From positions 4,741,621 through 4,805,620 of the forward strand of contig NZ_LFZW01000001.1 of NCBI RefSeq assembly GCF_001183985.1: 64,000 nt of DNA. Direction: 5' to 3'. Below the pieces are notes generated by a model. It was not told where the DNA came from, did no database searches, and was given only the letters and a program-made list of their open reading frames with translations. Source of the DNA: Peribacillus loiseleuriae. GTDB lineage: Bacteria; Bacillota; Bacilli; Bacillales; DSM-1321. The translations under genes were made by a program, and so were the position numbers. Below, piece after piece: positions 1 to 64,000 of the stretch. Numbering within the stretch: the stretch's first letter is position 1; each line of letters opens with the position of its first letter.

Positions 1-3000
1 GACCTTCTTTGCCCATTGCATCTTTGTAATAAGTATCAGTGGGTGTCGCGTCAGTTGCCTTAACAGTAACAGTGAAGCTTCCTGTTACACTCTTTTTTTC
101 GTCAGTTGCTGTTACTGCAATGATGTGACTGCCTTCTGCTAATTGAAGTGTGAGTGTAGATGAATTTTGATTAATCGTTCCTTTTGTCGATGTGAAAGTT
201 AGTTGATCATTATCGGGATCAGAAAAGTAATCCGTTAATAGAAGCGAGAGCTCTTCTCCTGTTTGAATGGTTTGATTGGTAAAGTTTTTCTTTTGAATAG
301 GTGCCCTATTTTCATCAGGATAAGAAGGAGAGCCAATAGGCTCCCCTTCCTTACTTGTAATCTTAATGTCTTTGGCACTCGCACCATTTTCATAGTTAAT
401 GGTTTGAATATTTTCAGCGCCCCTAATTTCTTTTACATGTGATCCGTCAATCGTAACTTCAGTAGCCTTGATCCCTTTAAAATCAATAATTGCCCCATCT
501 TTTTCTGGTTTGATGGTCACTTTTGTGTTCTCAAATCCGACACCGTGGAATTCTGCATACTCTCCTGTGAATAAGATGCCTTCTGTGATCACAGATTCGT
601 CGTCAAGAGTAATAGATACACTTGGTTTGGTAATCGTCAATTTCTTCGTTTTAAGGTTTTTAAGATTATAAATTTTCTCCGCTTCAATTGGTGCTACTAC
701 ATGATCTTTTGATAAGTCAATCTGAGCGAGTACCGGATCATGGTCACTTGCTCGTCCCGCCATATCAGTGAAGTCTGCATTAATATGTAGAATATCGATT
801 GCAGTTTGTTTAGCTAGATTATTGGATACTAAAATATGATCTAATACTTGTGAGTTCCCTTGATACACATATGTGTAACGATCAGAACGTTCCACTTTGT
901 TAATCATATTAGTCATAAGGCTTCCCTCGTGAATTTTCAGAGATTCAGAGAATTGGTAATCGTTAAAGTCACCAAGAGAAACAATATTGGCTTCTGGATT
1001 TTTCATTTTAATATCTTGAACAAAGCTATGGACAACATTTGCAATTTTGTGACGTTGCACTTCACTTCCATATACAGGTGGTTGCGTTGATCCAAATAAT
1101 GGTGTATCTCCTGATTTTGAATTCCAATGATTCGCAATCACAATGACACTTTCCCCTCGGAAATCAAACTGTGCTGCCAAAGGCTTACGACTGCTAGTAA
1201 ATGCACTGTTCGTTGGATCAATCCGGCCTGGATTATACGTTAATTTTCCATTCTCATAGCCAACAGCCGTTGTTGCATTCCCAGGTGAAACACCTTCAGT
1301 TAAAGTGACCCGTTCTGGATTGTATAAGAAGCCAACACGGATATTCGCATTTGGTGCTCCACCATCTTGATTATTAGCTGGGTCGATATTTACATATTTA
1401 TATTTTACTCCGCCAGCCTTACTAATCTCATTGATTAATCTTTCATAGCTTTGGTCCGCCTTTGAGTCACCTGCATCTTCCCCATTATTATCTTGAACTT
1501 CTGTAACACCGATAATATCCGGACTTTGCATGTCAGATGCAAAAGCCCTTGCTAACTTTTGTGCTTTATCAACTGTTGTAGATTTCGTATTATTAGAGAA
1601 GTTTTCCAAATTATACGAAGCAATAGTTAACTTATCATCTGCTTTTACAATCGTAGTTTTTTCAGGCTTTGCAGTTCCTTTTGAACGAGCTGTTTTCATT
1701 TCATCTAACGGAACATAGATTTTATAGTTTTGGAATGAATAACCGACAACGCCTGTAATCGGGCCTTTAAATGTATCACCTGTTGCTACTTCGAAATCAC
1801 GTGCTGGACCATTTGGCTCTAATCGAAATTGGATTCGGTTAGGATTTTGATTATTTTCTTCTAGTAATAGGCCACCGTGTAATGTATTTGTTGGCGCGTT
1901 TTCAAGAGCTGTAACAAGATCACCGTTTTCTTGAGGTGCTACTGCTTTAACGTTCCCCACTTGTACACGCATGCCCTCTAAGCTTTCCCAGAAATCAATA
2001 GCATCTGTTTCAGGGTTGAATACTTTTAATTCATCGCTATCGATATGTTGTGTAGGAAGGTTGTTCTCATCAATAATGATTGGCTTTGGTAATTCTACAT
2101 TATTTTTAACAACAGTAACCTTTCCACCCTGATCGTTACGAACATTGATTTGTGTCACTTTCATGTCCGTCTGTTGACGATCATCATACCCATCGATGGC
2201 ATATTCGCTTACAGTCCCTGAAACAGAAACTAAATCGCCAACTTTAATCGGCCAATTATTTTTGCCGCTATAGAGGATAATCCCTTCAGATGTCTTTGTA
2301 TCATTGTCTACTAATGCATCTGGCGTTTGAATATGATAGTAAGTTGATCCACTTAACTGAAATGAATAAGTAACAATTCCCTGCAAGTTTTCAACTGATT
2401 TCCCTGCAAATGGAGAGACGTGGCTAGCCCCTTGAATGTCATGAATTTGAAGGCTATCCGTGATTGAATATTCAAATTCCTTAACTTCGCTCATCGATCC
2501 ATCTTCCGCTTTCACAACTGCTTTGACGGTTGCATTTTTCTTAATTTCGATTGGCGCTACATATTTTATACCGTTCTTGATTGGATCTTTCCCATCTAAC
2601 GTGTAAAGGATTTCTGCATTTTTAGTATTCGTTGTTAATGTAACAGTCGTACCCCCTACAAATGTACCACTACCTGGATTAGCAGAAACAGGTTGGATAA
2701 CAGAACTATCTTCTACAATGTCTTGTAGTGAACGTGGAATGATTTGATAAGCATTATCGAATTGTTGGACAATCCCTGTAATCGACTCGTATGTGTTACC
2801 AACAACTAAACCTAATAGATTATTTTCATCACGAACGATAAATTCTGTTGTACCGTCAGTAGCTGTATAGTTATTGTTCGCATCTACATTTGTCAATGTA
2901 ACATGACTAGCCTGAACTAGAAGAGACTCGTTCTGTTCATTAACATCCGCACCTGTAACTTTTTTAGAAGTTGGTGCACCTACATTTACAGACTTTTTAA

Positions 3001-4111
3001 TAATGGTTGCACTATCTAATTGAAGTAATCCGCGATAATCAGCTAATTTTCCCGTTACTGTTACTTCATCTCCTACTGTTGCATCTAAACTAGTAGGGCG
3101 TACGGCAATTCCACCTGTAGCATCTTGAATGGAAATGGTATTTTTCAAATTTGCCGCTACAATTCCTTTGACAGTAACTGTTTCTCCTGGCGCTAGATTA
3201 CGTGCTTCCGAGATTGAAAGGACTCCGGATTCACTAACTAGTTTGTAATCAAACGATTTAATGTCACTATTAGCGAGACCGTCAGCAACTGCAAATGCTT
3301 TAAGTGTCATATCTTTGTCAATCACAATTGGTGCTGTATACTTCGTACTAGACGTCGTAGGCTCTGATCCATCCATTGTATAGTAGATCGTTGCTCCTCC
3401 AGTGTTTGTTGATAATGTGATTTCTGTACCTTTTGGGACACTTGATGATGGTGTAGAAACCATTACTGATTCAGCTTTATTTTCTACAGGTGTTGTTGCC
3501 TCACCATCCATTTCATGCCAACCTAAGTTCGTAAATGTATCTATGGGGAAGGACGTCCATTCAATAGCTGGATCGAAATCATCATCTGGATTTGCATCAC
3601 CTGTTATAATAGAACCCTTTCGAATTAGTGTAGAATCTATAGTCTTTACATCCGTTCCCCATGAAACACCTGGATCTTGTCCAACTTTTCCAATAGAATC
3701 GATAATTGTTCCGGATTTCTTTAGAACAATTGCATCATTACCATTAAAAGCAGTCACAGTGGAATTACTTAAATCCCCCTTACTTTTTAAATCTGCATTT
3801 GCACTTCCATGATAAATTACATATGTCTTCCCATGTTCCAATGTACCTGATAAATTCAATTTTGTTGGAGTTGTTTTTCCGTTTGCATATAATTCTAATG
3901 AATACTGACTTAAATCAATCGTTACTCCTGTACCATTGTAAAGTTCTAACGCCTTGTTATTACTACTTCCTTCGACATATTCAGAAATAATTAAGTCCGT
4001 GGCATTCGTGGCAGCTTGTGTTACTGATGGGAGCGCAGGTGCTACTAAACTTGCAACTAAACTTGCTGACAAAAAAGTATTTAATGGTTTTTTCCATTTG
4101 TTTTTACTCAT
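1..4111 (-). CDS. Secreted LTD / endonuclease-exonuclease-phosphatase family extracellular nuclease (partial)
   Basis: Open frame of about 1370 codons running off the left edge, so the C-terminus is missing. The N-terminus (MSKNKWKKPLNTFLSASLVA, then APALPSVTQA) is a signal peptide. It is followed by a lamin-tail domain (about residues 40-150, with ELYN and LELYANGK), two chitobiase-like repeats (YTLDGKDP type), OB-fold-like segments, and an endonuclease/exonuclease/phosphatase domain at about 830-1125 with SYNLENF, VTEVQDNNG, NHWNSKSGD, SLGDFND and GRASDHDPVL. An Ig-like repeat follows. This is the ExeM/YhcR-like extracellular DNase architecture, expected to degrade external DNA. Two ATGs lie close to AAGGAG; the first is only one base away, so the second (4111) is the better start. 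It follows a 5'-nucleotidase gene by 87 bp, which suggests a joint nucleic-acid scavenging role. Confidence 0.88.
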   Translation of the reverse strand, partial: MSKNKWKKPLNTFLSASLVASLVAPALPSVTQAATNATDLIISEYVEGSSNNKALELYNGTGVTIDLSQYSLELYANGKTTPTKLNLSGTLEHGKTYVIYHGSANADLKSKGDLSNSTVTAFNGNDAIVLKKSGTIIDSIGKVGQDPGVSWGTDVKTIDSTLIRKGSIITGDANPDDDFDPAIEWTSFPIDTFTNLGWHEMDGEATTPVENKAESVMVSTPSSSVPKGTEITLSTNTGGATIYYTMDGSEPTTSSTKYTAPIVIDKDMTLKAFAVADGLANSDIKSFDYKLVSESGVLSISEARNLAPGETVTVKGIVAANLKNTISIQDATGGIAVRPTSLDATVGDEVTVTGKLADYRGLLQLDSATIIKKSVNVGAPTSKKVTGADVNEQNESLLVQASHVTLTNVDANNNYTATDGTTEFIVRDENNLLGLVVGNTYESITGIVQQFDNAYQIIPRSLQDIVEDSSVIQPVSANPGSGTFVGGTTVTLTTNTKNAEILYTLDGKDPIKNGIKYVAPIEIKKNATVKAVVKAEDGSMSEVKEFEYSITDSLQIHDIQGASHVSPFAGKSVENLQGIVTYSFQLSGSTYYHIQTPDALVDNDTKTSEGIILYSGKNNWPIKVGDLVSVSGTVSEYAIDGYDDRQQTDMKVTQINVRNDQGGKVTVVKNNVELPKPIIIDENNLPTQHIDSDELKVFNPETDAIDFWESLEGMRVQVGNVKAVAPQENGDLVTALENAPTNTLHGGLLLEENNQNPNRIQFRLEPNGPARDFEVATGDTFKGPITGVVGYSFQNYKIYVPLDEMKTARSKGTAKPEKTTIVKADDKLTIASYNLENFSNNTKSTTVDKAQKLARAFASDMQSPDIIGVTEVQDNNGEDAGDSKADQSYERLINEISKAGGVKYKYVNIDPANNQDGGAPNANIRVGFLYNPERVTLTEGVSPGNATTAVGYENGKLTYNPGRIDPTNSAFTSSRKPLAAQFDFRGESVIVIANHWNSKSGDTPLFGSTQPPVYGSEVQRHKIANVVHSFVQDIKMKNPEANIVSLGDFNDYQFSESLKIHEGSLMTNMINKVERSDRYTYVYQGNSQVLDHILVSNNLAKQTAIDILHINADFTDMAGRASDHDPVLAQIDLSKDHVVAPIEAEKIYNLKNLKTKKLTITKPSVSITLDDESVITEGILFTGEYAEFHGVGFENTKVTIKPEKDGAIIDFKGIKATEVTIDGSHVKEIRGAENIQTINYENGASAKDIKITSKEGEPIGSPSYPDENRAPIQKKNFTNQTIQTGEELSLLLTDYFSDPDNDQLTFTSTKGTINQNSSTLTLQLAEGSHIIAVTATDEKKSVTGSFTVTVKATDATPTDTYYKDAMGKEG

Positions 4112-4149
4112 TTTAGCCATTCTCCTTCTATTAAGGGTTTACAATTTAG

Positions 4150-4190
4150 TTAAAACGCAAGCCTTCAACCTACTTGCTGAAGGCTTTGCA
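4150..4190 (-). terminator. Weak hairpin after the 5'-nucleotidase gene
   Basis: A 9-bp stem (AAGCCTTCA/TGAAGGCTT, loop 10) sits just past the stop of the 5'-nucleotidase gene, followed on the minus strand by a short TTTT run. It may only partly terminate, since the nuclease gene starts 40 bp further on. Confidence 0.45.
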
Positions 4191-4198
4191 AAAGTTAA

Positions 4199-6028
4199 TT
4201 ATAGAGTTGTTTCTCCTGTTACAGTAATACCTTCAATTTCAAAATTGTCTACATCAAGCCCTGACATATCCAAGTCACCTTCAACCGTGATATTCGAAAA
4301 TGAAACATTGTCTGCAAGAGTACCCGTAATAGTTAAATTACCTTTTACTACTGCATAGCCTAAAGATGCAATATTTGTCACTCTAACCGTTACATCACCG
4401 TTATAAACCTTAGGTGCTTCCTTTGTACCAGAGAATTCATTGCCCGCAATGTTTCCACCAGGAAGCTCAGTACCTGGATTTTCTTGGCCTGCAACGTCAA
4501 TAATACGACCTTCTACTTCTGGATTAACATTTTCTAAAGCTTTCATGTGTTCAGCAAGGTTTTCCCAATCTGAAAGTCCTAAATCTGTAACACGGCCCTC
4601 TTCATAAGCCTTTTTGAAGACATCATATCCGTCTCCACCTTTAGCTGTAAATGCATTTGTTGCAATCGTGTATGCTTCACTATCTTTGATTTCCGTATAA
4701 GTACCATCAGCATTTTTGTATTTGATCGATACGACACGTTGTCCAGCAGGTTTAGAAGAATCAAAGGTTACTTTTGCACCTGACACATGAAGGAAACCAC
4801 CATTTTCAACTGGGAATGGTTTGAAACTAATTTCAAAGGCTTCTTTTAATTCAGCACCTGTTACTCTCATCGTTGCTAATGTGTTGCCGAATGGAAGAAC
4901 AGCGATTACTTCACCAACTGTAATTGGCCCTGCGTTGATCGCTTCTCGAATTCCACCACCGTTTTGGAACGCCATTACAACTTCTGGATTGTAATCTTTC
5001 GCTTTCTCAAGCATACCATCCGTGATTAAGTTACCTAATGGTGTTTCATTTTTACGTACACTTGACACTGGATTATCTGTACTTGTGCGTGGGTTTTCTA
5101 ATGCTTTGACTGCAGTTGCGCCAGTTGGTTTGGTTTTTACTTCTTCAATTTTAGAAGAGTATTCTTTAAGCATTTCGGCAGCTTCAGGATCTTCTTTCTT
5201 ATCCGCTACCTTGATTAATTCACCTGCTTGTCCAACGATTTTACCTTTTTCGTCAAATTCTACATCAAGTGTTCCCAAGAAATCGCTGTATTGATAGGCT
5301 TGAACAATGACTGTTGGATCTTTCTTTATCCCATTTTTATCTTTATCAATGACAACAGGTTTGTTCAATTGCGTATGGCTATGCCCACCGACAATGACAT
5401 CAATGCCATCAACTTGAGCAGCTAACTCTAAATCATTGTCATATACTGGATTATCATCATATCCAATGTGCGTGATAGCTACGATCTTGTTAACACCTTG
5501 TCCTTCAAATGCTTTGACTGCTTTGTTAGCTTCCTCAATGTAGTCCTTAAATTTCACATCTCCAGGACTTGAAATATCGGCTGTTTCTGCAGTCGTTAGC
5601 CCGAAGAACCCAACCTTTTCACCATCAATTTCTTTAATAATTCCATTATAAATCTTCCCTTTTTCCGGTTCACTTGAAATTAGATCACTGAATAGCCCTT
5701 TTAGATTAGCATCTTTTGTAAAGTCTACATTCGAACTAACAAATGGGAATTTAGCTCCTTTAATAAAGTCCGCTAATGCTTTATGCCCCTCAGGACTTGA
5801 GCCTAAATCAAATTCATGATTACCAAAAGTCATCAAGTCATATTCCATTAAATTCATAAACTGAAGATCAGCTTGTCCTTTAAACTCATTGAAATACAAT
5901 GTTCCTGAGAATACATCTCCAGCATCGATTAGCAATGCTTTGGGTTTCTTAGTTCTAACCTCCTTCACAGCCGTGACTCTTTTAGCCACATTGTCTAAGT
6001 GTGCATGAGTATCATTCGTGTGCATCAA
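4199..6028 (-). CDS. 5'-nucleotidase / metallophosphatase (UshA-YfkN type), 5'-truncated
   Basis: 609 codons from a TTG. Metallophosphatase motifs are intact: HTNDTHAHLDN at the very start, DAGDVFSG, GNHEF and GGHSHT in the first ~220 residues. The 5'-nucleotidase C-terminal domain spans roughly residues 300-500 (NLITDGML, NGGGIR, TNAFTAKGGDGYD), followed by a beta-rich tail. Family members are exported and cleave nucleotide phosphates outside the cell, but this copy has no signal peptide. The frame upstream of HTND reads SKENFKLSLM, typical of a mature N-terminus, then meets a stop inside a group II intron remnant. The 5' exon has therefore been lost and no good ribosome site is seen. Either it is a recent pseudogene or it makes a non-exported protein. 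The catalytic domain itself shows no decay. Confidence 0.8.
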   Translation of the reverse strand: MMHTNDTHAHLDNVAKRVTAVKEVRTKKPKALLIDAGDVFSGTLYFNEFKGQADLQFMNLMEYDLMTFGNHEFDLGSSPEGHKALADFIKGAKFPFVSSNVDFTKDANLKGLFSDLISSEPEKGKIYNGIIKEIDGEKVGFFGLTTAETADISSPGDVKFKDYIEEANKAVKAFEGQGVNKIVAITHIGYDDNPVYDNDLELAAQVDGIDVIVGGHSHTQLNKPVVIDKDKNGIKKDPTVIVQAYQYSDFLGTLDVEFDEKGKIVGQAGELIKVADKKEDPEAAEMLKEYSSKIEEVKTKPTGATAVKALENPRTSTDNPVSSVRKNETPLGNLITDGMLEKAKDYNPEVVMAFQNGGGIREAINAGPITVGEVIAVLPFGNTLATMRVTGAELKEAFEISFKPFPVENGGFLHVSGAKVTFDSSKPAGQRVVSIKYKNADGTYTEIKDSEAYTIATNAFTAKGGDGYDVFKKAYEEGRVTDLGLSDWENLAEHMKALENVNPEVEGRIIDVAGQENPGTELPGGNIAGNEFSGTKEAPKVYNGDVTVRVTNIASLGYAVVKGNLTITGTLADNVSFSNITVEGDLDMSGLDVDNFEIEGITVTGETTL

Positions 6029-6052
6029 TGATAATTTAAAGTTTTCTTTGCT

Positions 6053-6131
6053 ATTCCCGTCTTATACCACATTCTTGTGGTTTTCGGTTCGGGCCTACAC
6101 CGTACGGGCGACTTTCATCGCATACGGCGTG
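6053..6131 (-). mobile_element. Group II intron 3' remnant (domains V and VI)
   Basis: On the minus strand the sequence folds as a textbook group II domain V. The lower stem ACGCCGTAT pairs with GTACGGTGT, there is a 2-nt bulge, and the upper stem GCGAT-GAAA-GTCGC carries a GAAA tetraloop; the catalytic triad reads CGC. It is followed by a domain VI-like helix (outer CCCG/CGGG, inner ACCACA/TGTGGT at 6066-6081) with unpaired A residues. Nothing of domains I-IV or a maturase is found upstream, so only the 3' tip survives. It abuts the truncated 5'-nucleotidase gene exactly where its exon resumes. Confidence 0.75.
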
Positions 6132-6278
6132 CCATCAGTAGCACTATCTTCCTTTTATTTCCCCAATCAAAATATAACATTATTATGTGGAAATCTTATT
6201 AAGGCTTTGTAAAAGTACGTAAATATTACCATTGAAATTATTTACATAGATACTTTTATTTGGCGAATTAACCACATC

Positions 6279-6328
6279 AAAAAACCTACCCTTTACTATT
6301 GATTATAGTAAAAGGGTAGGCTTTTTTG
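6279..6328 (-). terminator. Rho-independent terminator (bidirectional)
   Basis: Long stem: AAAAAACCTACCCTTTACTAT faces ATAGTAAAAGGGTAGGCTTTT (written as two arms; one A bulged), with T-runs on either side. It lies 30 bp after the stop of the SLH protein gene. Confidence 0.85.
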
Positions 6329-6359
6329 ACCTGTCTTGATAGTTATCTTGCTTCCTATA

Positions 6360-8582
6360 TTATTTTATGTCATTCATTAATTTAGCTGAAACTAGGAATT
6401 CAGCAAGAATTTTTGCCATTTGGTCACGTTTCGTGTTGCCATTCGGATCAAACGTTCCATTATCTTTACCACCAAAGATTCCTGCTTGGTAAACCGCTTC
6501 TACGCTTTCTTTCGCCCAAGCTCCTACTTTGCTAGCATCTTTGAAATCTCCAATTTTCTTCTTCTTATCTAATTGAGTAGCGTCAAAGTTAATAAAGTCC
6601 AAGTTCATTGCACGATGAATCATAGTAGCGGCTTCAGCACGAGTAATTTTATCATTCGGTGCAAAACGCCCATTTTCCTTACCATAGATAATGCCATAGT
6701 TAACAGCAGCCATCACTTCGTCTTTTGCATTGAACCACTCATTTCCTTTTACATCTTTAAAGTGGTTATCGTATTTTGCAGCTGGTAGCCCAAGTGCACG
6801 TACAAGAAGAACAGTAAATTGAGCACGAGTCATATCCTCTTGGGGAGCATACTTCCCATTGTCATTCCCGGCAATAATGTACTTAGAAGCTAGAGTGTCA
6901 ATATATTTTTCAGCCCAGTGCTTCTTATCGACATCAGGAAACGTTTTATCGTTTTCTACGATGGTATATTTCGAGTTTGTTAGTGATTTAATTGTTGCTG
7001 TTTTTCCATTAAAAAGAGTTGGAAGAGAAGAAAAAGTACCATCTTCATTCAGCTTAACCGCTACAGATCTTCCAGCGTTAAAATTATTCTCACTCACAAT
7101 ATCACGCTCTACATACGTACTGAATGTGGCAACAGATTCTTTCTTATCACCTGAAACTGCTTCTACTGTAAATTCGATCACTTTAGAAACAGGCTTCAAT
7201 TTATTCTTGCCAACTGTATCCGCTACAGCCTTCGCATCGACAACATTAACCGATACAATGATTTGAACATCACTTTCATTTACACCAAGTTTCTTAGCAA
7301 GTACTGCCACATTAATTTCTGTTGCAGGAAGCTTGTAGCTAGCCTCGTCCGTCAGAACTTCTACAATGGCTTTTTTATTTTTCTTAGCTAATTCGGTAAA
7401 TAAAGAAGCTGGAACACTTGCCTTTACCTCAACACCTGCAGCTCCCTTTTCAAGTTTCAAAGGTACAACGCTTTTTTCAGAAGTGATTAGATCAACGATA
7501 CCTTGGACCTTATCGGCTGAAATTTTAGTTATAACGGCACCATTTTCCGTTACCTTTTCTGTTGAACCAGCAGGAAGTTCAATTTTACCTGGTTTTTCTG
7601 GGATAGGTGGTGTTACTGGTCCACCGCCACCTCCGCCTGAATTTCCAACTTTAACATTAACATCCGTTAACTTGCTAAGTTTAATTCCATCTATTGTTGC
7701 GTATACGTCAACTGTACCATTTGCTTTAGGTTGAAGTGTATTTCCTGAGAATGTAGCAATGTTTGGATTGCTAGTCTCCCATTTAATGCTCGTGGTAAAT
7801 GAAACCGTAGTGCTAATTCCAGCCTTATTAACAGGTACATTTAAAGTAAATTTATTGTTATTATTACTTATCGTTGCCCCTTTTTCACTGAAAGCACTTT
7901 GCATCATTGCTGATCTGTAATCTTTGTTAGGATCAATCTTAGAATTATTTAAATTTTCTTGTAATAAAAATAACTTCTCTACAGAAAGGTCAATATCCGA
8001 CAATTTCCCTTGAAGTTTTGAATATTGTCCGGATTTTAATGTCGTGCTTACAGCATTACTGATAACCGCTGAATACGACATGCTTCCCTTTAAAGCCTCT
8101 GCAATAATAGCGGTCTCAAGATTTCCTTCTAAATCTTTAACAAATGAAATGAGTTGATCTGCTACAACATTCCCATCATTATCAAATACAGTATTAAAGT
8201 CTGTTGCATTTTCACCTCTAAAATCTTTAATAGCTTGTGCTAAAGCGTTAGAAGAACTGTATTTTGTGTAAATTAGAGCAGCTGTATTATTTAATAGATT
8301 TGTAAATGCCGTTTTCTCTTTTTCTGAAGACAGATTAATAACTCCACCAGCAGCAGAATTAATCTGATCAAATGTAAGTGTGGGAATACTAGGTGTAAAA
8401 TTAGCAGCTTTATAAAAGATAAAGAACCTTTCAGCGAGAGTATTAATCTCTTGATCGATGGTTGTAGCAGCTTTTACCTGAGTTGGTTGCACTATTACCC
8501 CTGTCGTCACAATCGGAGCAACTGCAATCGTTGTGGCTAACATAGCTTGTAAACCCTTTTTACTTAATGGATATTTTTTCAC
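6360..8582 (-). CDS. SLH-domain cell-surface protein
   Basis: 740 residues from a GTG start placed 8 bp after AGGTGA. The N-terminus (MKKYPLSKKGLQAML... VKAATT) is a signal peptide. A helical region (about 40-230) is followed by an Ig-like/Big2 segment (SIKWETSNPNIATFSGNTL), a GGGGGG-Pro hinge near residue 318, and a beta-rich middle. Three C-terminal SLH repeats (about 550-735) carry FPDVDKKHWAEKYI, FKDVKGNEWFNAKD and FKDASKVGAWAKES with ITRAEAA/TRAQF motifs. SLH repeats bind pyruvylated secondary cell wall polymer, so the protein should sit on the cell wall. Its specific function is not recognised. Confidence 0.9.
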   Translation of the reverse strand: MKKYPLSKKGLQAMLATTIAVAPIVTTGVIVQPTQVKAATTIDQEINTLAERFFIFYKAANFTPSIPTLTFDQINSAAGGVINLSSEKEKTAFTNLLNNTAALIYTKYSSSNALAQAIKDFRGENATDFNTVFDNDGNVVADQLISFVKDLEGNLETAIIAEALKGSMSYSAVISNAVSTTLKSGQYSKLQGKLSDIDLSVEKLFLLQENLNNSKIDPNKDYRSAMMQSAFSEKGATISNNNNKFTLNVPVNKAGISTTVSFTTSIKWETSNPNIATFSGNTLQPKANGTVDVYATIDGIKLSKLTDVNVKVGNSGGGGGGPVTPPIPEKPGKIELPAGSTEKVTENGAVITKISADKVQGIVDLITSEKSVVPLKLEKGAAGVEVKASVPASLFTELAKKNKKAIVEVLTDEASYKLPATEINVAVLAKKLGVNESDVQIIVSVNVVDAKAVADTVGKNKLKPVSKVIEFTVEAVSGDKKESVATFSTYVERDIVSENNFNAGRSVAVKLNEDGTFSSLPTLFNGKTATIKSLTNSKYTIVENDKTFPDVDKKHWAEKYIDTLASKYIIAGNDNGKYAPQEDMTRAQFTVLLVRALGLPAAKYDNHFKDVKGNEWFNAKDEVMAAVNYGIIYGKENGRFAPNDKITRAEAATMIHRAMNLDFINFDATQLDKKKKIGDFKDASKVGAWAKESVEAVYQAGIFGGKDNGTFDPNGNTKRDQMAKILAEFLVSAKLMNDIK

Positions 8583-8835
8583 TTTCTACTTCACCTCATA
8601 TGTATTATTCTAATGACCCCTGTCATTATTCAGCCAATATTAACGAATTTTGGCATCTACAGTAATAGAATAATAATACTTGATTAATTTGGCAAAATCA
8701 ATGACAATAGTAATATTATACAAATAACTATTACTTTAGAAACATTTCTAATGACTCATTACTTTTTAGAAATATATCTTCTGTTTATAGTAGAATTTAT
8801 AATAACTAGAGTATGAAAGGGGAACACTCAAAAGT

Positions 8836-9573
8836 ATGAGAAAGTCCTGGAAAATAATTATTTCATTAATCCTAATTATCTTGATTGGCGGAGGTGGCAC
8901 AGCCTATTACTTTTTAAAACTTAAAACGTATGATGTAGCTGATGAAAAGGTAGAAAAAATTACCGATGCAAAGTATGACATTTTGCTTCCAAATGAAACT
9001 GGTAAGAACGATGCCTCAGGAATGGTAACAGAAGTAAATAAGCCCTCCACTACTAACAATCCAGATACTAACAATATAGAAACAAACGTAACACAAAGTC
9101 ATTCCAAAACTGATGACACCAATCATTCTAATGGCTCAACTCAAAAAACGAATATTGGCAGCACAACTAATAATGATACTTCAGGGACAGATAAGAAAAG
9201 TGTCAATCAATCAACTAAGGTTACCGTTGCTAGCATAAAGCAAAAGTATCGTCCTTCTTTTGAATATTTACAAAGTCAAGCAAACGGAAAAGTCGATGCA
9301 CTCGTCTCACAAGCTTATGGAGAATATCAAACAAAGAAGAAAAATGGTGAATCAATATCAATTCCCTATTTCTATCAAAAATATAGCTCCGCAAGTAAGG
9401 TATTGGAAGGAAATACAGACGCCGCTTTTCATACGATTTTTTCTGCATTACAAAATGATTTGAAAAAAAATGGCTATAGCTCGTCAGAAGCTAATAGTTT
9501 CAAAGAGGAATACGAAGCAACTAAAAAAGCAAGAGAATCAGCTCTGCTAAACAAAGTGAAAGAAGCTCTATAG
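8836..9573 (+). CDS. Single-pass membrane protein with Thr/Asn/Ser-rich linker, function unknown
   Basis: 245 residues. One transmembrane segment (about 6-27, IIISLILIILIGGGGTAYYF) follows a short positive N-terminus, so the bulk should be outside. A low-complexity Asn/Thr/Ser/Asp-rich linker (about 55-135) leads to a helical C-terminal domain (about 140-245, YLQSQANGKVDALVSQAYGEY...). No catalytic motif is seen. It is transcribed divergently from the SLH gene across a 250-bp AT-rich gap and is followed by a strong terminator. Family not recognised; a surface tether or sensor is possible but unsupported. Confidence 0.75.
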   Translation: MRKSWKIIISLILIILIGGGGTAYYFLKLKTYDVADEKVEKITDAKYDILLPNETGKNDASGMVTEVNKPSTTNNPDTNNIETNVTQSHSKTDDTNHSNGSTQKTNIGSTTNNDTSGTDKKSVNQSTKVTVASIKQKYRPSFEYLQSQANGKVDALVSQAYGEYQTKKKNGESISIPYFYQKYSSASKVLEGNTDAAFHTIFSALQNDLKKNGYSSSEANSFKEEYEATKKARESALLNKVKEAL

Positions 9574-9596
9574 CACCAAAAACAAAGCATGTTCAT

Positions 9597-9949
9597 GGAA
9601 ATAGGGAAGACAGAGCTACCGCCAAAATTGGCGGTGGCTCTTCTTTTGAACCTACTTGCACTTCAATATTTTCGAAGCTTTTCGAGACAATGGGCGCCTT
9701 ATTTACTTTAGGAGCGAAAGGGGATGAAATTTTATCCCCTTGTAAAGTCGCTGAATTCTTAATCTAGATTCCATCTTTAACAATTGCATCCGCTTCTACA
9801 ATAACGAAGGAGTCTTCTGTGCCAACTTCAAATTTCTTCGTTTTAGAACCTGCAATCGTGTAAATCTCTGGTACAGACTCTTTTTTTCCTTTTAAATCTG
9901 TTTGGATGAGTACTGGGTCGTGGTCACTCGCTCGTCCATGCTGCTCCAT
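9597..9949 (-). pseudogene. Remnant of a second extracellular nuclease gene
   Basis: One minus-strand frame opens with GRASDHDPVLIQTDL, the same terminal motif as the nuclease at the left edge (GRASDHDPVLAQIDL). It continues as EIYTIAGSKTKKFEVG, meets TAG at 9764-9766, then continues in frame with NKAPIVSKSFENIEVQ, which matches the NRAPIQKKNFTNQTIQ segment of the intact copy. The 5' four-fifths of the gene are absent. This is a decayed paralogue or recombination scar, not a small gene. Confidence 0.8.
9612..9648 (+). terminator. Terminator of the membrane-protein gene
   Basis: Perfect 12-bp stem AGAGCTACCGCC / GGCGGTGGCTCT (one G-T pair) with loop AAAATT, followed by TCTTTT, 38 bp after the stop. 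Confidence 0.85.
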
Positions 9950-9988
9950 TATTTAGTCTTCATCTCTCTACTAGGCGCCAAAACGCAG

Positions 9989-10026
9989 AAAATGCTCTGC
10001 AAAGATATTTCTTTGCAGAGCATTTT
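9989..10026 (-). terminator. Terminator of the GDSL/SLH gene
   Basis: Perfect 16-bp stem AAAATGCTCTGCAAAG / CTTTGCAGAGCATTTT with loop ATATTT, about 40 bp after the stop of the minus-strand esterase gene. Confidence 0.85.
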
Positions 10027-10064
10027 GACTTATTAAAGTTTATGTCAGAACGTAACGATTAAAA

Positions 10065-11342
10065 TTATTTGTTGGCAGTATTCGCTTGAACTCTTGCCAG
10101 TACAACAGCAAACTGTGCTCGAGTCGTTGAGTCATTCACACCGAATTTACCATTTGTATATCCCAACATAATTTTGTTCTTTGTAATGGCATTGATATAC
10201 GGTGTTCCCCAATAGGATGCAGTGATGTCCTTGTAAAATGGTACTGGGCCGTCACTTTTTAATTGAAATGCAGTAGCAATCACCTTAGCCAATTGAGCAC
10301 GAGTTAACGGTGCATTGGGATTAAAGGATTCACTTTTTGTAAAAATCCCTGCTTCTGTAAGTTTTGCAACGGCCATATAAGCTGGATGAGTTTCTGGTAC
10401 ATCCTTATATCCAGGATTCGCAGGGATTGATTTCGTCATTGGGATACTGTTATATAGAATGGCCGCCACCTCTGCTCTTGTAATTGCCCATTCAGGATAG
10501 ATATTTCCCTTTTCATCTAGATGTAGGGCTTTATTGGCCAAAAGCAGATTTAATTCCTTTTCAGCCCAATGTCCCTTAGGAAGATCATTTGCCTTTGTCT
10601 TGGATTTGGCCATTGTCTCAATTAATGCATCACTCATTAATTTATATCCCTCTTCGTTCGGATGAATATTCTCAGGGTTCGGTAAATATTTCTTCGTGTC
10701 ATCGCCAAATGTATCATAGAGCGGTACAAATGTGGCATCTTTGGCTGTTGCTAATTGGATTGTTTGATTAAGTGTTTTCGTCAATTCAATAAGTTGTGGC
10801 TTTTGCTCATCAGAAAGGTATGGGAATGGAAAATAATAACCCAGGATATAAACAGCTGCATTTGGGTTAAGCTCTTTAATAGTTTGTAGAATCGTCATGT
10901 AGTTTTTAGCAAGAGTTTGAAGGGTTAGCTTTGCAGCATCAGGATCTAGGATGAGAATATTGTTCTCTGGGTCAGCCTTCGCAATTTTCAATAAATCATT
11001 CGCTCCGGCAGATATGGTGATTAGATTGGCCTGTTTAACCGCTTCTCTTAATTCTGATTTTGCTGTTAGATCACCCAAAACATTTTGCGTAGTGTAACCA
11101 GGAATCGCAAATTCTTTTGAGTATGCAGCAAGTAAACCTTGCTCTTTCAAATATTTGGCCGTCAAATCAGCGTATCCACTACTAATTCCTTTTTCAGGCG
11201 TCATACCAGCAGCTAATGAATCCCCTAACGCTAAATACTGTATCGGTTCAACGCTATTTGCTGATGCCGAAGGAACCACCAATCCCATTAATAAAGTAAA
11301 AACAAAGACTAAACTCCATGCTCTCTTTTTAAAATTTTTCAT
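10065..11342 (-). CDS. SGNH/GDSL esterase with C-terminal SLH domains
   Basis: 425 residues. Signal peptide (about 1-28, ...LVVPSASA). The SGNH hydrolase domain spans ~33-245: block I YLALGDSLAAG with the nucleophile Ser, ISAGANDLL (block III Asn) and IHPNEEGY (catalytic Asp/His block V). Three SLH repeats follow (about 255-425: LPKGHWAEKELN, YKDVPETHPAYM, YKDITASYWGTPY, with ITRAEVA, LTRAQLA and TTRAQFA). Members hydrolyse esters of lipids or acetylated sugars; the SLH repeats should hold this one on the cell wall, where a wall or EPS deacetylase role is plausible but unproven. Confidence 0.92.
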   Translation of the reverse strand: MKNFKKRAWSLVFVFTLLMGLVVPSASANSVEPIQYLALGDSLAAGMTPEKGISSGYADLTAKYLKEQGLLAAYSKEFAIPGYTTQNVLGDLTAKSELREAVKQANLITISAGANDLLKIAKADPENNILILDPDAAKLTLQTLAKNYMTILQTIKELNPNAAVYILGYYFPFPYLSDEQKPQLIELTKTLNQTIQLATAKDATFVPLYDTFGDDTKKYLPNPENIHPNEEGYKLMSDALIETMAKSKTKANDLPKGHWAEKELNLLLANKALHLDEKGNIYPEWAITRAEVAAILYNSIPMTKSIPANPGYKDVPETHPAYMAVAKLTEAGIFTKSESFNPNAPLTRAQLAKVIATAFQLKSDGPVPFYKDITASYWGTPYINAITKNKIMLGYTNGKFGVNDSTTRAQFAVVLARVQANTANK

Positions 11343-11697
11343 CGATGTACTCTCACTCCCCTTTTCATTTTGTAATCTAAAATTATATGTAAATCTAAAT
11401 CTTTACTTTATATGAAAATTACATGTTTGTAAATTGTGAATTTTAAAACAAATAACCCCGTATATCTATTTAATCTCCACAGTAAACCCAATTGGACAGG
11501 GTACTATAAAGTTTTTAATATTTAATTAGATAATTTTTACATAAAATATAGAAAATCATATTTTCTTAAAAAACAATAGTCACGACGCTTGGTACCTGAT
11601 TCTGCTTAAACCTTTTTTCCGTCAATTCCTTGCAGGTATTTGTTAAAATTTGCCGAAATATATAAGTAGAGTAAACAAAATAGTAGGAGGAGATTTT
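11343..11697. other. Divergent intergenic region, 355 bp
   Basis: AT-rich gap between the divergent esterase and copper-amine-oxidase-N genes. It presumably carries both promoters, but no convincing -35/-10 pair, operator or small gene could be read. Confidence 0.4.
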
Positions 11698-12876
11698 TTG
11701 AAACGTGTAGTCGTATGGACATTATTGGTAGCTTGTATTTTGATGCTTATTTCACCTTTTCAGGCATCTGCAGCAAGCCAAAAGGTGAAGGTTGTCATCG
11801 ATGGTGAAGTTTTGAAACTGGATGCTACACCATATATGAAGGATAATCGCGTGCTTGTTCCAATTCGCGGTGTATTTGAAAAACTTGGTCTGAAAGTAAA
11901 CTGGAATCAATCAGCTAAGACCGCAACGATTAAAAGTGATGATACAACCATTATGATGACGCTTGGTAAGAAGGACGTTCAAGTCAATGGAAAAACGACT
12001 AAAATAGATACAGCTGTGTCTATTAAGGAAAACAGATTGTTTGTTCCCGTCCGTTTTGTTATTGAGAATTCTGGAGCTAACGTAAAGTGGAGTCAAGCCG
12101 ATCAAACGGTATATGTAACAACAAACTCTGCTAAGGAAGCAGCAACAAAAGCATTCTTGAGTAAAGTTGCTCAAACAAAGATCAATAGCTTATCTACGAA
12201 CATGAAAATTAAACAGTCTATGAACTTTTTAGGTGAAAAGATCAATGCTGATATGAATCTCGATATGGATATGGTTCTTGATCCTCTTGGAATCTATCAA
12301 GTGATGTCCATGGCGATTGATGAACTTGGTGATGAAAAAATAACGACAAAATCATATCTCACAAAGGATGGATTTTATGTCCATGATTCGGCTAATGATC
12401 AATGGATAAAATATGATGATCAGATGGTGAATGAGTTACTCAATCTATCAGACTATCAAATGAATCCAACTGCACAGTTTGAAGTCATGCAACGTTATTA
12501 TAAAGATGTGAAAGTAATTGAGAAGAACAATACGTACGAATTGCATGCCTCTCTATCAGGCGAGGGATTCCAAGAATTACTGAATGAAATTTTAAACTTA
12601 TCTGGATTAGGAATTGGGGAAGACCTCTTTGCGGGCATTGAGATGTCAATTAAAAAGATGGAGATGGTTACGATCCTTGATAAAAAAACCCTTTACCCAT
12701 TGTCAGGTTCAATGGAGTCTGATATGACGTTGGCTGTTGATGGAGAGAAGATGAACATTGTTCAAGAAGTAGAATACTCCTACTCAAACATCAACAAACT
12801 AAAAGCTATTACCATTCCACAAGAAGTCATTGATAAAGCCGTTCCATTTAAGGAAATTTACCCAGAGCTTGAATAG
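11698..12876 (+). CDS. Secreted copper-amine-oxidase N-domain protein
   Basis: 392 residues. The longest frame begins earlier, but the start is best at TTG 11698, placed after AGGAGGAG; this gives a clean signal peptide (MKRVVVWTLLVACILMLISP, cleavage after ASA). Residues ~30-125 are the copper-amine-oxidase N-like fold, a stalk domain common in Bacillales surface proteins (VVIDGEVLKL... RVLVPIRGVFEKLG... LFVPVRFVIE). The C-terminal part (~150-392) resembles the lipoprotein-like DUF6612 type (YLTKDGFYVHD, DQWIKYD). No active-site residues of an amine oxidase are expected or seen. Surface or stress role unknown. Confidence 0.85.
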   Translation: MKRVVVWTLLVACILMLISPFQASAASQKVKVVIDGEVLKLDATPYMKDNRVLVPIRGVFEKLGLKVNWNQSAKTATIKSDDTTIMMTLGKKDVQVNGKTTKIDTAVSIKENRLFVPVRFVIENSGANVKWSQADQTVYVTTNSAKEAATKAFLSKVAQTKINSLSTNMKIKQSMNFLGEKINADMNLDMDMVLDPLGIYQVMSMAIDELGDEKITTKSYLTKDGFYVHDSANDQWIKYDDQMVNELLNLSDYQMNPTAQFEVMQRYYKDVKVIEKNNTYELHASLSGEGFQELLNEILNLSGLGIGEDLFAGIEMSIKKMEMVTILDKKTLYPLSGSMESDMTLAVDGEKMNIVQEVEYSYSNINKLKAITIPQEVIDKAVPFKEIYPELE

Positions 12877-12895
12877 AAGTTTGGAAGTTCATGAA

Positions 12896-12932
12896 AGGCA
12901 GGAGGCTATTCATTTAGCCTTCTGTCTTTTTT
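12896..12932 (+). terminator. Terminator
   Basis: Stem GGCAGGAGGCT / AGCCTTCTGTC (two G-T pairs) with a short loop and a following TTTTTT run, 20 bp after the stop. Confidence 0.8.
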
Positions 12933-13021
12933 CTAATCTATTGAAACATATAATTTATTTTCCACATAACTAATGAATGAGGGAAAATGCGATTAAACAA
13001 AGCAAATGGCTTGATGGCATT

Positions 13022-13669
13022 CTATCGACCAAACAACTTTCTGCAGATATTACTTGTAAGATTCATTTTTAATAGGGGAACCTTCGCGGGGAATTGAGCG
13101 TTATACTCATCAGGGGCCCATTTAGCCTCTAACAACCTTCTTACGTTTTCGTCATCTTGCATAATCTTCTCTACATCGAAAACAACTGGAATAAGAGCCG
13201 TACTAGATCCGATGAGTGCTTCGCCTTTTTGCTCCACACCTAAACCAAAGGAAATTCGTAACATCCTGAAAAATCGCTTTTCTATTAATGCGATATAATA
13301 TTTAGGACTATGCCTTTTAGCATGGTCATAGAATACATGCATAAAGTTCTCGAAATACCCTTGGCGATGATAGTCTTTATGAAGGCATAGTTTATCAATT
13401 TCCCAAATTCGATTTTGGTTTACCGCTATCTCTTCGTCGAATGAAAAAGGAAAACGGCCTTCTACGGTACTGTCTGGATTTGTTGGGTCATATGGGATGA
13501 ATTCGATTGTTCCAATCACCTTTTTTTGCTTATTAGGCAATAATAAATTGTATCGGATACCACTTTTCGCATACGGGTCATTGTACCACCCATACATGTC
13601 ACAAAAATATTCCCAAGTATCTTCAAATTCTTTTTGTTGACGAGATGACTTTACTATTTTAAACATCAT
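13022..13669 (-). CDS. GNAT-type N-acyltransferase at the end of lasso locus 1
   Basis: 215 residues. The core WEIDKLCLHKDYHRQGYFEN carries the acyl-CoA binding signature of GNAT enzymes (LCLHKDYHRQG). The preceding strands (RYNLLLPNKQKKVIGTIEFI) and the long C-terminal part resemble the FeeM/LuxI-like N-acyl amino acid synthase branch more than a simple acetyltransferase. It lies 100 bp downstream of precursor A1 on the same strand and is the last gene of the locus. Acetylation of lasso peptides by a clustered GNAT is known elsewhere (albusnodin), so tailoring of the Lys-rich A1 core or self-resistance is possible. An unrelated role cannot be excluded. Confidence 0.7.
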   Translation of the reverse strand: MMFKIVKSSRQQKEFEDTWEYFCDMYGWYNDPYAKSGIRYNLLLPNKQKKVIGTIEFIPYDPTNPDSTVEGRFPFSFDEEIAVNQNRIWEIDKLCLHKDYHRQGYFENFMHVFYDHAKRHSPKYYIALIEKRFFRMLRISFGLGVEQKGEALIGSSTALIPVVFDVEKIMQDDENVRRLLEAKWAPDEYNAQFPAKVPLLKMNLTSNICRKLFGR

Positions 13670-13770
13670 TTCAGACCACCCTATACTGCCATGTGTTTGC
13701 TAATTTTCACGAAATTATTAGAAAACCCCTATACTATATTTCTCGCATAAGGGCCATTTATTTATCTTCA

Positions 13771-13902
13771 TTAGCTCCCCAAATCTGAACCCAGACCTGA
13801 ATCTCCCTGACCTGGTTTTTCTTGTTCAGGTGGCTTCCACCCCTTCATCGTCATACTGATAGTAAGTACTTCTAATTCAGGCTTTTTCCATTCTTTTTTC
13901 AT
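13771..13902 (-). CDS. Lasso peptide precursor A1 (paeninodin-like leader)
   Basis: 43 codons, preceded by GAGGAG nine bases before ATG. The protein begins MKKEWKKPELEVLTISMTM. The leader has the RRE-binding signature of this family (aromatic-x-x-Pro-x-Leu: W5, P8, L10) and the conserved Thr at -2 (T18) before the cut. The predicted core begins KGWKPPEQE, giving E7 or E9 as ring acceptor, and ends DLGS. Lys at core position 1 is unusual (Gly, Ala, Ser or Cys is the norm); cleavage after Lys would instead give a Gly1-Glu8 ring but move Thr to -3. The C-terminal Ser fits modification by the HPr-kinase-like enzyme of the locus. Rich in Gly, Pro and acidic residues. Confidence 0.85.
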   Translation of the reverse strand: MKKEWKKPELEVLTISMTMKGWKPPEQEKPGQGDSGLGSDLGS

Positions 13903-14055
13903 AGTCTCTTTATCTCCTCTTATAGATTTTTAGTTTTACTGACTTTGATTTGTTTTAGGAACACATTGACTACACGTAGATCAATATCCCCTTTTCAAAT
14001 TTAAATAGTAGCACCTCCCTCAGTTCATGAATGATATGAAAGAAACAGTACGGTT

Positions 14056-15852
14056 TCATCGAATAACCTCCATCTGCCTCCCTAAAAGCTTACTAAACAT
14101 CTTACTTTTTTCCTGTGAAAGCTGGTTGAATCCACCTTGTTGAATGATTTCACCTTGTTCTAGAACAATTACTTGGTCCGCATTCCGGATGGTCGATAAA
14201 CGGTGCGCAATGACAAGAATGGTCATCTTCCCTTTTAATCGATCTAATGCTTCTTGTATTTTGCCTTCACTTTCTGTATCAAGCGCACTAGTTGCTTCAT
14301 CCAGCACAAGGATAGACGGCTTTCTCAAGATAGCCCTTGCCAATACGAGCCGCTGTCTTTCTCCCCCAGAAAGCTTGATTCCACGATCACCTATAAGGGA
14401 ATCGAGACCATTAGGGAGCCTGCTTACAAATTCGGCAGCCGAGGCAAATTCTAATGCTTCCCATATCTTTTCTTCACTTGCATCCGGCATAACTAACAGC
14501 AAATTTTCACGTATACTGGCATTAAACAAAAAAGGATCTTGTGGAACATAGCTGATGGCCCGCCTTAATGATAGTAAATTATCTTTCGTTAGCGGGGTTT
14601 CATCGATGAAAACCTGACCTTCCTCCGGTTGGTTCAGACCCATAAGCAAATCAATTAAGGTACTTTTCCCTGCACCCGATCGCCCAACAAAGGCCGTCAT
14701 CTGATTCACAGGAATGCTCACATTGATATCTTTCAAAGCATATGTTGGGCCGTCTTTGTTATAGCGAAAAGAGACATTTCTACATTCAAGGCTTTTTACC
14801 ATCTCAATCGGTTTAATCATTTCATCCACTTGCTTTTCAAATTCTGTAGAATTTAAACATTTCGTTTGAAGGGACTTCACAGCTTTAAATGACGGCAGTG
14901 TTGTCGCAATTTGTTCCAAGGAAGCCTGAATACCGGCTACTCTCGGCCACAGTCGTGAGAATATTACAATAATTAGCATTAGTTGACCAGCTTGAGCATG
15001 GAACATCTTTACCGCGATTAGAATGAAAAGAGCCATTAATAGAGCAGATGCGATTTTATAATATAATTGCGAGGTTGTCTTCAATTTCGTATATTCTACT
15101 TGCTCTTGCTCCATTTTCTTCGTTATAGATTGGAACCATCCCACTCTTGACTCTTCTAGCGTATTGCTTTTAATATCTTTAATCCCGTTTATTTGATCCG
15201 TAATCCCAGCAAGATAGCTTCTACCTAATTCAAAGTTTCTGCTTCCAAGCGCTAGCGACTTCTTTAGAAAATTACGATTTAAAAAAACGATAAATACACC
15301 ACACAGTAAAACAAAGGCCGTGATACTAGATGATAACCAAAAAGCGAGACCTATCTGGATGAGAGTAAAAATGAGTGAAGACATAAATTGTAAAAAAGCA
15401 CTTGTCCCTCCACTCGTACGGGTTACTTCTGTTAATAATAGGTTAATAAGATCTGATTTTCTATTTTTAATGAAGAAATCCCAATTTGAATGAAGCACAG
15501 CCCCATACGTTTCTACACGAACATGCCTTAAAAAACCATTTTGAATTATCGCATTTCGAATCGTGATTTTCCTTTCCACAAGATTATGAGAAATGACGAT
15601 TAAGATATAAAATCCCAGAATAAGTGGTAAACCTACGGAAGCAGGGATATCTTGCAAGAAGCCAAACACATTTGCAATAGATGATCCCTCTAATCCCAAA
15701 TTTACAATGCCACTCATACTAATCATTGGGATTAATAATAAAATGCCGATACCATCCAATAATCCGACCACCGTCATCGCTACAAGGTTTATATAGAGAA
15801 CTTTCCCAGCGTATGAATGTATTTGTTTTAAAAAGTATAAAATATCTTTCAA
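14056..15852 (-). CDS. ABC exporter (lasso peptide transporter D)
   Basis: 598 residues from a TTG after GGGGGA. The fused membrane domain (about 1-320, six hydrophobic segments) and nucleotide-binding domain (about 350-598) show Walker A GRSGAGKST (~390), signature LSGGERQRL (~494), Walker B ILVLDEATSALD and the H-loop IAHRLST. This is the half-size, type I exporter that moves mature lasso peptides out and gives self-immunity. It has no N-terminal C39 peptidase, consistent with leader removal by B2. It is the only exporter in either lasso locus and would have to serve both products. Confidence 0.9.
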   Translation of the reverse strand: MKDILYFLKQIHSYAGKVLYINLVAMTVVGLLDGIGILLLIPMISMSGIVNLGLEGSSIANVFGFLQDIPASVGLPLILGFYILIVISHNLVERKITIRNAIIQNGFLRHVRVETYGAVLHSNWDFFIKNRKSDLINLLLTEVTRTSGGTSAFLQFMSSLIFTLIQIGLAFWLSSSITAFVLLCGVFIVFLNRNFLKKSLALGSRNFELGRSYLAGITDQINGIKDIKSNTLEESRVGWFQSITKKMEQEQVEYTKLKTTSQLYYKIASALLMALFILIAVKMFHAQAGQLMLIIVIFSRLWPRVAGIQASLEQIATTLPSFKAVKSLQTKCLNSTEFEKQVDEMIKPIEMVKSLECRNVSFRYNKDGPTYALKDINVSIPVNQMTAFVGRSGAGKSTLIDLLMGLNQPEEGQVFIDETPLTKDNLLSLRRAISYVPQDPFLFNASIRENLLLVMPDASEEKIWEALEFASAAEFVSRLPNGLDSLIGDRGIKLSGGERQRLVLARAILRKPSILVLDEATSALDTESEGKIQEALDRLKGKMTILVIAHRLSTIRNADQVIVLEQGEIIQQGGFNQLSQEKSKMFSKLLGRQMEVIR

Positions 15853-16345
15853 GATTGAATCCCCCTAAGGTAACGCTGGTTTTCCTTGTCTTTCGCTAAA
15901 TCCATCCATACAAGCCATAAAGAAAAATAAGGAAAGGGCTTTTGATAATGGTATTTCCTAGTTTCCTCAGTAAGGAATAAACATTTCACCCAGCTATTTT
16001 CTTTGTATGAAGGACATGGGGACAGGTCTACGTGACTTATTAATATAGCCAATCTACTTAGCGGGTATACTTATTTTATCGAGAAAGCATCCGAAATTCT
16101 GGCTCCGTACCGCCACCATTTTGATTAGGCGAGTGTAGTGTGATAAATGGTATTTCCTTCATAGTAACTGGTAGCGTTTTAACGCCATTTAGGTTTTGCA
16201 GGTAAATCCAAATAGACAAGATAATACATGGCAAACTTCATAAATAATTCCCAATCATCTTCCATATATTAAATACCTTGTTTTTTTTGGACACGATCGC
16301 CATTTTCTTCAAAGGAAATAGACTTCAACTGGAAATTTAATAGAT
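15853..16345 (-). pseudogene. Decayed gene between B2 and the exporter
   Basis: No full frame exists, but protein-like pieces follow one another with frameshifts and stops on the minus strand: LKSISFEENGDRVQKKQGI, then MEDDWELFMKFAMYYLVYLD, then VTMKEIPFITLHSPNQNGGG, then a 67-codon piece (15849-16052) with SHVDLSPCPSYKEN and PFPYFSLWLVWMDLAKDKEN. The pieces are not recognisably kinase, cyclase or nucleotidyltransferase. An accessory gene of the lasso operon has been inactivated here; its family was not recognised. Confidence 0.6.
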
Positions 16346-16351
16346 AGAAAG

Positions 16352-16831
16352 CTAGCCACCACTTTTTTCTTCCACCTTATTATCGTTCATTTCTTTGGCG
16401 AATTTAGCAACTACTGTAAACTTAGACATCCCTTCTGATCCAGATATGTAGAAAGTTCCGCTGCGAAGCCAGGCATGGGCAATTAACCCGGTTTCATCTT
16501 TGGAAGTACCTAGGTACAATGTACTCTCAATCTTCCTCTTCTCCAACATTTTCATTCCTGCGATTGCTTTCACAAAGCACTCACTCTCCCAAAAGGTATA
16601 GCGACTCATCATATGAATTGCATCAGACACGCTTTGTAAAATTTCCTTATTCAATTCATTCTTTATAAAGGGTGTTTCAACCATCTGTTCACCTAATGAT
16701 GGCGCTACCTTTGAAAACGCTAAACGTTTAAGATACCGAGCCCAAGCTAAATACAGATAAGCTTCGATCAACATCCATTTTGTTTGACCATTGACATGGT
16801 AGAACGAGAGAACTTTCCTCAACATCTTCAT
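16352..16831 (-). CDS. Lasso peptide leader protease B2 (transglutaminase-like)
   Basis: About 159 residues from ATG 16831, which follows AGGTGG; an in-frame GTG at 16840 is less likely. It has the B2 core: ESECFVKAIAGMKMLEKRKI with the catalytic Cys (about 85), TLYLGTSKDE, and AHAWLRSG with the catalytic His (about 120). The family removes the leader two residues after the conserved Thr, using a transglutaminase-type cysteine protease fold, in concert with B1. It is the only B2 in the window, so processing of precursor A2 (37 kb away) would depend on it. Confidence 0.92.
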   Translation of the reverse strand: MKMLRKVLSFYHVNGQTKWMLIEAYLYLAWARYLKRLAFSKVAPSLGEQMVETPFIKNELNKEILQSVSDAIHMMSRYTFWESECFVKAIAGMKMLEKRKIESTLYLGTSKDETGLIAHAWLRSGTFYISGSEGMSKFTVVAKFAKEMNDNKVEEKSGG

Positions 16832-16853
16832 TTTTACCACCTAGATTGAAAAA

Positions 16854-17159
16854 TCATGAACGGTCCATATCTTCCATTTGAATTAAATCTTCATCTTGCA
16901 ACTTAGCAATAAACGCAATAACTTGTTCTTCACACACCGTTTGGTCTACATCGTAAATAGAGCAAAGGGTTGATACCAAACTTTGAATCGAAATAGGCTC
17001 CTTCATTAACTCCCAAATTTCTCCTCCCATTTCACCCAGATTATAGTACTTCCCATTTTGTATACTTAGCATTACTTTTTCCCCGTCCATATCACTTACA
17101 ATATTCCCTTGCCCTTGGCTCACCATTTGATTTATTGAGATTATTTCAATTTGATTCAT
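16854..17159 (-). CDS. Lasso peptide RRE protein B1 (PqqD-like)
   Basis: 101 residues. PqqD-like RiPP recognition element: winged-helix features DMDGEKVMLSIQNGKYYNLG and GGEIWELMKEPISIQSLV, ending in an acidic helix (VIAFIAKLQDEDLIQMEDMD). B1 binds the leader (aromatic-x-x-Pro-x-Leu) and presents it to B2. The gene overlaps the kinase gene by 14 bp, with AGGAGG inside the kinase 3' end, and is followed after 22 bp by B2, so K-B1-B2 is translationally coupled. Only copy in the window. Confidence 0.93.
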   Translation of the reverse strand: MNQIEIISINQMVSQGQGNIVSDMDGEKVMLSIQNGKYYNLGEMGGEIWELMKEPISIQSLVSTLCSIYDVDQTVCEEQVIAFIAKLQDEDLIQMEDMDRS

Positions 17160-18090
17160 AGAGTATATCCTCCTTCTTAATAGTCATTAACATTAACTCT
17201 GCTAATTCATGAGCGGTAAAACGGGAAATTGGTCGTCTTAATTGATAAAGGTTCATTTTATTCACTATTTTGGCTGAAGTGTTAAAGTGCCAATCCATCA
17301 ATCCTGAATCCCCAATAAAAAAATTGCGATAAGTATGGCGGTACAAGGTCAAGAATCGTTCCATTTTTTTTATCGGATGAAGTGTGACTTTCTGGTCTTC
17401 TACTTTAACGATTTCAAAAATACCTGCAAGTGGCATAGGCTCACTTGCAAATTGGGCAGCGACAGGAATCGCAAACTTGTTTTCCCTTTTAATAATTGGC
17501 TGATAATTTCTGGAGTCCATTCCAAACTGATCTAAACTTTCCATCCACAGTTTTTGTTGCGGATAAGCTGGCGTTACAATTGGGATACAATCTGATGAAA
17601 GGGTTACTGGAATAACATCATCACTAAGAAGTTGATACCCTCTGTTTAAAAAGGCGGAAGCTAAAGTAGATTTACCAGCACCAGAGTCTCCTACGATGGC
17701 ATATGCCTTTCCATCTATGGCAATCGCACTACCGTGTAATGGTAGGATTTTTCTTTGCATTAATGCAGCTCCCATGCATGTACCGAGGAGGTAAAGACGG
17801 ATTTGATCTTCTTGGGCATTCACCATAGGCGAAACGATAATCCGATTGCCATCTTGAATTAAATAAATAGCTACCCCCTGAACCATGAACATACAAACGT
17901 TTTCTTTTATTAGAAAATATCTATTGGATTCAGCCTCTACTTCCCATCTTTTTGTCAGGTCAGCGATTTCAACTACGATATCAATGTCTTTATTTTCTAG
18001 CTTTATTTTCTGTGTTTCTGGTAGGTCTATTTCACTAGAAATATGTAGCCCAAAAGCTTTGTATACGACTTTTTTCATCGTTGCAGTCAT
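17146..18090 (-). CDS. HPr kinase-like lasso peptide kinase K
   Basis: 314 residues; GGAGAGG precedes ATG. HprK-C-type fold with Walker A AIVGDSGAGKST (about 135-145), LSDDVIPVTL and PAYPQQKLWM. In paeninodin-type pathways (PadeK, ThcoK) this enzyme phosphorylates the side chain of the C-terminal Ser of the precursor; both precursors in this window end in Ser. First gene of locus 1; an operator-like palindrome overlaps its promoter region. A decayed second copy lies in locus 2. Confidence 0.92.
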   Translation of the reverse strand: MTATMKKVVYKAFGLHISSEIDLPETQKIKLENKDIDIVVEIADLTKRWEVEAESNRYFLIKENVCMFMVQGVAIYLIQDGNRIIVSPMVNAQEDQIRLYLLGTCMGAALMQRKILPLHGSAIAIDGKAYAIVGDSGAGKSTLASAFLNRGYQLLSDDVIPVTLSSDCIPIVTPAYPQQKLWMESLDQFGMDSRNYQPIIKRENKFAIPVAAQFASEPMPLAGIFEIVKVEDQKVTLHPIKKMERFLTLYRHTYRNFFIGDSGLMDWHFNTSAKIVNKMNLYQLRRPISRFTAHELAELMLMTIKKEDILYESN

Positions 18091-18163
18091 CTAGCACCTC
18101 TCCATGATATGTTGTATTCATTTCATTATCGCATCTATTAAATTGTAAGCAGAGCAGCTTTTC

Positions 18164-18179
18164 GTTCGTTATAAAGAAT
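18164..18179. promoter_or_regulatory. SinR-type operator candidate, lasso locus 1 promoter
   Basis: GTTCGTTATAAAGAAT, two mismatches from the EPS promoter operator GTTCATTATAAAGAAC. On the minus strand it directly follows and overlaps a TATAAT box (18178-18183), about 75 bp before the kinase ATG, a position suited to repression. Confidence 0.6.
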
Positions 18180-18250
18180 TATAAGTGTAAAAAAATAGAA
18201 TTTACACAAAGGTTAAACAGCCAATAATCCTGCGATTAAACTTTAATTAA

Positions 18251-18266
18251 ATTCTTTATATAGAAC
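18251..18266. promoter_or_regulatory. SinR-type operator candidate, upstream site of locus 1
   Basis: ATTCTTTATATAGAAC, one base from a perfect GTTC-N8-GAAC palindrome and identical at 15 of 16 bases to the reverse complement of the site in front of the locus 2 cyclase gene (55952-55967). It lies in the 500-bp gap between the kinase gene and the divergent beta-helix gene and could act on either. Confidence 0.6.
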
Positions 18267-18269
18267 TAT

Positions 18270-18602
18270 ATGACTAAAAATTATCATTTTAAGGATGTCT
18301 TGTCAATGCCTTTTTTATTAATATAGTTCTTTAATCTTCTTGACAGAGTTCTATGATACGAGTCCCCAAGTATCACAACAAGATTTAGTTAGTTTATCCT
18401 TAATTTCACCTTCCGCCAAAGTCTTTTTCGCTAAAGCAATTCCACACCCGCCAATCTGCAATAAAATGTGCTAATTGCAATTTAACAAATTGATGAAAAT
18501 GAACATATACTAGCTTATAAATTTAATAATTACTTTGAAAAAAGGATGAGATATTTGATATTCGAAACTCTTTAATCGTAAAAAAGAAGGGGATGCAAAT
18601 TG
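18270..18602. other. Upstream region of the beta-helix gene
   Basis: Non-coding. It contains a further isolated GTTCTTT heptamer (18326-18332) and a TTGACA (18340-18345) without a -10 box at normal distance. AGAAGGGG precedes the plus-strand start. No gene seen. Confidence 0.4.
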
Positions 18603-21600
18603 ATGTTAGTCATTAAGGATTATTTTGAGGGAAGTTCAAATGTTATAAAGTCCTATCAAGAGGACATGATTGGATTTAAAATTGCAAATGATCATGATAC
18701 AACGAAACTAACCTTTACGATAAATGGCATAACCATTTTGGTCAAGGCTTTGGAGACCTTTAGTGGTAGGTTTGCGCCTTTCAAGTCTATTACCATTAAC
18801 ACGACTGTTCCATATCGCGCTACCGTTTTAGCCCCTTTTGATGGGACGATAACACCTCCCCCACCAAATGAAGTAACAAATTTATCCGCAAGCAATGTGA
18901 AAGCCACCACTTTAACTTTATCTTGGACAGCCTCCCATTCAAATGACGTGGTAGCATATGATATATATATGAATGGGACATTCCTAACATCTGTTGCGAA
19001 TACAAGTTATGAAGTTACCGGATTAACTCCATTAACAGCGTATACATTTAGTGTTTATGCGAAAGATGGCGCCAATCATATATCAAGTGGAACAGATCTC
19101 ACAATTACTACCCTTGAAACAGTGATTAAAGATACAACACCACCTGTATTAACGATTACTCCAGGCGGAACTTTTACCGATACTCAAACAGTCACCATGA
19201 CGACAAATGAAACAGCTACCATCTACTATACGTTAGATGGCACTAATCCAACTTCTTCAAGCCCTATTTACTCAGCGCCGCTAACGTTAACGGATACAGC
19301 AACCATAAAAGCTTTTGCGAAAGATCTAGCTGGTAATGAATGCGTCATTCAAACAGTAAGTTATACAAAAAAAATCATAAAGCCTACAGCAGGAATCATT
19401 ACGGATGGACTTATTTTACATTATGACTTTACCAATAGAGCTAAAACGACCTCTAATACCATTGTCGATAAAGTAAACAATGTTGTAGCTACTTTAGTCG
19501 GTGTTGCCCATAATGGCACTACTGATGGATATGTAGATAATAAAGGACTATTATTACAAAAACAAGGTTATGTACAGATTCCAACGAACACAAGTCCTTT
19601 AAATCAACTAATTGACTTAAATGGTGGTTTAACGATTCAAATGATTAGTTATGATACGAATGGTGTGCATTGGAAGACAGAGGATGGTAAATTTACTGCT
19701 GCTAAGTCCGATACATTTATTCGTTATAAAAGAAGTGATGAAAGTGAAGGTACTAAAGGATTTAATTCATATTGGTTTATTGATGCTACAGGGTACAAAC
19801 AAAGCTATGCTGATTTTGTAAATCCGATTGGCTCTAATGCCATTAACATATTTACACTAAGAGTCAATTCTGAAAATACGGTAAATCTATTCATTAATGA
19901 TGCTATAAATGAAAATGGTCGCATACCTGTTCCAAATGATTTTGCATCGTTTAATAATACCATGGCAAAGTCCCCTCTTCAGTTAAGACGCGATTACACT
20001 GTACTCAACTCCTCTCCCGAAACATTGGTTGCTTTTATCATCTACAATCGAACACTTACAGACGATGAAGTAAGAAGCAATTATCATTATTATAGAAATG
20101 AAGAGTCACTAGTGGGTATATCAACCAATCCTTCTGTTGTAAAATTGAATGCTGGAGAAAGCCAATTTCTTTCCGTACAAGCTTTACCAAATAGATATAC
20201 GGATTTATTAAACATCACCTTCCAAAGTGGAAATGAAGGCTATGTGACTGTAGATGAAAATGGAGTGTTATCAGGGGTTGCGGATGGAGAAACAAATATT
20301 TCTATAACAGCTACTTTCCAAAATCAAACTTTTACAGAATACGTGAATGTAAAAGTTGGAGGACAAGTCGCAACTCCACCTACTTCTACTAGGGTCATTG
20401 ACGGTATGTCGATTAATCGAAAAACAGATTCGATTAAAGTAGGGGAAAATTTTGTTGTGATGGCTACAGCTTTATCGAGCTCCCTTCCCTATGATATCTT
20501 CAATGATAATATTGTCCTTTGGGAAAGTTCTAACCCTAGTATAGCCAAAGTACAATATGGAGTTGTCGAAGGGGTAGCGGAAGGGCATGCTACCCTTACT
20601 GCGTTTGATGCAACAAGAACATACTCTAAAAGTTTCGATCTTACGGTTGTAAAACCACCGGAAGATGCGATAACGCCTGGGGAGACATACTATGTCCCCT
20701 TAAATGGGTATTCCATTAAATCCAATAATGCAGATTCGCAAAACACGACAAATGGAATCCAAAGAGCTTTAGATTATGCTTCAGCTAATAGATATAAGAA
20801 AATTATCTTTCCATATGGCACGTATTTAATTAGTCCAGCCGTTAGAACCATCTACCCTCCAACCGAAATGACGATAGATTTTAGCGACTCTATTCTTAAT
20901 ATTGAGCCTAGTAAATTGACAACCACAGGTTATAAGATGTTCTATTTTAATAATGTAACCCATACTAAATTGGTGAGGGCCCATGTATACGGTGAAAGGG
21001 ATTCAACAACTGTTCAAGCCTCCGTTGAAGGCTGTATAACTGTTCTCATGGAGGATTGTCTTCATACAGGCGTTGAATCCTGTACGTTTAGTAAATCACC
21101 CGGGTTTAATTTCATCACTGGCACCAGAAGAAATATGAATATGGGTACTCCGACTAAAAGTATTTCGATCAGTAAATTTAATTTTGAACTAGGAAATATC
21201 GATAAAAACGGAAATATTGACAATAGTGTTACCGCCAATTATTACAGATATAATCAATATATGGACATCTCAGGATTAGGTGAATATTACCTAGTTGGTT
21301 ATACACAGGGATACCACGGTTATCCGTATTTAAGATCTAGATTATACTCCATGTACTTTTATGATGAAAACTATCACTTCATAGAAGCACAAATGTTTAA
21401 TTTACAGTTTTATAATTATGACAAACCTGCTAATGCCAAATATGCAAAAATGGTTATCTACCAAGAAGCACCACCAACATCAGGAGATACAGATTTTGGC
21501 GGTGCAGTTGCTTTTATGAGAACATTCGGTATGCCTAGAAATGGATTTATTAAAAACTGTACGTTTGAAGATAACTTTAGTACAGGTCTTGCGATGTGCG

Positions 21601-22013
21601 GTGGTCAGGGTTGGTTTATAGAAAATAATACATTTTCAAATAACAGAGGAAGAATGCCTGGGTGCGACATCGACTGGGAAGATGGATGGGAGCACATGGT
21701 TGGCGATGTATTAAAACATAACACATTTAATTCTCCAATTGGCGTGATCTTTAGTGCAGGTGGTAGTTTAGCTGCATGTAATAACACGTTTAACAGGTCT
21801 GCTTTAACGGTATGGGGCAGGACACAAAACTGGAGGGTCTTTAATAATATGTTTAACCAAAAAGCAGGAGCAACAAGCCCAAGCTTATCTACACAAGGTG
21901 ACTCTGTCTTTGCGAGGAACATACTAAAAGGGCTACCTCCGTTTACCCCAGGAATACAGCATCCAGACGCAAAATATAAAGTTCATACTATTGATAATAC
22001 ATTTATCAATTAA
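18603..22013 (+). CDS. Multidomain beta-helix protein (FnIII, chitobiase-like, LamG-like, Big2, right-handed beta-helix)
   Basis: 1136 residues from ATG 18603 (a TTG lies one codon earlier). Order: a short alpha/beta N-terminal piece (1-80), Pro stretch, FnIII (~85-170, NLSASNVKATTLTLSWTA), chitobiase-like repeat (~180-255, IYYTLDGTNPTSSSPIY), LamG/concanavalin-like domain (~265-500, GLILHYDFTNRA, IYNRTLTDDEV), two Big2-like repeats (~505-690), and a right-handed beta-helix (~700-1136) starting NGIQRALDYASANRYKKIIF, with IKNCTFEDNF and IENNTFSNNRGRMPG repeats. The fold is that of polysaccharide lyases and phage depolymerases. No signal peptide is visible, which is odd for such a protein. It is divergent from the lasso locus and convergent with sinR. 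EPS binding or cleavage is inferred from fold and position only. Confidence 0.85.
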   Translation: MLVIKDYFEGSSNVIKSYQEDMIGFKIANDHDTTKLTFTINGITILVKALETFSGRFAPFKSITINTTVPYRATVLAPFDGTITPPPPNEVTNLSASNVKATTLTLSWTASHSNDVVAYDIYMNGTFLTSVANTSYEVTGLTPLTAYTFSVYAKDGANHISSGTDLTITTLETVIKDTTPPVLTITPGGTFTDTQTVTMTTNETATIYYTLDGTNPTSSSPIYSAPLTLTDTATIKAFAKDLAGNECVIQTVSYTKKIIKPTAGIITDGLILHYDFTNRAKTTSNTIVDKVNNVVATLVGVAHNGTTDGYVDNKGLLLQKQGYVQIPTNTSPLNQLIDLNGGLTIQMISYDTNGVHWKTEDGKFTAAKSDTFIRYKRSDESEGTKGFNSYWFIDATGYKQSYADFVNPIGSNAINIFTLRVNSENTVNLFINDAINENGRIPVPNDFASFNNTMAKSPLQLRRDYTVLNSSPETLVAFIIYNRTLTDDEVRSNYHYYRNEESLVGISTNPSVVKLNAGESQFLSVQALPNRYTDLLNITFQSGNEGYVTVDENGVLSGVADGETNISITATFQNQTFTEYVNVKVGGQVATPPTSTRVIDGMSINRKTDSIKVGENFVVMATALSSSLPYDIFNDNIVLWESSNPSIAKVQYGVVEGVAEGHATLTAFDATRTYSKSFDLTVVKPPEDAITPGETYYVPLNGYSIKSNNADSQNTTNGIQRALDYASANRYKKIIFPYGTYLISPAVRTIYPPTEMTIDFSDSILNIEPSKLTTTGYKMFYFNNVTHTKLVRAHVYGERDSTTVQASVEGCITVLMEDCLHTGVESCTFSKSPGFNFITGTRRNMNMGTPTKSISISKFNFELGNIDKNGNIDNSVTANYYRYNQYMDISGLGEYYLVGYTQGYHGYPYLRSRLYSMYFYDENYHFIEAQMFNLQFYNYDKPANAKYAKMVIYQEAPPTSGDTDFGGAVAFMRTFGMPRNGFIKNCTFEDNFSTGLAMCGGQGWFIENNTFSNNRGRMPGCDIDWEDGWEHMVGDVLKHNTFNSPIGVIFSAGGSLAACNNTFNRSALTVWGRTQNWRVFNNMFNQKAGATSPSLSTQGDSVFARNILKGLPPFTPGIQHPDAKYKVHTIDNTFIN

Positions 22014-22206
22014 CAATTAATATTGGAACTATGTAAAATACTAGGAAATCCACATTCATGATGGGCTTGTAGATATTAAGTTATTTCACCTAACCTCACC
22101 CACTAATTCTTAAATAAAAGGTGAATCGATCTATATGATTATTCAGGTTATTTTTCACCAACTTGTTACAAGTGTGCAAATTTAGGCAGGGCTCTCAATA
22201 AAGTGA

Positions 22207-22250
22207 CAGCAAAAAAACTATCCCCCAATATAAAAATAGTTTTTTTGCTG
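22207..22250. terminator. Bidirectional terminator between the beta-helix gene and sinR
   Basis: Perfect 15-bp arms CAGCAAAAAAACTAT / ATAGTTTTTTTGCTG with a 14-nt loop, placed between two convergent genes. Confidence 0.8.
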
Positions 22251-22311
22251 ACGTATCTATCATCCACTTGCCCAAAGTACTTCTAAATATTTTTACATTT
22301 CTCTAATCATT

Positions 22312-22653
22312 TCATGTATTCTCCTGTTGCCATTTAATAAATTCAACAAGGATTTTATAATCTTGTACATTCCTTTTATCAATTCCCGCATCTTTTAAAT
22401 CATGGATAAAATCAAGCCATTCTTTTTCTACAGCAGATGCTGTTTCATTAAGATCTTCCTCCCGATTAAGCAATTGTTGGAGACTAACCTGCAAAACACC
22501 TGCAACTTTTTCCAATACTTGAATAGATGGATTTTTATTTAGGCTTCTCTCAATATTACTTAAATACGATTTGGAAATAAAGGCCTTCTCTGCCAGCTCA
22601 GATAATGTAAGACCTCTTTGTTTTCGAATTCTTAGAATGTTGTCACCAATCAT
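22312..22653 (-). CDS. sinR: SinR-like transcriptional repressor
   Basis: 113 residues. An XRE helix-turn-helix (1-62) closely matches B. subtilis SinR: both start MIG and share LSELAEKA, KSYLS-IER and NPSIQ-LEKV. The C-terminal segment (75-113, EKEWLDFIHDLKDAGIDKRN, VEFIKWQQ) matches the SinR helical hairpin used for tetramerisation and SinI binding. SinR represses matrix genes by binding GTTCTYT elements. Here the gene sits 122 bp after the last EPS gene on the same strand, possibly co-transcribed (autoregulation), and matching palindromes precede the EPS operon and both lasso loci. No sinI was found next to it. At 113 residues it fits SinR rather than the longer SlrR. Confidence 0.88.
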   Translation of the reverse strand: MIGDNILRIRKQRGLTLSELAEKAFISKSYLSNIERSLNKNPSIQVLEKVAGVLQVSLQQLLNREEDLNETASAVEKEWLDFIHDLKDAGIDKRNVQDYKILVEFIKWQQENT

Positions 22654-22775
22654 TTATTTATACCCCATTTATCACTAAATGTTTTAAAACCACACTACTT
22701 TCACTTTCGTTCAGTTCAAACCTATATGTAACTTGAAGATTAGCAATCCAATTGTTAATCTTCAAAATAACTAAT

Positions 22776-23930
22776 TTAAACCTGCACTCTTAAGAAATTT
22801 TTCACGCTACTTATGACTATCGATATATCTTCATCTGGCATATTTGACCCTGATGGAAGACAAATACCCGTTTTAAATAATTGCTCCGATATATTTTCGC
22901 TTTTACTATGGGCATAGTAAGGATCCCTCTCAAAAAGCGGTTGCATATGAAGTGGTTTCCAGACATGACGGGCTTCAATATTTTCTTCAGCCAGAGATTG
23001 TAACAATGATTCTACTGAAATCCCCGCTTCTTCTTCATCGATCCTTAACGTTGTCAACCAACGATTCGAGCGGGTATTTTCCAATTGTGGCATAAAGCTA
23101 ATCCCAGGAATATAGGCTAATTCTTGTTGATATCTTTCGAATATAGCCCTTCTTGCTTCTACCCTTTCATTCAATACTTCAAGTTGCGCCCTTCCAACAC
23201 CAGCTAAAATATTACTCATGCGATAGTTATACCCGCTTTCGCTATGTTGGTAGTGTGGTGCAAAATCGCGAGCTTGTGTTGCCAGAAAGCGTGCTTTCTT
23301 TATAGCCTCAACATCATTAGAAACAAGCATGCCGCCGCCAGAAGTAGTAATAATTTTATTACCATTAAACGAATAAACACCAAACTTGCCAAATGTCCCG
23401 CTCGCTTTGCCTTTGTAAGTTGAACCAAGCGATTCCGCTGCATCTTCTATAATTGGGACATGATATTCATTACATAATGATAGGATTTCATCCATTTTTG
23501 CACTTTGACCATATAAATTAACGACAATCACTGCTTTCGGCAGTTTTCCATCTCTTAACGCATCTGATAATGCACGTTCCAATGCTTGTGGAGACATATT
23601 CCATGTTTCTGGCTCCGAATCAATAAAGATCGGTTCTGCTCCTTGATAAATAATTGGATTGGCACTTGCCACAAAGGTAAGGCTCGAACAAAGGACTTTG
23701 TCTCCTGCTCTTACATCCAGTAGCCTTAATGCCAAATGAATAGCGGCGGTCCCTGAATTGACCGCCGCTGCATCATTAATCCCAACATATGATGCTAGCT
23801 CTTTTTCAAATGCATCGACATTTGGTCCAAGTGGTGCAATCCAGTTTGTATCAAAAGCATCCTTTATATAATTTTGTTCATTTCCACTCATATGAGGTGA
23901 GGATAAAAAGATTCTTTTTTTATGCTTCAT
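22776..23930 (-). CDS. DegT/DnrJ/EryC1 aminotransferase (EpsN-like)
   Basis: 384 residues. PLP-dependent sugar aminotransferase: IAPLGPNVDAFEKELA, AVNSGTAAIHLAL, EDAAESLGS and the Schiff-base Lys in YSFNGNKIITTSGGG (about 187). In the EpsC-EpsN-EpsM route it aminates the 4-keto sugar made by the dehydratase to give a UDP-amino sugar destined for N,N'-diacetylbacillosamine. Its start coincides with the stop of the acetyltransferase gene, giving the order EpsL-EpsM-EpsN as in B. subtilis. Confidence 0.92.
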   Translation of the reverse strand: MKHKKRIFLSSPHMSGNEQNYIKDAFDTNWIAPLGPNVDAFEKELASYVGINDAAAVNSGTAAIHLALRLLDVRAGDKVLCSSLTFVASANPIIYQGAEPIFIDSEPETWNMSPQALERALSDALRDGKLPKAVIVVNLYGQSAKMDEILSLCNEYHVPIIEDAAESLGSTYKGKASGTFGKFGVYSFNGNKIITTSGGGMLVSNDVEAIKKARFLATQARDFAPHYQHSESGYNYRMSNILAGVGRAQLEVLNERVEARRAIFERYQQELAYIPGISFMPQLENTRSNRWLTTLRIDEEEAGISVESLLQSLAEENIEARHVWKPLHMQPLFERDPYYAHSKSENISEQLFKTGICLPSGSNMPDEDISIVISSVKNFLRVQV

Positions 23931-24577
23931 TATAATACACCCCCAATAGCATTTTTTCGTACAGTTCTAGCTGGAACCCCCACTGCCGTACAATTCGCTG
24001 GAATATCATGAATAACGGTTGCCCCAGCTCCAATCACAGACCATTCTCCAATTTGTACGTTTGGAACTACAACAGCACCTGCCCCAATATGGGCCCCTTC
24101 CTCTACTGTCACAGCACCTGTCAGTGTGGTACTTGGAGAAATGTGCACAAAATCACTGACTTTATTGTCATGTTCGACAACTGCATTCGTGTTGATAATC
24201 GTATGTTTACCTATTTTTGCATCAGCGTTTATAACAACAGAAGCCATCACTACTGTGCCCCTCCCAATTTTGGCAGTTGAGCTAACCACAGCTTTCCTAT
24301 GTATCAATGTGGCATAATAACGTTCAGAAAGACCCAGATTCCTAGCGATTGATTTTCTAACTCGGTTATTCCCAATCGCTATAACGAACAGTAAATCATC
24401 AAAAAAACCAATCATCTTTTGGGCTGCGATGATTGGTCCATAATACATGCCATTGATTACTTTGACATTTTCATATTGATCATCTAAATAGGCGACAATT
24501 TCATATTCAATGTTTGAAAAAATAATATCTTCAATGACCTTGCTATGACCACCTTTTCCAATAATCGCAATGTTCAT
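23930..24577 (-). CDS. Sugar O/N-acetyltransferase (EpsM/PglD-like)
   Basis: 215 residues. N-terminal Rossmann-like part (MNIAIIGKGGHSKVIEDII) and a left-handed beta-helix of hexapeptide repeats (about 90-200: IGRGTVVMASVVINADAKIG, HISPSTTLTG, IGAGAVVVPN). PglD/EpsM enzymes acetylate the C4 amino group of the UDP-sugar with acetyl-CoA; the catalytic His of the family is likely in NAVVEHDNKV. Overlaps the EpsL-like gene by 4 bp (ATGA). Confidence 0.92.
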   Translation of the reverse strand: MNIAIIGKGGHSKVIEDIIFSNIEYEIVAYLDDQYENVKVINGMYYGPIIAAQKMIGFFDDLLFVIAIGNNRVRKSIARNLGLSERYYATLIHRKAVVSSTAKIGRGTVVMASVVINADAKIGKHTIINTNAVVEHDNKVSDFVHISPSTTLTGAVTVEEGAHIGAGAVVVPNVQIGEWSVIGAGATVIHDIPANCTAVGVPARTVRKNAIGGVL

Positions 24578-25188
24578 CCGTTCCCTCTTTTCACAAATGG
24601 TTTTGATCCATTAAATTTATCCATCGTTACATGTCCGTCTTGGTTGATTCCTTCCGATTTAAAAACTTTGATGGCTGTTAATAACAGTATTTTCATATCA
24701 AGCAAGATGGATTGATTCTCTACATACCAGACATCTAGCTTAAATTTTTCTTCCCACGTAATGGCGTTTCTTCCATTCACTTGAGCCCATCCTGTAATGC
24801 CAGGTCTTACATCATGTCGTTTCGCTTGTTCTTCAGTGTATAACGGCAAGTACTCCGTTAATAAAGGCCTTGGCCCTACTAAACTGATATCACCTTTCAT
24901 AACATTCACAAGTTGCGGCCATTCATCCAAACTACATTTTCTGAGAAATCTCCCAAATGAAGTCAAGCGAATATGATCGGGCAATAACTGACCATTGCTA
25001 TCCCTTGCCTCTGTCATCGTACGGAACTTATATACATAAAAAGGTTTGCCGTGCAATCCAGGTCTTTGCTGTTTGAAAAGAATAGGAGTACCTAATTTCA
25101 ATCGGACCAACATAGCAACAGAAATGATTATTGAAAACAAAATGATGAATAATGATAAAGAAATCAACAGATCAAAAAGTCGTTTCAT
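24574..25188 (-). CDS. Undecaprenyl-phosphate sugar phosphotransferase (EpsL/PglC-like)
   Basis: 204 residues. Monotopic initiating phosphoglycosyl transferase: an N-terminal hydrophobic hairpin (LLISLSLFIILFSIIISVAM), KQQRPGLHGKPFYVYKFRTM, SLDEWPQLVNVMKGDISLVG and PRPLL with the catalytic Asp-Glu, then GITGWAQVNGRN. It starts the EPS repeat unit by moving a sugar-1-phosphate (probably the bacillosamine-type sugar made by EpsC/N/M) to undecaprenyl phosphate at the inner membrane face. Confidence 0.93.
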   Translation of the reverse strand: MKRLFDLLISLSLFIILFSIIISVAMLVRLKLGTPILFKQQRPGLHGKPFYVYKFRTMTEARDSNGQLLPDHIRLTSFGRFLRKCSLDEWPQLVNVMKGDISLVGPRPLLTEYLPLYTEEQAKRHDVRPGITGWAQVNGRNAITWEEKFKLDVWYVENQSILLDMKILLLTAIKVFKSEGINQDGHVTMDKFNGSKPFVKRGNG

Positions 25189-25299
25189 TTGTACCCATAC
25201 TCCTCATCGAGATTAAGAGAATTCTTCCTTAATCTCCGATATATCTCTAACATGATTGCCTCTAAATAACGAAGTAATCATTTTGTTTAAGGCTAACTA

Positions 25300-25479
25300 C
25301 TATATCTTTTTCTCTATGCTCGTTTGCTTTGGTCTATTCATAACAAACATCATTTGTTGTTTAATATCGTTTATTAATTCAGTAACTTCTAGCCTTTCTG
25401 ATTCTTGACTTTTTTTGTAAATATTTATTAAGATGTCTTGAAATTGTTGTTGAGTCAGTTTTTCTGAAATATTTGTCAA
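25300..25479 (-). CDS. Small helical protein of unknown function
   Basis: 59 codons from TTG, preceded by GGAGGGAG at good distance. Sequence features: ISEKLTQQQFQDILINIYKK, then ERLEVTELINDIKQQMMFVM, ending PKQTSIEKKI. It is predicted all-helical and charged, has no membrane segment, and lies between galE and the EpsL-like gene in a 400-bp gap. Family not recognised. Its size and position suggest an accessory or regulatory protein of the EPS operon. Confidence 0.55.
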   Translation of the reverse strand: MTNISEKLTQQQFQDILINIYKKSQESERLEVTELINDIKQQMMFVMNRPKQTSIEKKI

Positions 25480-25588
25480 CCCTGCTCCCTCCAGTAGTCA
25501 AAAAATTAAGAAAACTATTTAGAAAATAAAAAACACTTTGTCTATTTCTATTATTTTTTCATCGTAACAATAATTTAGTTTACAAAAT

Positions 25589-26644
25589 TCAAGATCTTAC
25601 TTTACCACCCATTCCAGATAGAATCCGGCCCAATTCCACATACCCATTTGGATTATTGAACTGCCATCTCCATGAATCTTCACACATCTCTTCGATTCCT
25701 ATTTCAGCAGTCCATCCTAGTTCTAAACTGGCCTTAGTTGGATCTGCGTAGCATATCCCTATATCGCCGGGACGACAAGCCGTAATCTTATATGGGATAT
25801 TCCTACCTGATGCTTTTTCAAATGCCTGCACAATCTGCAATACACTATATCCATTTCCCGTACCAAGGTTGTATGCTCCTACACCTGTAGACGCAAGTAT
25901 CTTTTCAAGAGCTTTCAAGTGACCGATGGCAAGATCAACGACATGTATATAGTCTCTGACCCCAGTACCATCCAAAGTTGCATAGTCATCTCCAAATACA
26001 TTAAGCTCATCCAACTTACCAACAGCAACTTGCGAAATATAAGGCAGCAAATTGTTTGGAATACCATTCGGATCTTCACCAATACGCCCGCTTTTATGTG
26101 CCCCAATCGGATTAAAATAACGTAAAAGAGCAACGCTCCAATCATGGTCAGACACATGCAGATCTCGTAAGATTTCTTCTATCATCTGCTTTGTGCGTCC
26201 ATATGGATTCGTTGCTCCTAGTGAAAACTCTTCATCTATAGGTACTCGTTTCGGCATTCCGTATACGGTCGCCGAAGAACTGAATACAAGCTTTTTAACT
26301 CCATGTTCTTTCATGACTTCACACAATCGAATTGTGCCCGTCATATTGTTGTCATAATACCGGAGAGGTAATTGAACAGACTCTCCAACCGCCTTCAGTC
26401 CTGCAAAATGAATCACGGCTCTAATCTCATTTTCGGAAAAGATGGTGTTCAATGCTTCTTTATTGAGTAGATCGGCTTCATAAAGAATGAAATCCTTCCC
26501 TGTAATTTCGCGTACTCGATTTAAAGATTCAGGTTTGCTGTTTGAAAAATTATCAACGACCACGATTTCGTATCCGGCATTTAATAATTCTACACATGTA
26601 TGTGTTCCGATATATCCTGCTCCACCCGTGATTAAAATTTTCAT
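25589..26644 (-). CDS. galE: UDP-glucose 4-epimerase
   Basis: 351 residues from ATG 26644, preceded by AGGAAAGGG. Extended SDR epimerase: NAD-binding [14 protein letters not shown], the Ser of [10 protein letters not shown] and the YGRTKQMIE catalytic Tyr-x-x-x-Lys, then RYFNPIGAH. Interconverts UDP-glucose and UDP-galactose (or GlcNAc/GalNAc), so it supplies galactose-type sugars to the EPS. A terminator-like hairpin precedes it, so it may be only partly served by the long operon transcript. Confidence 0.95.
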
Positions 26645-26704
26645 TTTCCCTTTCCTCCCAGTTTTCATTGAACTTAAAATCATTCATAAGCCAAGCCAAT
26701 TAGT

Positions 26705-26750
26705 CTTTGAAAATAAAATAGCACCTCAAATCCATTCATTGAGATGCGCA
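26705..26750 (-). terminator. Intra-operon terminator candidate between flippase and galE
   Basis: On the minus strand, GCATCTCAA pairs with TTGAGGTGC (one G-T pair) across an 8-9-nt loop and is followed by TATTTTATTTT. Confidence 0.65.
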
Positions 26751-26834
26751 TTTTTCCAATATGATGATCACCATTTGAAAAAAACAAAAATGCCAAGGCG
26801 GTCCATAACACTTCCCCCCTCTATGCTTTTTATT

Positions 26835-28388
26835 TTAACCTACATGTCTGATTTTCTTGTTAACCTTAAATCTCCCAAACAACGTTCCCGTAATATTTTT
26901 AACAATTCCAAATAAATATTTGAACTCATCTGTTTTATAAAAAATACATGTGTAAACTAAATTAGGAACAATCAAACAAATTAGAGCTTTTACGATTAGA
27001 CTTAATAAATCCCCCAATAGAATAAAACTACAGATAAAATTTGTTAGAAAGTAAGTTCCAATACCTATAGCTGCATAATAAATATATTTTAGAAAATAAT
27101 GACTGACAGGCTTATGGAATACTTTTTTATATACCAAGTAAGGAGTAGTCCAAAAGGGAACAGCGATTGCACTGACAAGGGTACCAATAAATACACCTGT
27201 AATTCCTATTTTCTTCACTAATAGAATAGAAAGAATTAGATTAACTGCTGCTTGACATAGTGGTACGAAACGATCTTCATGGAATATACCAGAAGTTGTT
27301 TTAACTGTTGTAATGGAATTTCTCATGCCTCTTTCATAAAAAAGAATCATTAAAATAAATAATAAGCTTCCTCCCATCAGAAACTCATTGCCTATCCAAA
27401 GAGCAATAAAATCCTCTAGCATAATCGTTAGAAAAATCGTAAAAAATGAATATAACCAGAAATTAAGAAATCGATAAGTTTTGTATATACTATATACTTT
27501 CTCAATGCTCTCATTAGCTACTAAGTTACCAACACTGTGATAAATATTATTAAAAACTTGATTAATAAAAGTTCTGCAAATTTCGATAAGCATATTATAA
27601 TTTGAATAAAGTCCAACTGCTGCTACACTAACAAAAGATGAAATAATAATATTATCAGTTCCAAAAACCAGATAATTACCTATATTTTGAATAACAATTG
27701 CTTTAACATTTTTGGTTATACCCTTTTTGGTGTCACTATCTAATTTACCTTTCACTTTATTCTTTAAATATGGGTACATCTTATTAACAATAATCACTAA
27801 TACAATTGAATTTGTAACGGTAATAACACTGTCAATTATTAAATATAAAATATAGTTTTGCGTGTAATGAAGAATTCCTATTTTTATACAAACAGAAATA
27901 ATAGATGAAACTGAGTAAATTCCTGTAACAATATAACTCTTCTGACTAACATTTAAGAATGAGTTTTTATGAACATAAAAATACGGTGCCACTGTGTTAA
28001 GTAAAAAGATGAGATAGATTAAATGAATATTTTCTACGTTTGAATCTTTAATAAAAAAATCTAGAAACGGCATTATTGAAAGGCCTATTACTAAAATAAA
28101 TGATGCAATAATCATATAAGCGTTTCTGTAAAATTTCATCAAGATATTGATTCTATAATGATCATTATCTGCTACTGGCTTATAAAGACTATACATAATA
28201 CTTGCACCCAACCCAGCCTCAGCAAGGGTCAGCATGGCTAATATATTAGTAAACAGTCCATTAACTCCGAGGTACTCTATACCTAAAGTACTGATAAATA
28301 CAGTACGTGAAATAAAGCTCAATAATGTGATGATGATCTGATTGCCTAAACCCGCTGCTATATTTATTAAAGAGTTTTTCGTTCTCAT
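26835..28388 (-). CDS. Polysaccharide flippase (Wzx/EpsK-like, MOP family)
   Basis: 517 residues. The best start is ATG 28388 (MRTKNSLINIAAGLGNQ), six bases after GGAG; the longer frame would run into a terminator hairpin. About 12-14 hydrophobic segments across the length, and an N-terminus typical of oligosaccharide flippases (NIAAGLGNQIIITLLSFISR, GIEYLGVNGL, AEAGLG). It should flip the lipid-linked repeat unit to the outer leaflet for polymerisation by the EpsG-like protein. Very AT-rich compared with the EpsL-M-N block. Confidence 0.9.
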   Translation of the reverse strand: MRTKNSLINIAAGLGNQIIITLLSFISRTVFISTLGIEYLGVNGLFTNILAMLTLAEAGLGASIMYSLYKPVADNDHYRINILMKFYRNAYMIIASFILVIGLSIMPFLDFFIKDSNVENIHLIYLIFLLNTVAPYFYVHKNSFLNVSQKSYIVTGIYSVSSIISVCIKIGILHYTQNYILYLIIDSVITVTNSIVLVIIVNKMYPYLKNKVKGKLDSDTKKGITKNVKAIVIQNIGNYLVFGTDNIIISSFVSVAAVGLYSNYNMLIEICRTFINQVFNNIYHSVGNLVANESIEKVYSIYKTYRFLNFWLYSFFTIFLTIMLEDFIALWIGNEFLMGGSLLFILMILFYERGMRNSITTVKTTSGIFHEDRFVPLCQAAVNLILSILLVKKIGITGVFIGTLVSAIAVPFWTTPYLVYKKVFHKPVSHYFLKYIYYAAIGIGTYFLTNFICSFILLGDLLSLIVKALICLIVPNLVYTCIFYKTDEFKYLFGIVKNITGTLFGRFKVNKKIRHVG

Positions 28389-28407
28389 CTTTTTCTCCAT
28401 TTTCAGT

Positions 28408-28442
28408 ACAAAAAGCCCATAATTCATTTACGGGCTTTTTGC
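28408..28442 (-). terminator. Intra-operon terminator candidate
   Basis: AAAAAGCCC / GGGCTTTTT (9-bp stem, 13-nt loop) directly after the stop of the glycosyltransferase gene and before the flippase gene. The A and T flanks would let it act in both directions. It may attenuate expression of the distal operon. Confidence 0.7.
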
Positions 28443-28445
28443 ACA

Positions 28446-29327
28446 TCATTTATTATTCATTAATAGATTTTTACATTGAAACAATATTATTGCTGTTAGA
28501 AGTGTACATATATTTATTTTTAAATACTTTGCTCCTTGAGCCAGCCCAGTGTCCTTCTTAACAAAGTTATAATATAAATGATAATAAGATAGTCTTCCTC
28601 TTAAGTTACAGTTATAGAATTTAATTTGTTGCTTGATATACACCGCTGTACCTTTTGGATTTTTTGAAAATACTTCTGCTATATTTTGCGTTAATCCATC
28701 CTCCAGATAATTACATATGTAAATCGTTTTATTAAACCATCTTATCTTATAACCGTCATTTGCCATTCGATCCCATACTGTTGCTTCAGTAATGAACTTT
28801 TCTCCTTCAATCTCATCAAATTTATACTTTTTAAGAATATTCGTATAAAAAACTTCTGCTTTATCACCTGTAATATTGTATTTATTACGTTCAAGGGAAG
28901 TGGCATCCATATAGTCTCCTTCAAAAGTGGTTCCTATAAATTCCGATCTACTCTTTCCTCTATTACCAGAAATTCCACAAAATGATTCTTTATTTTGAAG
29001 GTTTTTCTCCCATTTAATAATAGTCCCTAAAGCGTCATCAACTAGATAGTCGTCAGAATCCACAATAAAGAACAGTTCACCTTTAGCTAATTCGGTACCT
29101 TTATTAATTGCTCGATGTTTACCACCATTTTCAATTTTATAATATCTAATCGTAAATGGATTATTCTCTGATTGCCATCTATTAAACAATTCTTCTGTAT
29201 GATCTGCTGACCCATCATCGATTACTAGCCATTCAAAATCAGTATAGGTTTGTTGTTGTAGGGATATATATAATTTCTCAATAATATAGCCGCGATTATA
29301 AGTTGGCGTAAAGACAGTTATTTTCAT
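28446..29327 (-). CDS. GT2 family glycosyltransferase
   Basis: 293 residues. GT-A fold: MKITVFTPTYNRGYIIEKLY, WLVIDDGSADHTEEL, GKHRAINKG and the DXD-type FIVDSDDYLVDDA. A paralogue of the enzyme at 39859-40773 (shared FTPxxNR, DDGSxDHT and SDDY blocks). Adds a sugar to the EPS repeat unit at the cytoplasmic membrane; donor and linkage unknown. Confidence 0.9.
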   Translation of the reverse strand: MKITVFTPTYNRGYIIEKLYISLQQQTYTDFEWLVIDDGSADHTEELFNRWQSENNPFTIRYYKIENGGKHRAINKGTELAKGELFFIVDSDDYLVDDALGTIIKWEKNLQNKESFCGISGNRGKSRSEFIGTTFEGDYMDATSLERNKYNITGDKAEVFYTNILKKYKFDEIEGEKFITEATVWDRMANDGYKIRWFNKTIYICNYLEDGLTQNIAEVFSKNPKGTAVYIKQQIKFYNCNLRGRLSYYHLYYNFVKKDTGLAQGAKYLKINICTLLTAIILFQCKNLLMNNK

Positions 29328-29380
29328 AAAATGACTCCCTTGATATATTCTACATACTCGAACGTCTATAACCCTATTTC

Positions 29381-30589
29381 TTACCCAACCTTACGAATCT
29401 CGTTTTTCTTCATTTTCTGTAAAAAAAGATTTATAGATCTAATACAAAATCCTTGCGTAAATGGAAAAATATTAAATAATGTTGAATAGATACCAATATC
29501 CTTCGTATCCCCTTGCGAAAAATCAACAGCACCATTTCTTCTCGTAACCTTCATTAAGTAGTGAATGGCTTTCTCTGATCCTTTTATACATTGATCAGAT
29601 ATACTATCAAGTCTTGCTGCGTTCAATAAGAACCAGCTCAAAGTAGCTGTCGTTGAAGAATCCTTGTTGCTTTCACTTCTAGTTACAGTCCAATTCCAGC
29701 TGCCATCATTCTGTTGAAAGCTCATAACTCCCTTAGCAAACCTTATGACACTTTTCTCAAGTTCCAATTTGGATTTGTGGTTAAATGGAGTCTCATTCCA
29801 TGCATCTATTAAACCAATGGCGAACCAGCCAAGCCCTCTCCCCCACCCATAAAGGCCTAACGGTATTTTATTTTCTATATTATAAGCATGAACGGGGATG
29901 TTGTATTCTTTATGCATACCGTACTTTTCATAACTTTTTATTTGGTTAACCGCTAATTCTACACATTCTTCTTTTTCATACTTTACCCCATAGCATACTA
30001 GGAAGGGACAAATAAACCCAATTGTATCAACATACCGATAGTTTTTCATAGAATGCCTATATTTCACGGTGCCATCTTCACCCATATGCTCTTTAATCAT
30101 TTCCCATGTATAATCTAATGCTTTCTTATATTTATTCGTATCTATAAAGTCCAATTTCATAACTGCATATGCTAATATGGCCCCATCAACATTTTGCGGT
30201 TTGTTAACCCACTGACCTTCATTATTAAATTTAGAATCCAAGTATTCAAGGATCAACTTTTTAGCATTTTCATCCGTATTATTTTTCAAATATTCAGTCA
30301 TACCAAGCAGTAATGAGCCCTCTTGCCAATGCTGTATGGCACTTTTAGTGTAATTCCCCTTAAGGACGTCTATTACAACTAATCTTGTATTATCAGTCAC
30401 CTTTATTTTGGGTGTGTTTTTTAACCAAGATAGCCCTTTTTTTGTAATCTCCTTATTCCAGAGGTCACAATCTTCATATCTTCCTATTTTAATTCTAGCT
30501 GTCCAATCCCTCATGATCGGTACTATATCAATAGCACTAACTAATACAAATATAGATAATAATATATAGCTAAAAGTTTGTAATATCAT
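29381..30589 (-). CDS. GH105/GH88-like glycoside hydrolase domain protein, membrane-anchored
   Basis: 402 residues. One N-terminal hydrophobic segment (LQTFSYILLSIFVLVSAIDI), then an (alpha/alpha)6-barrel-like sequence: HWQEGSLLLGMTEYL, QPQNVDGAILAYAVM-type helices (here KPQNVDGAILAYAVM), and the block LYGWGRGLGWFAIGLIDAWN (about 248-267) typical of unsaturated rhamnogalacturonyl/glucuronyl hydrolases of the YteR type. It sits inside a biosynthetic operon, so it may trim or release EPS at the membrane surface. The catalytic acid was not identified with certainty. Confidence 0.75.
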   Translation of the reverse strand: MILQTFSYILLSIFVLVSAIDIVPIMRDWTARIKIGRYEDCDLWNKEITKKGLSWLKNTPKIKVTDNTRLVVIDVLKGNYTKSAIQHWQEGSLLLGMTEYLKNNTDENAKKLILEYLDSKFNNEGQWVNKPQNVDGAILAYAVMKLDFIDTNKYKKALDYTWEMIKEHMGEDGTVKYRHSMKNYRYVDTIGFICPFLVCYGVKYEKEECVELAVNQIKSYEKYGMHKEYNIPVHAYNIENKIPLGLYGWGRGLGWFAIGLIDAWNETPFNHKSKLELEKSVIRFAKGVMSFQQNDGSWNWTVTRSESNKDSSTTATLSWFLLNAARLDSISDQCIKGSEKAIHYLMKVTRRNGAVDFSQGDTKDIGIYSTLFNIFPFTQGFCIRSINLFLQKMKKNEIRKVG

Positions 30590-30625
30590 GTTTATCTATC
30601 CTTTCAACGGAAACCAAAATTTCCG

Positions 30626-31186
30626 CTACTTTACATATCCAATAGCATCATCTAACTCCTTCGACATTTGATTGCACATATCAGGGGTAATGTTTCCGCC
30701 TATTGTCCATTGATAATCATATACGGGTGCATTGTCCATATTTGCTTTATGTCTATTAATATACTCTTCTGTTTTAGCAATCTCTTTTGCAGGGTTACCA
30801 CCGACAACATACCCTGCCGGCACAGATTTAGTTACTATACTTCCCGCAGCCACAATTGCGTTTTTCCCAACTGTTACTCCGGGCATAATCAAAGCTCTTG
30901 CGCCTATAAAAGCATTGTCTTCTATTTTTATTTTTGAAATTTTTGTATAATTTAGGTATCGTTTTGTGCTAGCATCGTGCGCTAGTAAGTATGTTTGAGG
31001 AGCAAAGGTAACATTATCGCCTATTTCAATTAACCAACAATGTGCATAATCGATTGTACTTGCTGCCAGCCCATGACAGGTCTTACCTACTTTCATACCT
31101 TTTTCAATACAGGCTTGTACATTTAAATCTTCTGGAGATGTTTTTCTCAATCCCATTGATAAGAATCTCGCTATTCTCGTAAACAT
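30626..31186 (-). CDS. Hexapeptide-repeat acyltransferase
   Basis: 186 residues. Left-handed beta-helix acetyltransferase of the serine/maltose acetyltransferase type: VGKTCHGLAASTIDYAHCWL, DNVTFAPQTYLLAHDAST with the likely catalytic His, then IEDNAFIGARALIMPG, VGKNAIVAAGSIVTKSVPAG and VGGNPAKEI. Probably O-acetylates an EPS sugar with acetyl-CoA. Confidence 0.88.
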   Translation of the reverse strand: MFTRIARFLSMGLRKTSPEDLNVQACIEKGMKVGKTCHGLAASTIDYAHCWLIEIGDNVTFAPQTYLLAHDASTKRYLNYTKISKIKIEDNAFIGARALIMPGVTVGKNAIVAAGSIVTKSVPAGYVVGGNPAKEIAKTEEYINRHKANMDNAPVYDYQWTIGGNITPDMCNQMSKELDDAIGYVK

Positions 31187-31277
31187 TTTTAATTCCTCTT
31201 AAAAGGGTATAAATAAATGCTGCATATTTGATCAAAAAAAATACACCACTCAATTTAACGAAGTGAATGCCTTCTCA

Positions 31278-32492
31278 CTAATTTTCTTGATAATCTTTTT
31301 TATGCTCCATTAGTTCATACAGTTTTTCAATTTCATTTTCTGTTCCAAATTCTTCTGTTTTCAAGTTAATAATAAACTTCTCTGTTAAATCTCTATTCCT
31401 AATCAATCTTTCAAGGTTATTCGCTACGGATACTGCATCCATATCTGCAATAATCCCATTAAAATTATTCTTTATATGGCTTTTTGCTGTTTCAAAATTA
31501 GTAATCAAAATTGGCTTTGCCAAAATTTTAGCCTCATTTATTGAAATGGACTTCCCTTCATACCTGGATGCTTGGATAAATATATCCGCTTTCCTGATAT
31601 AGGAATATGGGTTTTCCTTCATCCCCAAAAATACAATTCTCTCTTCTAATTGCCTCATTTTAATTCCTCGCTCTAGATCTGCTTTAACATTGCCTTCACC
31701 GATTAAATACCACTTGATATCGTAGCCTTTTTTTACAAGGATATCAAAAGCTTCCAACGTAATATCAAGGCCCTTTTCTTTAGCTAATCTACCCACAGAA
31801 ATGAGTGATGTACTATTATCATCCGCTTCTTTTAATTCTACCTTTTCTAACGACATTTTATCAATTACGCTAGAAGATACAATATTATAAATACACTTAA
31901 ATTTATCTTTATATTCAGGGAATTGTTCCTTTAAACTAGACACTAATTCTTCAGACACCGTAGCAACATAATCCAATTTTGTAAAATAACGTTGTTCCCT
32001 TTCAGGGTTAATCCCTAGTTTTTTGTAGTCGGTATGTATCCAGCCTATTTTCACATCGGCCTTTACATGATCAACACAAAAATATATTGGGTTTTTTTCT
32101 TGAAATCCTATGGCAACATCATAATTCTTTTCTACCCGATCAATTGACTTTGATAAGTATCTCCAAAATTTCTGTTCCATGACAGCACCGTTATTTTCAG
32201 TTTTAGCTAGATATCCAAGTACACCTCGATTGAAAGCAGTTTTAATTTCTCCCTTTTTAAGTAGCTCTTTTGAAGCAGTTTTTATTGGCATATCAAAGTA
32301 TTTATAATTATCAGGCTCTGGAAGCAATGTTACTTCCTTAGGTAGTTTGTTCATAAACATCCCTTCATGCCTAAATAGGAATAAATCAACATGATATTTA
32401 GAGTAATCCATTGTTTCTAATAAAGAAATGAGTGACTTTTCAGCACCGCCGCAAACTAAATGATTCATAACAAACAAAATATTTTTTTTCAA
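31278..32492 (-). CDS. GT4 family glycosyltransferase (paralogue 1)
   Basis: 404 residues. GT-B fold: N-terminal glycine loop NHLVCGGAEKSLISLL, the nucleotide-sugar domain TSLISVGRLAKEKGLDITLE, LIGEGNVKADLE, and the EX7E-type motif in QASRYEGKSISINEAKILAKP. Part of a set of three related GT4 enzymes (here, 32503-33693 and 35953-37164) that share the GGxEKSL/GGIERSL start and the SRxEGK block. Substrate unknown. Confidence 0.9.
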   Translation of the reverse strand: MKKNILFVMNHLVCGGAEKSLISLLETMDYSKYHVDLFLFRHEGMFMNKLPKEVTLLPEPDNYKYFDMPIKTASKELLKKGEIKTAFNRGVLGYLAKTENNGAVMEQKFWRYLSKSIDRVEKNYDVAIGFQEKNPIYFCVDHVKADVKIGWIHTDYKKLGINPEREQRYFTKLDYVATVSEELVSSLKEQFPEYKDKFKCIYNIVSSSVIDKMSLEKVELKEADDNSTSLISVGRLAKEKGLDITLEAFDILVKKGYDIKWYLIGEGNVKADLERGIKMRQLEERIVFLGMKENPYSYIRKADIFIQASRYEGKSISINEAKILAKPILITNFETAKSHIKNNFNGIIADMDAVSVANNLERLIRNRDLTEKFIINLKTEEFGTENEIEKLYELMEHKKDYQEN

Positions 32493-32502
32493 AAGATCAC
32501 CT

Positions 32503-33693
32503 CTATATAATCTTGTAAAACTTATTAATTTCCTCCTCTGTTCCTAATCTTTCTTCTTTTAAATTTTGGATGAGTTGATTACTTAAAGAGGTATCTCCCA
32601 TTAACTTTTCAATTCCATTGACAAGTGCATCCGTGTTCATTTCTACAATTAAACCATTAACACCATTATTTATCTGATCTTTTGCCGTACTAAAATTTGT
32701 TACAACGATTGGTTTATGGAGTATTTTAGCTTCATCAAGAGCAATAGACTTTCCTTCAAACCTTGATGGTTGGGCATAAATATTCGCCTGTTTTAAATAA
32801 GGGTATGGATTCGATTTCAGCCCGAGTAATATAAAATGATCTTTTAATCCATTTTCTTCAATAAGATTAGTCAGTCTTTCACGTTCATCCCCTTCACCTA
32901 TCACAAACCATTTTATTTGATATCCTTTATCTAAAAGTTTTCTACATGACTCTACAGCCATTTCTAAACCTTTTTGATAATGAAGCCTTCCTATAGTAAG
33001 AATAGTAATCTCACCATCTTTTTTGTCAAAAACATTTTCAACCTTTTGAGCAGCCATTTTATCAATGATTGTTGGAGAGACAATATTGTATATGACCTCA
33101 ACCTTATCTTTTTGGCTTGGAAATCTGTTAATAAAAATATTGGCGCATTCTTCCGAGACTGTGACTATTTTTGATAGCTTCTTAAAATATGGTAAGTCAA
33201 ATTCTGGATCCATCCCTAACTGATCATAATCAATATGTACCCAGCCTATTTTCTGTTGTGCATCAACTTTATCCATACAGAAATAGGTTGATGTTTTTTC
33301 CAAGAACCCAATAGCTGCATCATATTTTTTTTCCAGTTTGTCTAAGGATTTAGCCAAATGCTTCCATGTATATTGTTCTCTTCTGGAAATATCTTGAATT
33401 ACCTTATTTTTTATTGTAAAACCAACCCTATGATAGACTAGCTCAGGCTTTCGTTCTCGTATCAGTTTCCAAATTGATTTAAATAACGGTATAGTGAAAT
33501 GTTTATAGGTTTCTGGAAGAGGTAAAACATGAACTTGCTTTGGCAAAAATTCCATGAAAATACCTTCTTGGTTTAATAAAAATAAATCAACATGATAAAG
33601 ATCGTAATCAATTTGTGATAATAAATTGACTAAACTTTTTTCCCCTCCACCAGCAGATAAACTGGGTATGACAAATAATAAATTTTTCTTCAT
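32503..33693 (-). CDS. GT4 family glycosyltransferase (paralogue 2)
   Basis: 396 residues, next to and clearly homologous with paralogue 1: IPSLSAGGGEKSLVNLLSQI, CMDKVDAQQKIGWVHIDYDQ, TILTIGRLHYQKGLEMAVES and QPSRFEGKSIALDEAKILHK (retaining GT-B transferase motif). Gene spacing of 10 bp to the next gene indicates one transcript. Adds one sugar of the EPS repeat; donor unknown. Confidence 0.9.
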   Translation of the reverse strand: MKKNLLFVIPSLSAGGGEKSLVNLLSQIDYDLYHVDLFLLNQEGIFMEFLPKQVHVLPLPETYKHFTIPLFKSIWKLIRERKPELVYHRVGFTIKNKVIQDISRREQYTWKHLAKSLDKLEKKYDAAIGFLEKTSTYFCMDKVDAQQKIGWVHIDYDQLGMDPEFDLPYFKKLSKIVTVSEECANIFINRFPSQKDKVEVIYNIVSPTIIDKMAAQKVENVFDKKDGEITILTIGRLHYQKGLEMAVESCRKLLDKGYQIKWFVIGEGDERERLTNLIEENGLKDHFILLGLKSNPYPYLKQANIYAQPSRFEGKSIALDEAKILHKPIVVTNFSTAKDQINNGVNGLIVEMNTDALVNGIEKLMGDTSLSNQLIQNLKEERLGTEEEINKFYKII

Positions 33694-33708
33694 TATATAT
33701 ACCTCATT

Positions 33709-34869
33709 CTACTTAACTAGCTCACTTAAATACTCAACTGCCTTGTATGACATGTTTTTTATATGGGGTACAGTATCTTTGAGTTTTTGTTTGATCTCCT
33801 CTTCCTCTCTTACCATTTCATCAAATGCAGCTTTCAACTTATTACTATTAGAGATTTCCTCTATACCTAAAACTAGCTTTTCTTCTCCGAATAAATCTTT
33901 CGCAATGCCTTTAGATTTGATACTATATCCTAATACCATTGTCGGAACACAGTTGGAATAGGCAGCTATCGTCGCATGTGTCCTAGCCCCTATAAAGAAT
34001 CTCATTCTAGCTATATATCCTTTATATTGTATGGCGTTTAAGTGATCTGGTAAGATAATGACTCTACCCGTATTCTTAAATTCTTCATAATATTTATTAA
34101 GAACTTCATAATCATTATTTCCATCAACGACAACATGCGGCGTTAGAGCAACTGTCATATTTGTTGTATGTAAAATATGATTGATTAGTTCTCTTACCGC
34201 AGCTTGAGAGTTCTTATTCCGATTCCAAACAAGCGGGCTAAAATTCAGTCCTACGGTGTTCCCCTCTTGCCATCCTTCAGGGAATTCTAATTCTTCTTTT
34301 TCCATTGTAAATGCAGGATCGGCACATAATTTAACATTATTGAGCCCTTTATTTTTTAACATATTATAAGTAAGTGATTCACGAGCAAGTATTAAATCAA
34401 ACAATTTTAAGTCTTCTAGTGTTCGCTCTGACATATCCTCTTCACCGATTGAACACCCCCATAAAACTAATTTTTTCCCCTCTTCTTTTACCTTTTTATC
34501 AATTTCATATAGTGCCGGCTGGTCCCCATAACAATAGTTATCTCCACCTACCGATAAGAGTACATCCATGTTTTTTATATGTTTAATTGTATTACCCTCC
34601 ATTTTACGAAAGGCAAAGGACTCATCTTTAAATAACTTTACTTTGAACGAAGAACGAAACCAATCATATGAGTACTTTTTTATCCTACGAGAAGATCCAT
34701 CAAATATCCCATCTAATTTTGTCATGCTTTTATCTGTATCAGGTTTTCCTGATACTAAATATACTTTTGCATCGTGCAACTTTTCTTTTATAATATTTGT
34801 TGAGGAACGTACTATAGCTTCACAGCCTCGATTAAGACTGCCCCCATGTGCAAACATCATGATTTTCAT
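33709..34869 (-). CDS. Polysaccharide pyruvyl transferase (WcaK/CsaB family)
   Basis: 386 residues from ATG 34869, seven bases after GGAGG; the upstream in-frame start is unsupported. Typical features are MKIMMFAHGGSLNRGCEAIV, SVGGDNYCYGDQ, LNFSPLVWN and the C-terminal GARTHATIAAYSNCVPTMVL with YSIKSKGIAKDL. The family adds a ketal-linked pyruvate from phosphoenolpyruvate to a sugar, giving the EPS negative charge. Pyruvylated wall glycans are also the ligand of SLH domains. Confidence 0.9.
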   Translation of the reverse strand: MKIMMFAHGGSLNRGCEAIVRSSTNIIKEKLHDAKVYLVSGKPDTDKSMTKLDGIFDGSSRRIKKYSYDWFRSSFKVKLFKDESFAFRKMEGNTIKHIKNMDVLLSVGGDNYCYGDQPALYEIDKKVKEEGKKLVLWGCSIGEEDMSERTLEDLKLFDLILARESLTYNMLKNKGLNNVKLCADPAFTMEKEELEFPEGWQEGNTVGLNFSPLVWNRNKNSQAAVRELINHILHTTNMTVALTPHVVVDGNNDYEVLNKYYEEFKNTGRVIILPDHLNAIQYKGYIARMRFFIGARTHATIAAYSNCVPTMVLGYSIKSKGIAKDLFGEEKLVLGIEEISNSNKLKAAFDEMVREEEEIKQKLKDTVPHIKNMSYKAVEYLSELVK

Positions 34870-34885
34870 AACAAATCCTCCAGTA

Positions 34886-35917
34886 TTATTTATTTCTGAA
34901 TCTACTATAGGCAGTAGCACAATATAAACCTATGATGGATTTTCGTTTCATCATATTTACAATAAACTTTTCATATCTTCCTAACACATGGTAGACTTCA
35001 TTGTAGTAAACAAATAGCGCTTCTTTAACGTCTTTATTGCAAATCATGTTCTTTACATATTTGTATCTATTACTAAAACTAATATCTTGAGATGGTTTCA
35101 AATATAGATGTATGTATGACATTACGTTATTCACAAGTTTGATCGACTTAAGCTGCTGTAACTTTTCTTTATTCATAATCCCTGTAAATATATCTGGTAA
35201 ATTTAAATTGTATACTTCTAAAGATCTATTAAAATAATCTTTTCCTGCTATATTCCGCGTTGCACTTCCCGCTACCTCTCTGTAATGGTATCCTGCATAC
35301 TCTAGATACTTCACAGTGAACGCGTAACTAAAAAACCTTATGTTAAACAGTCCATCTTCTCCTAATGCAACTTTTTCTGGAAACCCTATACTCTGTTCTT
35401 TTATCAATTCATTCCTAAATAGTTTATTTACTACACTATTTAAATTATCTGCTTTAATGAAATAAGGTAATAGTTCCTGTTCTATATAGTTTTTTTTCAA
35501 TGTGGTATCGATAGGAAATGGATACTTTGTAATGACCTTATGCCCATCCATTTCGCTTTCAAAATTAGAGATTACTACATCACAATCATCATATTTTGCT
35601 GAATGATATAGACGTTCATACATATCATTTTCTATATAGTCATCTGCATCAACAAAACCTATATATTCTCCTGTGGCAATATGTAATCCAGCGTTCCTCG
35701 CCATACTTACACCTTGGTTTCCCTGATTGATTAGTATTATTCGATTATCCAATTTTTGATAGTGTTCAATCATTTCCCCACTTCTGTCCTTTGAACCGTC
35801 ATTAATAAAGATGAACTCACAGTCTTGAAGTGTTTGGCTTATTAATGATTCAATACATTCAGCAACATATTTTTCTGCATTATAAACAGGGATGATGACA
35901 CTTACTTTTATACTCAT
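34886..35917 (-). CDS. GT2 family glycosyltransferase
   Basis: 343 residues. GT-A domain (about 1-220): VSVIIPVYNAEKYVAECIES, FIFINDGSKDRSGEM, GNQGVSMARNAGL and YIGFVDADDYI. The C-terminal 120 residues are basic and helical and probably contact the membrane. EpsH/EpsJ-like. Follows the GT4 gene after 35 bp. Confidence 0.9.
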   Translation of the reverse strand: MSIKVSVIIPVYNAEKYVAECIESLISQTLQDCEFIFINDGSKDRSGEMIEHYQKLDNRIILINQGNQGVSMARNAGLHIATGEYIGFVDADDYIENDMYERLYHSAKYDDCDVVISNFESEMDGHKVITKYPFPIDTTLKKNYIEQELLPYFIKADNLNSVVNKLFRNELIKEQSIGFPEKVALGEDGLFNIRFFSYAFTVKYLEYAGYHYREVAGSATRNIAGKDYFNRSLEVYNLNLPDIFTGIMNKEKLQQLKSIKLVNNVMSYIHLYLKPSQDISFSNRYKYVKNMICNKDVKEALFVYYNEVYHVLGRYEKFIVNMMKRKSIIGLYCATAYSRFRNK

Positions 35918-35952
35918 GGCACCCTCCTTTCTTGATAACTTCGCTCAATATA

Positions 35953-37164
35953 TCAATTTGTTTCATATTCTATAACTTCATATAACTTATTTAGCTCATA
36001 TTCATTGCTGTAATCTTTATTATTCGTATGATTGATCAATGTATCTCTTAACTCTTCGTTCATAAATAAACGCTCTATTCCTCCTGCTATTCCTTCTGCA
36101 CTTAGATCGCAAATAATCCCATCTACTCCATCTTCTACTTGACTGCCCGATGTTGGATAATTCGTTATTAAGATAGGTTTACCTAGTATCTGTGCTTCTG
36201 TAACTGTAACTGCTTTGCCTTCATATCTGGACGGCTGTACATATATGTCACATGCTTTTATATATGGATATGGATTTGTTTTTTTTCCTAATAACACAAA
36301 GCTGTCCTCCAAGTTGTTCTTGGCAATCAATTCTTCAAGCTCTGTTTCATATCCCCCATATCCGACTACATACCACTTCATATTTGTAAATCCTTTATCA
36401 TGTAATAACCTAAGTGCCTTTACGGCAAGATCGAACCCTTTCACATAAGACAGCCTTCCAACAGAGAGGATAGTAAAAGTATCATTATGTTTATCATTTA
36501 ATGTGATTTCATCTTCAGCCATACTCTGTATAAATCCTGGTGAAGTGATATTTTCAATTAGGATGACTTTATCTTTTAATAACGGATATGTGGTTAAAAA
36601 CGAGTGTGTGCACTCATCTGATATAGAGGCAATATAATCAAACCTATTCCACATTTCAAAATCAATTTTATTATCTATTTCTAATTTACTGTAATCCGTA
36701 TGAATCCAGGCGATCTTCTTTTTAGCATCTATCCTATTAGACAGCACATCATGTGGCCATGCATAACTGATCGCTACATCGTATTGCTTCTTTTGCTTTG
36801 GCATGAAATATGACGAATACTTTGAAGTAAGCTGCATTTGAATATACCCTGAGCCCTCTTCTAAATTTCTAGCTTTTGCTTTTATATTTGCTACATACCT
36901 AGACATGGTTCTAATCAGAGTTACAGAATAATGCCCTTCCTTCAAACATTGAATAACGGGTTTTCTAAATACAGTGTACTTATCTATTTGCGGTAAAAGA
37001 TTCACTTTATTAGGGATTAGATTCATAAAGTCCCCTCTATGTTCAAATACTAATAAATCTACATTATATTGGGCATAATCAAAGCTTTCTAGCATATTAA
37101 CTAGGCTTCGTTCAATTCCACCAATTTCCATGTCATAAACAGAAATTAAGATACTTTTTTTCAT
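35953..37164 (-). CDS. GT4 family glycosyltransferase (paralogue 3)
   Basis: 403 residues. GT-B fold: VYDMEIGGIERSLVNMLESF, KKIAWIHTDYSKLEI, TILSVGRLSYVKGFDLAVKA and QPSRYEGKAVTVTEAQILGK. Third member of the local GT4 paralogue set, but with a different middle segment, suggesting a different acceptor or donor. Confidence 0.9.
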   Translation of the reverse strand: MKKSILISVYDMEIGGIERSLVNMLESFDYAQYNVDLLVFEHRGDFMNLIPNKVNLLPQIDKYTVFRKPVIQCLKEGHYSVTLIRTMSRYVANIKAKARNLEEGSGYIQMQLTSKYSSYFMPKQKKQYDVAISYAWPHDVLSNRIDAKKKIAWIHTDYSKLEIDNKIDFEMWNRFDYIASISDECTHSFLTTYPLLKDKVILIENITSPGFIQSMAEDEITLNDKHNDTFTILSVGRLSYVKGFDLAVKALRLLHDKGFTNMKWYVVGYGGYETELEELIAKNNLEDSFVLLGKKTNPYPYIKACDIYVQPSRYEGKAVTVTEAQILGKPILITNYPTSGSQVEDGVDGIICDLSAEGIAGGIERLFMNEELRDTLINHTNNKDYSNEYELNKLYEVIEYETN

Positions 37165-37203
37165 TTTATTTCCTCACAATACAATGGTTTTAATGAATAT
37201 TTA

Positions 37204-37818
37204 TTAACCATTTGCACGAGCATATTGTAAAATATTATTCTCTCTTTTATTTAAGAACATTGAATTAGCGGGAACATTCCCCTTTACAACACTACCGGCC
37301 GCTATGACCGCATTATCACCTATTACTGTGTCCTTCAAAATAACTACGTTAGACCCAATCCAAACATTTTCCCCTATGATCACCTCGCCTTTTATTAGGT
37401 GAGTATCGTCTACATTTTTATAATTATGATCATGGTCATTTATACACACATTAGGAGCAATCTTTGTATTTCTTCCTATTGAAATTCGATTAATACAATT
37501 AATATTGCAATTATCATTGATGAATACTTTTTCTTCTATGTTTAGCTCACCATTAAAGTCAATTCGAATGCTTACATTCTTTCTAATAAATACAAATTCT
37601 CCTATGTTAACTTTTGAGCGTTTATTAAAGATCTCTATTCTACTGTTAGCTTGAAGGGAAAATATAGAAGAATGAATGTTTTTAAAATACATTAATTTAA
37701 AAAGGAACGCTCTCAATACTCCTATCAAATGCGATATATTCATTATGAACATAAAATAAAACCCTCTACTGCGACAATCTGCAATAAGGGTTTTAACCAT
37801 TTTCTTCAATATATTCAT
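37204..37818 (-). CDS. Hexapeptide-repeat acyltransferase
   Basis: 204 residues. An amphipathic N-terminal region, then left-handed beta-helix repeats: EKVFINDNCNINCINRISIG, NTKIAPNVCINDHDHNY with the likely catalytic His, IGENVWIGSNVVILKD and IGDNAVIAAGSVVKGNVPAN. A WbbJ/LpxA-like O-acetyltransferase that probably decorates an EPS sugar. Confidence 0.88.
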   Translation of the reverse strand: MNILKKMVKTLIADCRSRGFYFMFIMNISHLIGVLRAFLFKLMYFKNIHSSIFSLQANSRIEIFNKRSKVNIGEFVFIRKNVSIRIDFNGELNIEEKVFINDNCNINCINRISIGRNTKIAPNVCINDHDHNYKNVDDTHLIKGEVIIGENVWIGSNVVILKDTVIGDNAVIAAGSVVKGNVPANSMFLNKRENNILQYARANG

Positions 37819-37846
37819 CGTGGTATTTCTCCTTCACGATTAGATT

Positions 37847-38584
37847 TCATCTAGTTAGCTTTCTCAACTTAGCAATACTATCGCCACCAATAATCCTCGA
37901 TAATGCTAGTTTCACATTGCTCTTCAATCTAACCCTTGGCGGTAGCCAACTCTTATAAAAATGGTGCATAGCATATGTGTTTCCAGTGATAAACTTTCTA
38001 CAGTTGATATAATCATATGGAGAGAGGTATGTTTGAGGATAAAAAGCCCCTATCTCATCTATTTCCTGATATTGTCCATTCGCTTTTAAACCGATATTCA
38101 TTAGTATCTCAGTAACAATCGCTACATTGGTCAACCCGTCATGAGTTCCATCCTCTTTAATGAAGCTTTTTTCGTTATATGAATCTAGAAACTCTTTAAT
38201 CAACTTATTGCCTTTAGCAGCCCCGATTGTACTTGTAGCAATATAGTTCTCCTGTTCGAATCCCCAAAATGAATCATGATGCAATAGATCATCGAAGGGT
38301 TTAAAAACCTCAACATCCGTATCTAAATAAATTCCGCCAAAGCGATATAAAGCATGTACCCTTACATAATCACTTACGAAGGCAAACTTTCCAGATTCAT
38401 AAGCTTCTCTTACATATGAATTACTGGCGATATCGAAGCTATCCTCATTCCACTCCCTAATTTCATATTGGGATAAATTCTTCCTCCAACTTTCTATACA
38501 TTTTTTTACAATATTAGGTTTTTCTTTTCTTCCAAACCAGCAGTAATGTATCACTTTAGGAATTCTATCTTTATTTTGTGACAT
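37847..38584 (-). CDS. GT32-type (OCH1/DXD) capsular polysaccharide glycosyltransferase
   Basis: 245 residues. IPKVIHYCWFGRKEKP, GKFAFVSDYVRVHALYRFGG and the DXD motif in IYLDTDVEVFKPFDDLL define the DXD-containing mannosyl/galactosyl-type transferase family common in capsule loci. A gap of 180 bp separates it from the polymerase gene upstream, with no gene seen there. Confidence 0.9.
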   Translation of the reverse strand: MSQNKDRIPKVIHYCWFGRKEKPNIVKKCIESWRKNLSQYEIREWNEDSFDIASNSYVREAYESGKFAFVSDYVRVHALYRFGGIYLDTDVEVFKPFDDLLHHDSFWGFEQENYIATSTIGAAKGNKLIKEFLDSYNEKSFIKEDGTHDGLTNVAIVTEILMNIGLKANGQYQEIDEIGAFYPQTYLSPYDYINCRKFITGNTYAMHHFYKSWLPPRVRLKSNVKLALSRIIGGDSIAKLRKLTR

Positions 38585-38765
38585 TAAATCACGTCCTAAA
38601 ATTTAGTTTTTATAAGTTTATATATATGCCCCCTATTTCCTTAGCAAGAAATAAATGATCTTATCTATTCAGGTGATATTCAGATGTAATTTGAATGGCC
38701 CTAATCTTATTATTCCCTTTTTATAAAAATTTTCTGCCAAATAGTCGAGTTTCATAATGAATAAA

Positions 38766-39875
38766 CTACCAATTTAAATAATCACTTCGGTAATCTATAC
38801 GAAGTGCAACTACTTGCTCAAAATAAAAATAAATAAAATAGAATAGTATCAAACCAAAATAGACAAATTTTCTATTATTTTTTACGAAAAGCTCTAAAAT
38901 CCAAGATATTAATATTAAACTATACAATCCAAAGTAAATATTAAATCTTGCGAAGATCCAATTCTGAGTTGAGATGACCATGAAAATAAAACCCAAAAGT
39001 GTTAAGTTTACAATATAATCACTTTTCGGCCATAGTTCCCTAAGCCTTTCTCTTCCCAAATAGGCAATAACTAATGGTACGGCGGTAACTGCGACTCGCA
39101 ATATATTTGCCCCGCCTTCAGAAAAATTCTGATAGTTGCTATATTGAGTACCCTCAATAGCCGAAAATAAGACTGCAGAAAACTGATTAAACCCCATCGC
39201 AATCAGTACACTTAAAAAAAGCAAGCCAATAGAAATCTTCGTCCAAGCTTCCCTTCTCACTATGAAATAAATAGGGATGAGTATTAAAGCTGATTGGTGA
39301 ACTGTTGAGGCCAACAGTATGATAGCTATGAATTTTTTCCAATCACCATTCAGAATATATTTTGTAGATGTAAAAATAAGCGCTGCTGCTAAATACTGCC
39401 TTATGCCATTCATCGATACGGTATACATACCCAACGTTATATAAACATATAAGCTCAATTCAAGTTTTCTAGAATATTTACTTAGAATGTAAACAATGAG
39501 CATATTTGTTATTAATGCAGTTGTAAAAATAAGCAATTGTGGATCGTCCGAGATTCGGTGTAATATTGACTGATAAAGATTAAATCCAAAGTCGCCCTCG
39601 AATTTTATATTCATCAAGTTAGAATCTTCGATCAGAGTATAACTAAGCATATAAAAAGGGGTGTCACCTATATTTTTTTGAAGACCTGCTACGAGAACTA
39701 AAGAAAGCAAGGATAAGAACACAAAAAATTTATTTACTTTAACAAATGGTAAATCTTCAATTGGATTTGAAAAATATCTTGCAAAAAACGAAGAAACGTA
39801 CACGACAATAAGATTCATCCAAAAAATCCCCACAGATAAAACCCTTTCAGTAAATGGATTACTGCATGTTTTCAT
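38766..39875 (-). CDS. EPS polymerase (EpsG/Wzy-like)
   Basis: 369 residues with about 10 hydrophobic segments. Resembles EpsG: VYVSSFFARYFS near the start, FLSLLSLVLVAGLQKNIGDT, YVYITLGMYTVSMNGIRQYL and STVHQSALILIPIYF, the last two being the conserved loop region of the family. Expected to join repeat units on the outer membrane face. Overlaps the upstream GT2 gene by 17 bp, so translation is probably coupled; no separate ribosome site is obvious. Confidence 0.88.
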   Translation of the reverse strand: MKTCSNPFTERVLSVGIFWMNLIVVYVSSFFARYFSNPIEDLPFVKVNKFFVFLSLLSLVLVAGLQKNIGDTPFYMLSYTLIEDSNLMNIKFEGDFGFNLYQSILHRISDDPQLLIFTTALITNMLIVYILSKYSRKLELSLYVYITLGMYTVSMNGIRQYLAAALIFTSTKYILNGDWKKFIAIILLASTVHQSALILIPIYFIVRREAWTKISIGLLFLSVLIAMGFNQFSAVLFSAIEGTQYSNYQNFSEGGANILRVAVTAVPLVIAYLGRERLRELWPKSDYIVNLTLLGFIFMVISTQNWIFARFNIYFGLYSLILISWILELFVKNNRKFVYFGLILFYFIYFYFEQVVALRIDYRSDYLNW

Positions 39876-40773
39876 TACTTTTTAATACAGTCGCTTTTCC
39901 TGTATTTTGTATATATAAATAAAGAATAATTCCAAACGGTACAGCGACAAAAGTAATGATTTTACAGGGTGACTCAAACAAAAACTTATAATTTTTTATC
40001 ATTAGATTACTGGATACGTAATGCATAGATTCCCGAAACTTCTCCTTTAGTGAAGGAGCATGTTTCATGGCAACTTTTCTGAAGAAAGAAAAGCCATTTG
40101 GATTTCTCTTATACTGCTTTATGATGTTCATGCTGGATCCATCGGCTAAATACTCAACATGACAAAGTATTTCATTCATAATAAGTAAAGGACATTTCTG
40201 ATCAATCAGGATATATTTGTAACTTAATGGGCAATACTTTTCACCAGGAAATATCGGATAGGGAGGGGTTTTCCGTGTAAGTTCCGACCGATAAACTAAT
40301 TTTTTATCACCCTTAACGCCATATTTTCCATATAAATTTGAAAGAGTGGCTTCCTTTAAATTATTTGGCATGATTGTCCCTATAATACCTCCATCGGGGC
40401 TTGCATCCAGACCGGCTATACCTGCATACTTATCGCTCCCGTTTTTCTTCCAAAATGAAACGATTTTCTCAACTGCATCATCCGCCATATAGTCATCGGA
40501 ATCAATACAGACGTTAAGCTCTGTATCTATTAATCCATAAGCGGTATTATGTGCACCATGCATCCCTTGATTTTCTTGATAGTGATAGCGGATGGGAATT
40601 TGACCCTCACTAATCCAACCCTCTACAAGTTCCTTTGTATGATCTTCTGAACCATCATCAATGATTAACCACATAAAATCTGTCCAAGTCTGTCTTTTTA
40701 AACTCTCGTAACAGAGATGAAGGGTATATGCCCGATTGAATGCAGGTGTAAAAACGGTTAAGGTCGGTTTCAT
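39859..40773 (-). CDS. GT2 family glycosyltransferase
   Basis: 304 residues from ATG 40773, seven bases after GGAGG. GT-A motifs: LTVFTPAFNRAYTLHLCYES, LIIDDGSEDHTKELV, MHGAHNTAYGLI and CIDSDDYMADDA. Paralogue of 28446-29327. A hydrophobic C-terminal segment (IITFVAVPFGIILYLYI) suggests membrane attachment. Confidence 0.9.
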   Translation of the reverse strand: MKPTLTVFTPAFNRAYTLHLCYESLKRQTWTDFMWLIIDDGSEDHTKELVEGWISEGQIPIRYHYQENQGMHGAHNTAYGLIDTELNVCIDSDDYMADDAVEKIVSFWKKNGSDKYAGIAGLDASPDGGIIGTIMPNNLKEATLSNLYGKYGVKGDKKLVYRSELTRKTPPYPIFPGEKYCPLSYKYILIDQKCPLLIMNEILCHVEYLADGSSMNIIKQYKRNPNGFSFFRKVAMKHAPSLKEKFRESMHYVSSNLMIKNYKFLFESPCKIITFVAVPFGIILYLYIQNTGKATVLKSNENMQ

Positions 40774-40797
40774 GACCATTCCTCCAAAACTATAAGT

Positions 40798-41913
40798 TTA
40801 TCTTGCTTGCAAAGCATGTTCTGCATAGTATTCTGTCAACCATTTAGCCATTGTTACGGTATCAAATCCATTTTGACGTAAAAGCTCTGCTGTATCGGTG
40901 TGTTCATATGAAGAAGACAGGATCCTATTTGCCCATTCTTCTGGTGACGCTTTTAGATTTACAAATTCAATCCGACCTGAAACATCTGTTTCACTTGTAA
41001 TCGTATCTGACACCACACATTTCAGACCTGCAGCCTGCGCTTCCACTAAAACAACTGGTAGCCCTTCAAAAAGTGATGGAAATAGAAACAAATCCATTCC
41101 TTGCATAATGTTAGATACATCTTCTCGAATACCTAAAAACATCACACTTGAAGATAACCCTAAGTCGGCAACTTTCTTTTCTATAAATGGTTTCAAATGA
41201 CCTTCACCCGCCATAACGAGCATCGAATTGGGCTGTTTATGATGTAAAACTTTAAATATCTCAATTAGAAATTCATGATTTTTCTGTTTATTAAACCGAC
41301 CAATATGGCCCAAAACTAATTTATTTCCAGCATTAAACTCATTCCTTATCTTACTGCGAATCTTCCCGTCATATTTAAATTCATCTACGTTCACCGCATT
41401 ATTAAGAACGGTTATTTCCTTCGAAGCGGGTACTCTTTGTCCAAATAGCCATTTTCCCGCATTTTTTGAACAAGCAAAATACTGATTCGGGTTATCCTTC
41501 ATGGTAAATCTCGCATATAAGCGAAAAGGTAGCTTTAGATCAATACCCAAATCACTTAAATGGCTATGAGCAATGCGGCACGGAACTCCGACTCTCTTAG
41601 CTGCCCTGAGCACAAAACTGCTATTTTCGTTAATATGGGAGTGAACCACTTTGTATTCTGAATGGACAGTGAAAAAATGATGAAGCTGTTTAAAATACAA
41701 ACGATAATTTCCAGGTCGGATTTGTGGCATTCGATAAATCTTTCCCCCAAGGCTCAAAATTTCAGCATCATAATGGCCTTCTTCCGTTCGATGAACCATA
41801 AAATCAAACTGTATCTTATTGCGATCCATCTGCCGGTAATAATTCATCAACATCGTCTCAAGTCCACCGCGATTCATGATGGTAACTACTTGCAGGATTC
41901 GAATCGGTTCCAC
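40798..41913 (-). CDS. GT4 family glycosyltransferase (EpsF-like)
   Basis: 371 residues; start set at GTG 41913, eight bases after GGAG. MEPIRILQVVTIMNRGGLET and FDFMVHR closely resemble the B. subtilis EpsF N-terminus. GT-B motifs: LGHIGRFNKQKNHEFLIEIF, AGEGHLKPFIEKK and FPSLFEGLPVVLVEAQAAGL. Retaining glycosyltransferase building the EPS repeat unit. Confidence 0.92.
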   Translation of the reverse strand: MEPIRILQVVTIMNRGGLETMLMNYYRQMDRNKIQFDFMVHRTEEGHYDAEILSLGGKIYRMPQIRPGNYRLYFKQLHHFFTVHSEYKVVHSHINENSSFVLRAAKRVGVPCRIAHSHLSDLGIDLKLPFRLYARFTMKDNPNQYFACSKNAGKWLFGQRVPASKEITVLNNAVNVDEFKYDGKIRSKIRNEFNAGNKLVLGHIGRFNKQKNHEFLIEIFKVLHHKQPNSMLVMAGEGHLKPFIEKKVADLGLSSSVMFLGIREDVSNIMQGMDLFLFPSLFEGLPVVLVEAQAAGLKCVVSDTITSETDVSGRIEFVNLKASPEEWANRILSSSYEHTDTAELLRQNGFDTVTMAKWLTEYYAEHALQAR

Positions 41914-41924
41914 ACATATCACTC

Positions 41925-42992
41925 CTATCTAATAAGCTTTCTAAGTGAATTCATAGCGACCAGCATGACATAAAAGCCGGTTGCAAATCTCGACTTTGCA
42001 CAAAAATAAAACGCTCGCCAAACAATGGGAAAATAGATCATCTCAAATTGCTTGTAGGAGCGCTTTATACGTTTATCACTTAGAATTGAACTTAGTTTCT
42101 TAATTTTTTTCAATACAGGTTCTTTGTTACTTTTACTTATGGTGTTTAATCCAAGTCCCAATGTATTCAGACAGATACGGTTATTGAGGGCTTGATAGAA
42201 AGGTTCCGGCATATTTTTTTCCAGTAAAAAGCTTTCAATCATGCTGTAAAGTGTGAACCATTGATCCTTTAAATTTGGTTTATATCCGGATGTAACCGAT
42301 GTTTCATTTGAGCGCCAGTAATGATAAAACGGTTTATTGAGAAAGACAAATGTATTTGCGTAATAACATGTATGTATATTAAAAAGGGAGTCTTCGTTCG
42401 TTCCTATTCGTTTAAGATCGATAAACTTTAGGCTATTTTCTCTAATAATCTCGGCGCGATATAGCTTTGACCATACGGTTCCCCATGCATCCAGAAGTTC
42501 CGGATTGGCTACCTCTTCTTTCATCGGGCCTACCAAACGTCTCATAACCTCAAGTTGTACTTCGTCATTTTTATAACATACCTTTTCGGGCATCTTGAAC
42601 TTCTTTTCTTTTGCATGTGTTCCAAATTCTCGGGTGTATGTGCACATGACGATATCAGCTTTATCCTGTATCGCAGATTGATATAATTGTTCATACATCT
42701 CTTTGTCTATCCAATCATCTGGGTCAACAAAACCAATGTATGGTGCTTTTGCTACAAGTAATCCTTCATTTCTTGCTGATGACACACCGCCGTTTTCCTT
42801 TTCTATGATGACAATTCGTTTATCTTCTTTAGCATACTGCTTTAGCATTTCTAAGCTGTTGTCTATAGAGCCATCATTTACTGCGATAATTTCAATTTCT
42901 TTTAGACTCTGTGATAGCAAACTATCTAAGCATCTGCTTAAATAACTTTCTACATTATATATAGGCACGATTATGCTGACTTTTGGATCCAT
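41925..42992 (-). CDS. GT2 family glycosyltransferase (EpsJ/EpsH-like)
   Basis: 355 residues; GGAGG precedes ATG. VSIIVPIYNVESYLSRCLDS, IAVNDGSIDNSLEML, NGGVSSARNEGL and YIGFVDPDDWIDKEM form the GT-A catalytic core. Overlaps the upstream EpsD-like gene by 38 bp, indicating tight coupling. Confidence 0.92.
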   Translation of the reverse strand: MDPKVSIIVPIYNVESYLSRCLDSLLSQSLKEIEIIAVNDGSIDNSLEMLKQYAKEDKRIVIIEKENGGVSSARNEGLLVAKAPYIGFVDPDDWIDKEMYEQLYQSAIQDKADIVMCTYTREFGTHAKEKKFKMPEKVCYKNDEVQLEVMRRLVGPMKEEVANPELLDAWGTVWSKLYRAEIIRENSLKFIDLKRIGTNEDSLFNIHTCYYANTFVFLNKPFYHYWRSNETSVTSGYKPNLKDQWFTLYSMIESFLLEKNMPEPFYQALNNRICLNTLGLGLNTISKSNKEPVLKKIKKLSSILSDKRIKRSYKQFEMIYFPIVWRAFYFCAKSRFATGFYVMLVAMNSLRKLIR

Positions 42993-44121
42993 GAATATCC
43001 TCCAACATATAATGGGTATAAATTTTGCTTAGTTCTGAACCGACTTGGGATAGTGAGTATGTTTTCAGGTGACTCACACTTTCCATACCCATTTTTTCTC
43101 TTCTATCATTCGACTGTACAAGTTCCAATAGCCGCGCAGAGAATAGCCGAAAGTTTTCAGGTGGTATAACGTAGCCATTTACTTGATCTTTAATCAACTC
43201 TCTATGCCCTCTATTTTCACTCGCGACTACAGGCAGACCACACGCCATCGCTTCCATAATATTGACCGGAAGTCCTTCCCGTAGACTTGAAGCGACAGCC
43301 ACATCACTTATCGACAATAATGATTGGATGTCGTTCCGATAGCCAAGGAAGTGAACCATCTTTTCCACTCCTAGCTTGATAGCTAACTCTTCGCACTCAT
43401 TTAGTAAAGGTCCGTCCCCTGCTAGCAGCAGCTTTACGTTCGGCACATCATCTTTAAGTAAGGCAAGGGCATGAATTAATAGCTGTTGATTTTTATTTCT
43501 ATTAAATTCAGCTGCGTAAAACAGAAAAAAATCGTCCCGGTTATACCCGTACGATTTTCTTAATTCATGCTTCTTCTTTTCACTCACCGGTTTATATTGA
43601 TTTGTATCAACACCAACACCATGAACGAGTTCGATTTTCTTTGCCTTGAAATTATGGTTAACAGCCAAGTTATAATCCTCTTCATTAATGGTGATGAGAC
43701 AATCTGTGTATCGAGCTAGTCTTTTTTCAATCGGATAGTAAACCATCCAGTTCAAAAGCGGGGCCCCTTTGCAAAAGTGAAAGCCGTGAGCCGTATAGAT
43801 GACCTTGGTTCCAACTTTCCTTGCCTGGCGTGCAGCCAATCGTGCAAGGACGCCCCCCATTGGTGTATGACAATGAATAATTTGGTACCTTTTTTGATCA
43901 ATAATCGCTTTTAATTCTTTATAAGCACGAAGATTTACGGAATTAAATGGCGACCTTTGAATAGGGAGATCATACTTTTCATCTACATAGGAAAGATCCA
44001 TGTTGCCACTTGCTGCAACATGGACCTCCCAGCCCTGTTCTTTAAACCATTTCATATATGGCAAGTGAAATGCTTTAAAATGATAATCGACCGTTGCGCA
44101 AAACAGGATTCTTCCAGACAT
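42955..44121 (-). CDS. GT4 family glycosyltransferase (EpsD-like)
   Basis: 388 residues from ATG 44121, nine bases after GAGG. MSGRILFCATVDYHFKAFHL, IQRSPFNSVNL, IIHCHTPMGGVLARLAAR, FYAAEFNRNKNQQLLIHALA and SSLREGLPVNIMEAMACGLP match EpsD/WcaC-type GT-B transferases. It lies downstream of the membrane adaptor gene and begins the glycosyltransferase block. Confidence 0.92.
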   Translation of the reverse strand: MSGRILFCATVDYHFKAFHLPYMKWFKEQGWEVHVAASGNMDLSYVDEKYDLPIQRSPFNSVNLRAYKELKAIIDQKRYQIIHCHTPMGGVLARLAARQARKVGTKVIYTAHGFHFCKGAPLLNWMVYYPIEKRLARYTDCLITINEEDYNLAVNHNFKAKKIELVHGVGVDTNQYKPVSEKKKHELRKSYGYNRDDFFLFYAAEFNRNKNQQLLIHALALLKDDVPNVKLLLAGDGPLLNECEELAIKLGVEKMVHFLGYRNDIQSLLSISDVAVASSLREGLPVNIMEAMACGLPVVASENRGHRELIKDQVNGYVIPPENFRLFSARLLELVQSNDRREKMGMESVSHLKTYSLSQVGSELSKIYTHYMLEDIHGSKSQHNRAYI

Positions 44122-44161
44122 TTTTATCACCCTCAGGTCTTTTAGTTATCGTACCTTTTGA

Positions 44162-45505
44162 TTATTGGGGCTTTTTGTCTTCCTTTTCCACCTTCCAGTT
44201 GACGACGGCCTTCATGCCCCCTTTGATTTTATGATCAGCATTGTCGATTAACACCTTGACTGGATATGTTTGTTTATTTTCATTTGACATTAATCCAACA
44301 TAAACAACCTTTCCATCAACCTTGATCTTCTGTGTTGGAATCTCTACTTTTACCGATTGGTCTTCCTTCCAACGATTAATCATGCTTTCTGGAACATCGA
44401 TGCTAATGTAAAGCTTATCTAGGTTCGTAATTACAAATAACGGGAGCCCAGATGAAACCACTTCCCCGATTCTCCCTTTTTTCTCGGTAATAAATCCGTT
44501 AACAGGGGCGACTATCTGCAAATTGTTATAACGGGCGCGAATTGCTTCAAGTTCTGCTTTTGCATTTTCAACGGAAATTTGTGTCATCTGACTAGTTACA
44601 GAGGAAGACTCCTTTTGAAGTTTCATTGTATCTTGTGCTGTGTTGTTTTTTTTCTGCGCAGCTTGATTTGCTTCTTGAGTATACTTTGTTTTTTCCCGCT
44701 CGTACTTTGCTCTATCTTGTTCATACTTCGCTTTTTCTTGTCCATACTTCGCTTTTTCTTGTTCATACTTCTTTTTTTCTTCTTCGTACTTTTGTTGGAT
44801 ACTAGCTTTGACTGTCTCTGCTCTGACTGTCTCCACTTCCACCTTTTTCTTCGCACTCTCCAGTTCAATTTCCGCCTGATCTTTTGCTATTGCGGCCTGA
44901 TCTATTTCTTCTTGGGAAACATCTCCAGCCTCAAACAGTTCACTTGTCTTTGTCCATTCTTCTGTTACCGCATTAAGCGTTAGTTCCGCATCCTTCACTG
45001 CATTTTTAGCAGCTTCTAATTCAGGTTGCCCTGACGACGATGCTGGTGCTGCTGGTGCTGCTGCTGGTAGCTTTGGAGACTCTGGTGTCGGCGTAGTCGT
45101 ATTATGGCTTACCGTTGTGGTCTGATTAAGACTTGCCATTGTTTGATTAAGAGCAATCTGTTGCTCCAGAGCCGTTAAATTCCCTTGTGCTTCAACAATT
45201 TTTATTTGATCTTCTGCCTGTTTGACTTCAGCAGCCAGATCCCCTTCATCCAGTTCTGCTAGTTTTTGTCCTTGTTCTACATAAGAACCTAAGTCGGTAA
45301 AAACATTTTTGATTTTCCCCTCAATGGATGGAGACACAAGCACTTCTTCATACGGTTCAGCCCGTCCGCTTAGCGTTATACCTTCTTCGGAATTGGCTTG
45401 TGCTTCCACCTGTTTCAAAGTTGGTTTAGCAGCTTGTGTACCTGTGATACCTATACTTAATAGTGCAATACTACATATAGTAGCTCCTAATTTCTTGAAT
45501 TGCAT
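44162..45505 (-). CDS. HlyD-family membrane fusion/adaptor protein with coiled-coil repeats
   Basis: 447 residues from ATG 45505 after GGAGAGGG. Signal peptide (MQFKKLGATICSIALLSIGI...). Biotinyl-lipoyl half (about 45-85, SPSIEGKIKNVFTDLGSYVE), a Pro/Ala/Thr linker, long alpha-helical hairpin, then the second lipoyl half (NNLQIVAPVNGFITEKKGRI) and a beta-barrel. The hairpin contains six near-identical heptads of the form KYEQEKA, encoded by a 21-bp tandem repeat (44680-44795). Adaptors normally partner an ABC or RND pump, but none is next to it in the EPS operon. It may link EPS synthesis or export through the wall, or serve a distant transporter. Confidence 0.88.
   Translation of the reverse strand: MQFKKLGATICSIALLSIGITGTQAAKPTLKQVEAQANSEEGITLSGRAEPYEEVLVSPSIEGKIKNVFTDLGSYVEQGQKLAELDEGDLAAEVKQAEDQIKIVEAQGNLTALEQQIALNQTMASLNQTTTVSHNTTTPTPESPKLPAAAPAAPASSSGQPELEAAKNAVKDAELTLNAVTEEWTKTSELFEAGDVSQEEIDQAAIAKDQAEIELESAKKKVEVETVRAETVKASIQQKYEEEKKKYEQEKAKYGQEKAKYEQDRAKYEREKTKYTQEANQAAQKKNNTAQDTMKLQKESSSVTSQMTQISVENAKAELEAIRARYNNLQIVAPVNGFITEKKGRIGEVVSSGLPLFVITNLDKLYISIDVPESMINRWKEDQSVKVEIPTQKIKVDGKVVYVGLMSNENKQTYPVKVLIDNADHKIKGGMKAVVNWKVEKEDKKPQ
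44680..44795 (-). repeat. 21-bp tandem repeat encoding KYEQEKA heptads
   Basis: The unit TTCTTGTTCATACTTCGCTTT (21 bp) is repeated about five to six times with few changes inside the adaptor gene. Each unit encodes one heptad of the coiled coil, so copy-number slippage would change hairpin length by about 10 angstroms per unit without breaking the frame. Confidence 0.85.
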
Positions 45506-45580
45506 CAAAGTCCCTCTCCTTTTTATAGCCATTCCTTGGTATCCTAATTGATTGCCTGACTCATTTTCTTCCTTTATTCT

Positions 45581-46465
45581 TTAGTTTTTTCGGGATAGCT
45601 CTTTTTCCATAACCATTGAAAGATAATCTAATACTTCATTCTTTAACTCCGGATGCTGTAGGGCAAATTCGATTGTTGTCTTGATAAACCCCATCTTTTC
45701 GCCAACATCATATCGGACACCTTCAAAATCGTATGCATACACGGCTTCGTACTTGTTCAGTTCTGCAATCGCATCGGTAAGCTGAATCTCTCCTCCTGCA
45801 CCCGGTTCCTGCTTACTTAAAATCTCAAAAATTTTTGGACTCAATATATAACGGCCCAATATAGCTAGATTGGAAGGTGCCTCTTCTTTCTTTGGCTTCT
45901 CAACTAAACTGTTCACATTATAAAAACGCTCACCAATCATTGTCCCATCGACAATACCATATCTTGAAACCTCATCATCCTCTACGTGCTGTACACCAAT
46001 AACGGATGAATTGTGACGCTCATATTGTTCAATCATTTGCTTTAAGCAAGGTTTCTCTGCTTTTACAATGTCATCGCCTAACAACACCGCAAACGGTTCG
46101 TTGCCGATAAATTTACGAGCACACCAAATCGCATGCCCTAATCCCCGTGGCTCTTTTTGACGAATATAATGAATATCCACCAGTTTAGATGGCTTTTGGA
46201 CCTTATCTAGCAAATCAAACTTACCCTTTTCCAATAAATGATGTTCCAATTCAAAGGAGTGGTCGAAATGATCCTCAATCGCCCTTTTTCCCTTTCCCGT
46301 TACAATAATAATATCTTCAATCCCTGACTCTACCGCTTCCTCTATAATATATTGGATGGTTGGCTTATCAACGATTGGAAGCATTTCTTTAGGCATCGCC
46401 TTTGTAGCAGGAAGAAATCTTGTACCAAGTCCTGCCGCTGGTATAATAGCTTTTTTTACTTTCAT
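45581..46465 (-). CDS. gtaB: UTP-glucose-1-phosphate uridylyltransferase
   Basis: 294 residues. [20 protein letters not shown] (nucleotide binding), [28 protein letters not shown]-type block (here [15 protein letters not shown]) and [20 protein letters not shown] identify the GalU/GtaB family. It makes UDP-glucose, the substrate of GalE in the same operon. It sits 26 bp after the EpsC-like gene. Confidence 0.96.
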
Positions 46466-46491
46466 CTTTTCATACGCTCCCTTTTAAAAAT

Positions 46492-48327
46492 TCATACGGA
46501 CATTGAAACTAACTTTTTCGTGGCTACGTTATGATTAGCTATCGCTAATAGCTCTTCCCTTAGTTTCTCTCTATCAAGAATTGGATAAGTCGAGATGACC
46601 GTTTCAATTTCTTCTATCGAAATATTTGTTGTTTTGCCTATGTAAATTTTCGGGTATACGTGCTGCTCCTCTACCTCATTGTCTTTAAATAATTCTTCAA
46701 AAAGCTTTTCACCGGGTCTTATTCCTGTGAACTCTATGCCAATGTCCTCTACCGTGTTTCCAGATAGTTTAATTAGGTTCTTCGCAAGATCGACTATCTT
46801 CACCGGCTCTCCCATGTCCAGCACAAAAATTTCCCCACCTCTAGCAAACGCGCCAGCTTGAATGACGAGTCTTGATGCTTCCGGTATCGTCATAAAATAA
46901 CGAATCATATCAGGATGAGTAACCGTAACCGGTCCACCCATTTCAATTTGTTTCTTAAAGCGAGGAATTACACTTCCACGGCTACCCAATACATTTCCAA
47001 AACGCACAGCCACAAACTTCGTCTTACTCGTTTGATCCATGTATTGAATGATCATTTCAGCAATCCTTTTTGTTGATCCCATGACGCTCGTCGGGTTCAC
47101 CGCTTTATCAGTCGAAATCATGACAAACGATTCAACATCATTCTGACTTGCTGCTTTAGCAGCATTCATTGTTCCAATCACATTGTTTTTTACCGCTTCT
47201 TCCGGATTTCGTTCCATTAACGGCACATGCTTATGGGCAGCAGCGTGGTAGACAACATGAGGATGATAGGTGCTCATAACCGCCGCCATTTTCATTTCAT
47301 CTTGTAAATCCGCAATCTCCGTTATAAATTCAATAGCCGTATTTTTGTATAAATCCTTTAATTCTATTTCAATCGTGTAGATACTGTTCTCCCCATGCCC
47401 TAATAAAATGAGCGTTGCAGGATTGAATTTTGCAAGTTGACGACAAATCTCCGAACCGATTGATCCTCCTGCGCCAGTAACTAATACCACTTTATTTGTG
47501 ACATAATCAGAAATGCTATCCATATTTAATTCGACTGGGTCCCTACCTAACAAGTCCTCTACCTGTACGTCTCGAAATTGATTAACCGAAACCTTGCCTG
47601 TTGCCAGATCTTCAATCATTGGAAGAATTTGCGTTTTCACCTTTGTCTTCGCACATTCTTGGAAAATTACATTTAGTTCCTTTTTACTTAGAGAGGGAAT
47701 GGCGATCACCACATTCTCAATACTCAGTTCTTTAACAGTCGTTTCAATATGTTCCACACCACCAAATACCGGAATCCCAAGTATATCCAGATGGTGTTTT
47801 TTTACATCATCATCAATAAATGCGACAGGCAATAGTTCTGCATGATGATTATTTAGCAACTGTCTTGCAATCATCGCCCCCGCAGAACCAGCCCCGATAA
47901 TTAGCGTTCGCTTTTTGTTATCGTCTTTCTTCATATACAAGTCCCGAAACATTCTCCAAGTAAAACGCGATCCTCCAATTAATAACATATGCAGCATCCA
48001 TGTTGTGGCAAGCAAACGGAAGTATATGTTTTGACTAATGATTAGTTGAACGGCAGCTGTCATGATAATCGTAAAGGTAATCACTTTGAAAATAATTAAT
48101 AACTCTCCTATACTTGCATATTCCCATGACTTTTTATAAAGCTTATAAAGATAAGAAAATAGATGATGACCGAGTAATAAAGTAACAGAGTATATGACTA
48201 CAGGTATCGTTATGACATGGAGGTCAGCATTCACTAAAAAACTACTAAAAAAAATGGCTGTCAATACGATGGCCGAATCTATGAAGGCTATCAATGACAA
48301 TCTCTGACGATATGTCAAAATACTCAC
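46492..48327 (-). CDS. UDP-sugar 4,6-dehydratase (EpsC/CapD/PglF-like)
   Basis: 611 residues. Four N-terminal membrane segments (about 10-120), a first Rossmann domain (TLIIGAGSAGAMIARQLLNN), and the catalytic SDR domain (VVLVTGAGGSIGSEICRQLA, about 290) with VMISTDKAVNPTSVMGSTKR, the membrane-anchored family variant of the Tyr-x-x-x-Lys motif, and VLGSRGSVIPRF. Converts UDP-GlcNAc to the 4-keto-6-deoxy sugar used by the EpsN- and EpsM-like enzymes. A 600-bp gap precedes it. Confidence 0.93.
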   Translation of the reverse strand: MSILTYRQRLSLIAFIDSAIVLTAIFFSSFLVNADLHVITIPVVIYSVTLLLGHHLFSYLYKLYKKSWEYASIGELLIIFKVITFTIIMTAAVQLIISQNIYFRLLATTWMLHMLLIGGSRFTWRMFRDLYMKKDDNKKRTLIIGAGSAGAMIARQLLNNHHAELLPVAFIDDDVKKHHLDILGIPVFGGVEHIETTVKELSIENVVIAIPSLSKKELNVIFQECAKTKVKTQILPMIEDLATGKVSVNQFRDVQVEDLLGRDPVELNMDSISDYVTNKVVLVTGAGGSIGSEICRQLAKFNPATLILLGHGENSIYTIEIELKDLYKNTAIEFITEIADLQDEMKMAAVMSTYHPHVVYHAAAHKHVPLMERNPEEAVKNNVIGTMNAAKAASQNDVESFVMISTDKAVNPTSVMGSTKRIAEMIIQYMDQTSKTKFVAVRFGNVLGSRGSVIPRFKKQIEMGGPVTVTHPDMIRYFMTIPEASRLVIQAGAFARGGEIFVLDMGEPVKIVDLAKNLIKLSGNTVEDIGIEFTGIRPGEKLFEELFKDNEVEEQHVYPKIYIGKTTNISIEEIETVISTYPILDREKLREELLAIANHNVATKKLVSMSV

Positions 48328-48391
48328 CCTTTCAACATTGATAATTATAGTAAGATGTTTTCTTTAAAATTGTCATGCCTCTTTTAATGGC

Positions 48392-48499
48392 CTATTCTAT
48401 GGGCTTTCTAATCTCTTCCACTTGTTCTTTTGATGCATCTTGTTTGATGTAGCGGACCGTCTTCTTAATAGACTTCGGGAACTGATCTATATTTCCCAC
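48392..48499 (-). pseudogene. Short conserved-looking frame interrupted by TAG
   Basis: From a GTG: VGNIDQFPKSIKKTVRYIKQ, then DASKEQVEEIRKPIE, TAG, then AIKRGMTILKKT in the same frame. The continuation past the stop looks like part of the same helix, so a small gene probably lost its 3' end to a nonsense mutation. GGAG is 13 bases before GTG, which is poor. Family not recognised. Confidence 0.35.
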
Positions 48500-48890
48500 C
48501 TTTTGCTTGCCACTCCTTATTAATAGTAAAGTGCTTAACTATACATCCTTTTCATGGGGTGATTCTTCCGTCAGTGAGCATAATAATGCCCATCAATATG
48601 GACTAAAGACCATATAGTTAAAAACTTTAATGAAAGATAAATAGGGCATTCAACCCTCCCTCACACCACACTTTTGACGACTAGCGTCTAAGGTTTGTTT
48701 AAAACCCACAGCATGATCGAGTATCTCCATTGATAACGGCAAGGAGACATCGCCAATATAATAAACAATCAGCAAGGGTTTTCCTTCAGCCCTAACTGGA
48801 TCTTATTCTTCTATTCAAGTTTTGTAGAAGGCTCTTACTTTCCATTGGCTAAATTTCTTATATAACTCTTCACATTCATTATAAAAATCA

Positions 48891-48916
48891 TTTTTGTTCT
48901 TAAAAGAGAACAAAAA
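48891..48916 (-). terminator. Hairpin after the EpsB-like gene, also a GTTC-N8-GAAC palindrome
   Basis: Perfect 10-bp stem TTTTTGTTCT / AGAACAAAAA with a 6-nt loop, 18 bp after the stop. On the minus strand a T-rich tail follows, so it can terminate transcription. The centre GTTCTTAAAAGAGAAC (48896-48911) also has the spacing of the operator palindromes, so a SinR site is an alternative reading. Confidence 0.65.
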
Positions 48917-48934
48917 GATTAAAATTTTTTTCAT

Positions 48935-49573
48935 TCACTTTTTATTGAGAATCACACCTACACACTTCGCTCGTGCAAGCTCCAATAATCTCTTTGCCTC
49001 TACTATCTCTTCCGCTTTTGTCTTGCCGTTGCACACGACTAAAATGGTGCCTTCACATTTATTTGCCAAAATTCTTGCATCTGTTAGCTCCAAAACTGGA
49101 GGGGTATCAAATAGGATAACCGTATAAAGCTCTTGTGCTATTCCAATCAATTTATCCAAAGCCGACGAAGAAAGCAAATCAGCCGGATTGAATGGAACCG
49201 GTCCGCTTGTTAAAACCGCTAATCTTTCAATTTCCGTTCGTTTTACCGCTTCTTCAAATGTTGTTTCTCCAGTAAGAACGTTAGCCAGCCCTGACGTATT
49301 TTCAATGTCAAACATTGTATGCAATGTCGGCATTCGCAAGTCAGCATCAACAACTAATACTTTTTCTCCTTGCTGTACCATGGATATAGCTAGATTCGTA
49401 ACCGTTGTCGATTTTCCTTCTCGATAGCCTGGAGAAGTGATAATCAATGTTCGATACTTATAATCAATAGACGAAAATTGAATATTTGTGCGAATGGTCC
49501 GATATTGTTCAGATATCGATGAATCAGGACTAGTATATGAAATTAAACCTCTTTCCTTTTCTTTAATTGCCAT
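48935..49573 (-). CDS. Tyrosine-protein kinase / CpsD-CapB ATPase (EpsB-like), no Tyr tail
   Basis: 212 residues from ATG 49573, eight bases after GAGG. BY-kinase motifs: SPGYREGKSTTVTNLAISMV (Walker A variant GYREGKST), VLVVDADLRMPTLH (Walker A' ), VILFDTPPVLELTDA (Walker B). Works with the Wzz-like activator next to it to control EPS chain length and assembly. It stops at GVILNKK, so the usual C-terminal tyrosine cluster that is autophosphorylated is missing. This is either a natural short variant or loss of the 3' end. Confidence 0.9.
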   Translation of the reverse strand: MAIKEKERGLISYTSPDSSISEQYRTIRTNIQFSSIDYKYRTLIITSPGYREGKSTTVTNLAISMVQQGEKVLVVDADLRMPTLHTMFDIENTSGLANVLTGETTFEEAVKRTEIERLAVLTSGPVPFNPADLLSSSALDKLIGIAQELYTVILFDTPPVLELTDARILANKCEGTILVVCNGKTKAEEIVEAKRLLELARAKCVGVILNKK

Positions 49574-49591
49574 TTGATCCACCTCATCGTT

Positions 49592-50278
49592 TTAGCCAGT
49601 TCGTTTTCTATTTTTGCTTTTCATATTTTTTCTGTTCATTTTCACAATCGATCCGATTGTCGGTAGGTCTACTAGTTGCTCAATTTCACGTTCCGAATGA
49701 ACGGTTTCGTCTAAACTATCTAGAAACAGCACGATTCCGACACTGAGTACGAGCCCGATACCAAATCCAATGACTAAATACTTTAATGTCGATGTTGACT
49801 CTGACTCAACTAAAATAGGGGCTTTATTAATCTGTGCCTCTGATATCATTCTCGTTTCGTATATGCCTAGTATGCTGCCAACTTGTTTGGTAAAGATGCC
49901 CGCTGTTGAATTCGCTATGTTCGCTGCTAATTCTGGATTCGTATCTGAGACTGTAATTTTGACAATTTTCGAGCCACCCTCATTTACAAATGTAATTTGT
50001 TTATCCAGATTATCTAATGACGTATTTAGACCCAACTCTTCAATAACCTTACTTAACACAGTAGGATCTCTAAGAATGACTTCTAACGTATTGGAGGCGT
50101 TATTCTCTTCCATATTGAGAAAAACGCTTGCAGTAGATTGATAGACGGGCGGAGGTGCCTCTAATGTCATGCTATAGTACCCACTTGCTGCTGTAGTAAT
50201 GGCTGTAATAATGAATAATAGCAAAAACCGTTTTTTTATGACACCAAACAACACTTTAAGGTTTATTTCTTTTTGCAT
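49592..50278 (-). CDS. Wzz/CapA-type chain-length and kinase activator protein (EpsA-like)
   Basis: 228 residues from ATG 50278, five bases after GGAGG; the longer frame is unsupported. MQKEINLKVLFGVIKKRFLL leads into TM1, followed by an extracellular domain (about 45-170, PPPVYQSTASVFLNM, IANSTAGIFTKQV), TM2 (YLVIGFGIGLVLSVGIVLF) and a basic cytoplasmic tail that activates the BY-kinase. First gene of the EPS operon. Confidence 0.93.
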   Translation of the reverse strand: MQKEINLKVLFGVIKKRFLLLFIITAITTAASGYYSMTLEAPPPVYQSTASVFLNMEENNASNTLEVILRDPTVLSKVIEELGLNTSLDNLDKQITFVNEGGSKIVKITVSDTNPELAANIANSTAGIFTKQVGSILGIYETRMISEAQINKAPILVESESTSTLKYLVIGFGIGLVLSVGIVLFLDSLDETVHSEREIEQLVDLPTIGSIVKMNRKNMKSKNRKRTG

Positions 50279-50365
50279 GACAACCTCCAATACCATTTCA
50301 TACCATTCGTGGTGCATAAACACCATTTTTAACATGAAGCTTACAGACACGGCCTTCACTTTGTT

Positions 50366-50381
50366 GTTCTTTACAAAGAAC
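50366..50381. promoter_or_regulatory. Perfect SinR-type operator in the EPS leader
   Basis: GTTCTTTACAAAGAAC: both arms are the exact GTTCTTT heptamer of the known SinR consensus GTTCTYT, in inverted orientation 2 bp apart. It lies about 90 bp before the EpsA-like ATG, downstream of the promoter. Confidence 0.8.
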
Positions 50382-50475
50382 TAAATACCCAAATTTTTTT
50401 TCCTATTAATCTGAAATCGAACTTAAATCCACATATCCACTTAAATTTTAGGCCTAATGTAGCATTTATATATTC

Positions 50476-50504
50476 ATATTAGTTCATTATAAAGAACGAG
50501 TCAA
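50476..50504 (-). promoter_or_regulatory. EPS operon promoter with overlapping operator
   Basis: On the minus strand -35 TTGACT (50499-50504), a 17-bp spacer, and -10 TAATAT (50476-50481). The spacer contains GTTCTTTATAATGAAC (50482-50497), a GTTC-N8-GAAC palindrome with one exact GTTCTTT arm, so a bound SinR-type repressor would block RNA polymerase. The leader to the first ATG is about 190 nt. Confidence 0.8.
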
Positions 50505-50704
50505 GCCTATTTTCTTTAATTATTATATTGTTTGACTGAGCATTTCTAGCATAAATTTAATAACTATAAAGGATTATATTTGTATCACTATTTTAAAAGA
50601 ATACTATTTACACCTTTTATCCAAAAAAGCTATTAGAAAGGGATGTTTAAATTTCCCTATGTCCTCTTGATTAATCAGATATCTTTCTATCAATGAAGTG
50701 AGAA

Positions 50705-51295
50705 TCATTGAACAAATACCTTCTTAGCATCGTTCCCATGAAATCCAAAGAAATTACCCGTGAGTTTAGCATACTCCATATAAGTTGTTTGTCGACCTTC
50801 CTTTGTTTTCCACCATCTACTCGAGTCATATCCATTATCAGGAACCGAAGAATATAGGAGCTTAATTCTGCTTTTTGAAATGGCCTTTGTAAAATTGCTT
50901 TTCACCCTTCTCATATGATAGTTGGAGGAAACGACTATAGCCGAATGAAATTGATGCTCAACCATTAGTTTTTTCGTAAATAACGCATTTTCCGTCGTAC
51001 TGCTTGCATGGTTTTCTAGGATAATGGAATCAATAGGTACCCCCATTTTTAGCGCAGCCTCGTATAAACCGTCCTCTTGGCCGTTTGAAATCATAATATA
51101 AGATGCAAATCCTTGGTTATATAGCCCAACACCTTGTTCCAAACGCTCAATTCCCCCACCACTTAAAACAATGATTACGTCAGATTTCACTGGCTTTTCA
51201 TTAATGACAAGAAAATCCCCCGCCTCTTTCATCAAAGTCATAACCGTAAGGACGATTCCAATCATCGTCAAGATTACCCATTTACGTTTAACCAT
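50705..51295 (-). CDS. YdcF/ElyC (DUF218) family membrane protein
   Basis: 196 residues. One N-terminal transmembrane segment (VILTMIGIVLTVMTLM), then the DUF218 domain: SDVIIVLSGGGIERLEQGV, ENHASSTTENALFTKKLM and VVSSNYHMRRVKSNF. Related proteins (ElyC, SanA) are linked to envelope and lipid-carrier homeostasis; their activity is not established. It lies between the lasso nucleotidyltransferase gene and the EPS promoter. Confidence 0.88.
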   Translation of the reverse strand: MVKRKWVILTMIGIVLTVMTLMKEAGDFLVINEKPVKSDVIIVLSGGGIERLEQGVGLYNQGFASYIMISNGQEDGLYEAALKMGVPIDSIILENHASSTTENALFTKKLMVEHQFHSAIVVSSNYHMRRVKSNFTKAISKSRIKLLYSSVPDNGYDSSRWWKTKEGRQTTYMEYAKLTGNFFGFHGNDAKKVFVQ

Positions 51296-51453
51296 TACAC
51301 TTTCCTCTCATTACTCTCTAATGGAGACTTTCTATTGCTTCTTAAAGACTCTAACTTAAACCTTTTAAGTTTCCCCTTGTTCCAAACCATTCACTTGATA
51401 AGCAGCGACTGATTAATCAACGATGGGCCATCACTATAATTGTCATTTCCCTC

Positions 51454-52638
51454 CTAGGAAAAGGCCTGTTTCCTCATTTTTCTCCACATACATAAGATGG
51501 GGCGCAAGGGAAAATATAAGAAGTGAATTTTTTTAGGTAACGGTAAGGTTTCGACATCTGTAGGATATGGATACATCCAACTTAAGATATATAAGAACTT
51601 CTGCTGTGTAGACATAAGAGAATATAAATAGCGTTGATGAAATTTTGATATATCTTCAGGAACTGGTTCCGTATGTAAGTTCACCATTCTTTCTAGATAG
51701 AAGATGGTCTTTTGGGCTAATTGTTTTGAGTGGCTTCCTTGAATCAAGGGTTTCATTCCTTTTGAAATAGTTGTTCCTAGAAGTTCTGAACTTAACAGCA
51801 TGGCTTGGCCACCTAATTGTTGGTAATGGTACTTTCTTAACGTTTTGTTAAGCGCGACCCAATCTTGTTCTTTCTTTACGATTTGATGAATATCGATTAA
51901 CCATCGAAGCCGTGACCAGCCATGACGTGCCCCATGCGTAACAAGAAAGAAAAATAAATCCTCATTCCCTAATATATATGTCGGATAACTAGTAATTTCA
52001 CTGATTCTCTTTCTTTCCCACAATTCATTAAAACATGGTTCCATACTAGGTCCAGGGTTTAATCTCCAATGAACTTCAAGTTTAATGTTTGTTTTCGGAT
52101 GGAAAAAAGTTATATGATGATGTCTCCATTTCCAATCACTCAATACGGTTTGAAAATAGTCATTTTTCTCATATCCATTTTGAATTAATATATCTTCCAC
52201 CTTAGAAAGTTTCTCTAAGGGTACAAGTACATCTAAATCGCCAGATGTACGAAGGGAAATATCTCCGTAGAGCTCAGAGCCAAGCATGGGACCTTTTAGA
52301 AACAAGATCTGAATATGATGGTCTGTCAACAGTTCACTTACTTTTTCCATTTCTGCAGTAAGATGTAGCATTTGAAAAGTGTTTCTTTTATACTCGTGCT
52401 GTAAGGTTTGAAGAACATTTAGAGGTACAAGGTTTTCGTGCTTTTTCAACTTGGAAAATAACAATGGATAAACTCGATGGTGCATGGCTTGCTTAAAAAA
52501 CAAATGCCAATCGATTTCTTTCAGCCAAACTTCACTTTTTTGTAGGAGCAGATCATCACTTTTTTCATTTAGGATTTCAAGTATGAATGTTAACTCTTTA
52601 GGGATAAGTGCTAAATTAAGATTGTTATTATTATTCAT
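51454..52638 (-). CDS. Lasso-cluster nucleotidyltransferase family protein N
   Basis: 394 residues; GGAG precedes ATG. Nucleotidyltransferase (NTP_transf_5 type) with LFLKGPMLGSELYGDISLRT followed by GDLDVLVPLEK (metal-binding Asp pair, about 133-137), LEVHWRLNPGPS and THGARHGWSRLRWLIDIHQI. Such genes are standard in phosphorylated lasso peptide clusters; in the pseudomycoidin system, as I recall it, the homologue attaches hexose to the phosphorylated C-terminal Ser. Only copy in the window, so it could act on both peptides. Confidence 0.85.
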   Translation of the reverse strand: MNNNNNLNLALIPKELTFILEILNEKSDDLLLQKSEVWLKEIDWHLFFKQAMHHRVYPLLFSKLKKHENLVPLNVLQTLQHEYKRNTFQMLHLTAEMEKVSELLTDHHIQILFLKGPMLGSELYGDISLRTSGDLDVLVPLEKLSKVEDILIQNGYEKNDYFQTVLSDWKWRHHHITFFHPKTNIKLEVHWRLNPGPSMEPCFNELWERKRISEITSYPTYILGNEDLFFFLVTHGARHGWSRLRWLIDIHQIVKKEQDWVALNKTLRKYHYQQLGGQAMLLSSELLGTTISKGMKPLIQGSHSKQLAQKTIFYLERMVNLHTEPVPEDISKFHQRYLYSLMSTQQKFLYILSWMYPYPTDVETLPLPKKIHFLYFPLRPILCMWRKMRKQAFS

Positions 52639-52700
52639 TGTATTCTCCTTAATTGCGATTATTGCAGTTTTTCACCTTGTTACATATAACATCACCCAAA

Positions 52701-53636
52701 CTATGTAAAAAACGCGTATCCTAAAGTATTAATTCGACTCTTAATTATGAATGACTCCTTCACTTTTAATTGATAAGCTGTGAAGCCAGAAACCGGACGA
52801 CGTAATCGGTACATATCAATGTGGTTGATGATTCTTGCCGAAGTCTTAAAATGCCATTCCATTCCCCCTAATCGTGGGATAAGAAAATTACGATATGTAT
52901 GATGGTAAGAGAGTGTACGAATTCGCTCAAGTCCTTGGATTGAGTGAATTTCAACCTCTTCATTTTCTGTTTTGACTAATTCAACAATACCAGCAAGAGG
53001 TAAGGGCTCTGCAAAGTATTGTGTGTGAGCAGGGATACAATATTTCATTTCTCGCCCATATAAAGAATGATAATGATTTGATTCCATTTCAAACTCTGCT
53101 AGACTTTCCTATCATAACTTTTGCTGAGGATAGGCTGGGTAACAAAAGGAAGTTGATCTTCGGAAAGAGATATGGAGATAACGTCATCGCTTAGAAATTG
53201 AAACCCTTGATTAGGAATGCTGTTGCCAATGTCGATTTTCCAGAATCTGAATCACCGATAAATATATATGCCTTGCCATGAATCGCTACTGCACTACCGT
53301 GTGACGGGAGTATACTTCTTTGCATTAATAATCACTAATACATAACTCCTAATGATGTCTTCTTGGAAATCAAGTAATGGGGAAACGATGAATTTATCTC
53401 CATCTTGAATTGAAAATATAGCAATATCCTCAATCTGAAACACTACTAAATTCCCTTTAACGACAAATTGCCTTTTTGAAGGAGATAACTTCCTCTACAA
53501 CTAGCTTAAATCACCATTTCAATTCTAATATCTGCTATAGCTTACTTAATTAACTCCAACTGTTGATGCAATTCTGGTAGAAGAATATCACTATAAATAT
53601 TCACTCCAAATGATAAATAAAATTACCTCAAATAAT
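52701..53636 (-). pseudogene. Decayed lasso peptide kinase K'
   Basis: Homologous to kinase K of locus 1 along its length but broken. The N-terminal piece FYLSFGVNIYSDILLPE is followed by stops and frameshifts. A middle piece LMQRSILPSHGSAVAIHGKA continues into an intact Walker A GDSDSGKST; after a shift comes QFLSDDVISISLSEDQLPF. PAYPQQKL is followed by TGA TAG, then an open 128-codon 3' part (52701-53087) with EPLPLAGIVELV and HHTYRNF. At least two frameshifts and several stops exclude function; K of locus 1 would have to replace it. Confidence 0.9.
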
Positions 53637-53670
53637 GCCCTTATGCAGTATTTTCCTGGATAAGGGCATT
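53632..53670 (-). terminator. Hairpin after precursor A2
   Basis: Perfect 12-bp stem TAATGCCCTTAT / ATAAGGGCATTA with a 15-nt loop, 34 bp after the A2 stop and before the kinase remnant. The U-tract is weak. Such hairpins after RiPP precursor genes often keep precursor transcripts abundant. Confidence 0.6.
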
Positions 53671-53703
53671 AAATTAGGTTAAGTCTATTAAGTAAGTAAT
53701 AAA

Positions 53704-53847
53704 TTAAGAACCATGATGAATTCCTGTTTGTCCTTCTTCACCAAGGGCGGCATTATAGCCTTCATCATATTTACCCCAGTTTCTACTTGCCATTGTTTGA
53801 TCAATATGGAGCACTTCTAGCATCGGTTCTTTCCATTCCTTTTTCAT
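53704..53847 (-). CDS. Lasso peptide precursor A2 (paeninodin-like leader)
   Basis: 47 codons with an excellent ribosome site (GGAGGTGAGG) 15 bp after the cyclase stop. Leader MKKEWKEPMLEVLHIDQTM has W5, P8 and L10 for RRE binding and Thr at -2, and shares 12 of 19 leader residues with A1. The core begins ASRNWGKYD: Ala1 and Asp9 would close a standard nine-residue macrolactam ring. It continues EGYNAALGEEGQ and ends TGIHHGS, with the C-terminal Ser expected to be phosphorylated by kinase K. The 19-residue tail is long for a lasso. Confidence 0.92.
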   Translation of the reverse strand: MKKEWKEPMLEVLHIDQTMASRNWGKYDEGYNAALGEEGQTGIHHGS

Positions 53848-53862
53848 TGTCCTCACCTCCTC

Positions 53863-55800
53863 TCATGTGAATTGTTTGATGAATCTATAAATAATTAAGC
53901 TATACATTGAAATCTGATAGTCTAAATCAAATGAATTCTCTTGGCGTGGGCCTTGCTTCATTTTTTCAAATGCGTTATTTAGAACTTCAGTGTTCATTAG
54001 TTCTCCTATTTTTGAATCCTTACGCAAAACATCTAATTCATCTATAAAATCATCCCAATACGGCGTCATTCTATGAACACAATCTGCTCCTTGTACACCT
54101 CGAATTGTTTGATTCAATCGGACTTTATCAGGTAAATAAGTTTCCGTAGCTCTTCTAATTAATGATCGTCCTACTCCATTTTGAACGTATTGCTCTTCAG
54201 GTACAGTTAAACAGAAACGAATAACGTTTAGATCATTAGTTGGATCTCGTTTCCATAGCGAATAACGTAACGAAAGCTTGGCGCCTAAAGCACCGGTCGC
54301 ATTCCAAGAATACAGTTCTTCGAAGTGCTTTTTTCTTTCTTCATAAACATTATGTTCGTATGGAGATTGGATCTGTTTAATGCCATGTTCTTCAAGTTTT
54401 GCGAACACGTCCGTTTTACTGGCTAGTTCAGGATTAATGATTAAAGGATATTGATCTGTTTCGTCTGGAAAAAATTTATTCATACTAGGGAAGGCTATTC
54501 TACTAATATTTGGAACCCTTCTTAATCGATTTCCCCCAACCTTTTTACTATATTGATTTAATTCTTTATAAAGGCGAATCCATTTTAATCTTTTTAAAAG
54601 AATTGCGTAATAGTTATAAACAGGTCCCCAAGAAACACTTAAATTTCCCCTACCTCCATTTAATAAAACACCTATTCCTTGTTGTCGAGCTTCTCTAAAG
54701 ATGCCATCAATCCAATTAGAATTTGCAAAAAACTTATATGGCATTTCTAAATATTGAAGTAACTCATCAATTTCTAGTAACGGATTCGTTTCAGCAAAAT
54801 CGTAATAATGATCCCTTATATTCCCAACGAAGTCTACAGTTGAGGAAATAAATGGCCGTTCATCCGCTATTGTATTTTTCGGTGTCCAATCTATAAAATC
54901 TGTAGGTGGGATGGAACTAAATGTATGTAATATTTTATTGTCATTACGTAATGCTCTTGAAGCGAAGCTAACAACTGAACTTGAGTCTAATCCCCCACTT
55001 AAATGCGCTCCTACTCCATGATGTGTTCGTAATCGTGCAGTTACAGCATCTTGAAACACATGGCGAAATGCTTCTTCATATTCCTCATTATTTTTTAAGT
55101 TTAACCGTCCGATATTAGTAATTGTGCAGTATCTCGAAAATGTTATACGACCTTCTTTTAGCGAAAAACTGTGTGAGGGAGGTAATTGTTCAATGTTTTT
55201 AAAGGCAGTAATAGAAGTATCAACAGCATCATTCATACCTGGTATTGCCAAGAACTCTGCTAACCACTGTTCATTTAATTTCCTCTCAACATAAGGAAGT
55301 ACCAAAAGAGGTGCAATCGTTGTACAAAAAGCAAATTTGTTTTCACCTCTATAAAAATATAAAGTACGACTCCCCGAAAAATCCCTTGCCCCAAAAAGCT
55401 TTTGATTTTTCTGGTCCCAAATCATAAAGGCAAAGTCACCAACTAATAATTTAGGACATTCTTCGCCCCATTTTATGTAACTTAATAAGATTAATTTACT
55501 ATCAGGCATACCTTTTCTGTCCGCATAATCCACTTGTAATTTTTCAAATAATTCTTGACGATTATCAATAATAGCATCAGCTGTGATCGCTAATTGTGCT
55601 TCATAATCATAATAAGGCAATGGTTCTCCAATTGATTCAGGTGTAATCCACTGTGCATGACATCCAAGAAAGGTTCTCTCGTCGTTCCATGTTTGCACAT
55701 TATCGGCAGGATATTTCTGCAAAGCATTCATTAGTCCTCTACCGTTCTCAATCGATATAGGCTCGTCATTAAAATGAATAATTCCGGTTATTGCACTCAT
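53863..55800 (-). CDS. Lasso cyclase C (asparagine synthetase homologue)
   Basis: 645 residues; AAGGAGG precedes ATG. The N-terminal glutaminase-like domain lacks the catalytic Cys (starts MSAITGIIHF), as is usual for lasso cyclases. The C-terminal synthetase domain has the ATP-pyrophosphatase loop HLSGGLDSSSVVSFASRAL (about 265-283). It adenylates the ring Asp/Glu side chain and joins it to the core N-terminus. It is the only cyclase in the window, so both A1 and A2 would need it. Followed after 15 bp by A2. Operator-like palindromes lie upstream. Confidence 0.93.
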   Translation of the reverse strand: MSAITGIIHFNDEPISIENGRGLMNALQKYPADNVQTWNDERTFLGCHAQWITPESIGEPLPYYDYEAQLAITADAIIDNRQELFEKLQVDYADRKGMPDSKLILLSYIKWGEECPKLLVGDFAFMIWDQKNQKLFGARDFSGSRTLYFYRGENKFAFCTTIAPLLVLPYVERKLNEQWLAEFLAIPGMNDAVDTSITAFKNIEQLPPSHSFSLKEGRITFSRYCTITNIGRLNLKNNEEYEEAFRHVFQDAVTARLRTHHGVGAHLSGGLDSSSVVSFASRALRNDNKILHTFSSIPPTDFIDWTPKNTIADERPFISSTVDFVGNIRDHYYDFAETNPLLEIDELLQYLEMPYKFFANSNWIDGIFREARQQGIGVLLNGGRGNLSVSWGPVYNYYAILLKRLKWIRLYKELNQYSKKVGGNRLRRVPNISRIAFPSMNKFFPDETDQYPLIINPELASKTDVFAKLEEHGIKQIQSPYEHNVYEERKKHFEELYSWNATGALGAKLSLRYSLWKRDPTNDLNVIRFCLTVPEEQYVQNGVGRSLIRRATETYLPDKVRLNQTIRGVQGADCVHRMTPYWDDFIDELDVLRKDSKIGELMNTEVLNNAFEKMKQGPRQENSFDLDYQISMYSLIIYRFIKQFT

Positions 55801-55951
55801 TTTTTCCTCCTTGAACGCAGTTAGTGAACGGAGTCATAATGGATGATTGTTACCAAGTGACTCATTCATCTTCTTAAGGTGAATGGACTAAATCGAAAGT
55901 CCTGTGATATTTAGCTACCTTCCATAATCCCAATCATGCTACACAACAATA

Positions 55952-55967
55952 GTTCTATATAAAGAAC
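55952..55967. promoter_or_regulatory. SinR-type operator candidate before the lasso cyclase gene
   Basis: GTTCTATATAAAGAAC, a perfect GTTC-N8-GAAC palindrome with one exact GTTCTTT arm on the minus strand, overlapping a possible TATATA -10. It lies about 150 bp before the cyclase ATG. Confidence 0.7.
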
Positions 55968-56043
55968 ACACATGTAATAAAAAATAGCAAATTTCCTTTA
56001 TCATATCTGCCATTAATTAATACTTAGTATCCACTTCAATGTT

Positions 56044-56059
56044 ATTCATTATAAAGAAC
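56044..56059. promoter_or_regulatory. SinR-type operator candidate, second site upstream of the cyclase
   Basis: ATTCATTATAAAGAAC: 15 of 16 bases identical to the operator inside the EPS promoter (GTTCATTATAAAGAAC), 92 bp from the first cyclase-side site. Confidence 0.65.
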
Positions 56060-56180
56060 AGTTACTTTTTTAATATCATCCTTTCTATAACCTGTCAATC
56101 ACTTTTGAATGCTTTGTGTACTGATTTTTTTGCGGTTTCATTATTAAAGAAAAGATTAAGTAAAAAAGATGCCGTTCTTT

Positions 56181-56366
56181 CTATTTATTTCGCTGCATCA
56201 GTAATATATCGAGCTTTGTTTCAATTCTATTTAACGTTTGCAGAAGGTTTTCTTCAAAGTCGGATTCTTTTAGATCTCTTTTTTGGGCCATTTCATATAT
56301 GAATTGCTGCTGGTATCTCAATACCTTGGTAGAGGGGTTGATTTTTTTTCCATTCCTTGCTTCCAA
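56181..56366 (-). CDS. Small hypothetical protein
   Basis: 61 codons from TTG, after AGGAAGTG. A basic N-terminus (EARNGKKINPSTKVLRYQQQ) is followed by two amphipathic helices (FIYEMAQKRDLKESDFEENL, LNRIETKLDILLMQ). The heptad-like Leu/Ile spacing suggests a coiled coil. Family not recognised. It lies upstream of the lasso cyclase on the same strand. Confidence 0.45.
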   Translation of the reverse strand: MEARNGKKINPSTKVLRYQQQFIYEMAQKRDLKESDFEENLLQTLNRIETKLDILLMQRNK

Positions 56367-56369
56367 CTT

Positions 56370-57351
56370 CTATCACTTCCTCTTACATAGTAAAAACGTC
56401 CTTTTATATAAATCTTAGCTTTTCTTTTTATGCATATATGACGGGATATTTAGAGTTTTGGAACTGCCTTAATAGATAACCTCTTTTTTGTCCCCATCAA
56501 TTGTCTGAATTTTCCGCCAAATCATTCAATTTTTCTATACTCCTTATGCAGGAACCAGATTATCAAGGCATTGGCTTTAAGTCTCTTGCCTTGCACTCTT
56601 TCAATGCTTATCATTTTCTATAGTATAATCGATCTATTTTGTTCTTGTTCAAGAAATTAAATTCTCTATTAAGAATACTATATGTCATATCTCCTATATT
56701 TTCAATCTAGCTATACTGTAATGGCACTCATTTTGTCAAAATTTTTTTCGACAATTATCCCACTGAACGTTCTCGTTTTAATCCATTTTTATGCTCTTCC
56801 CTACATCCATTCTCTCCTCATACATACTATTTCTTCTTTCACTTTATGGTCATTTTTCCCTGTCCCCTTTTACTTCCCCCTACATGTATTGAGAATCAAA
56901 TGGGGTTGAGCTAATTTTTTCTATTATAGATAAGAAACTTTATCGCACACATAATGGGGAATTTCTATCATTATTTTTGTCGAATCATATTATATATTAG
57001 CGAAATATTCTAATAGGTTTATACAAAAAAATATACAATTCTCTTAATTAGTAAATGGTGATTTTAACATTGTTTCCATAAATCATGGTACACTTTCCTT
57101 TTTACATACATTTCATAGGGGGATTTAGTAGGATAAAAAAATTAAAAGTATGGCTCATTGCTTATTTTCCCCTTTAAACAGACTCTTTCAGCGCTCTCGG
57201 CTCAACATGTTTTTACGATGAATCAGCATTTTTTAGTTTGCTAAATAAGTTGGGGCCCAATGAGAAAATAATTAATAAGTGGATATAGTATACCTAGAAA
57301 ATGTTTCCATGTTAAAATTAATAGGACTACTATTATATAAGGAGAATGGCA
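56370..57351. other. Gene-free AT-rich region, about 1 kb
   Basis: No coding frame with a ribosome site was found. A plus-strand hydrophobic frame at 56682-56909 lacks a ribosome site and looks like chance T-rich sequence. A lone GTTCTTG...CAAGAA palindrome at 56641-56655 is noted. The last part should contain the promoter of the next gene. Confidence 0.4.
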
Positions 57352-59259
57352 ATGATTAATAGAATAAACGGGTTACGTGCTATTACATCGGTTGCTTTAG
57401 CATCGTTATTATTTATCGGCACTGTAGATGTTTCTGCAGCAACACTTATTGGCAAAGATTTGTATAGCCAAAATGAGGTTTCCATTGAAATCGATGGCAA
57501 GAGAGTCTACTTCAATGATCCTATATTGAATAAGAGCGGAAATATACTTTTGCCGATGAGAGATTTTTATGAAGCCATACAGGCAAGTGTATCCTGGGAC
57601 AAAGAAGCTCTAACAGCTAGTTCCGTTAAAAATGGAAAAACAGTCGATCTTACGATTGATTCTACGATTGCTAAAGTGAATGGTAAGAATATTTCAATGA
57701 ATGTAGCACCCATGATGTATAAGGATCGTACCTATATCCCATTACGGTTTGTTAGCGAAAACCTCGATGGCAGCGTCTACTGGGATCCAGAACAGCAAAA
57801 GGTCCAAATTAAATTAAACGATTCCGTAGAAACCCCACCAGCACCTTCGGGAGATCCATATGTTCTACATATGAATAACAAGCGAATTGTCATGGATGAT
57901 CCTGTCGTAATCAAAGAAGGTAGATCATATATCCCTGCTTCCTATTTTTATCAATACTTAGAAAACACTTCGGGATCTTGGCTATCTGAGCAGGATTTTG
58001 AATTACAGATTGCCGGATTAATCTTTGTTTTTTCAGATAAAAGTAGTACTGTTCTTTTAAATCAAGAAACCGTATTAATGGAAGAAAAACCGTTTATTCA
58101 ATCAGGTGACATGTATGTTCCTATTCATTTTCTTGTGAATGCCCTAGGGGGGAGTTTAAAAAACCTCACGGATAAAAAAGAATTATATATTTATCTTGAT
58201 CATTATATGTTTGTCAGTGACTTTATGAAAAAACACGAAGGTGCGACGTCTCGCCCGGAACCTGTTCCTAGTGCTCGGTTAGAAGGAACACGTAGTTTAT
58301 TAGTGAGTGATAATCCAGAGACGTTAACACCAGATCTCGTGCCAACGGAAACGGCTACACTTGCCCAACATAAAATCCAATCAACTTCTACAACAAGTGA
58401 GCACCGGATTTTTGGATGGCATGTTAATAATCTTGGAACGAAAGCTACGATTGCGATTACGATTCAGAACACATCTACAAGTAATAGTATTGAGATCACA
58501 GAATCGAAAGGTTATAGCAAGATCAGTGGCAGTAGTTGGAATAACTATGATGTTGGCTTGCCAATTGGGGATGCAGTCTTAAATGGCCGGCTGAAAAATT
58601 CAGCTAGTAAAGGCATGATGATTAAACCTGGTGAAACGAAAACAATCGAAACATACGAGTTATATCCAAATTACATGCTTGGATTTTTACAAGATTTAGA
58701 TATTCGCTCTACGAATGGTGGTTCGAGTGATTACACGATTCGCACCGTTTTAGCCAAAAACAATGAAGACGTAACACAAATTCATTCCGAGCCGGTCTTA
58801 ATTGATGAGTACGCAGCCCACCCAAGAGGAGCTTGGCCACAATCAACCATTGTTGCCGATTTGCCAGCCTATACAGTTGACTCACCTGAAGTCGGTTATA
58901 ATATTTCTAATGGGAAAACCGATCATCTACTAACTGTAGAAAAATCTCTATCCACAATCAACGGCTCGATTGGAAATCCTGGTCATTTCGGTATGACTTA
59001 CAAAGTAAATATTCCAATTATCAACCCCACTGGAATACCCCAAGTCATAAAAGTAAAACTCGCCGGCAGAGGTGGGCTGTATAGCGGAGCTGTGAAAATG
59101 AACGGAGAAGTTTACTTAGTCCCTACCCTCAAACCCGGAACCGAATATGTCATGTTGCCTGACTATACAATACTGGGTGAAAAGGAAACCATTAGTATAG
59201 AAATTATGCACGCTGGAGGCGTTAACTTGCCGGCTGCTATTTATGTGGAAACGGAGTAA
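57352..59259 (+). CDS. Secreted copper-amine-oxidase N-domain protein, tandem copy 1
   Basis: 635 residues from ATG 57352, seven bases after AAGGAG; the ATG at 57346 is too close to it. Signal peptide (MINRINGLRAITSVALASLL... SAATL). Two copper-amine-oxidase N-like repeats (about 35-160: ILLPMRDFYEAIQASVSWDK, YIPLRFVSENLDGSVYWDPE; and about 170-290: YIPASYFYQYLENTSG, MYVPIHFLVNALGG). The C-terminal beta-rich domain (~310-635: RSLLVSDNPETLTPD, RIFGWHVNNLGTKATIAI, HPRGAWPQS) was not recognised. About 75% identical by eye to the next gene. Confidence 0.85.
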   Translation: MINRINGLRAITSVALASLLFIGTVDVSAATLIGKDLYSQNEVSIEIDGKRVYFNDPILNKSGNILLPMRDFYEAIQASVSWDKEALTASSVKNGKTVDLTIDSTIAKVNGKNISMNVAPMMYKDRTYIPLRFVSENLDGSVYWDPEQQKVQIKLNDSVETPPAPSGDPYVLHMNNKRIVMDDPVVIKEGRSYIPASYFYQYLENTSGSWLSEQDFELQIAGLIFVFSDKSSTVLLNQETVLMEEKPFIQSGDMYVPIHFLVNALGGSLKNLTDKKELYIYLDHYMFVSDFMKKHEGATSRPEPVPSARLEGTRSLLVSDNPETLTPDLVPTETATLAQHKIQSTSTTSEHRIFGWHVNNLGTKATIAITIQNTSTSNSIEITESKGYSKISGSSWNNYDVGLPIGDAVLNGRLKNSASKGMMIKPGETKTIETYELYPNYMLGFLQDLDIRSTNGGSSDYTIRTVLAKNNEDVTQIHSEPVLIDEYAAHPRGAWPQSTIVADLPAYTVDSPEVGYNISNGKTDHLLTVEKSLSTINGSIGNPGHFGMTYKVNIPIINPTGIPQVIKVKLAGRGGLYSGAVKMNGEVYLVPTLKPGTEYVMLPDYTILGEKETISIEIMHAGGVNLPAAIYVETE

Positions 59260-59344
59260 GTTTAGATTTTTGCAATATAACGATTCGAGGAAGGATAAGC
59301 CCTTTTCCCTCATAAATTTTTTTAAAATAGAAAAGAGCTATCTC

Positions 59345-59378
59345 ATAACGAAAGGGTCTGCCCCTTTTGTTGGATCAT
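59345..59378. repeat. Short palindrome sharing the CATAACGAAAGGGTC motif
   Basis: CATAACGAAAGGGTCTGCCC followed by CTTTTGTT forms a small inverted repeat; the first 15 bases recur exactly at the left end of the inverted repeat at 61706. Probably a deleted form of the same element. Confidence 0.55.
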
Positions 59379-59435
59379 ATACTTTTGTGACTAATACTTG
59401 TACTAAAAAAACTATTTATTTACAGATATCTGGTT

Positions 59436-59525
59436 GGTGCCAAGTGTCCTAAATTTCTAAGCAAAAAGAAAGATTCTGCATAGAATCTCTGCAGAACCTT
59501 TCTTTAACGGGACATAGGACCTATC
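59436..59525 (+). terminator. Terminator within an imperfect inverted repeat
   Basis: AAAGAAAGATTCTGCA / TGCAGAACCTTTCTTT forms a strong hairpin (59465-59505). It is flanked by GGTGCCAAGTGTCC and GGGACATAGGACC, which are loosely complementary, giving a larger nested structure between the two tandem genes. Confidence 0.6.
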
Positions 59526-59591
59526 TCTGTATTATTTTTACATGTTATAATTAGGAAGAGTATTTACTATTATTATATAAGGAGAGTAATA

Positions 59592-61502
59592 ATGTTTAAT
59601 AGAATTAGAGGATTATATGTATTTACAATTGCCGCTTTAACTTCTTTAATATTTATTGGCCATCAAGATGTTTCTGCTGCGACACTTGTTGGGGAAAATT
59701 TATACAAGAAAGACGTTTCAATTCTTATTAATGGGAACAAGATTAATATTAAAGACCCCATTCTTAATAAAGGAGACCATATTCTATTACCAATGAGAGA
59801 TTTCTATGAAGCCATAGACGCAAATGTACTTTGGAGCAAGGAAACTCAAACGGCTAGTGCCATTAGAAATGGGAAAACAGTTGACCTTACGATAAATTCT
59901 ACTATTGCTAAAGTGAATGGAAGTAATGTCAGTATGAAAGTTGCTCCATTGCTATTTCAGAATAGAACCTACATCCCACTACGATTCGTTAGTGAAAACT
60001 TAGATGGGAAAGTAAATTGGAATCAAGGGGAACAAAAGGTTGAGGTAACATTAGATAATACCTCTGAAAATACGCCCACTCCCACTCCTCCAGTAGATTC
60101 TTATGTTTTACACATGAATAACAAAAGAATTGTCATGGATGATCCGTTAATCATCAAAGAAGGAAGGTCTTATATACCTGCTACCTACTTTTATGAGCAT
60201 CTAGACAATTCTTCTGGAAATTGGTTATCTAATCAAGTCTTAGAATTGCAGATTGCCGGGTTGATCTTTGAATTTTCTGACGGGAAGAATACTGTCCTTG
60301 TCAATCAAGAACCCGTAGTAATGAATGAAAAACCTTTTATTCAATCAGGTAAAATGTATGTTCCTGTTCAATTTCTTGTTAATGCTTTAGGGGGGAATCT
60401 ACGTAACCTTCCTGATAAAAAAGAATTGTATATTTATCTGAATCATTTTATGTTTATTAGTGATTTCATGGAAAAATATGATGGTGTATCCCCTCGCCCT
60501 GAATATGTGCCTAACGCCCGTTTAGAAGGAACTAGAAGCTTGTTAGTGAGTGATAATCCAGAGACATTGACCCAAGATCAAATACCAAGCACAACCGCCA
60601 CACTTGCTCAGCATGTCATTCAATCAACATCTATAACAAATGAACATCGGATTTTTGGATGGCATTTCAATAAACTTGGAACAAAAGCTACGATCGCTAT
60701 TACTATTCAAAATACATCTGCAAGTAATAGTATTAAAATTTCAAATGCTAAAGGCTATACGAAATCCAGTGGAAATAGCTGGATTAATTATGATATTGGC
60801 TTACCTATTGCTGATGCCACCTTAAGTGGACAGTTAAAAAATTCAGATAGTGCAGGCATGATTATTCAGCCTGGTGAAACAAAAACAATCGAAACATATG
60901 AGCTATATCCGGATTACGTTGTTGGGTTTATACAAGATATAGATATACAATCCATCAACGGTGGGACTAGTGATTATACGATTCGAACAGTCTTAGCTAC
61001 AAATAATGAAGATTTAACGCAAATTCATTCAGATCCCATCTTACTTGATAAAACTGCAGCCCACCCAAGAGGAGCTTGGCCACAATCCATGATTATTGCT
61101 GACTTACCTACCTATACAGTTGGCTCCCCGGAAGTTGGGTATAATATTTCTAATGGAAAAACGGATCATCTATTAACTGAACAAAATTCTTTATCACCAA
61201 TCAATGGATCGATTGGGAACCCTGGTCATTTTGGCATGACATATAAAGTAAATATCCCAATAAGTAATCCTACTGGAGAGGCAAAAATAATAACAGTGAA
61301 ACTAGCTGGTAGAGGAGGACTGTATAACGGAGCTGTGAAAATGAATGGAGTCGTTCAATTAATTCCTACTCTTAAGCCAGGAACAGAATATGTTGAACTT
61401 CCTAACTATACCCTCACTGGTCAAGCAGTGACTCTTAGCCTAGAAATTATGCATGCTGGTGGAGCTAACTTACCAGTTGCTATTTATGTAGAGTCTAAAT
61501 AG
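59592..61502 (+). CDS. Secreted copper-amine-oxidase N-domain protein, tandem copy 2
   Basis: 636 residues. Same architecture as copy 1: signal peptide (MFNRIRGLYVFTIAALTSLI... SAATL), two copper-amine-oxidase N-like repeats (LLPMRDFYEAIDANVLWSKE, YIPLRFVSENLDGKVNWNQG; SYIPATYFYEHLDNSSG), and the shared C-terminal domain (GTRSLLVSDNPETL, HRIFGWHFNKLGTKATIAIT, AAHPRGAWPQSM). The 5' sequence TATTATATAAGGAGA is also shared with copy 1, showing that the duplication included the ribosome site. Likely wall-associated; no function is known. Confidence 0.85.
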   Translation: MFNRIRGLYVFTIAALTSLIFIGHQDVSAATLVGENLYKKDVSILINGNKINIKDPILNKGDHILLPMRDFYEAIDANVLWSKETQTASAIRNGKTVDLTINSTIAKVNGSNVSMKVAPLLFQNRTYIPLRFVSENLDGKVNWNQGEQKVEVTLDNTSENTPTPTPPVDSYVLHMNNKRIVMDDPLIIKEGRSYIPATYFYEHLDNSSGNWLSNQVLELQIAGLIFEFSDGKNTVLVNQEPVVMNEKPFIQSGKMYVPVQFLVNALGGNLRNLPDKKELYIYLNHFMFISDFMEKYDGVSPRPEYVPNARLEGTRSLLVSDNPETLTQDQIPSTTATLAQHVIQSTSITNEHRIFGWHFNKLGTKATIAITIQNTSASNSIKISNAKGYTKSSGNSWINYDIGLPIADATLSGQLKNSDSAGMIIQPGETKTIETYELYPDYVVGFIQDIDIQSINGGTSDYTIRTVLATNNEDLTQIHSDPILLDKTAAHPRGAWPQSMIIADLPTYTVGSPEVGYNISNGKTDHLLTEQNSLSPINGSIGNPGHFGMTYKVNIPISNPTGEAKIITVKLAGRGGLYNGAVKMNGVVQLIPTLKPGTEYVELPNYTLTGQAVTLSLEIMHAGGANLPVAIYVESK

Positions 61503-61556
61503 TTTGTTCTATCGTTTATTTTATATGAAATTGAAAGATGATGTACCCTATCTCTA

Positions 61557-61676
61557 TTTAAATGGCTATGTTAAACAATATTGTTGTTAAAAAGATTTTT
61601 GGCTCATTCGTGTGAAACCGTGGTTTCACACAAATGAGCCAAAAATCAACAACGTTATATAATATAGCCATTTAAA
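61557..61676. mobile_element. MITE-like palindrome, ~120 bp
   Basis: Two near-complementary arms. Left: ATTTAAATGGCTATGTTAAA, then GATTTTTGGCTCATTCGTG, ending TGTGAAACC. Right: GGTTTCACAC, AAATGAGCCAAAAATC, AACAACGTTATATAATATAG, CCATTTAAAT. The loop is 2 bases. The size and terminal repeats suggest a non-autonomous element; no gene is inside. Confidence 0.65.
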
Positions 61677-61705
61677 TAAATCACCAAACTACAAAAGGGT
61701 TGTCC

Positions 61706-61806
61706 CATAACGAAAGGGTCAGATCCCGCAACGACTATATACAGATTATAGTTAGTATTTTACTACTATATACTGTGTATAGAGTGCGAGGTCTGACCCT
61801 TTTGTT
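61706..61806. repeat. Imperfect inverted repeat between convergent genes
   Basis: CATAACGAAAGGGTCAGATC at the left pairs with GAGGTCTGACCCTTTTGTTC at the right; the inner arms CTATATACAG and CTGTGTATAG also pair. About 100 bp, between the tandem surface gene and the S-layer gene. It can act as a bidirectional terminator and may be a MITE. Confidence 0.6.
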
Positions 61807-61839
61807 CATTAATTCTCATATAATTAGTAAACAGTGAAA

Positions 61840-64000
61840 TTAGTTGCTTGCAGTTCCGTTCGTAACTTGATTTCCATTTACATCTGTTAATTCAGCATTG
61901 TTAAAGTCTACAGTCACTTTATCACTAGCTGTAATAGCATCAGTTAAGGTTACTTTTAATTTTCCTGCATCAACTGATTTTTCAGCAGCTACAGTTGAAC
62001 CATTCACTTTTACTGTAATACCTTCTAATAAAACTTCATTCTTATTTAAATCCTCGGATTTTACCGCTTCAGAGAAGCTTACTACCAATTCATTACTGCC
62101 ATTTACAGTTAAAGTTGGAGTAACAGTAGGAGCAACATTTTCCGTTAAAGTTAATTCCACAGAGTTTTCCCCAGTCGCTAATGTGTTGCCGAACTTGTCT
62201 GTTAAGTTAGATGCTATAAAAGTATGATTTCCATTAGCAGTAACAAAAGACTCAGGTAATGTAATTCTAACTTTATTTTTATTATCTACAAATTTAATCT
62301 CTGTATTGGATGGTAATACCTTACCGCCAAGTTTGTAGTTGGAAGCAGTTAATACAGAGTCACTCATACCGTCTTCATTTGTGTTTGCAAAAACAACATC
62401 AATCACATTTTTATCTACTGAAATAGTTGTAGTAATAACAGCTGCTGGTTCTACTCCAGATGCTGCAGGACGAACAACATTTAAACTAATTGCATTCGCA
62501 TTTTTGTTCATGTAGTTATCAACCACTGCATCTTTTGCAATTTCAACAACATAATTTTTCTCTGTTGCAAGTTGTGAATTAGCAGCAAGTACTAACTCTA
62601 ATTTGTTTTTAACAGATTGTCCATTTACAACTGGATGTTTAGATGAAGTCACTGTTAATGTTTTTGAGCTTTGCATAATTCCATCAATTGATTTGACAGT
62701 CAAAGCTTCAATAGTAGACTCCGCTACATCTTCATTGAAATCAAGAACAATTTTTCCGTCTGCTGTAGCAGAAGCACTTGATAATGACGCTGCTGTTTTA
62801 TCAGCCGTAAATGTAGAATTAAACTTCACTTCTTGCATTTTATTTGATGTTGCTGCTTTATCAGCAAAGTCTTTTACAACAACTTCAGAAGTAAAGAAAT
62901 TTTTGTTGTTTGCAAAGAATGAACCATCATTTGCTTTTTGTACATCAACAACAAACGTTTTATTATCAGTAGTTGTAATATCGTTTACTTTTATTCCACC
63001 GATCGTGATCGTACCAGCAGTAACCTCTTTAGAGAATGTTAAAGACAATTTGTTTCCATTTGCTGAAGTTGATACTGTTGGAATGGTTGAATCAACGCTT
63101 TTTGCAGGCACTGTAAATGATAAAGTTAAGTGATCTGCTTTGTTTGGTGTTGGAGTTGCTGTATCTTTTGCACCCACAATATCAATCGTGTATGTTTTTC
63201 CAACTTCTAAACCATTAAGAGTAAATGAGTCTTTGTTAGTAGAACTTGGAGTTGTTTGAACTCCATTTACAGACACAGTTCCAATAGTTGATAATTCTTC
63301 TGTAAATGAGATCGTTGCATTAGCCGTTTTTCCATCGACACTATAGTTAGCAAATGTCGTTTCACTTACTGAAGGTGCAACTACGTCAGCATAAGTTAAA
63401 AGGGAAACATACTTAGCCGTTTGAACTGGTTGGTTCGTTTTGTCTTTATTGACAGTATTTAAAGGTGCAACTGTGACAACTGCATTAGATACTTCTGTAT
63501 TATCCAATGTATATGTTACAGTTTTTCGATCTTTAGAAAGTTTAGCAGTATCTGCTACGACTTGTTTGCCTTCTAATGAGAATGCAGCTTCTAATTGTGC
63601 TACAGTTGTTCCTTCAGCAAGTACTGTATTAAATTTCACAACGACTTGTTTAGCGTTAATAGCGTTGATACTCTCAACACTAGGAGCCGCCGCTACAGGT
63701 TTTTCAAGTGTAGAACCTTTCTCCCAATCCGTTTCAGTTAATAACTTCGCAAAGTCAGCACGTTTGATTTGTGCTTCTGGAGAGAAAGTTGTTGCTGTAG
63801 TACCCGTAATTAATCCATGTGAGTAAAGAACCTTCACATAGTCCGCATACCATTTTTTATTATCAACATCTGTAAAGTTGGCTACTGGTCCATCCGCTTT
63901 CAAAGTTAAATGGTAAGCTTCTACTACCATTTTCGCAAATTCACCACGAGTCAATGTGCCTGTTGGATCGAATTTTCCTTCACCTTTACCGTTAATCAAT
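61840..64000 (-). CDS. S-layer-type protein with N-terminal SLH domains (partial)
   Basis: At least 719 residues; the N-terminus lies beyond the right edge. It begins inside an SLH repeat (FDPTGTLTRGEFAKMVVEAY), followed by a full one (FTDVDNKKWYADYVKVLYSH, FSPEAQIKRADFAKLL). From about residue 110 there are many Ig-like/Big repeats of the type VESINAINAKQVVVKFNTVL, VTYTLDNTEVSNAVVTVAPL and LTFSKEVTAGTITIGG. Very low Cys and high Thr/Val/Asn/Lys, typical of self-assembling S-layer proteins, anchored by SLH to pyruvylated wall polymer. It ends in GNQVTNGTASN. Major S-layer status is inferred from the architecture. Confidence 0.85.
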   Translation of the reverse strand, partial: LINGKGEGKFDPTGTLTRGEFAKMVVEAYHLTLKADGPVANFTDVDNKKWYADYVKVLYSHGLITGTTATTFSPEAQIKRADFAKLLTETDWEKGSTLEKPVAAAPSVESINAINAKQVVVKFNTVLAEGTTVAQLEAAFSLEGKQVVADTAKLSKDRKTVTYTLDNTEVSNAVVTVAPLNTVNKDKTNQPVQTAKYVSLLTYADVVAPSVSETTFANYSVDGKTANATISFTEELSTIGTVSVNGVQTTPSSTNKDSFTLNGLEVGKTYTIDIVGAKDTATPTPNKADHLTLSFTVPAKSVDSTIPTVSTSANGNKLSLTFSKEVTAGTITIGGIKVNDITTTDNKTFVVDVQKANDGSFFANNKNFFTSEVVVKDFADKAATSNKMQEVKFNSTFTADKTAASLSSASATADGKIVLDFNEDVAESTIEALTVKSIDGIMQSSKTLTVTSSKHPVVNGQSVKNKLELVLAANSQLATEKNYVVEIAKDAVVDNYMNKNANAISLNVVRPAASGVEPAAVITTTISVDKNVIDVVFANTNEDGMSDSVLTASNYKLGGKVLPSNTEIKFVDNKNKVRITLPESFVTANGNHTFIASNLTDKFGNTLATGENSVELTLTENVAPTVTPTLTVNGSNELVVSFSEAVKSEDLNKNEVLLEGITVKVNGSTVAAEKSVDAGKLKVTLTDAITASDKVTVDFNNAELTDVNGNQVTNGTASN

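Follow-up and report, generated by a model that had tools for sequence, protein, structure and literature searches.

The closest described counterparts of this locus are the paeninodin-type lasso peptide clusters of Paenibacillus dendritiformis and Neobacillus. In the sections of PMC11705953 that describe them, these clusters comprise the genes C, A, K, B1, B2, N and D, and their precursors have a WxxP leader motif and a C-terminal Ser. The same gene set, leader motif and terminal residue are found in the window, by which we mean the whole 64,000-nucleotide stretch of Peribacillus loiseleuriae DNA analysed, and one precursor there, A2, carries Asp at core position 9. Unlike those clusters, however, B1, B2, K and D are located 37 kb away from C and A2, with the EPS (slime-making) operon in between. 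On balance, this arrangement is probably best read as two peptide modules on the EPS flanks that share one maturation set.

There are lasso peptide genes on both sides of the EPS operon, and the split is real. One group (C, A2 and N) occupies 51.5-55.8 kb and the other (K, B1, B2, D and A1) occupies 13.8-18.1 kb, with every named lasso-type gene found in the window on the minus strand. The first group contains C, a lasso cyclase of the asparagine-synthetase type (53863..55800) that matches PF00733 and scores 395.6 bits against NF033535, below the cut-off of 525; the lasso precursor A2 (53704..53847; NF033524, 39.5 bits, cut-off 27); K', an HprK-like kinase pseudogene decayed by stops and frame changes (52701..53622, end approximate); and an intact nucleotidyltransferase gene, N (51454..52638; PF14907, E 4.6e-62). 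C is open over 645 codons, and A2 and N are likewise open. The second group contains the HprK-like kinase K (17146..18090; PF07475, 31.3 bits, below the cut-off of 33.3), the PqqD-type leader-binding protein B1 (16854..17159; NF033536, 138.9 bits, cut-off 80), the leader peptidase B2 (16352..16840; NF033537, 94.1 bits, cut-off 33), the ABC exporter D (14056..15852) and A1. Of the columns that at least 95% of relatives conserve, C keeps 108/109, B1 24/24, B2 29/30, K 57/58, D 132/132 and N 55/55.

The first-pass annotation had this gene content right, including the lack of a cyclase at one locus, the lack of B1, B2 and an exporter at the other, and the pseudogene state of the second kinase. Its statement that all genes face the same way holds for the lasso-type genes but not for a beta-helix gene in the middle region (18600-22013), which is reversed. 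A SinR homologue (22312..22653, minus strand; phmmer to B. subtilis SinR 1b0n, E 7.1e-23) lies at the end of the EPS region. Three features had been overlooked, namely a GNAT gene paired with A1, a possible N remnant between B2 and D, and palindromes before C, K and wzz.

Searches of the organism's own genome find one processing enzyme set, with one lasso-type cyclase (the only one of that type among 7 Asn_synthase matches), one B1, one B2, and one intact K together with fragments of K', alongside two PadeA-type precursors. The two halves had been said to complement each other, with a second C, B1 or B2 elsewhere as the thing to look for; none was found in a search of the whole own genome, and the claim stands. 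B2 is present in 30 of the 101 relatives sampled, and in the 29 other B2-bearing genomes the distance from C to B2 is 1.2-2.1 kb. Because C, B1 and B2 are single in this genome and C is so far removed, maturation of A2 by C is possible only with B1 and B2 supplied in trans. Judging by its title, one paper reportedly deals with a lasso pathway whose operon is split.

A2 has a PadeA-type leader scoring over the curated cut-off and a core beginning ASRNWGKYDEG..., with Asp at position 9 and a C-terminal Ser. It is among the 40 of 44 peptides in a lasso comparison set (near-duplicates and several NGPGNANADCF-type peptides left out) that have D or E at core positions 7-9. Moreover, it resembles the precursor that adjoins C in the relative G019, and the present genome contains C, B1 and B2, although spread over two clusters. 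A2 is accordingly read as a paeninodin-type lasso precursor, with a threaded lariat as its predicted product.

The second precursor gene, A1 (13771..13902, minus strand), encodes a paeninodin-type leader and a core with Lys at position 1 (KGWKPPEQEKPGQGDSGLGSDLGS). It scores 42.6 bits against NF033524 (cut-off 27), and both A1 and A2 are members of that family. A1 adjoins the gene for a GNAT-fold N-acyltransferase resembling FeeM and AHL synthases (13022..13669, minus strand; PF21926, E 4.5e-4, below cut-off) and has no adjacent cyclase; in relatives, the A1-GNAT pair is often free-standing. A widespread family shares the paeninodin-type leader, Lys1, the C-terminal Ser, the absence of a fixed ring acid and the adjoining FeeM-like GNAT gene. 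Among 41 family sequences (duplicates and the distant L124 left out), Lys1 and the C-terminal Ser are present in 41/41 and D or E at positions 7-9 in 10/41, whereas the lasso comparison set has Lys1 in 0/44 and the C-terminal Ser in 44/44. The leader-motif site is W in 41/41 family members and the motif reads WxxP in 35/41, the Pro being missing in 6/41 (by inspection). This comparison of families makes A1 an unlikely lasso precursor. Unlike most of its family, the A1 of the window carries Glu at core positions 7 and 9, so a ring in its product is still conceivable.

Two earlier statements need amending in this light. The description of one complete set with two precursors is right in that both peptides match NF033524, but A1 belongs to a Lys1/GNAT family without a fixed ring acid and is probably no lasso precursor. 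The statement that neither half could work alone applies to A2 and C, which need B1 and B2 in trans, but a need for a cyclase at the A1 locus is unsupported, with D/E at positions 7-9 at 10/41 in the A1 family against 40/44 in the lasso set.

The predicted GNAT model (pLDDT 87.1) matches FeeM (2g0b) and TofI (3p2h) in Foldseek with E 3.9e-7, and BjaI and MesI are also among the matches. Acetyltransferases are about as similar, with query TM-scores of 0.53-0.59 that do not discriminate between the two groups. A profile search of PDB sequences gave no match, and no plasmid record contains the GNAT gene. Both B1 and B2 are found in 36/37 genomes with GNAT, a count that takes no account of phylogeny; the exception is Halalkalibacter nanhaiisediminis (L133), which has A1-GNAT and no detectable B1 or B2. 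The B1/B2 pair does not adjoin A1 in 29 of these 36 genomes, and thus sharing between operons looks common. C is near every B2 locus examined except the divergent second B2 of one genome (G443, L178), with 8 further B2 matches, mostly second copies, left out, so a dependence of A1-GNAT on B1/B2 is inseparable from a dependence on C. A Lys1 peptide lies beside GNAT at 35/37 named loci, across genera and often as an isolated pair; no A1-type peptide was seen near GNAT at the other two (L131 and L151).

We tentatively propose, with somewhat less than even confidence, that A1-GNAT represents a new family of ribosomal peptides distributed across Bacillales. Its members would be linear, freed by B1/B2 that are often encoded in another operon, acylated on Lys1 by the FeeM/AHL-synthase-like GNAT, phosphorylated on the C-terminal Ser, and placed in a SinR biofilm regulon with lasso and exopolysaccharide genes. 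Perhaps the GNAT instead serves self-protection by acetylating a lysine of the product, as for triculamin and lariocidin, and takes no part in A1 maturation. Lysine acetylation is indeed described as self-resistance for lasso peptides in the relevant part of PMC13352647, and every peptide of the A1 set has Lys1. However, the GNAT gene travels with the A1 peptide and not with the cyclase, and the fold comparison does not decide the matter; we consider this explanation unlikely.

The origin of the split was previously attributed to insertion into, or rearrangement of, a single ancestral cluster that encoded two lasso precursors and contained a duplicated kinase, in which case C would cyclise both A1 and A2. 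An unsplit counterpart of the kind proposed for comparison does exist, since G019 (L029) has exactly this set as the run C-A2-K-B1-B2-N-D-A1-GNAT, with a sister C that is the closest one found (71%) and a clade-mate D, and Glu7 and Glu9 of the window's A1 also favour a common cyclase. On the other side, D/E at positions 7-9 is lacking in 31/41 members of an A1 family in which Lys1 is universal. Relatives often have the A1-GNAT module on one EPS flank and the lasso operon on the other, and an EPS insertion is therefore not required. The kinases also argue against a single cluster. K and K' share 69/142 residues, against 78/137 for K' and an outside K, and the two are not paired in the tree. The decay of K' depresses all of its identity values. 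K' as a recent copy of K is rejected on this tree and these identities, and thus a separate origin of the two modules is the better fit; the cutting of a single cluster we regard as improbable. D falls in a clade of 7 rows with the D genes that adjoin A1-GNAT (FastTree support 1.0).

A stretch between B2 and D (15849..16351, minus strand) is possibly a remnant of N, as the canonical order B2-N-D would suggest. The best tblastn match to N proteins has E 9.6e-5 (399 queries, composition correction off), and 10 N queries fall below E 0.01, but so do 3 control matches. Its profile HMM score of 3.9 bits is borderline, being beaten by 1 row of 200 shuffles and by 2 tiles of the window in addition to the one covering the genuine N. 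A dispersed repeat with at least 44 further matches in the genome lies inside it (16002-16198).

SinR-type palindromes stand ahead of C, K and the EPS operon here and recur in relatives, which is a new observation. Two are upstream of C (55952..55967 and 56044..56059), two are upstream of K, between it and the divergent beta-helix gene (18164..18179 and 18251..18266), and two are upstream of wzz in the EPS operon (50366..50381 and 50482..50497), the latter in the 17-bp spacer of a TTGACT..TAATAT pair seen by reading. Their half-sites have the same 2-bp spacing as a SinR-bound duplex described in part of PMC3163267, and the inverted GTTCTYT-type arrangement is that of the SinR regulon. The motif gives 13 matches, spread over 7 places, where 1.09 are expected, and 0/100 shuffles score as high; neither a looser form nor single half-sites are enriched. 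The window served to define the motif and other loci to test it; in those loci, uncorrected for phylogeny, it occurs upstream of C in 45/67, of wzz in 22/23 and of free-standing A1-GNAT in 15/27 cases, against 0/62 before B2, 0/28 before tyrK and 2/55 before N. The genome has 11 distinct places of the palindrome, 6 of them outside the window; ORFs were listed around 4 of these 6 (L207, which holds two, L208 and L210). K-promoter palindromes are commoner in A1-GNAT genomes (14/39 vs 2/24, Fisher 0.018, uncorrected for phylogeny), a link that is suggestive only. A literature search for 'lasso peptide' together with 'SinR' returned a single paper, an unrelated cancer study. The lasso, A1-GNAT and EPS gene groups are likely under the same predicted on/off switch.

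Another reading is that the C-A2-N locus is a dying lasso cluster that has lost K' and B1/B2, leaving C, A2 and N as functionless leftovers. The pseudogene state of K' and the absence of B1, B2 and D in cis speak for it. However, the reading frames of all three remaining genes are open, nearly all conserved columns survive in C and N, and two palindromes remain upstream of C; we regard this reading as unlikely. That the GNAT is an AHL- or FeeM-like signal synthase making a small molecule, with A1 merely its neighbour, is very unlikely despite the Foldseek matches to TofI, BjaI, MesI and FeeM, given how regularly a Lys1 peptide accompanies the gene across genera.

The model of two modules sharing one maturation set builds on the observed gene content, its uniqueness in the genome, the decay of K', the A1 family traits and the shared palindromes; every catalytic step, the binding of SinR and the order of events are inferred. 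The C-A2-N operon, whose own K is dead and which lacks B1/B2, would make a paeninodin-type lasso peptide, and the K-B1-B2-D-A1-GNAT operon would make a second peptide, probably linear. Both precursors carry a W-x-x-P-x-L leader, which the sole B1/B2 pair would bind, cutting after Thr-Met. Acting in trans, the pair would release A2, which C would then close into a ring; acting in cis, it would release A1 with a new N-terminal Lys to be acylated by the GNAT. Both peptides would receive a phosphate from K at their C-terminal Ser and be exported by D, and a SinR-type repressor would switch both peptide operons along with EPS. The starting point was perhaps a lasso operon and D-A1-GNAT on opposite flanks of EPS; K-B1-B2(-N) would then have been gained beside D-A1, and complementary loss would have followed.

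This organization has several consequences. A part for paeninodin in biofilm formation is called a tempting speculation in PMC13381572, in the passage concerned, and palindromes shared by the lasso, A1-GNAT and EPS operons make that idea directly and cheaply testable. From the A1-GNAT pair it seems that the proteases acting on lasso leaders also process another class of peptides. A lasso-type leader would then not by itself establish a lasso, and labelling every NF033524 match a lasso peptide would misname A1-type members. With C and B1/B2 in different operons, this strain offers a natural background in which single deletions could distinguish the two products.

Among known systems, the linear polyphosphorylated peptides (LPP), as presented in part of PMC13381572, resemble the A1 system in being cyclase-free and in having an RRE, an HprK-like kinase and an exporter. 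Their genes lie within capsule loci or close by, frequently in genomes that also carry paeninodin clusters, a layout comparable to that of A1. LPP leaders, however, carry YxxP and are served by an SpI peptidase, whereas the A1 family has W at that site together with a GNAT; A1 itself lacks the YxxP motif. The words 'GNAT', 'acetyltransferase' and 'acyltransferase' are absent from the main text of that paper. Paeninodin-type clusters, in the account of PMC11705953 drawn on above, differ from this locus in that a second precursor of another type would here use the same B1, B2, K and D. Finally, the B. subtilis SinR promoters (eps and yqxM), in the portion of PMC3163267 that treats them, likewise have GTTCTYT half-sites upstream of an EPS operon, and the tightest-bound test duplex was an inverted pair with 2-bp spacing, as in the window. 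Unlike in B. subtilis, the same palindrome is also found on peptide operons here.

All of the lasso peptide genes named in the first-pass annotation are present in the window, and the genome search it called for, for a second C (lasso cyclase), B1 (leader-binding protein) or B2 (leader peptidase), found none. Searches of the genome itself recover one copy each of B1 and B2, a single lasso-type cyclase among seven Asn_synthase matches, two PadeA-type precursors, and one intact copy of the kinase K together with pieces of K', a kinase pseudogene disrupted by stops and frame changes. Columns conserved in at least 95% of relatives are kept at 108 of 109 positions in C, 24/24 in B1, 29/30 in B2, 57/58 in K, 132/132 in the exporter D and 55/55 in the nucleotidyltransferase N. 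The split of the lasso pathway is real.

There are 30 B2-bearing genomes in a sample of 101, including that of the window. C and B2 lie 1.2-2.1 kb apart in all 29 others (compared by hand from match coordinates; the C of G024 is broken) and 37 kb apart here, with C at 53863-55800 and K, of the B2 locus, at 17146-18090, both on the minus strand. The usual gene order among fetched loci is C-A-K-B1-B2, then N and D, unlike some genomes where N is placed elsewhere nearby. The unsplit counterpart that the first-pass annotation proposed seeking in related genomes does exist: genome G019, which carries the closest cyclase to the window's C (71%), has a single run C-A2-K-B1-B2-N-D-A1-GNAT (L029), where A1 and A2 are precursors and GNAT is the homologue of the gene at 13022-13669. 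It is close to forced that B1 and B2 act in trans on A2, if A2 is made at all. Cebulassopins reportedly have a split operon origin, to go by a title.

One cut ancestral cluster with a duplicated kinase, as originally suggested for the window, is not borne out by layouts in relatives, trees and kinase pairing, which are read as two modules. Three relatives, Cytobacillus purgationiresistens, C. horneckiae and Bacillus sp. SD088, have the lasso operon C-A-K-B1-B2-N ahead of wzz, with the beta-helix gene, D, A1 and GNAT on the far side of the EPS operon. The window shares that frame, but K-B1-B2 are grouped with D-A1-GNAT. In trees, the window's D falls in a seven-row clade of D genes adjoining A1-GNAT (support 1.0); the sister of C is its G019 counterpart (1.0) and that of N its G040 counterpart (0.93), with weaker placement for B1 (0.89) and B2 (0.75). 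The intact kinase (K1) forms a pair with an orphan kinase from G029 (99/89), and K' with the K of G040 (95/90, both on long branches); identical residues number 69/142 between K1 and K', and 78/137 between K' and the kinase of Jeotgalibacillus soli (L040). We infer that two modules would have come first and complementary loss afterwards.

A possible N remnant lies between B2 and D, where N would be expected (best tblastn E 9.6e-5 from 399 queries, with three control matches under 0.01; borderline profile score of 3.9 bits). A dispersed repeat roughly 197 bases long (16002-16198) sits within it; the genome has 44 or more other matches to this repeat (76-88% identity), no second copy was found in the window, and the repeat is a possible seat of rearrangement. 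In G029 (L049, 9323-10600), a paeninodin-type leader whose core is rich in Gly and Asn comes after the orphan HprK-like kinase closest to K1; a palindrome of the type discussed below lies upstream of this kinase, and neither C nor B2 was found within the surrounding 20-kb stretch.

A1 accompanies the GNAT gene in relatives. A scan of genome contigs gave 37 named GNAT loci, with hosts in Bacillus, Cytobacillus, Metabacillus, Jeotgalibacillus, Cohnella, Halobacillus and others. In 35 of these, a small adjoining peptide has a paeninodin-type leader and a Lys after Thr-Met (or Thr-Leu, Thr-Phe); such a peptide was not found beside GNAT in L131 and L151. These 35, the window's A1 and five taken from other fetched genomes (L029, L093, L116, L120, L122) form a set of 41, which was compared with 44 peptides beside cyclases. 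Both sets were hand-picked by neighbouring gene and leader, disregarding the core, and exclude near-duplicates and several NGPGNANADCF-type lasso peptides. Lys is core residue 1 in 41/41 of the A1 set and in 0/44 of the cyclase-adjoining set, and the C-terminal residue is Ser in every member of both (41/41 and 44/44). Asp or Glu occurs at core positions 7-9 in 10/41 versus 40/44, and thus the A1 family lacks a fixed lasso ring-closing acid, although the window's own A1, with Glu7 and Glu9, departs from this trend. That locus 1 appears to be a separate kind of peptide module is, together with the likely SinR switch taken up below, a larger result than the split. An extra short leader-like peptide without Lys1 occurs near GNAT in L122 and L159, and a second precursor type with core NGPGNANADCFD...NASC, mostly adjoining a tandem second cyclase, is found in L137, L165, L176, L177, L185 and L190.

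The GNAT protein matches the FeeM and GNAT families, in all cases below cut-off. Its predicted model (pLDDT 87.1, pTM 0.81) matches the GNAT acetyltransferase 5jph (E 3.0e-7) and both FeeM 2g0b and the AHL synthase TofI 3p2h (3.9e-7 each), with query TM-scores of 0.53-0.57 for these three and 0.59 for BjaI. GNAT may transfer an acyl group to Lys1 of A1. No title or abstract describes A1-GNAT or a SinR link among the matches listed for lasso peptide with GNAT, acyltransferase, lipolasso or SinR, or for acetyltransferase with paeninodin.

B1 and B2, counted above curated cut-offs, are each present in 36 of the 37 GNAT genomes; in Halalkalibacter nanhaiisediminis alone neither was found at that level. 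The distance from GNAT to the pair is at most 6 kb in 7/36 and 22-39 kb, along one contig, in 19/36; in the other ten the pair is 192 kb off (1) or on another or unresolved contig (9). The intervening DNA holds EPS-operon homologues in 6/6 fully fetched cases (G003, G080, G424, G429, G431, G433). In the 29/36 where the pair is not near GNAT, B1 and B2 would have to act on A1 from a separate operon. The window mirrors this layout, with A2 as the precursor that they would serve from the other operon. C is close to every B2 locus read, a reading that left out eight further B2 matches, except for a divergent second B2 in G443 (L178), so occurrence cannot separate dependence of A1 on B1/B2 from dependence on C.

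The linear polyphosphorylated peptides of PMC13381572 have paeninodin-like enzymes in common with these systems, but their leaders are of the YxxP type and their peptidase is a different one, with RRE choice determined mainly by W or Y at that leader position; the paper's main text mentions no GNAT, acyltransferase or SinR. The Pro of WxxP is missing from 6/41 A1-set leaders.

A palindrome, GTTCTTTATAAWGAAC, is common to the upstream regions compared. The pattern GTTCTTTNTAANGAAC, with up to two mismatches, has 13 matches at seven places in the window versus 1.09 expected, and none of 100 shuffles gave as many. All seven are intergenic (intergenic DNA is 14.7% of the span): K, wzz and C each have two upstream, and the seventh separates tyrK from the EPS gene that follows. 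Neither a looser symmetrical form (12 versus 7.5 expected; 8/100 shuffles) nor single GTTCTYT half-sites (28 versus 22.4) are enriched in the window. At a tolerance of one mismatch, the whole genome has 11 distinct places, of which 5 are in the C, K and wzz promoters, though match totals are 15 for the pattern and 11 for a backward control. Unique upstream regions of fetched loci (350 bases, or 750 for GNAT to take in A1; up to two mismatches) carry sites at C in 45/67, wzz 22/23, K 16/64, D 8/62, free-standing A1-GNAT 15/27, A1-GNAT behind D or N 2/13, N 2/55, B2 0/62 and tyrK 0/28, counts that are descriptive only because the loci are related and the motif derives from the window.

The gene divergent from K (18600-22013), which has fn3 and Big_2 domains and matches a beta-helix family weakly, has the upstream region with both palindromes in common with K, and a similar gene precedes D-A1-GNAT in some relatives. 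A second SinR-like gene (L208, 3697-4029) sits beside a SecA-like gene in the same genome, both identified by reading, and a one-mismatch palindrome lies about 0.8 kb upstream of it within the SecA-like reading frame.

The window encodes a SinR homologue at 22312-22653, and a SinR switch common to both loci and the EPS operon is likely. In PMC3163267, the duplex best bound by Bacillus subtilis SinR consists of two inverted GTTCTCT sites with a 2-bp gap, and the window palindrome has the same half-site geometry.
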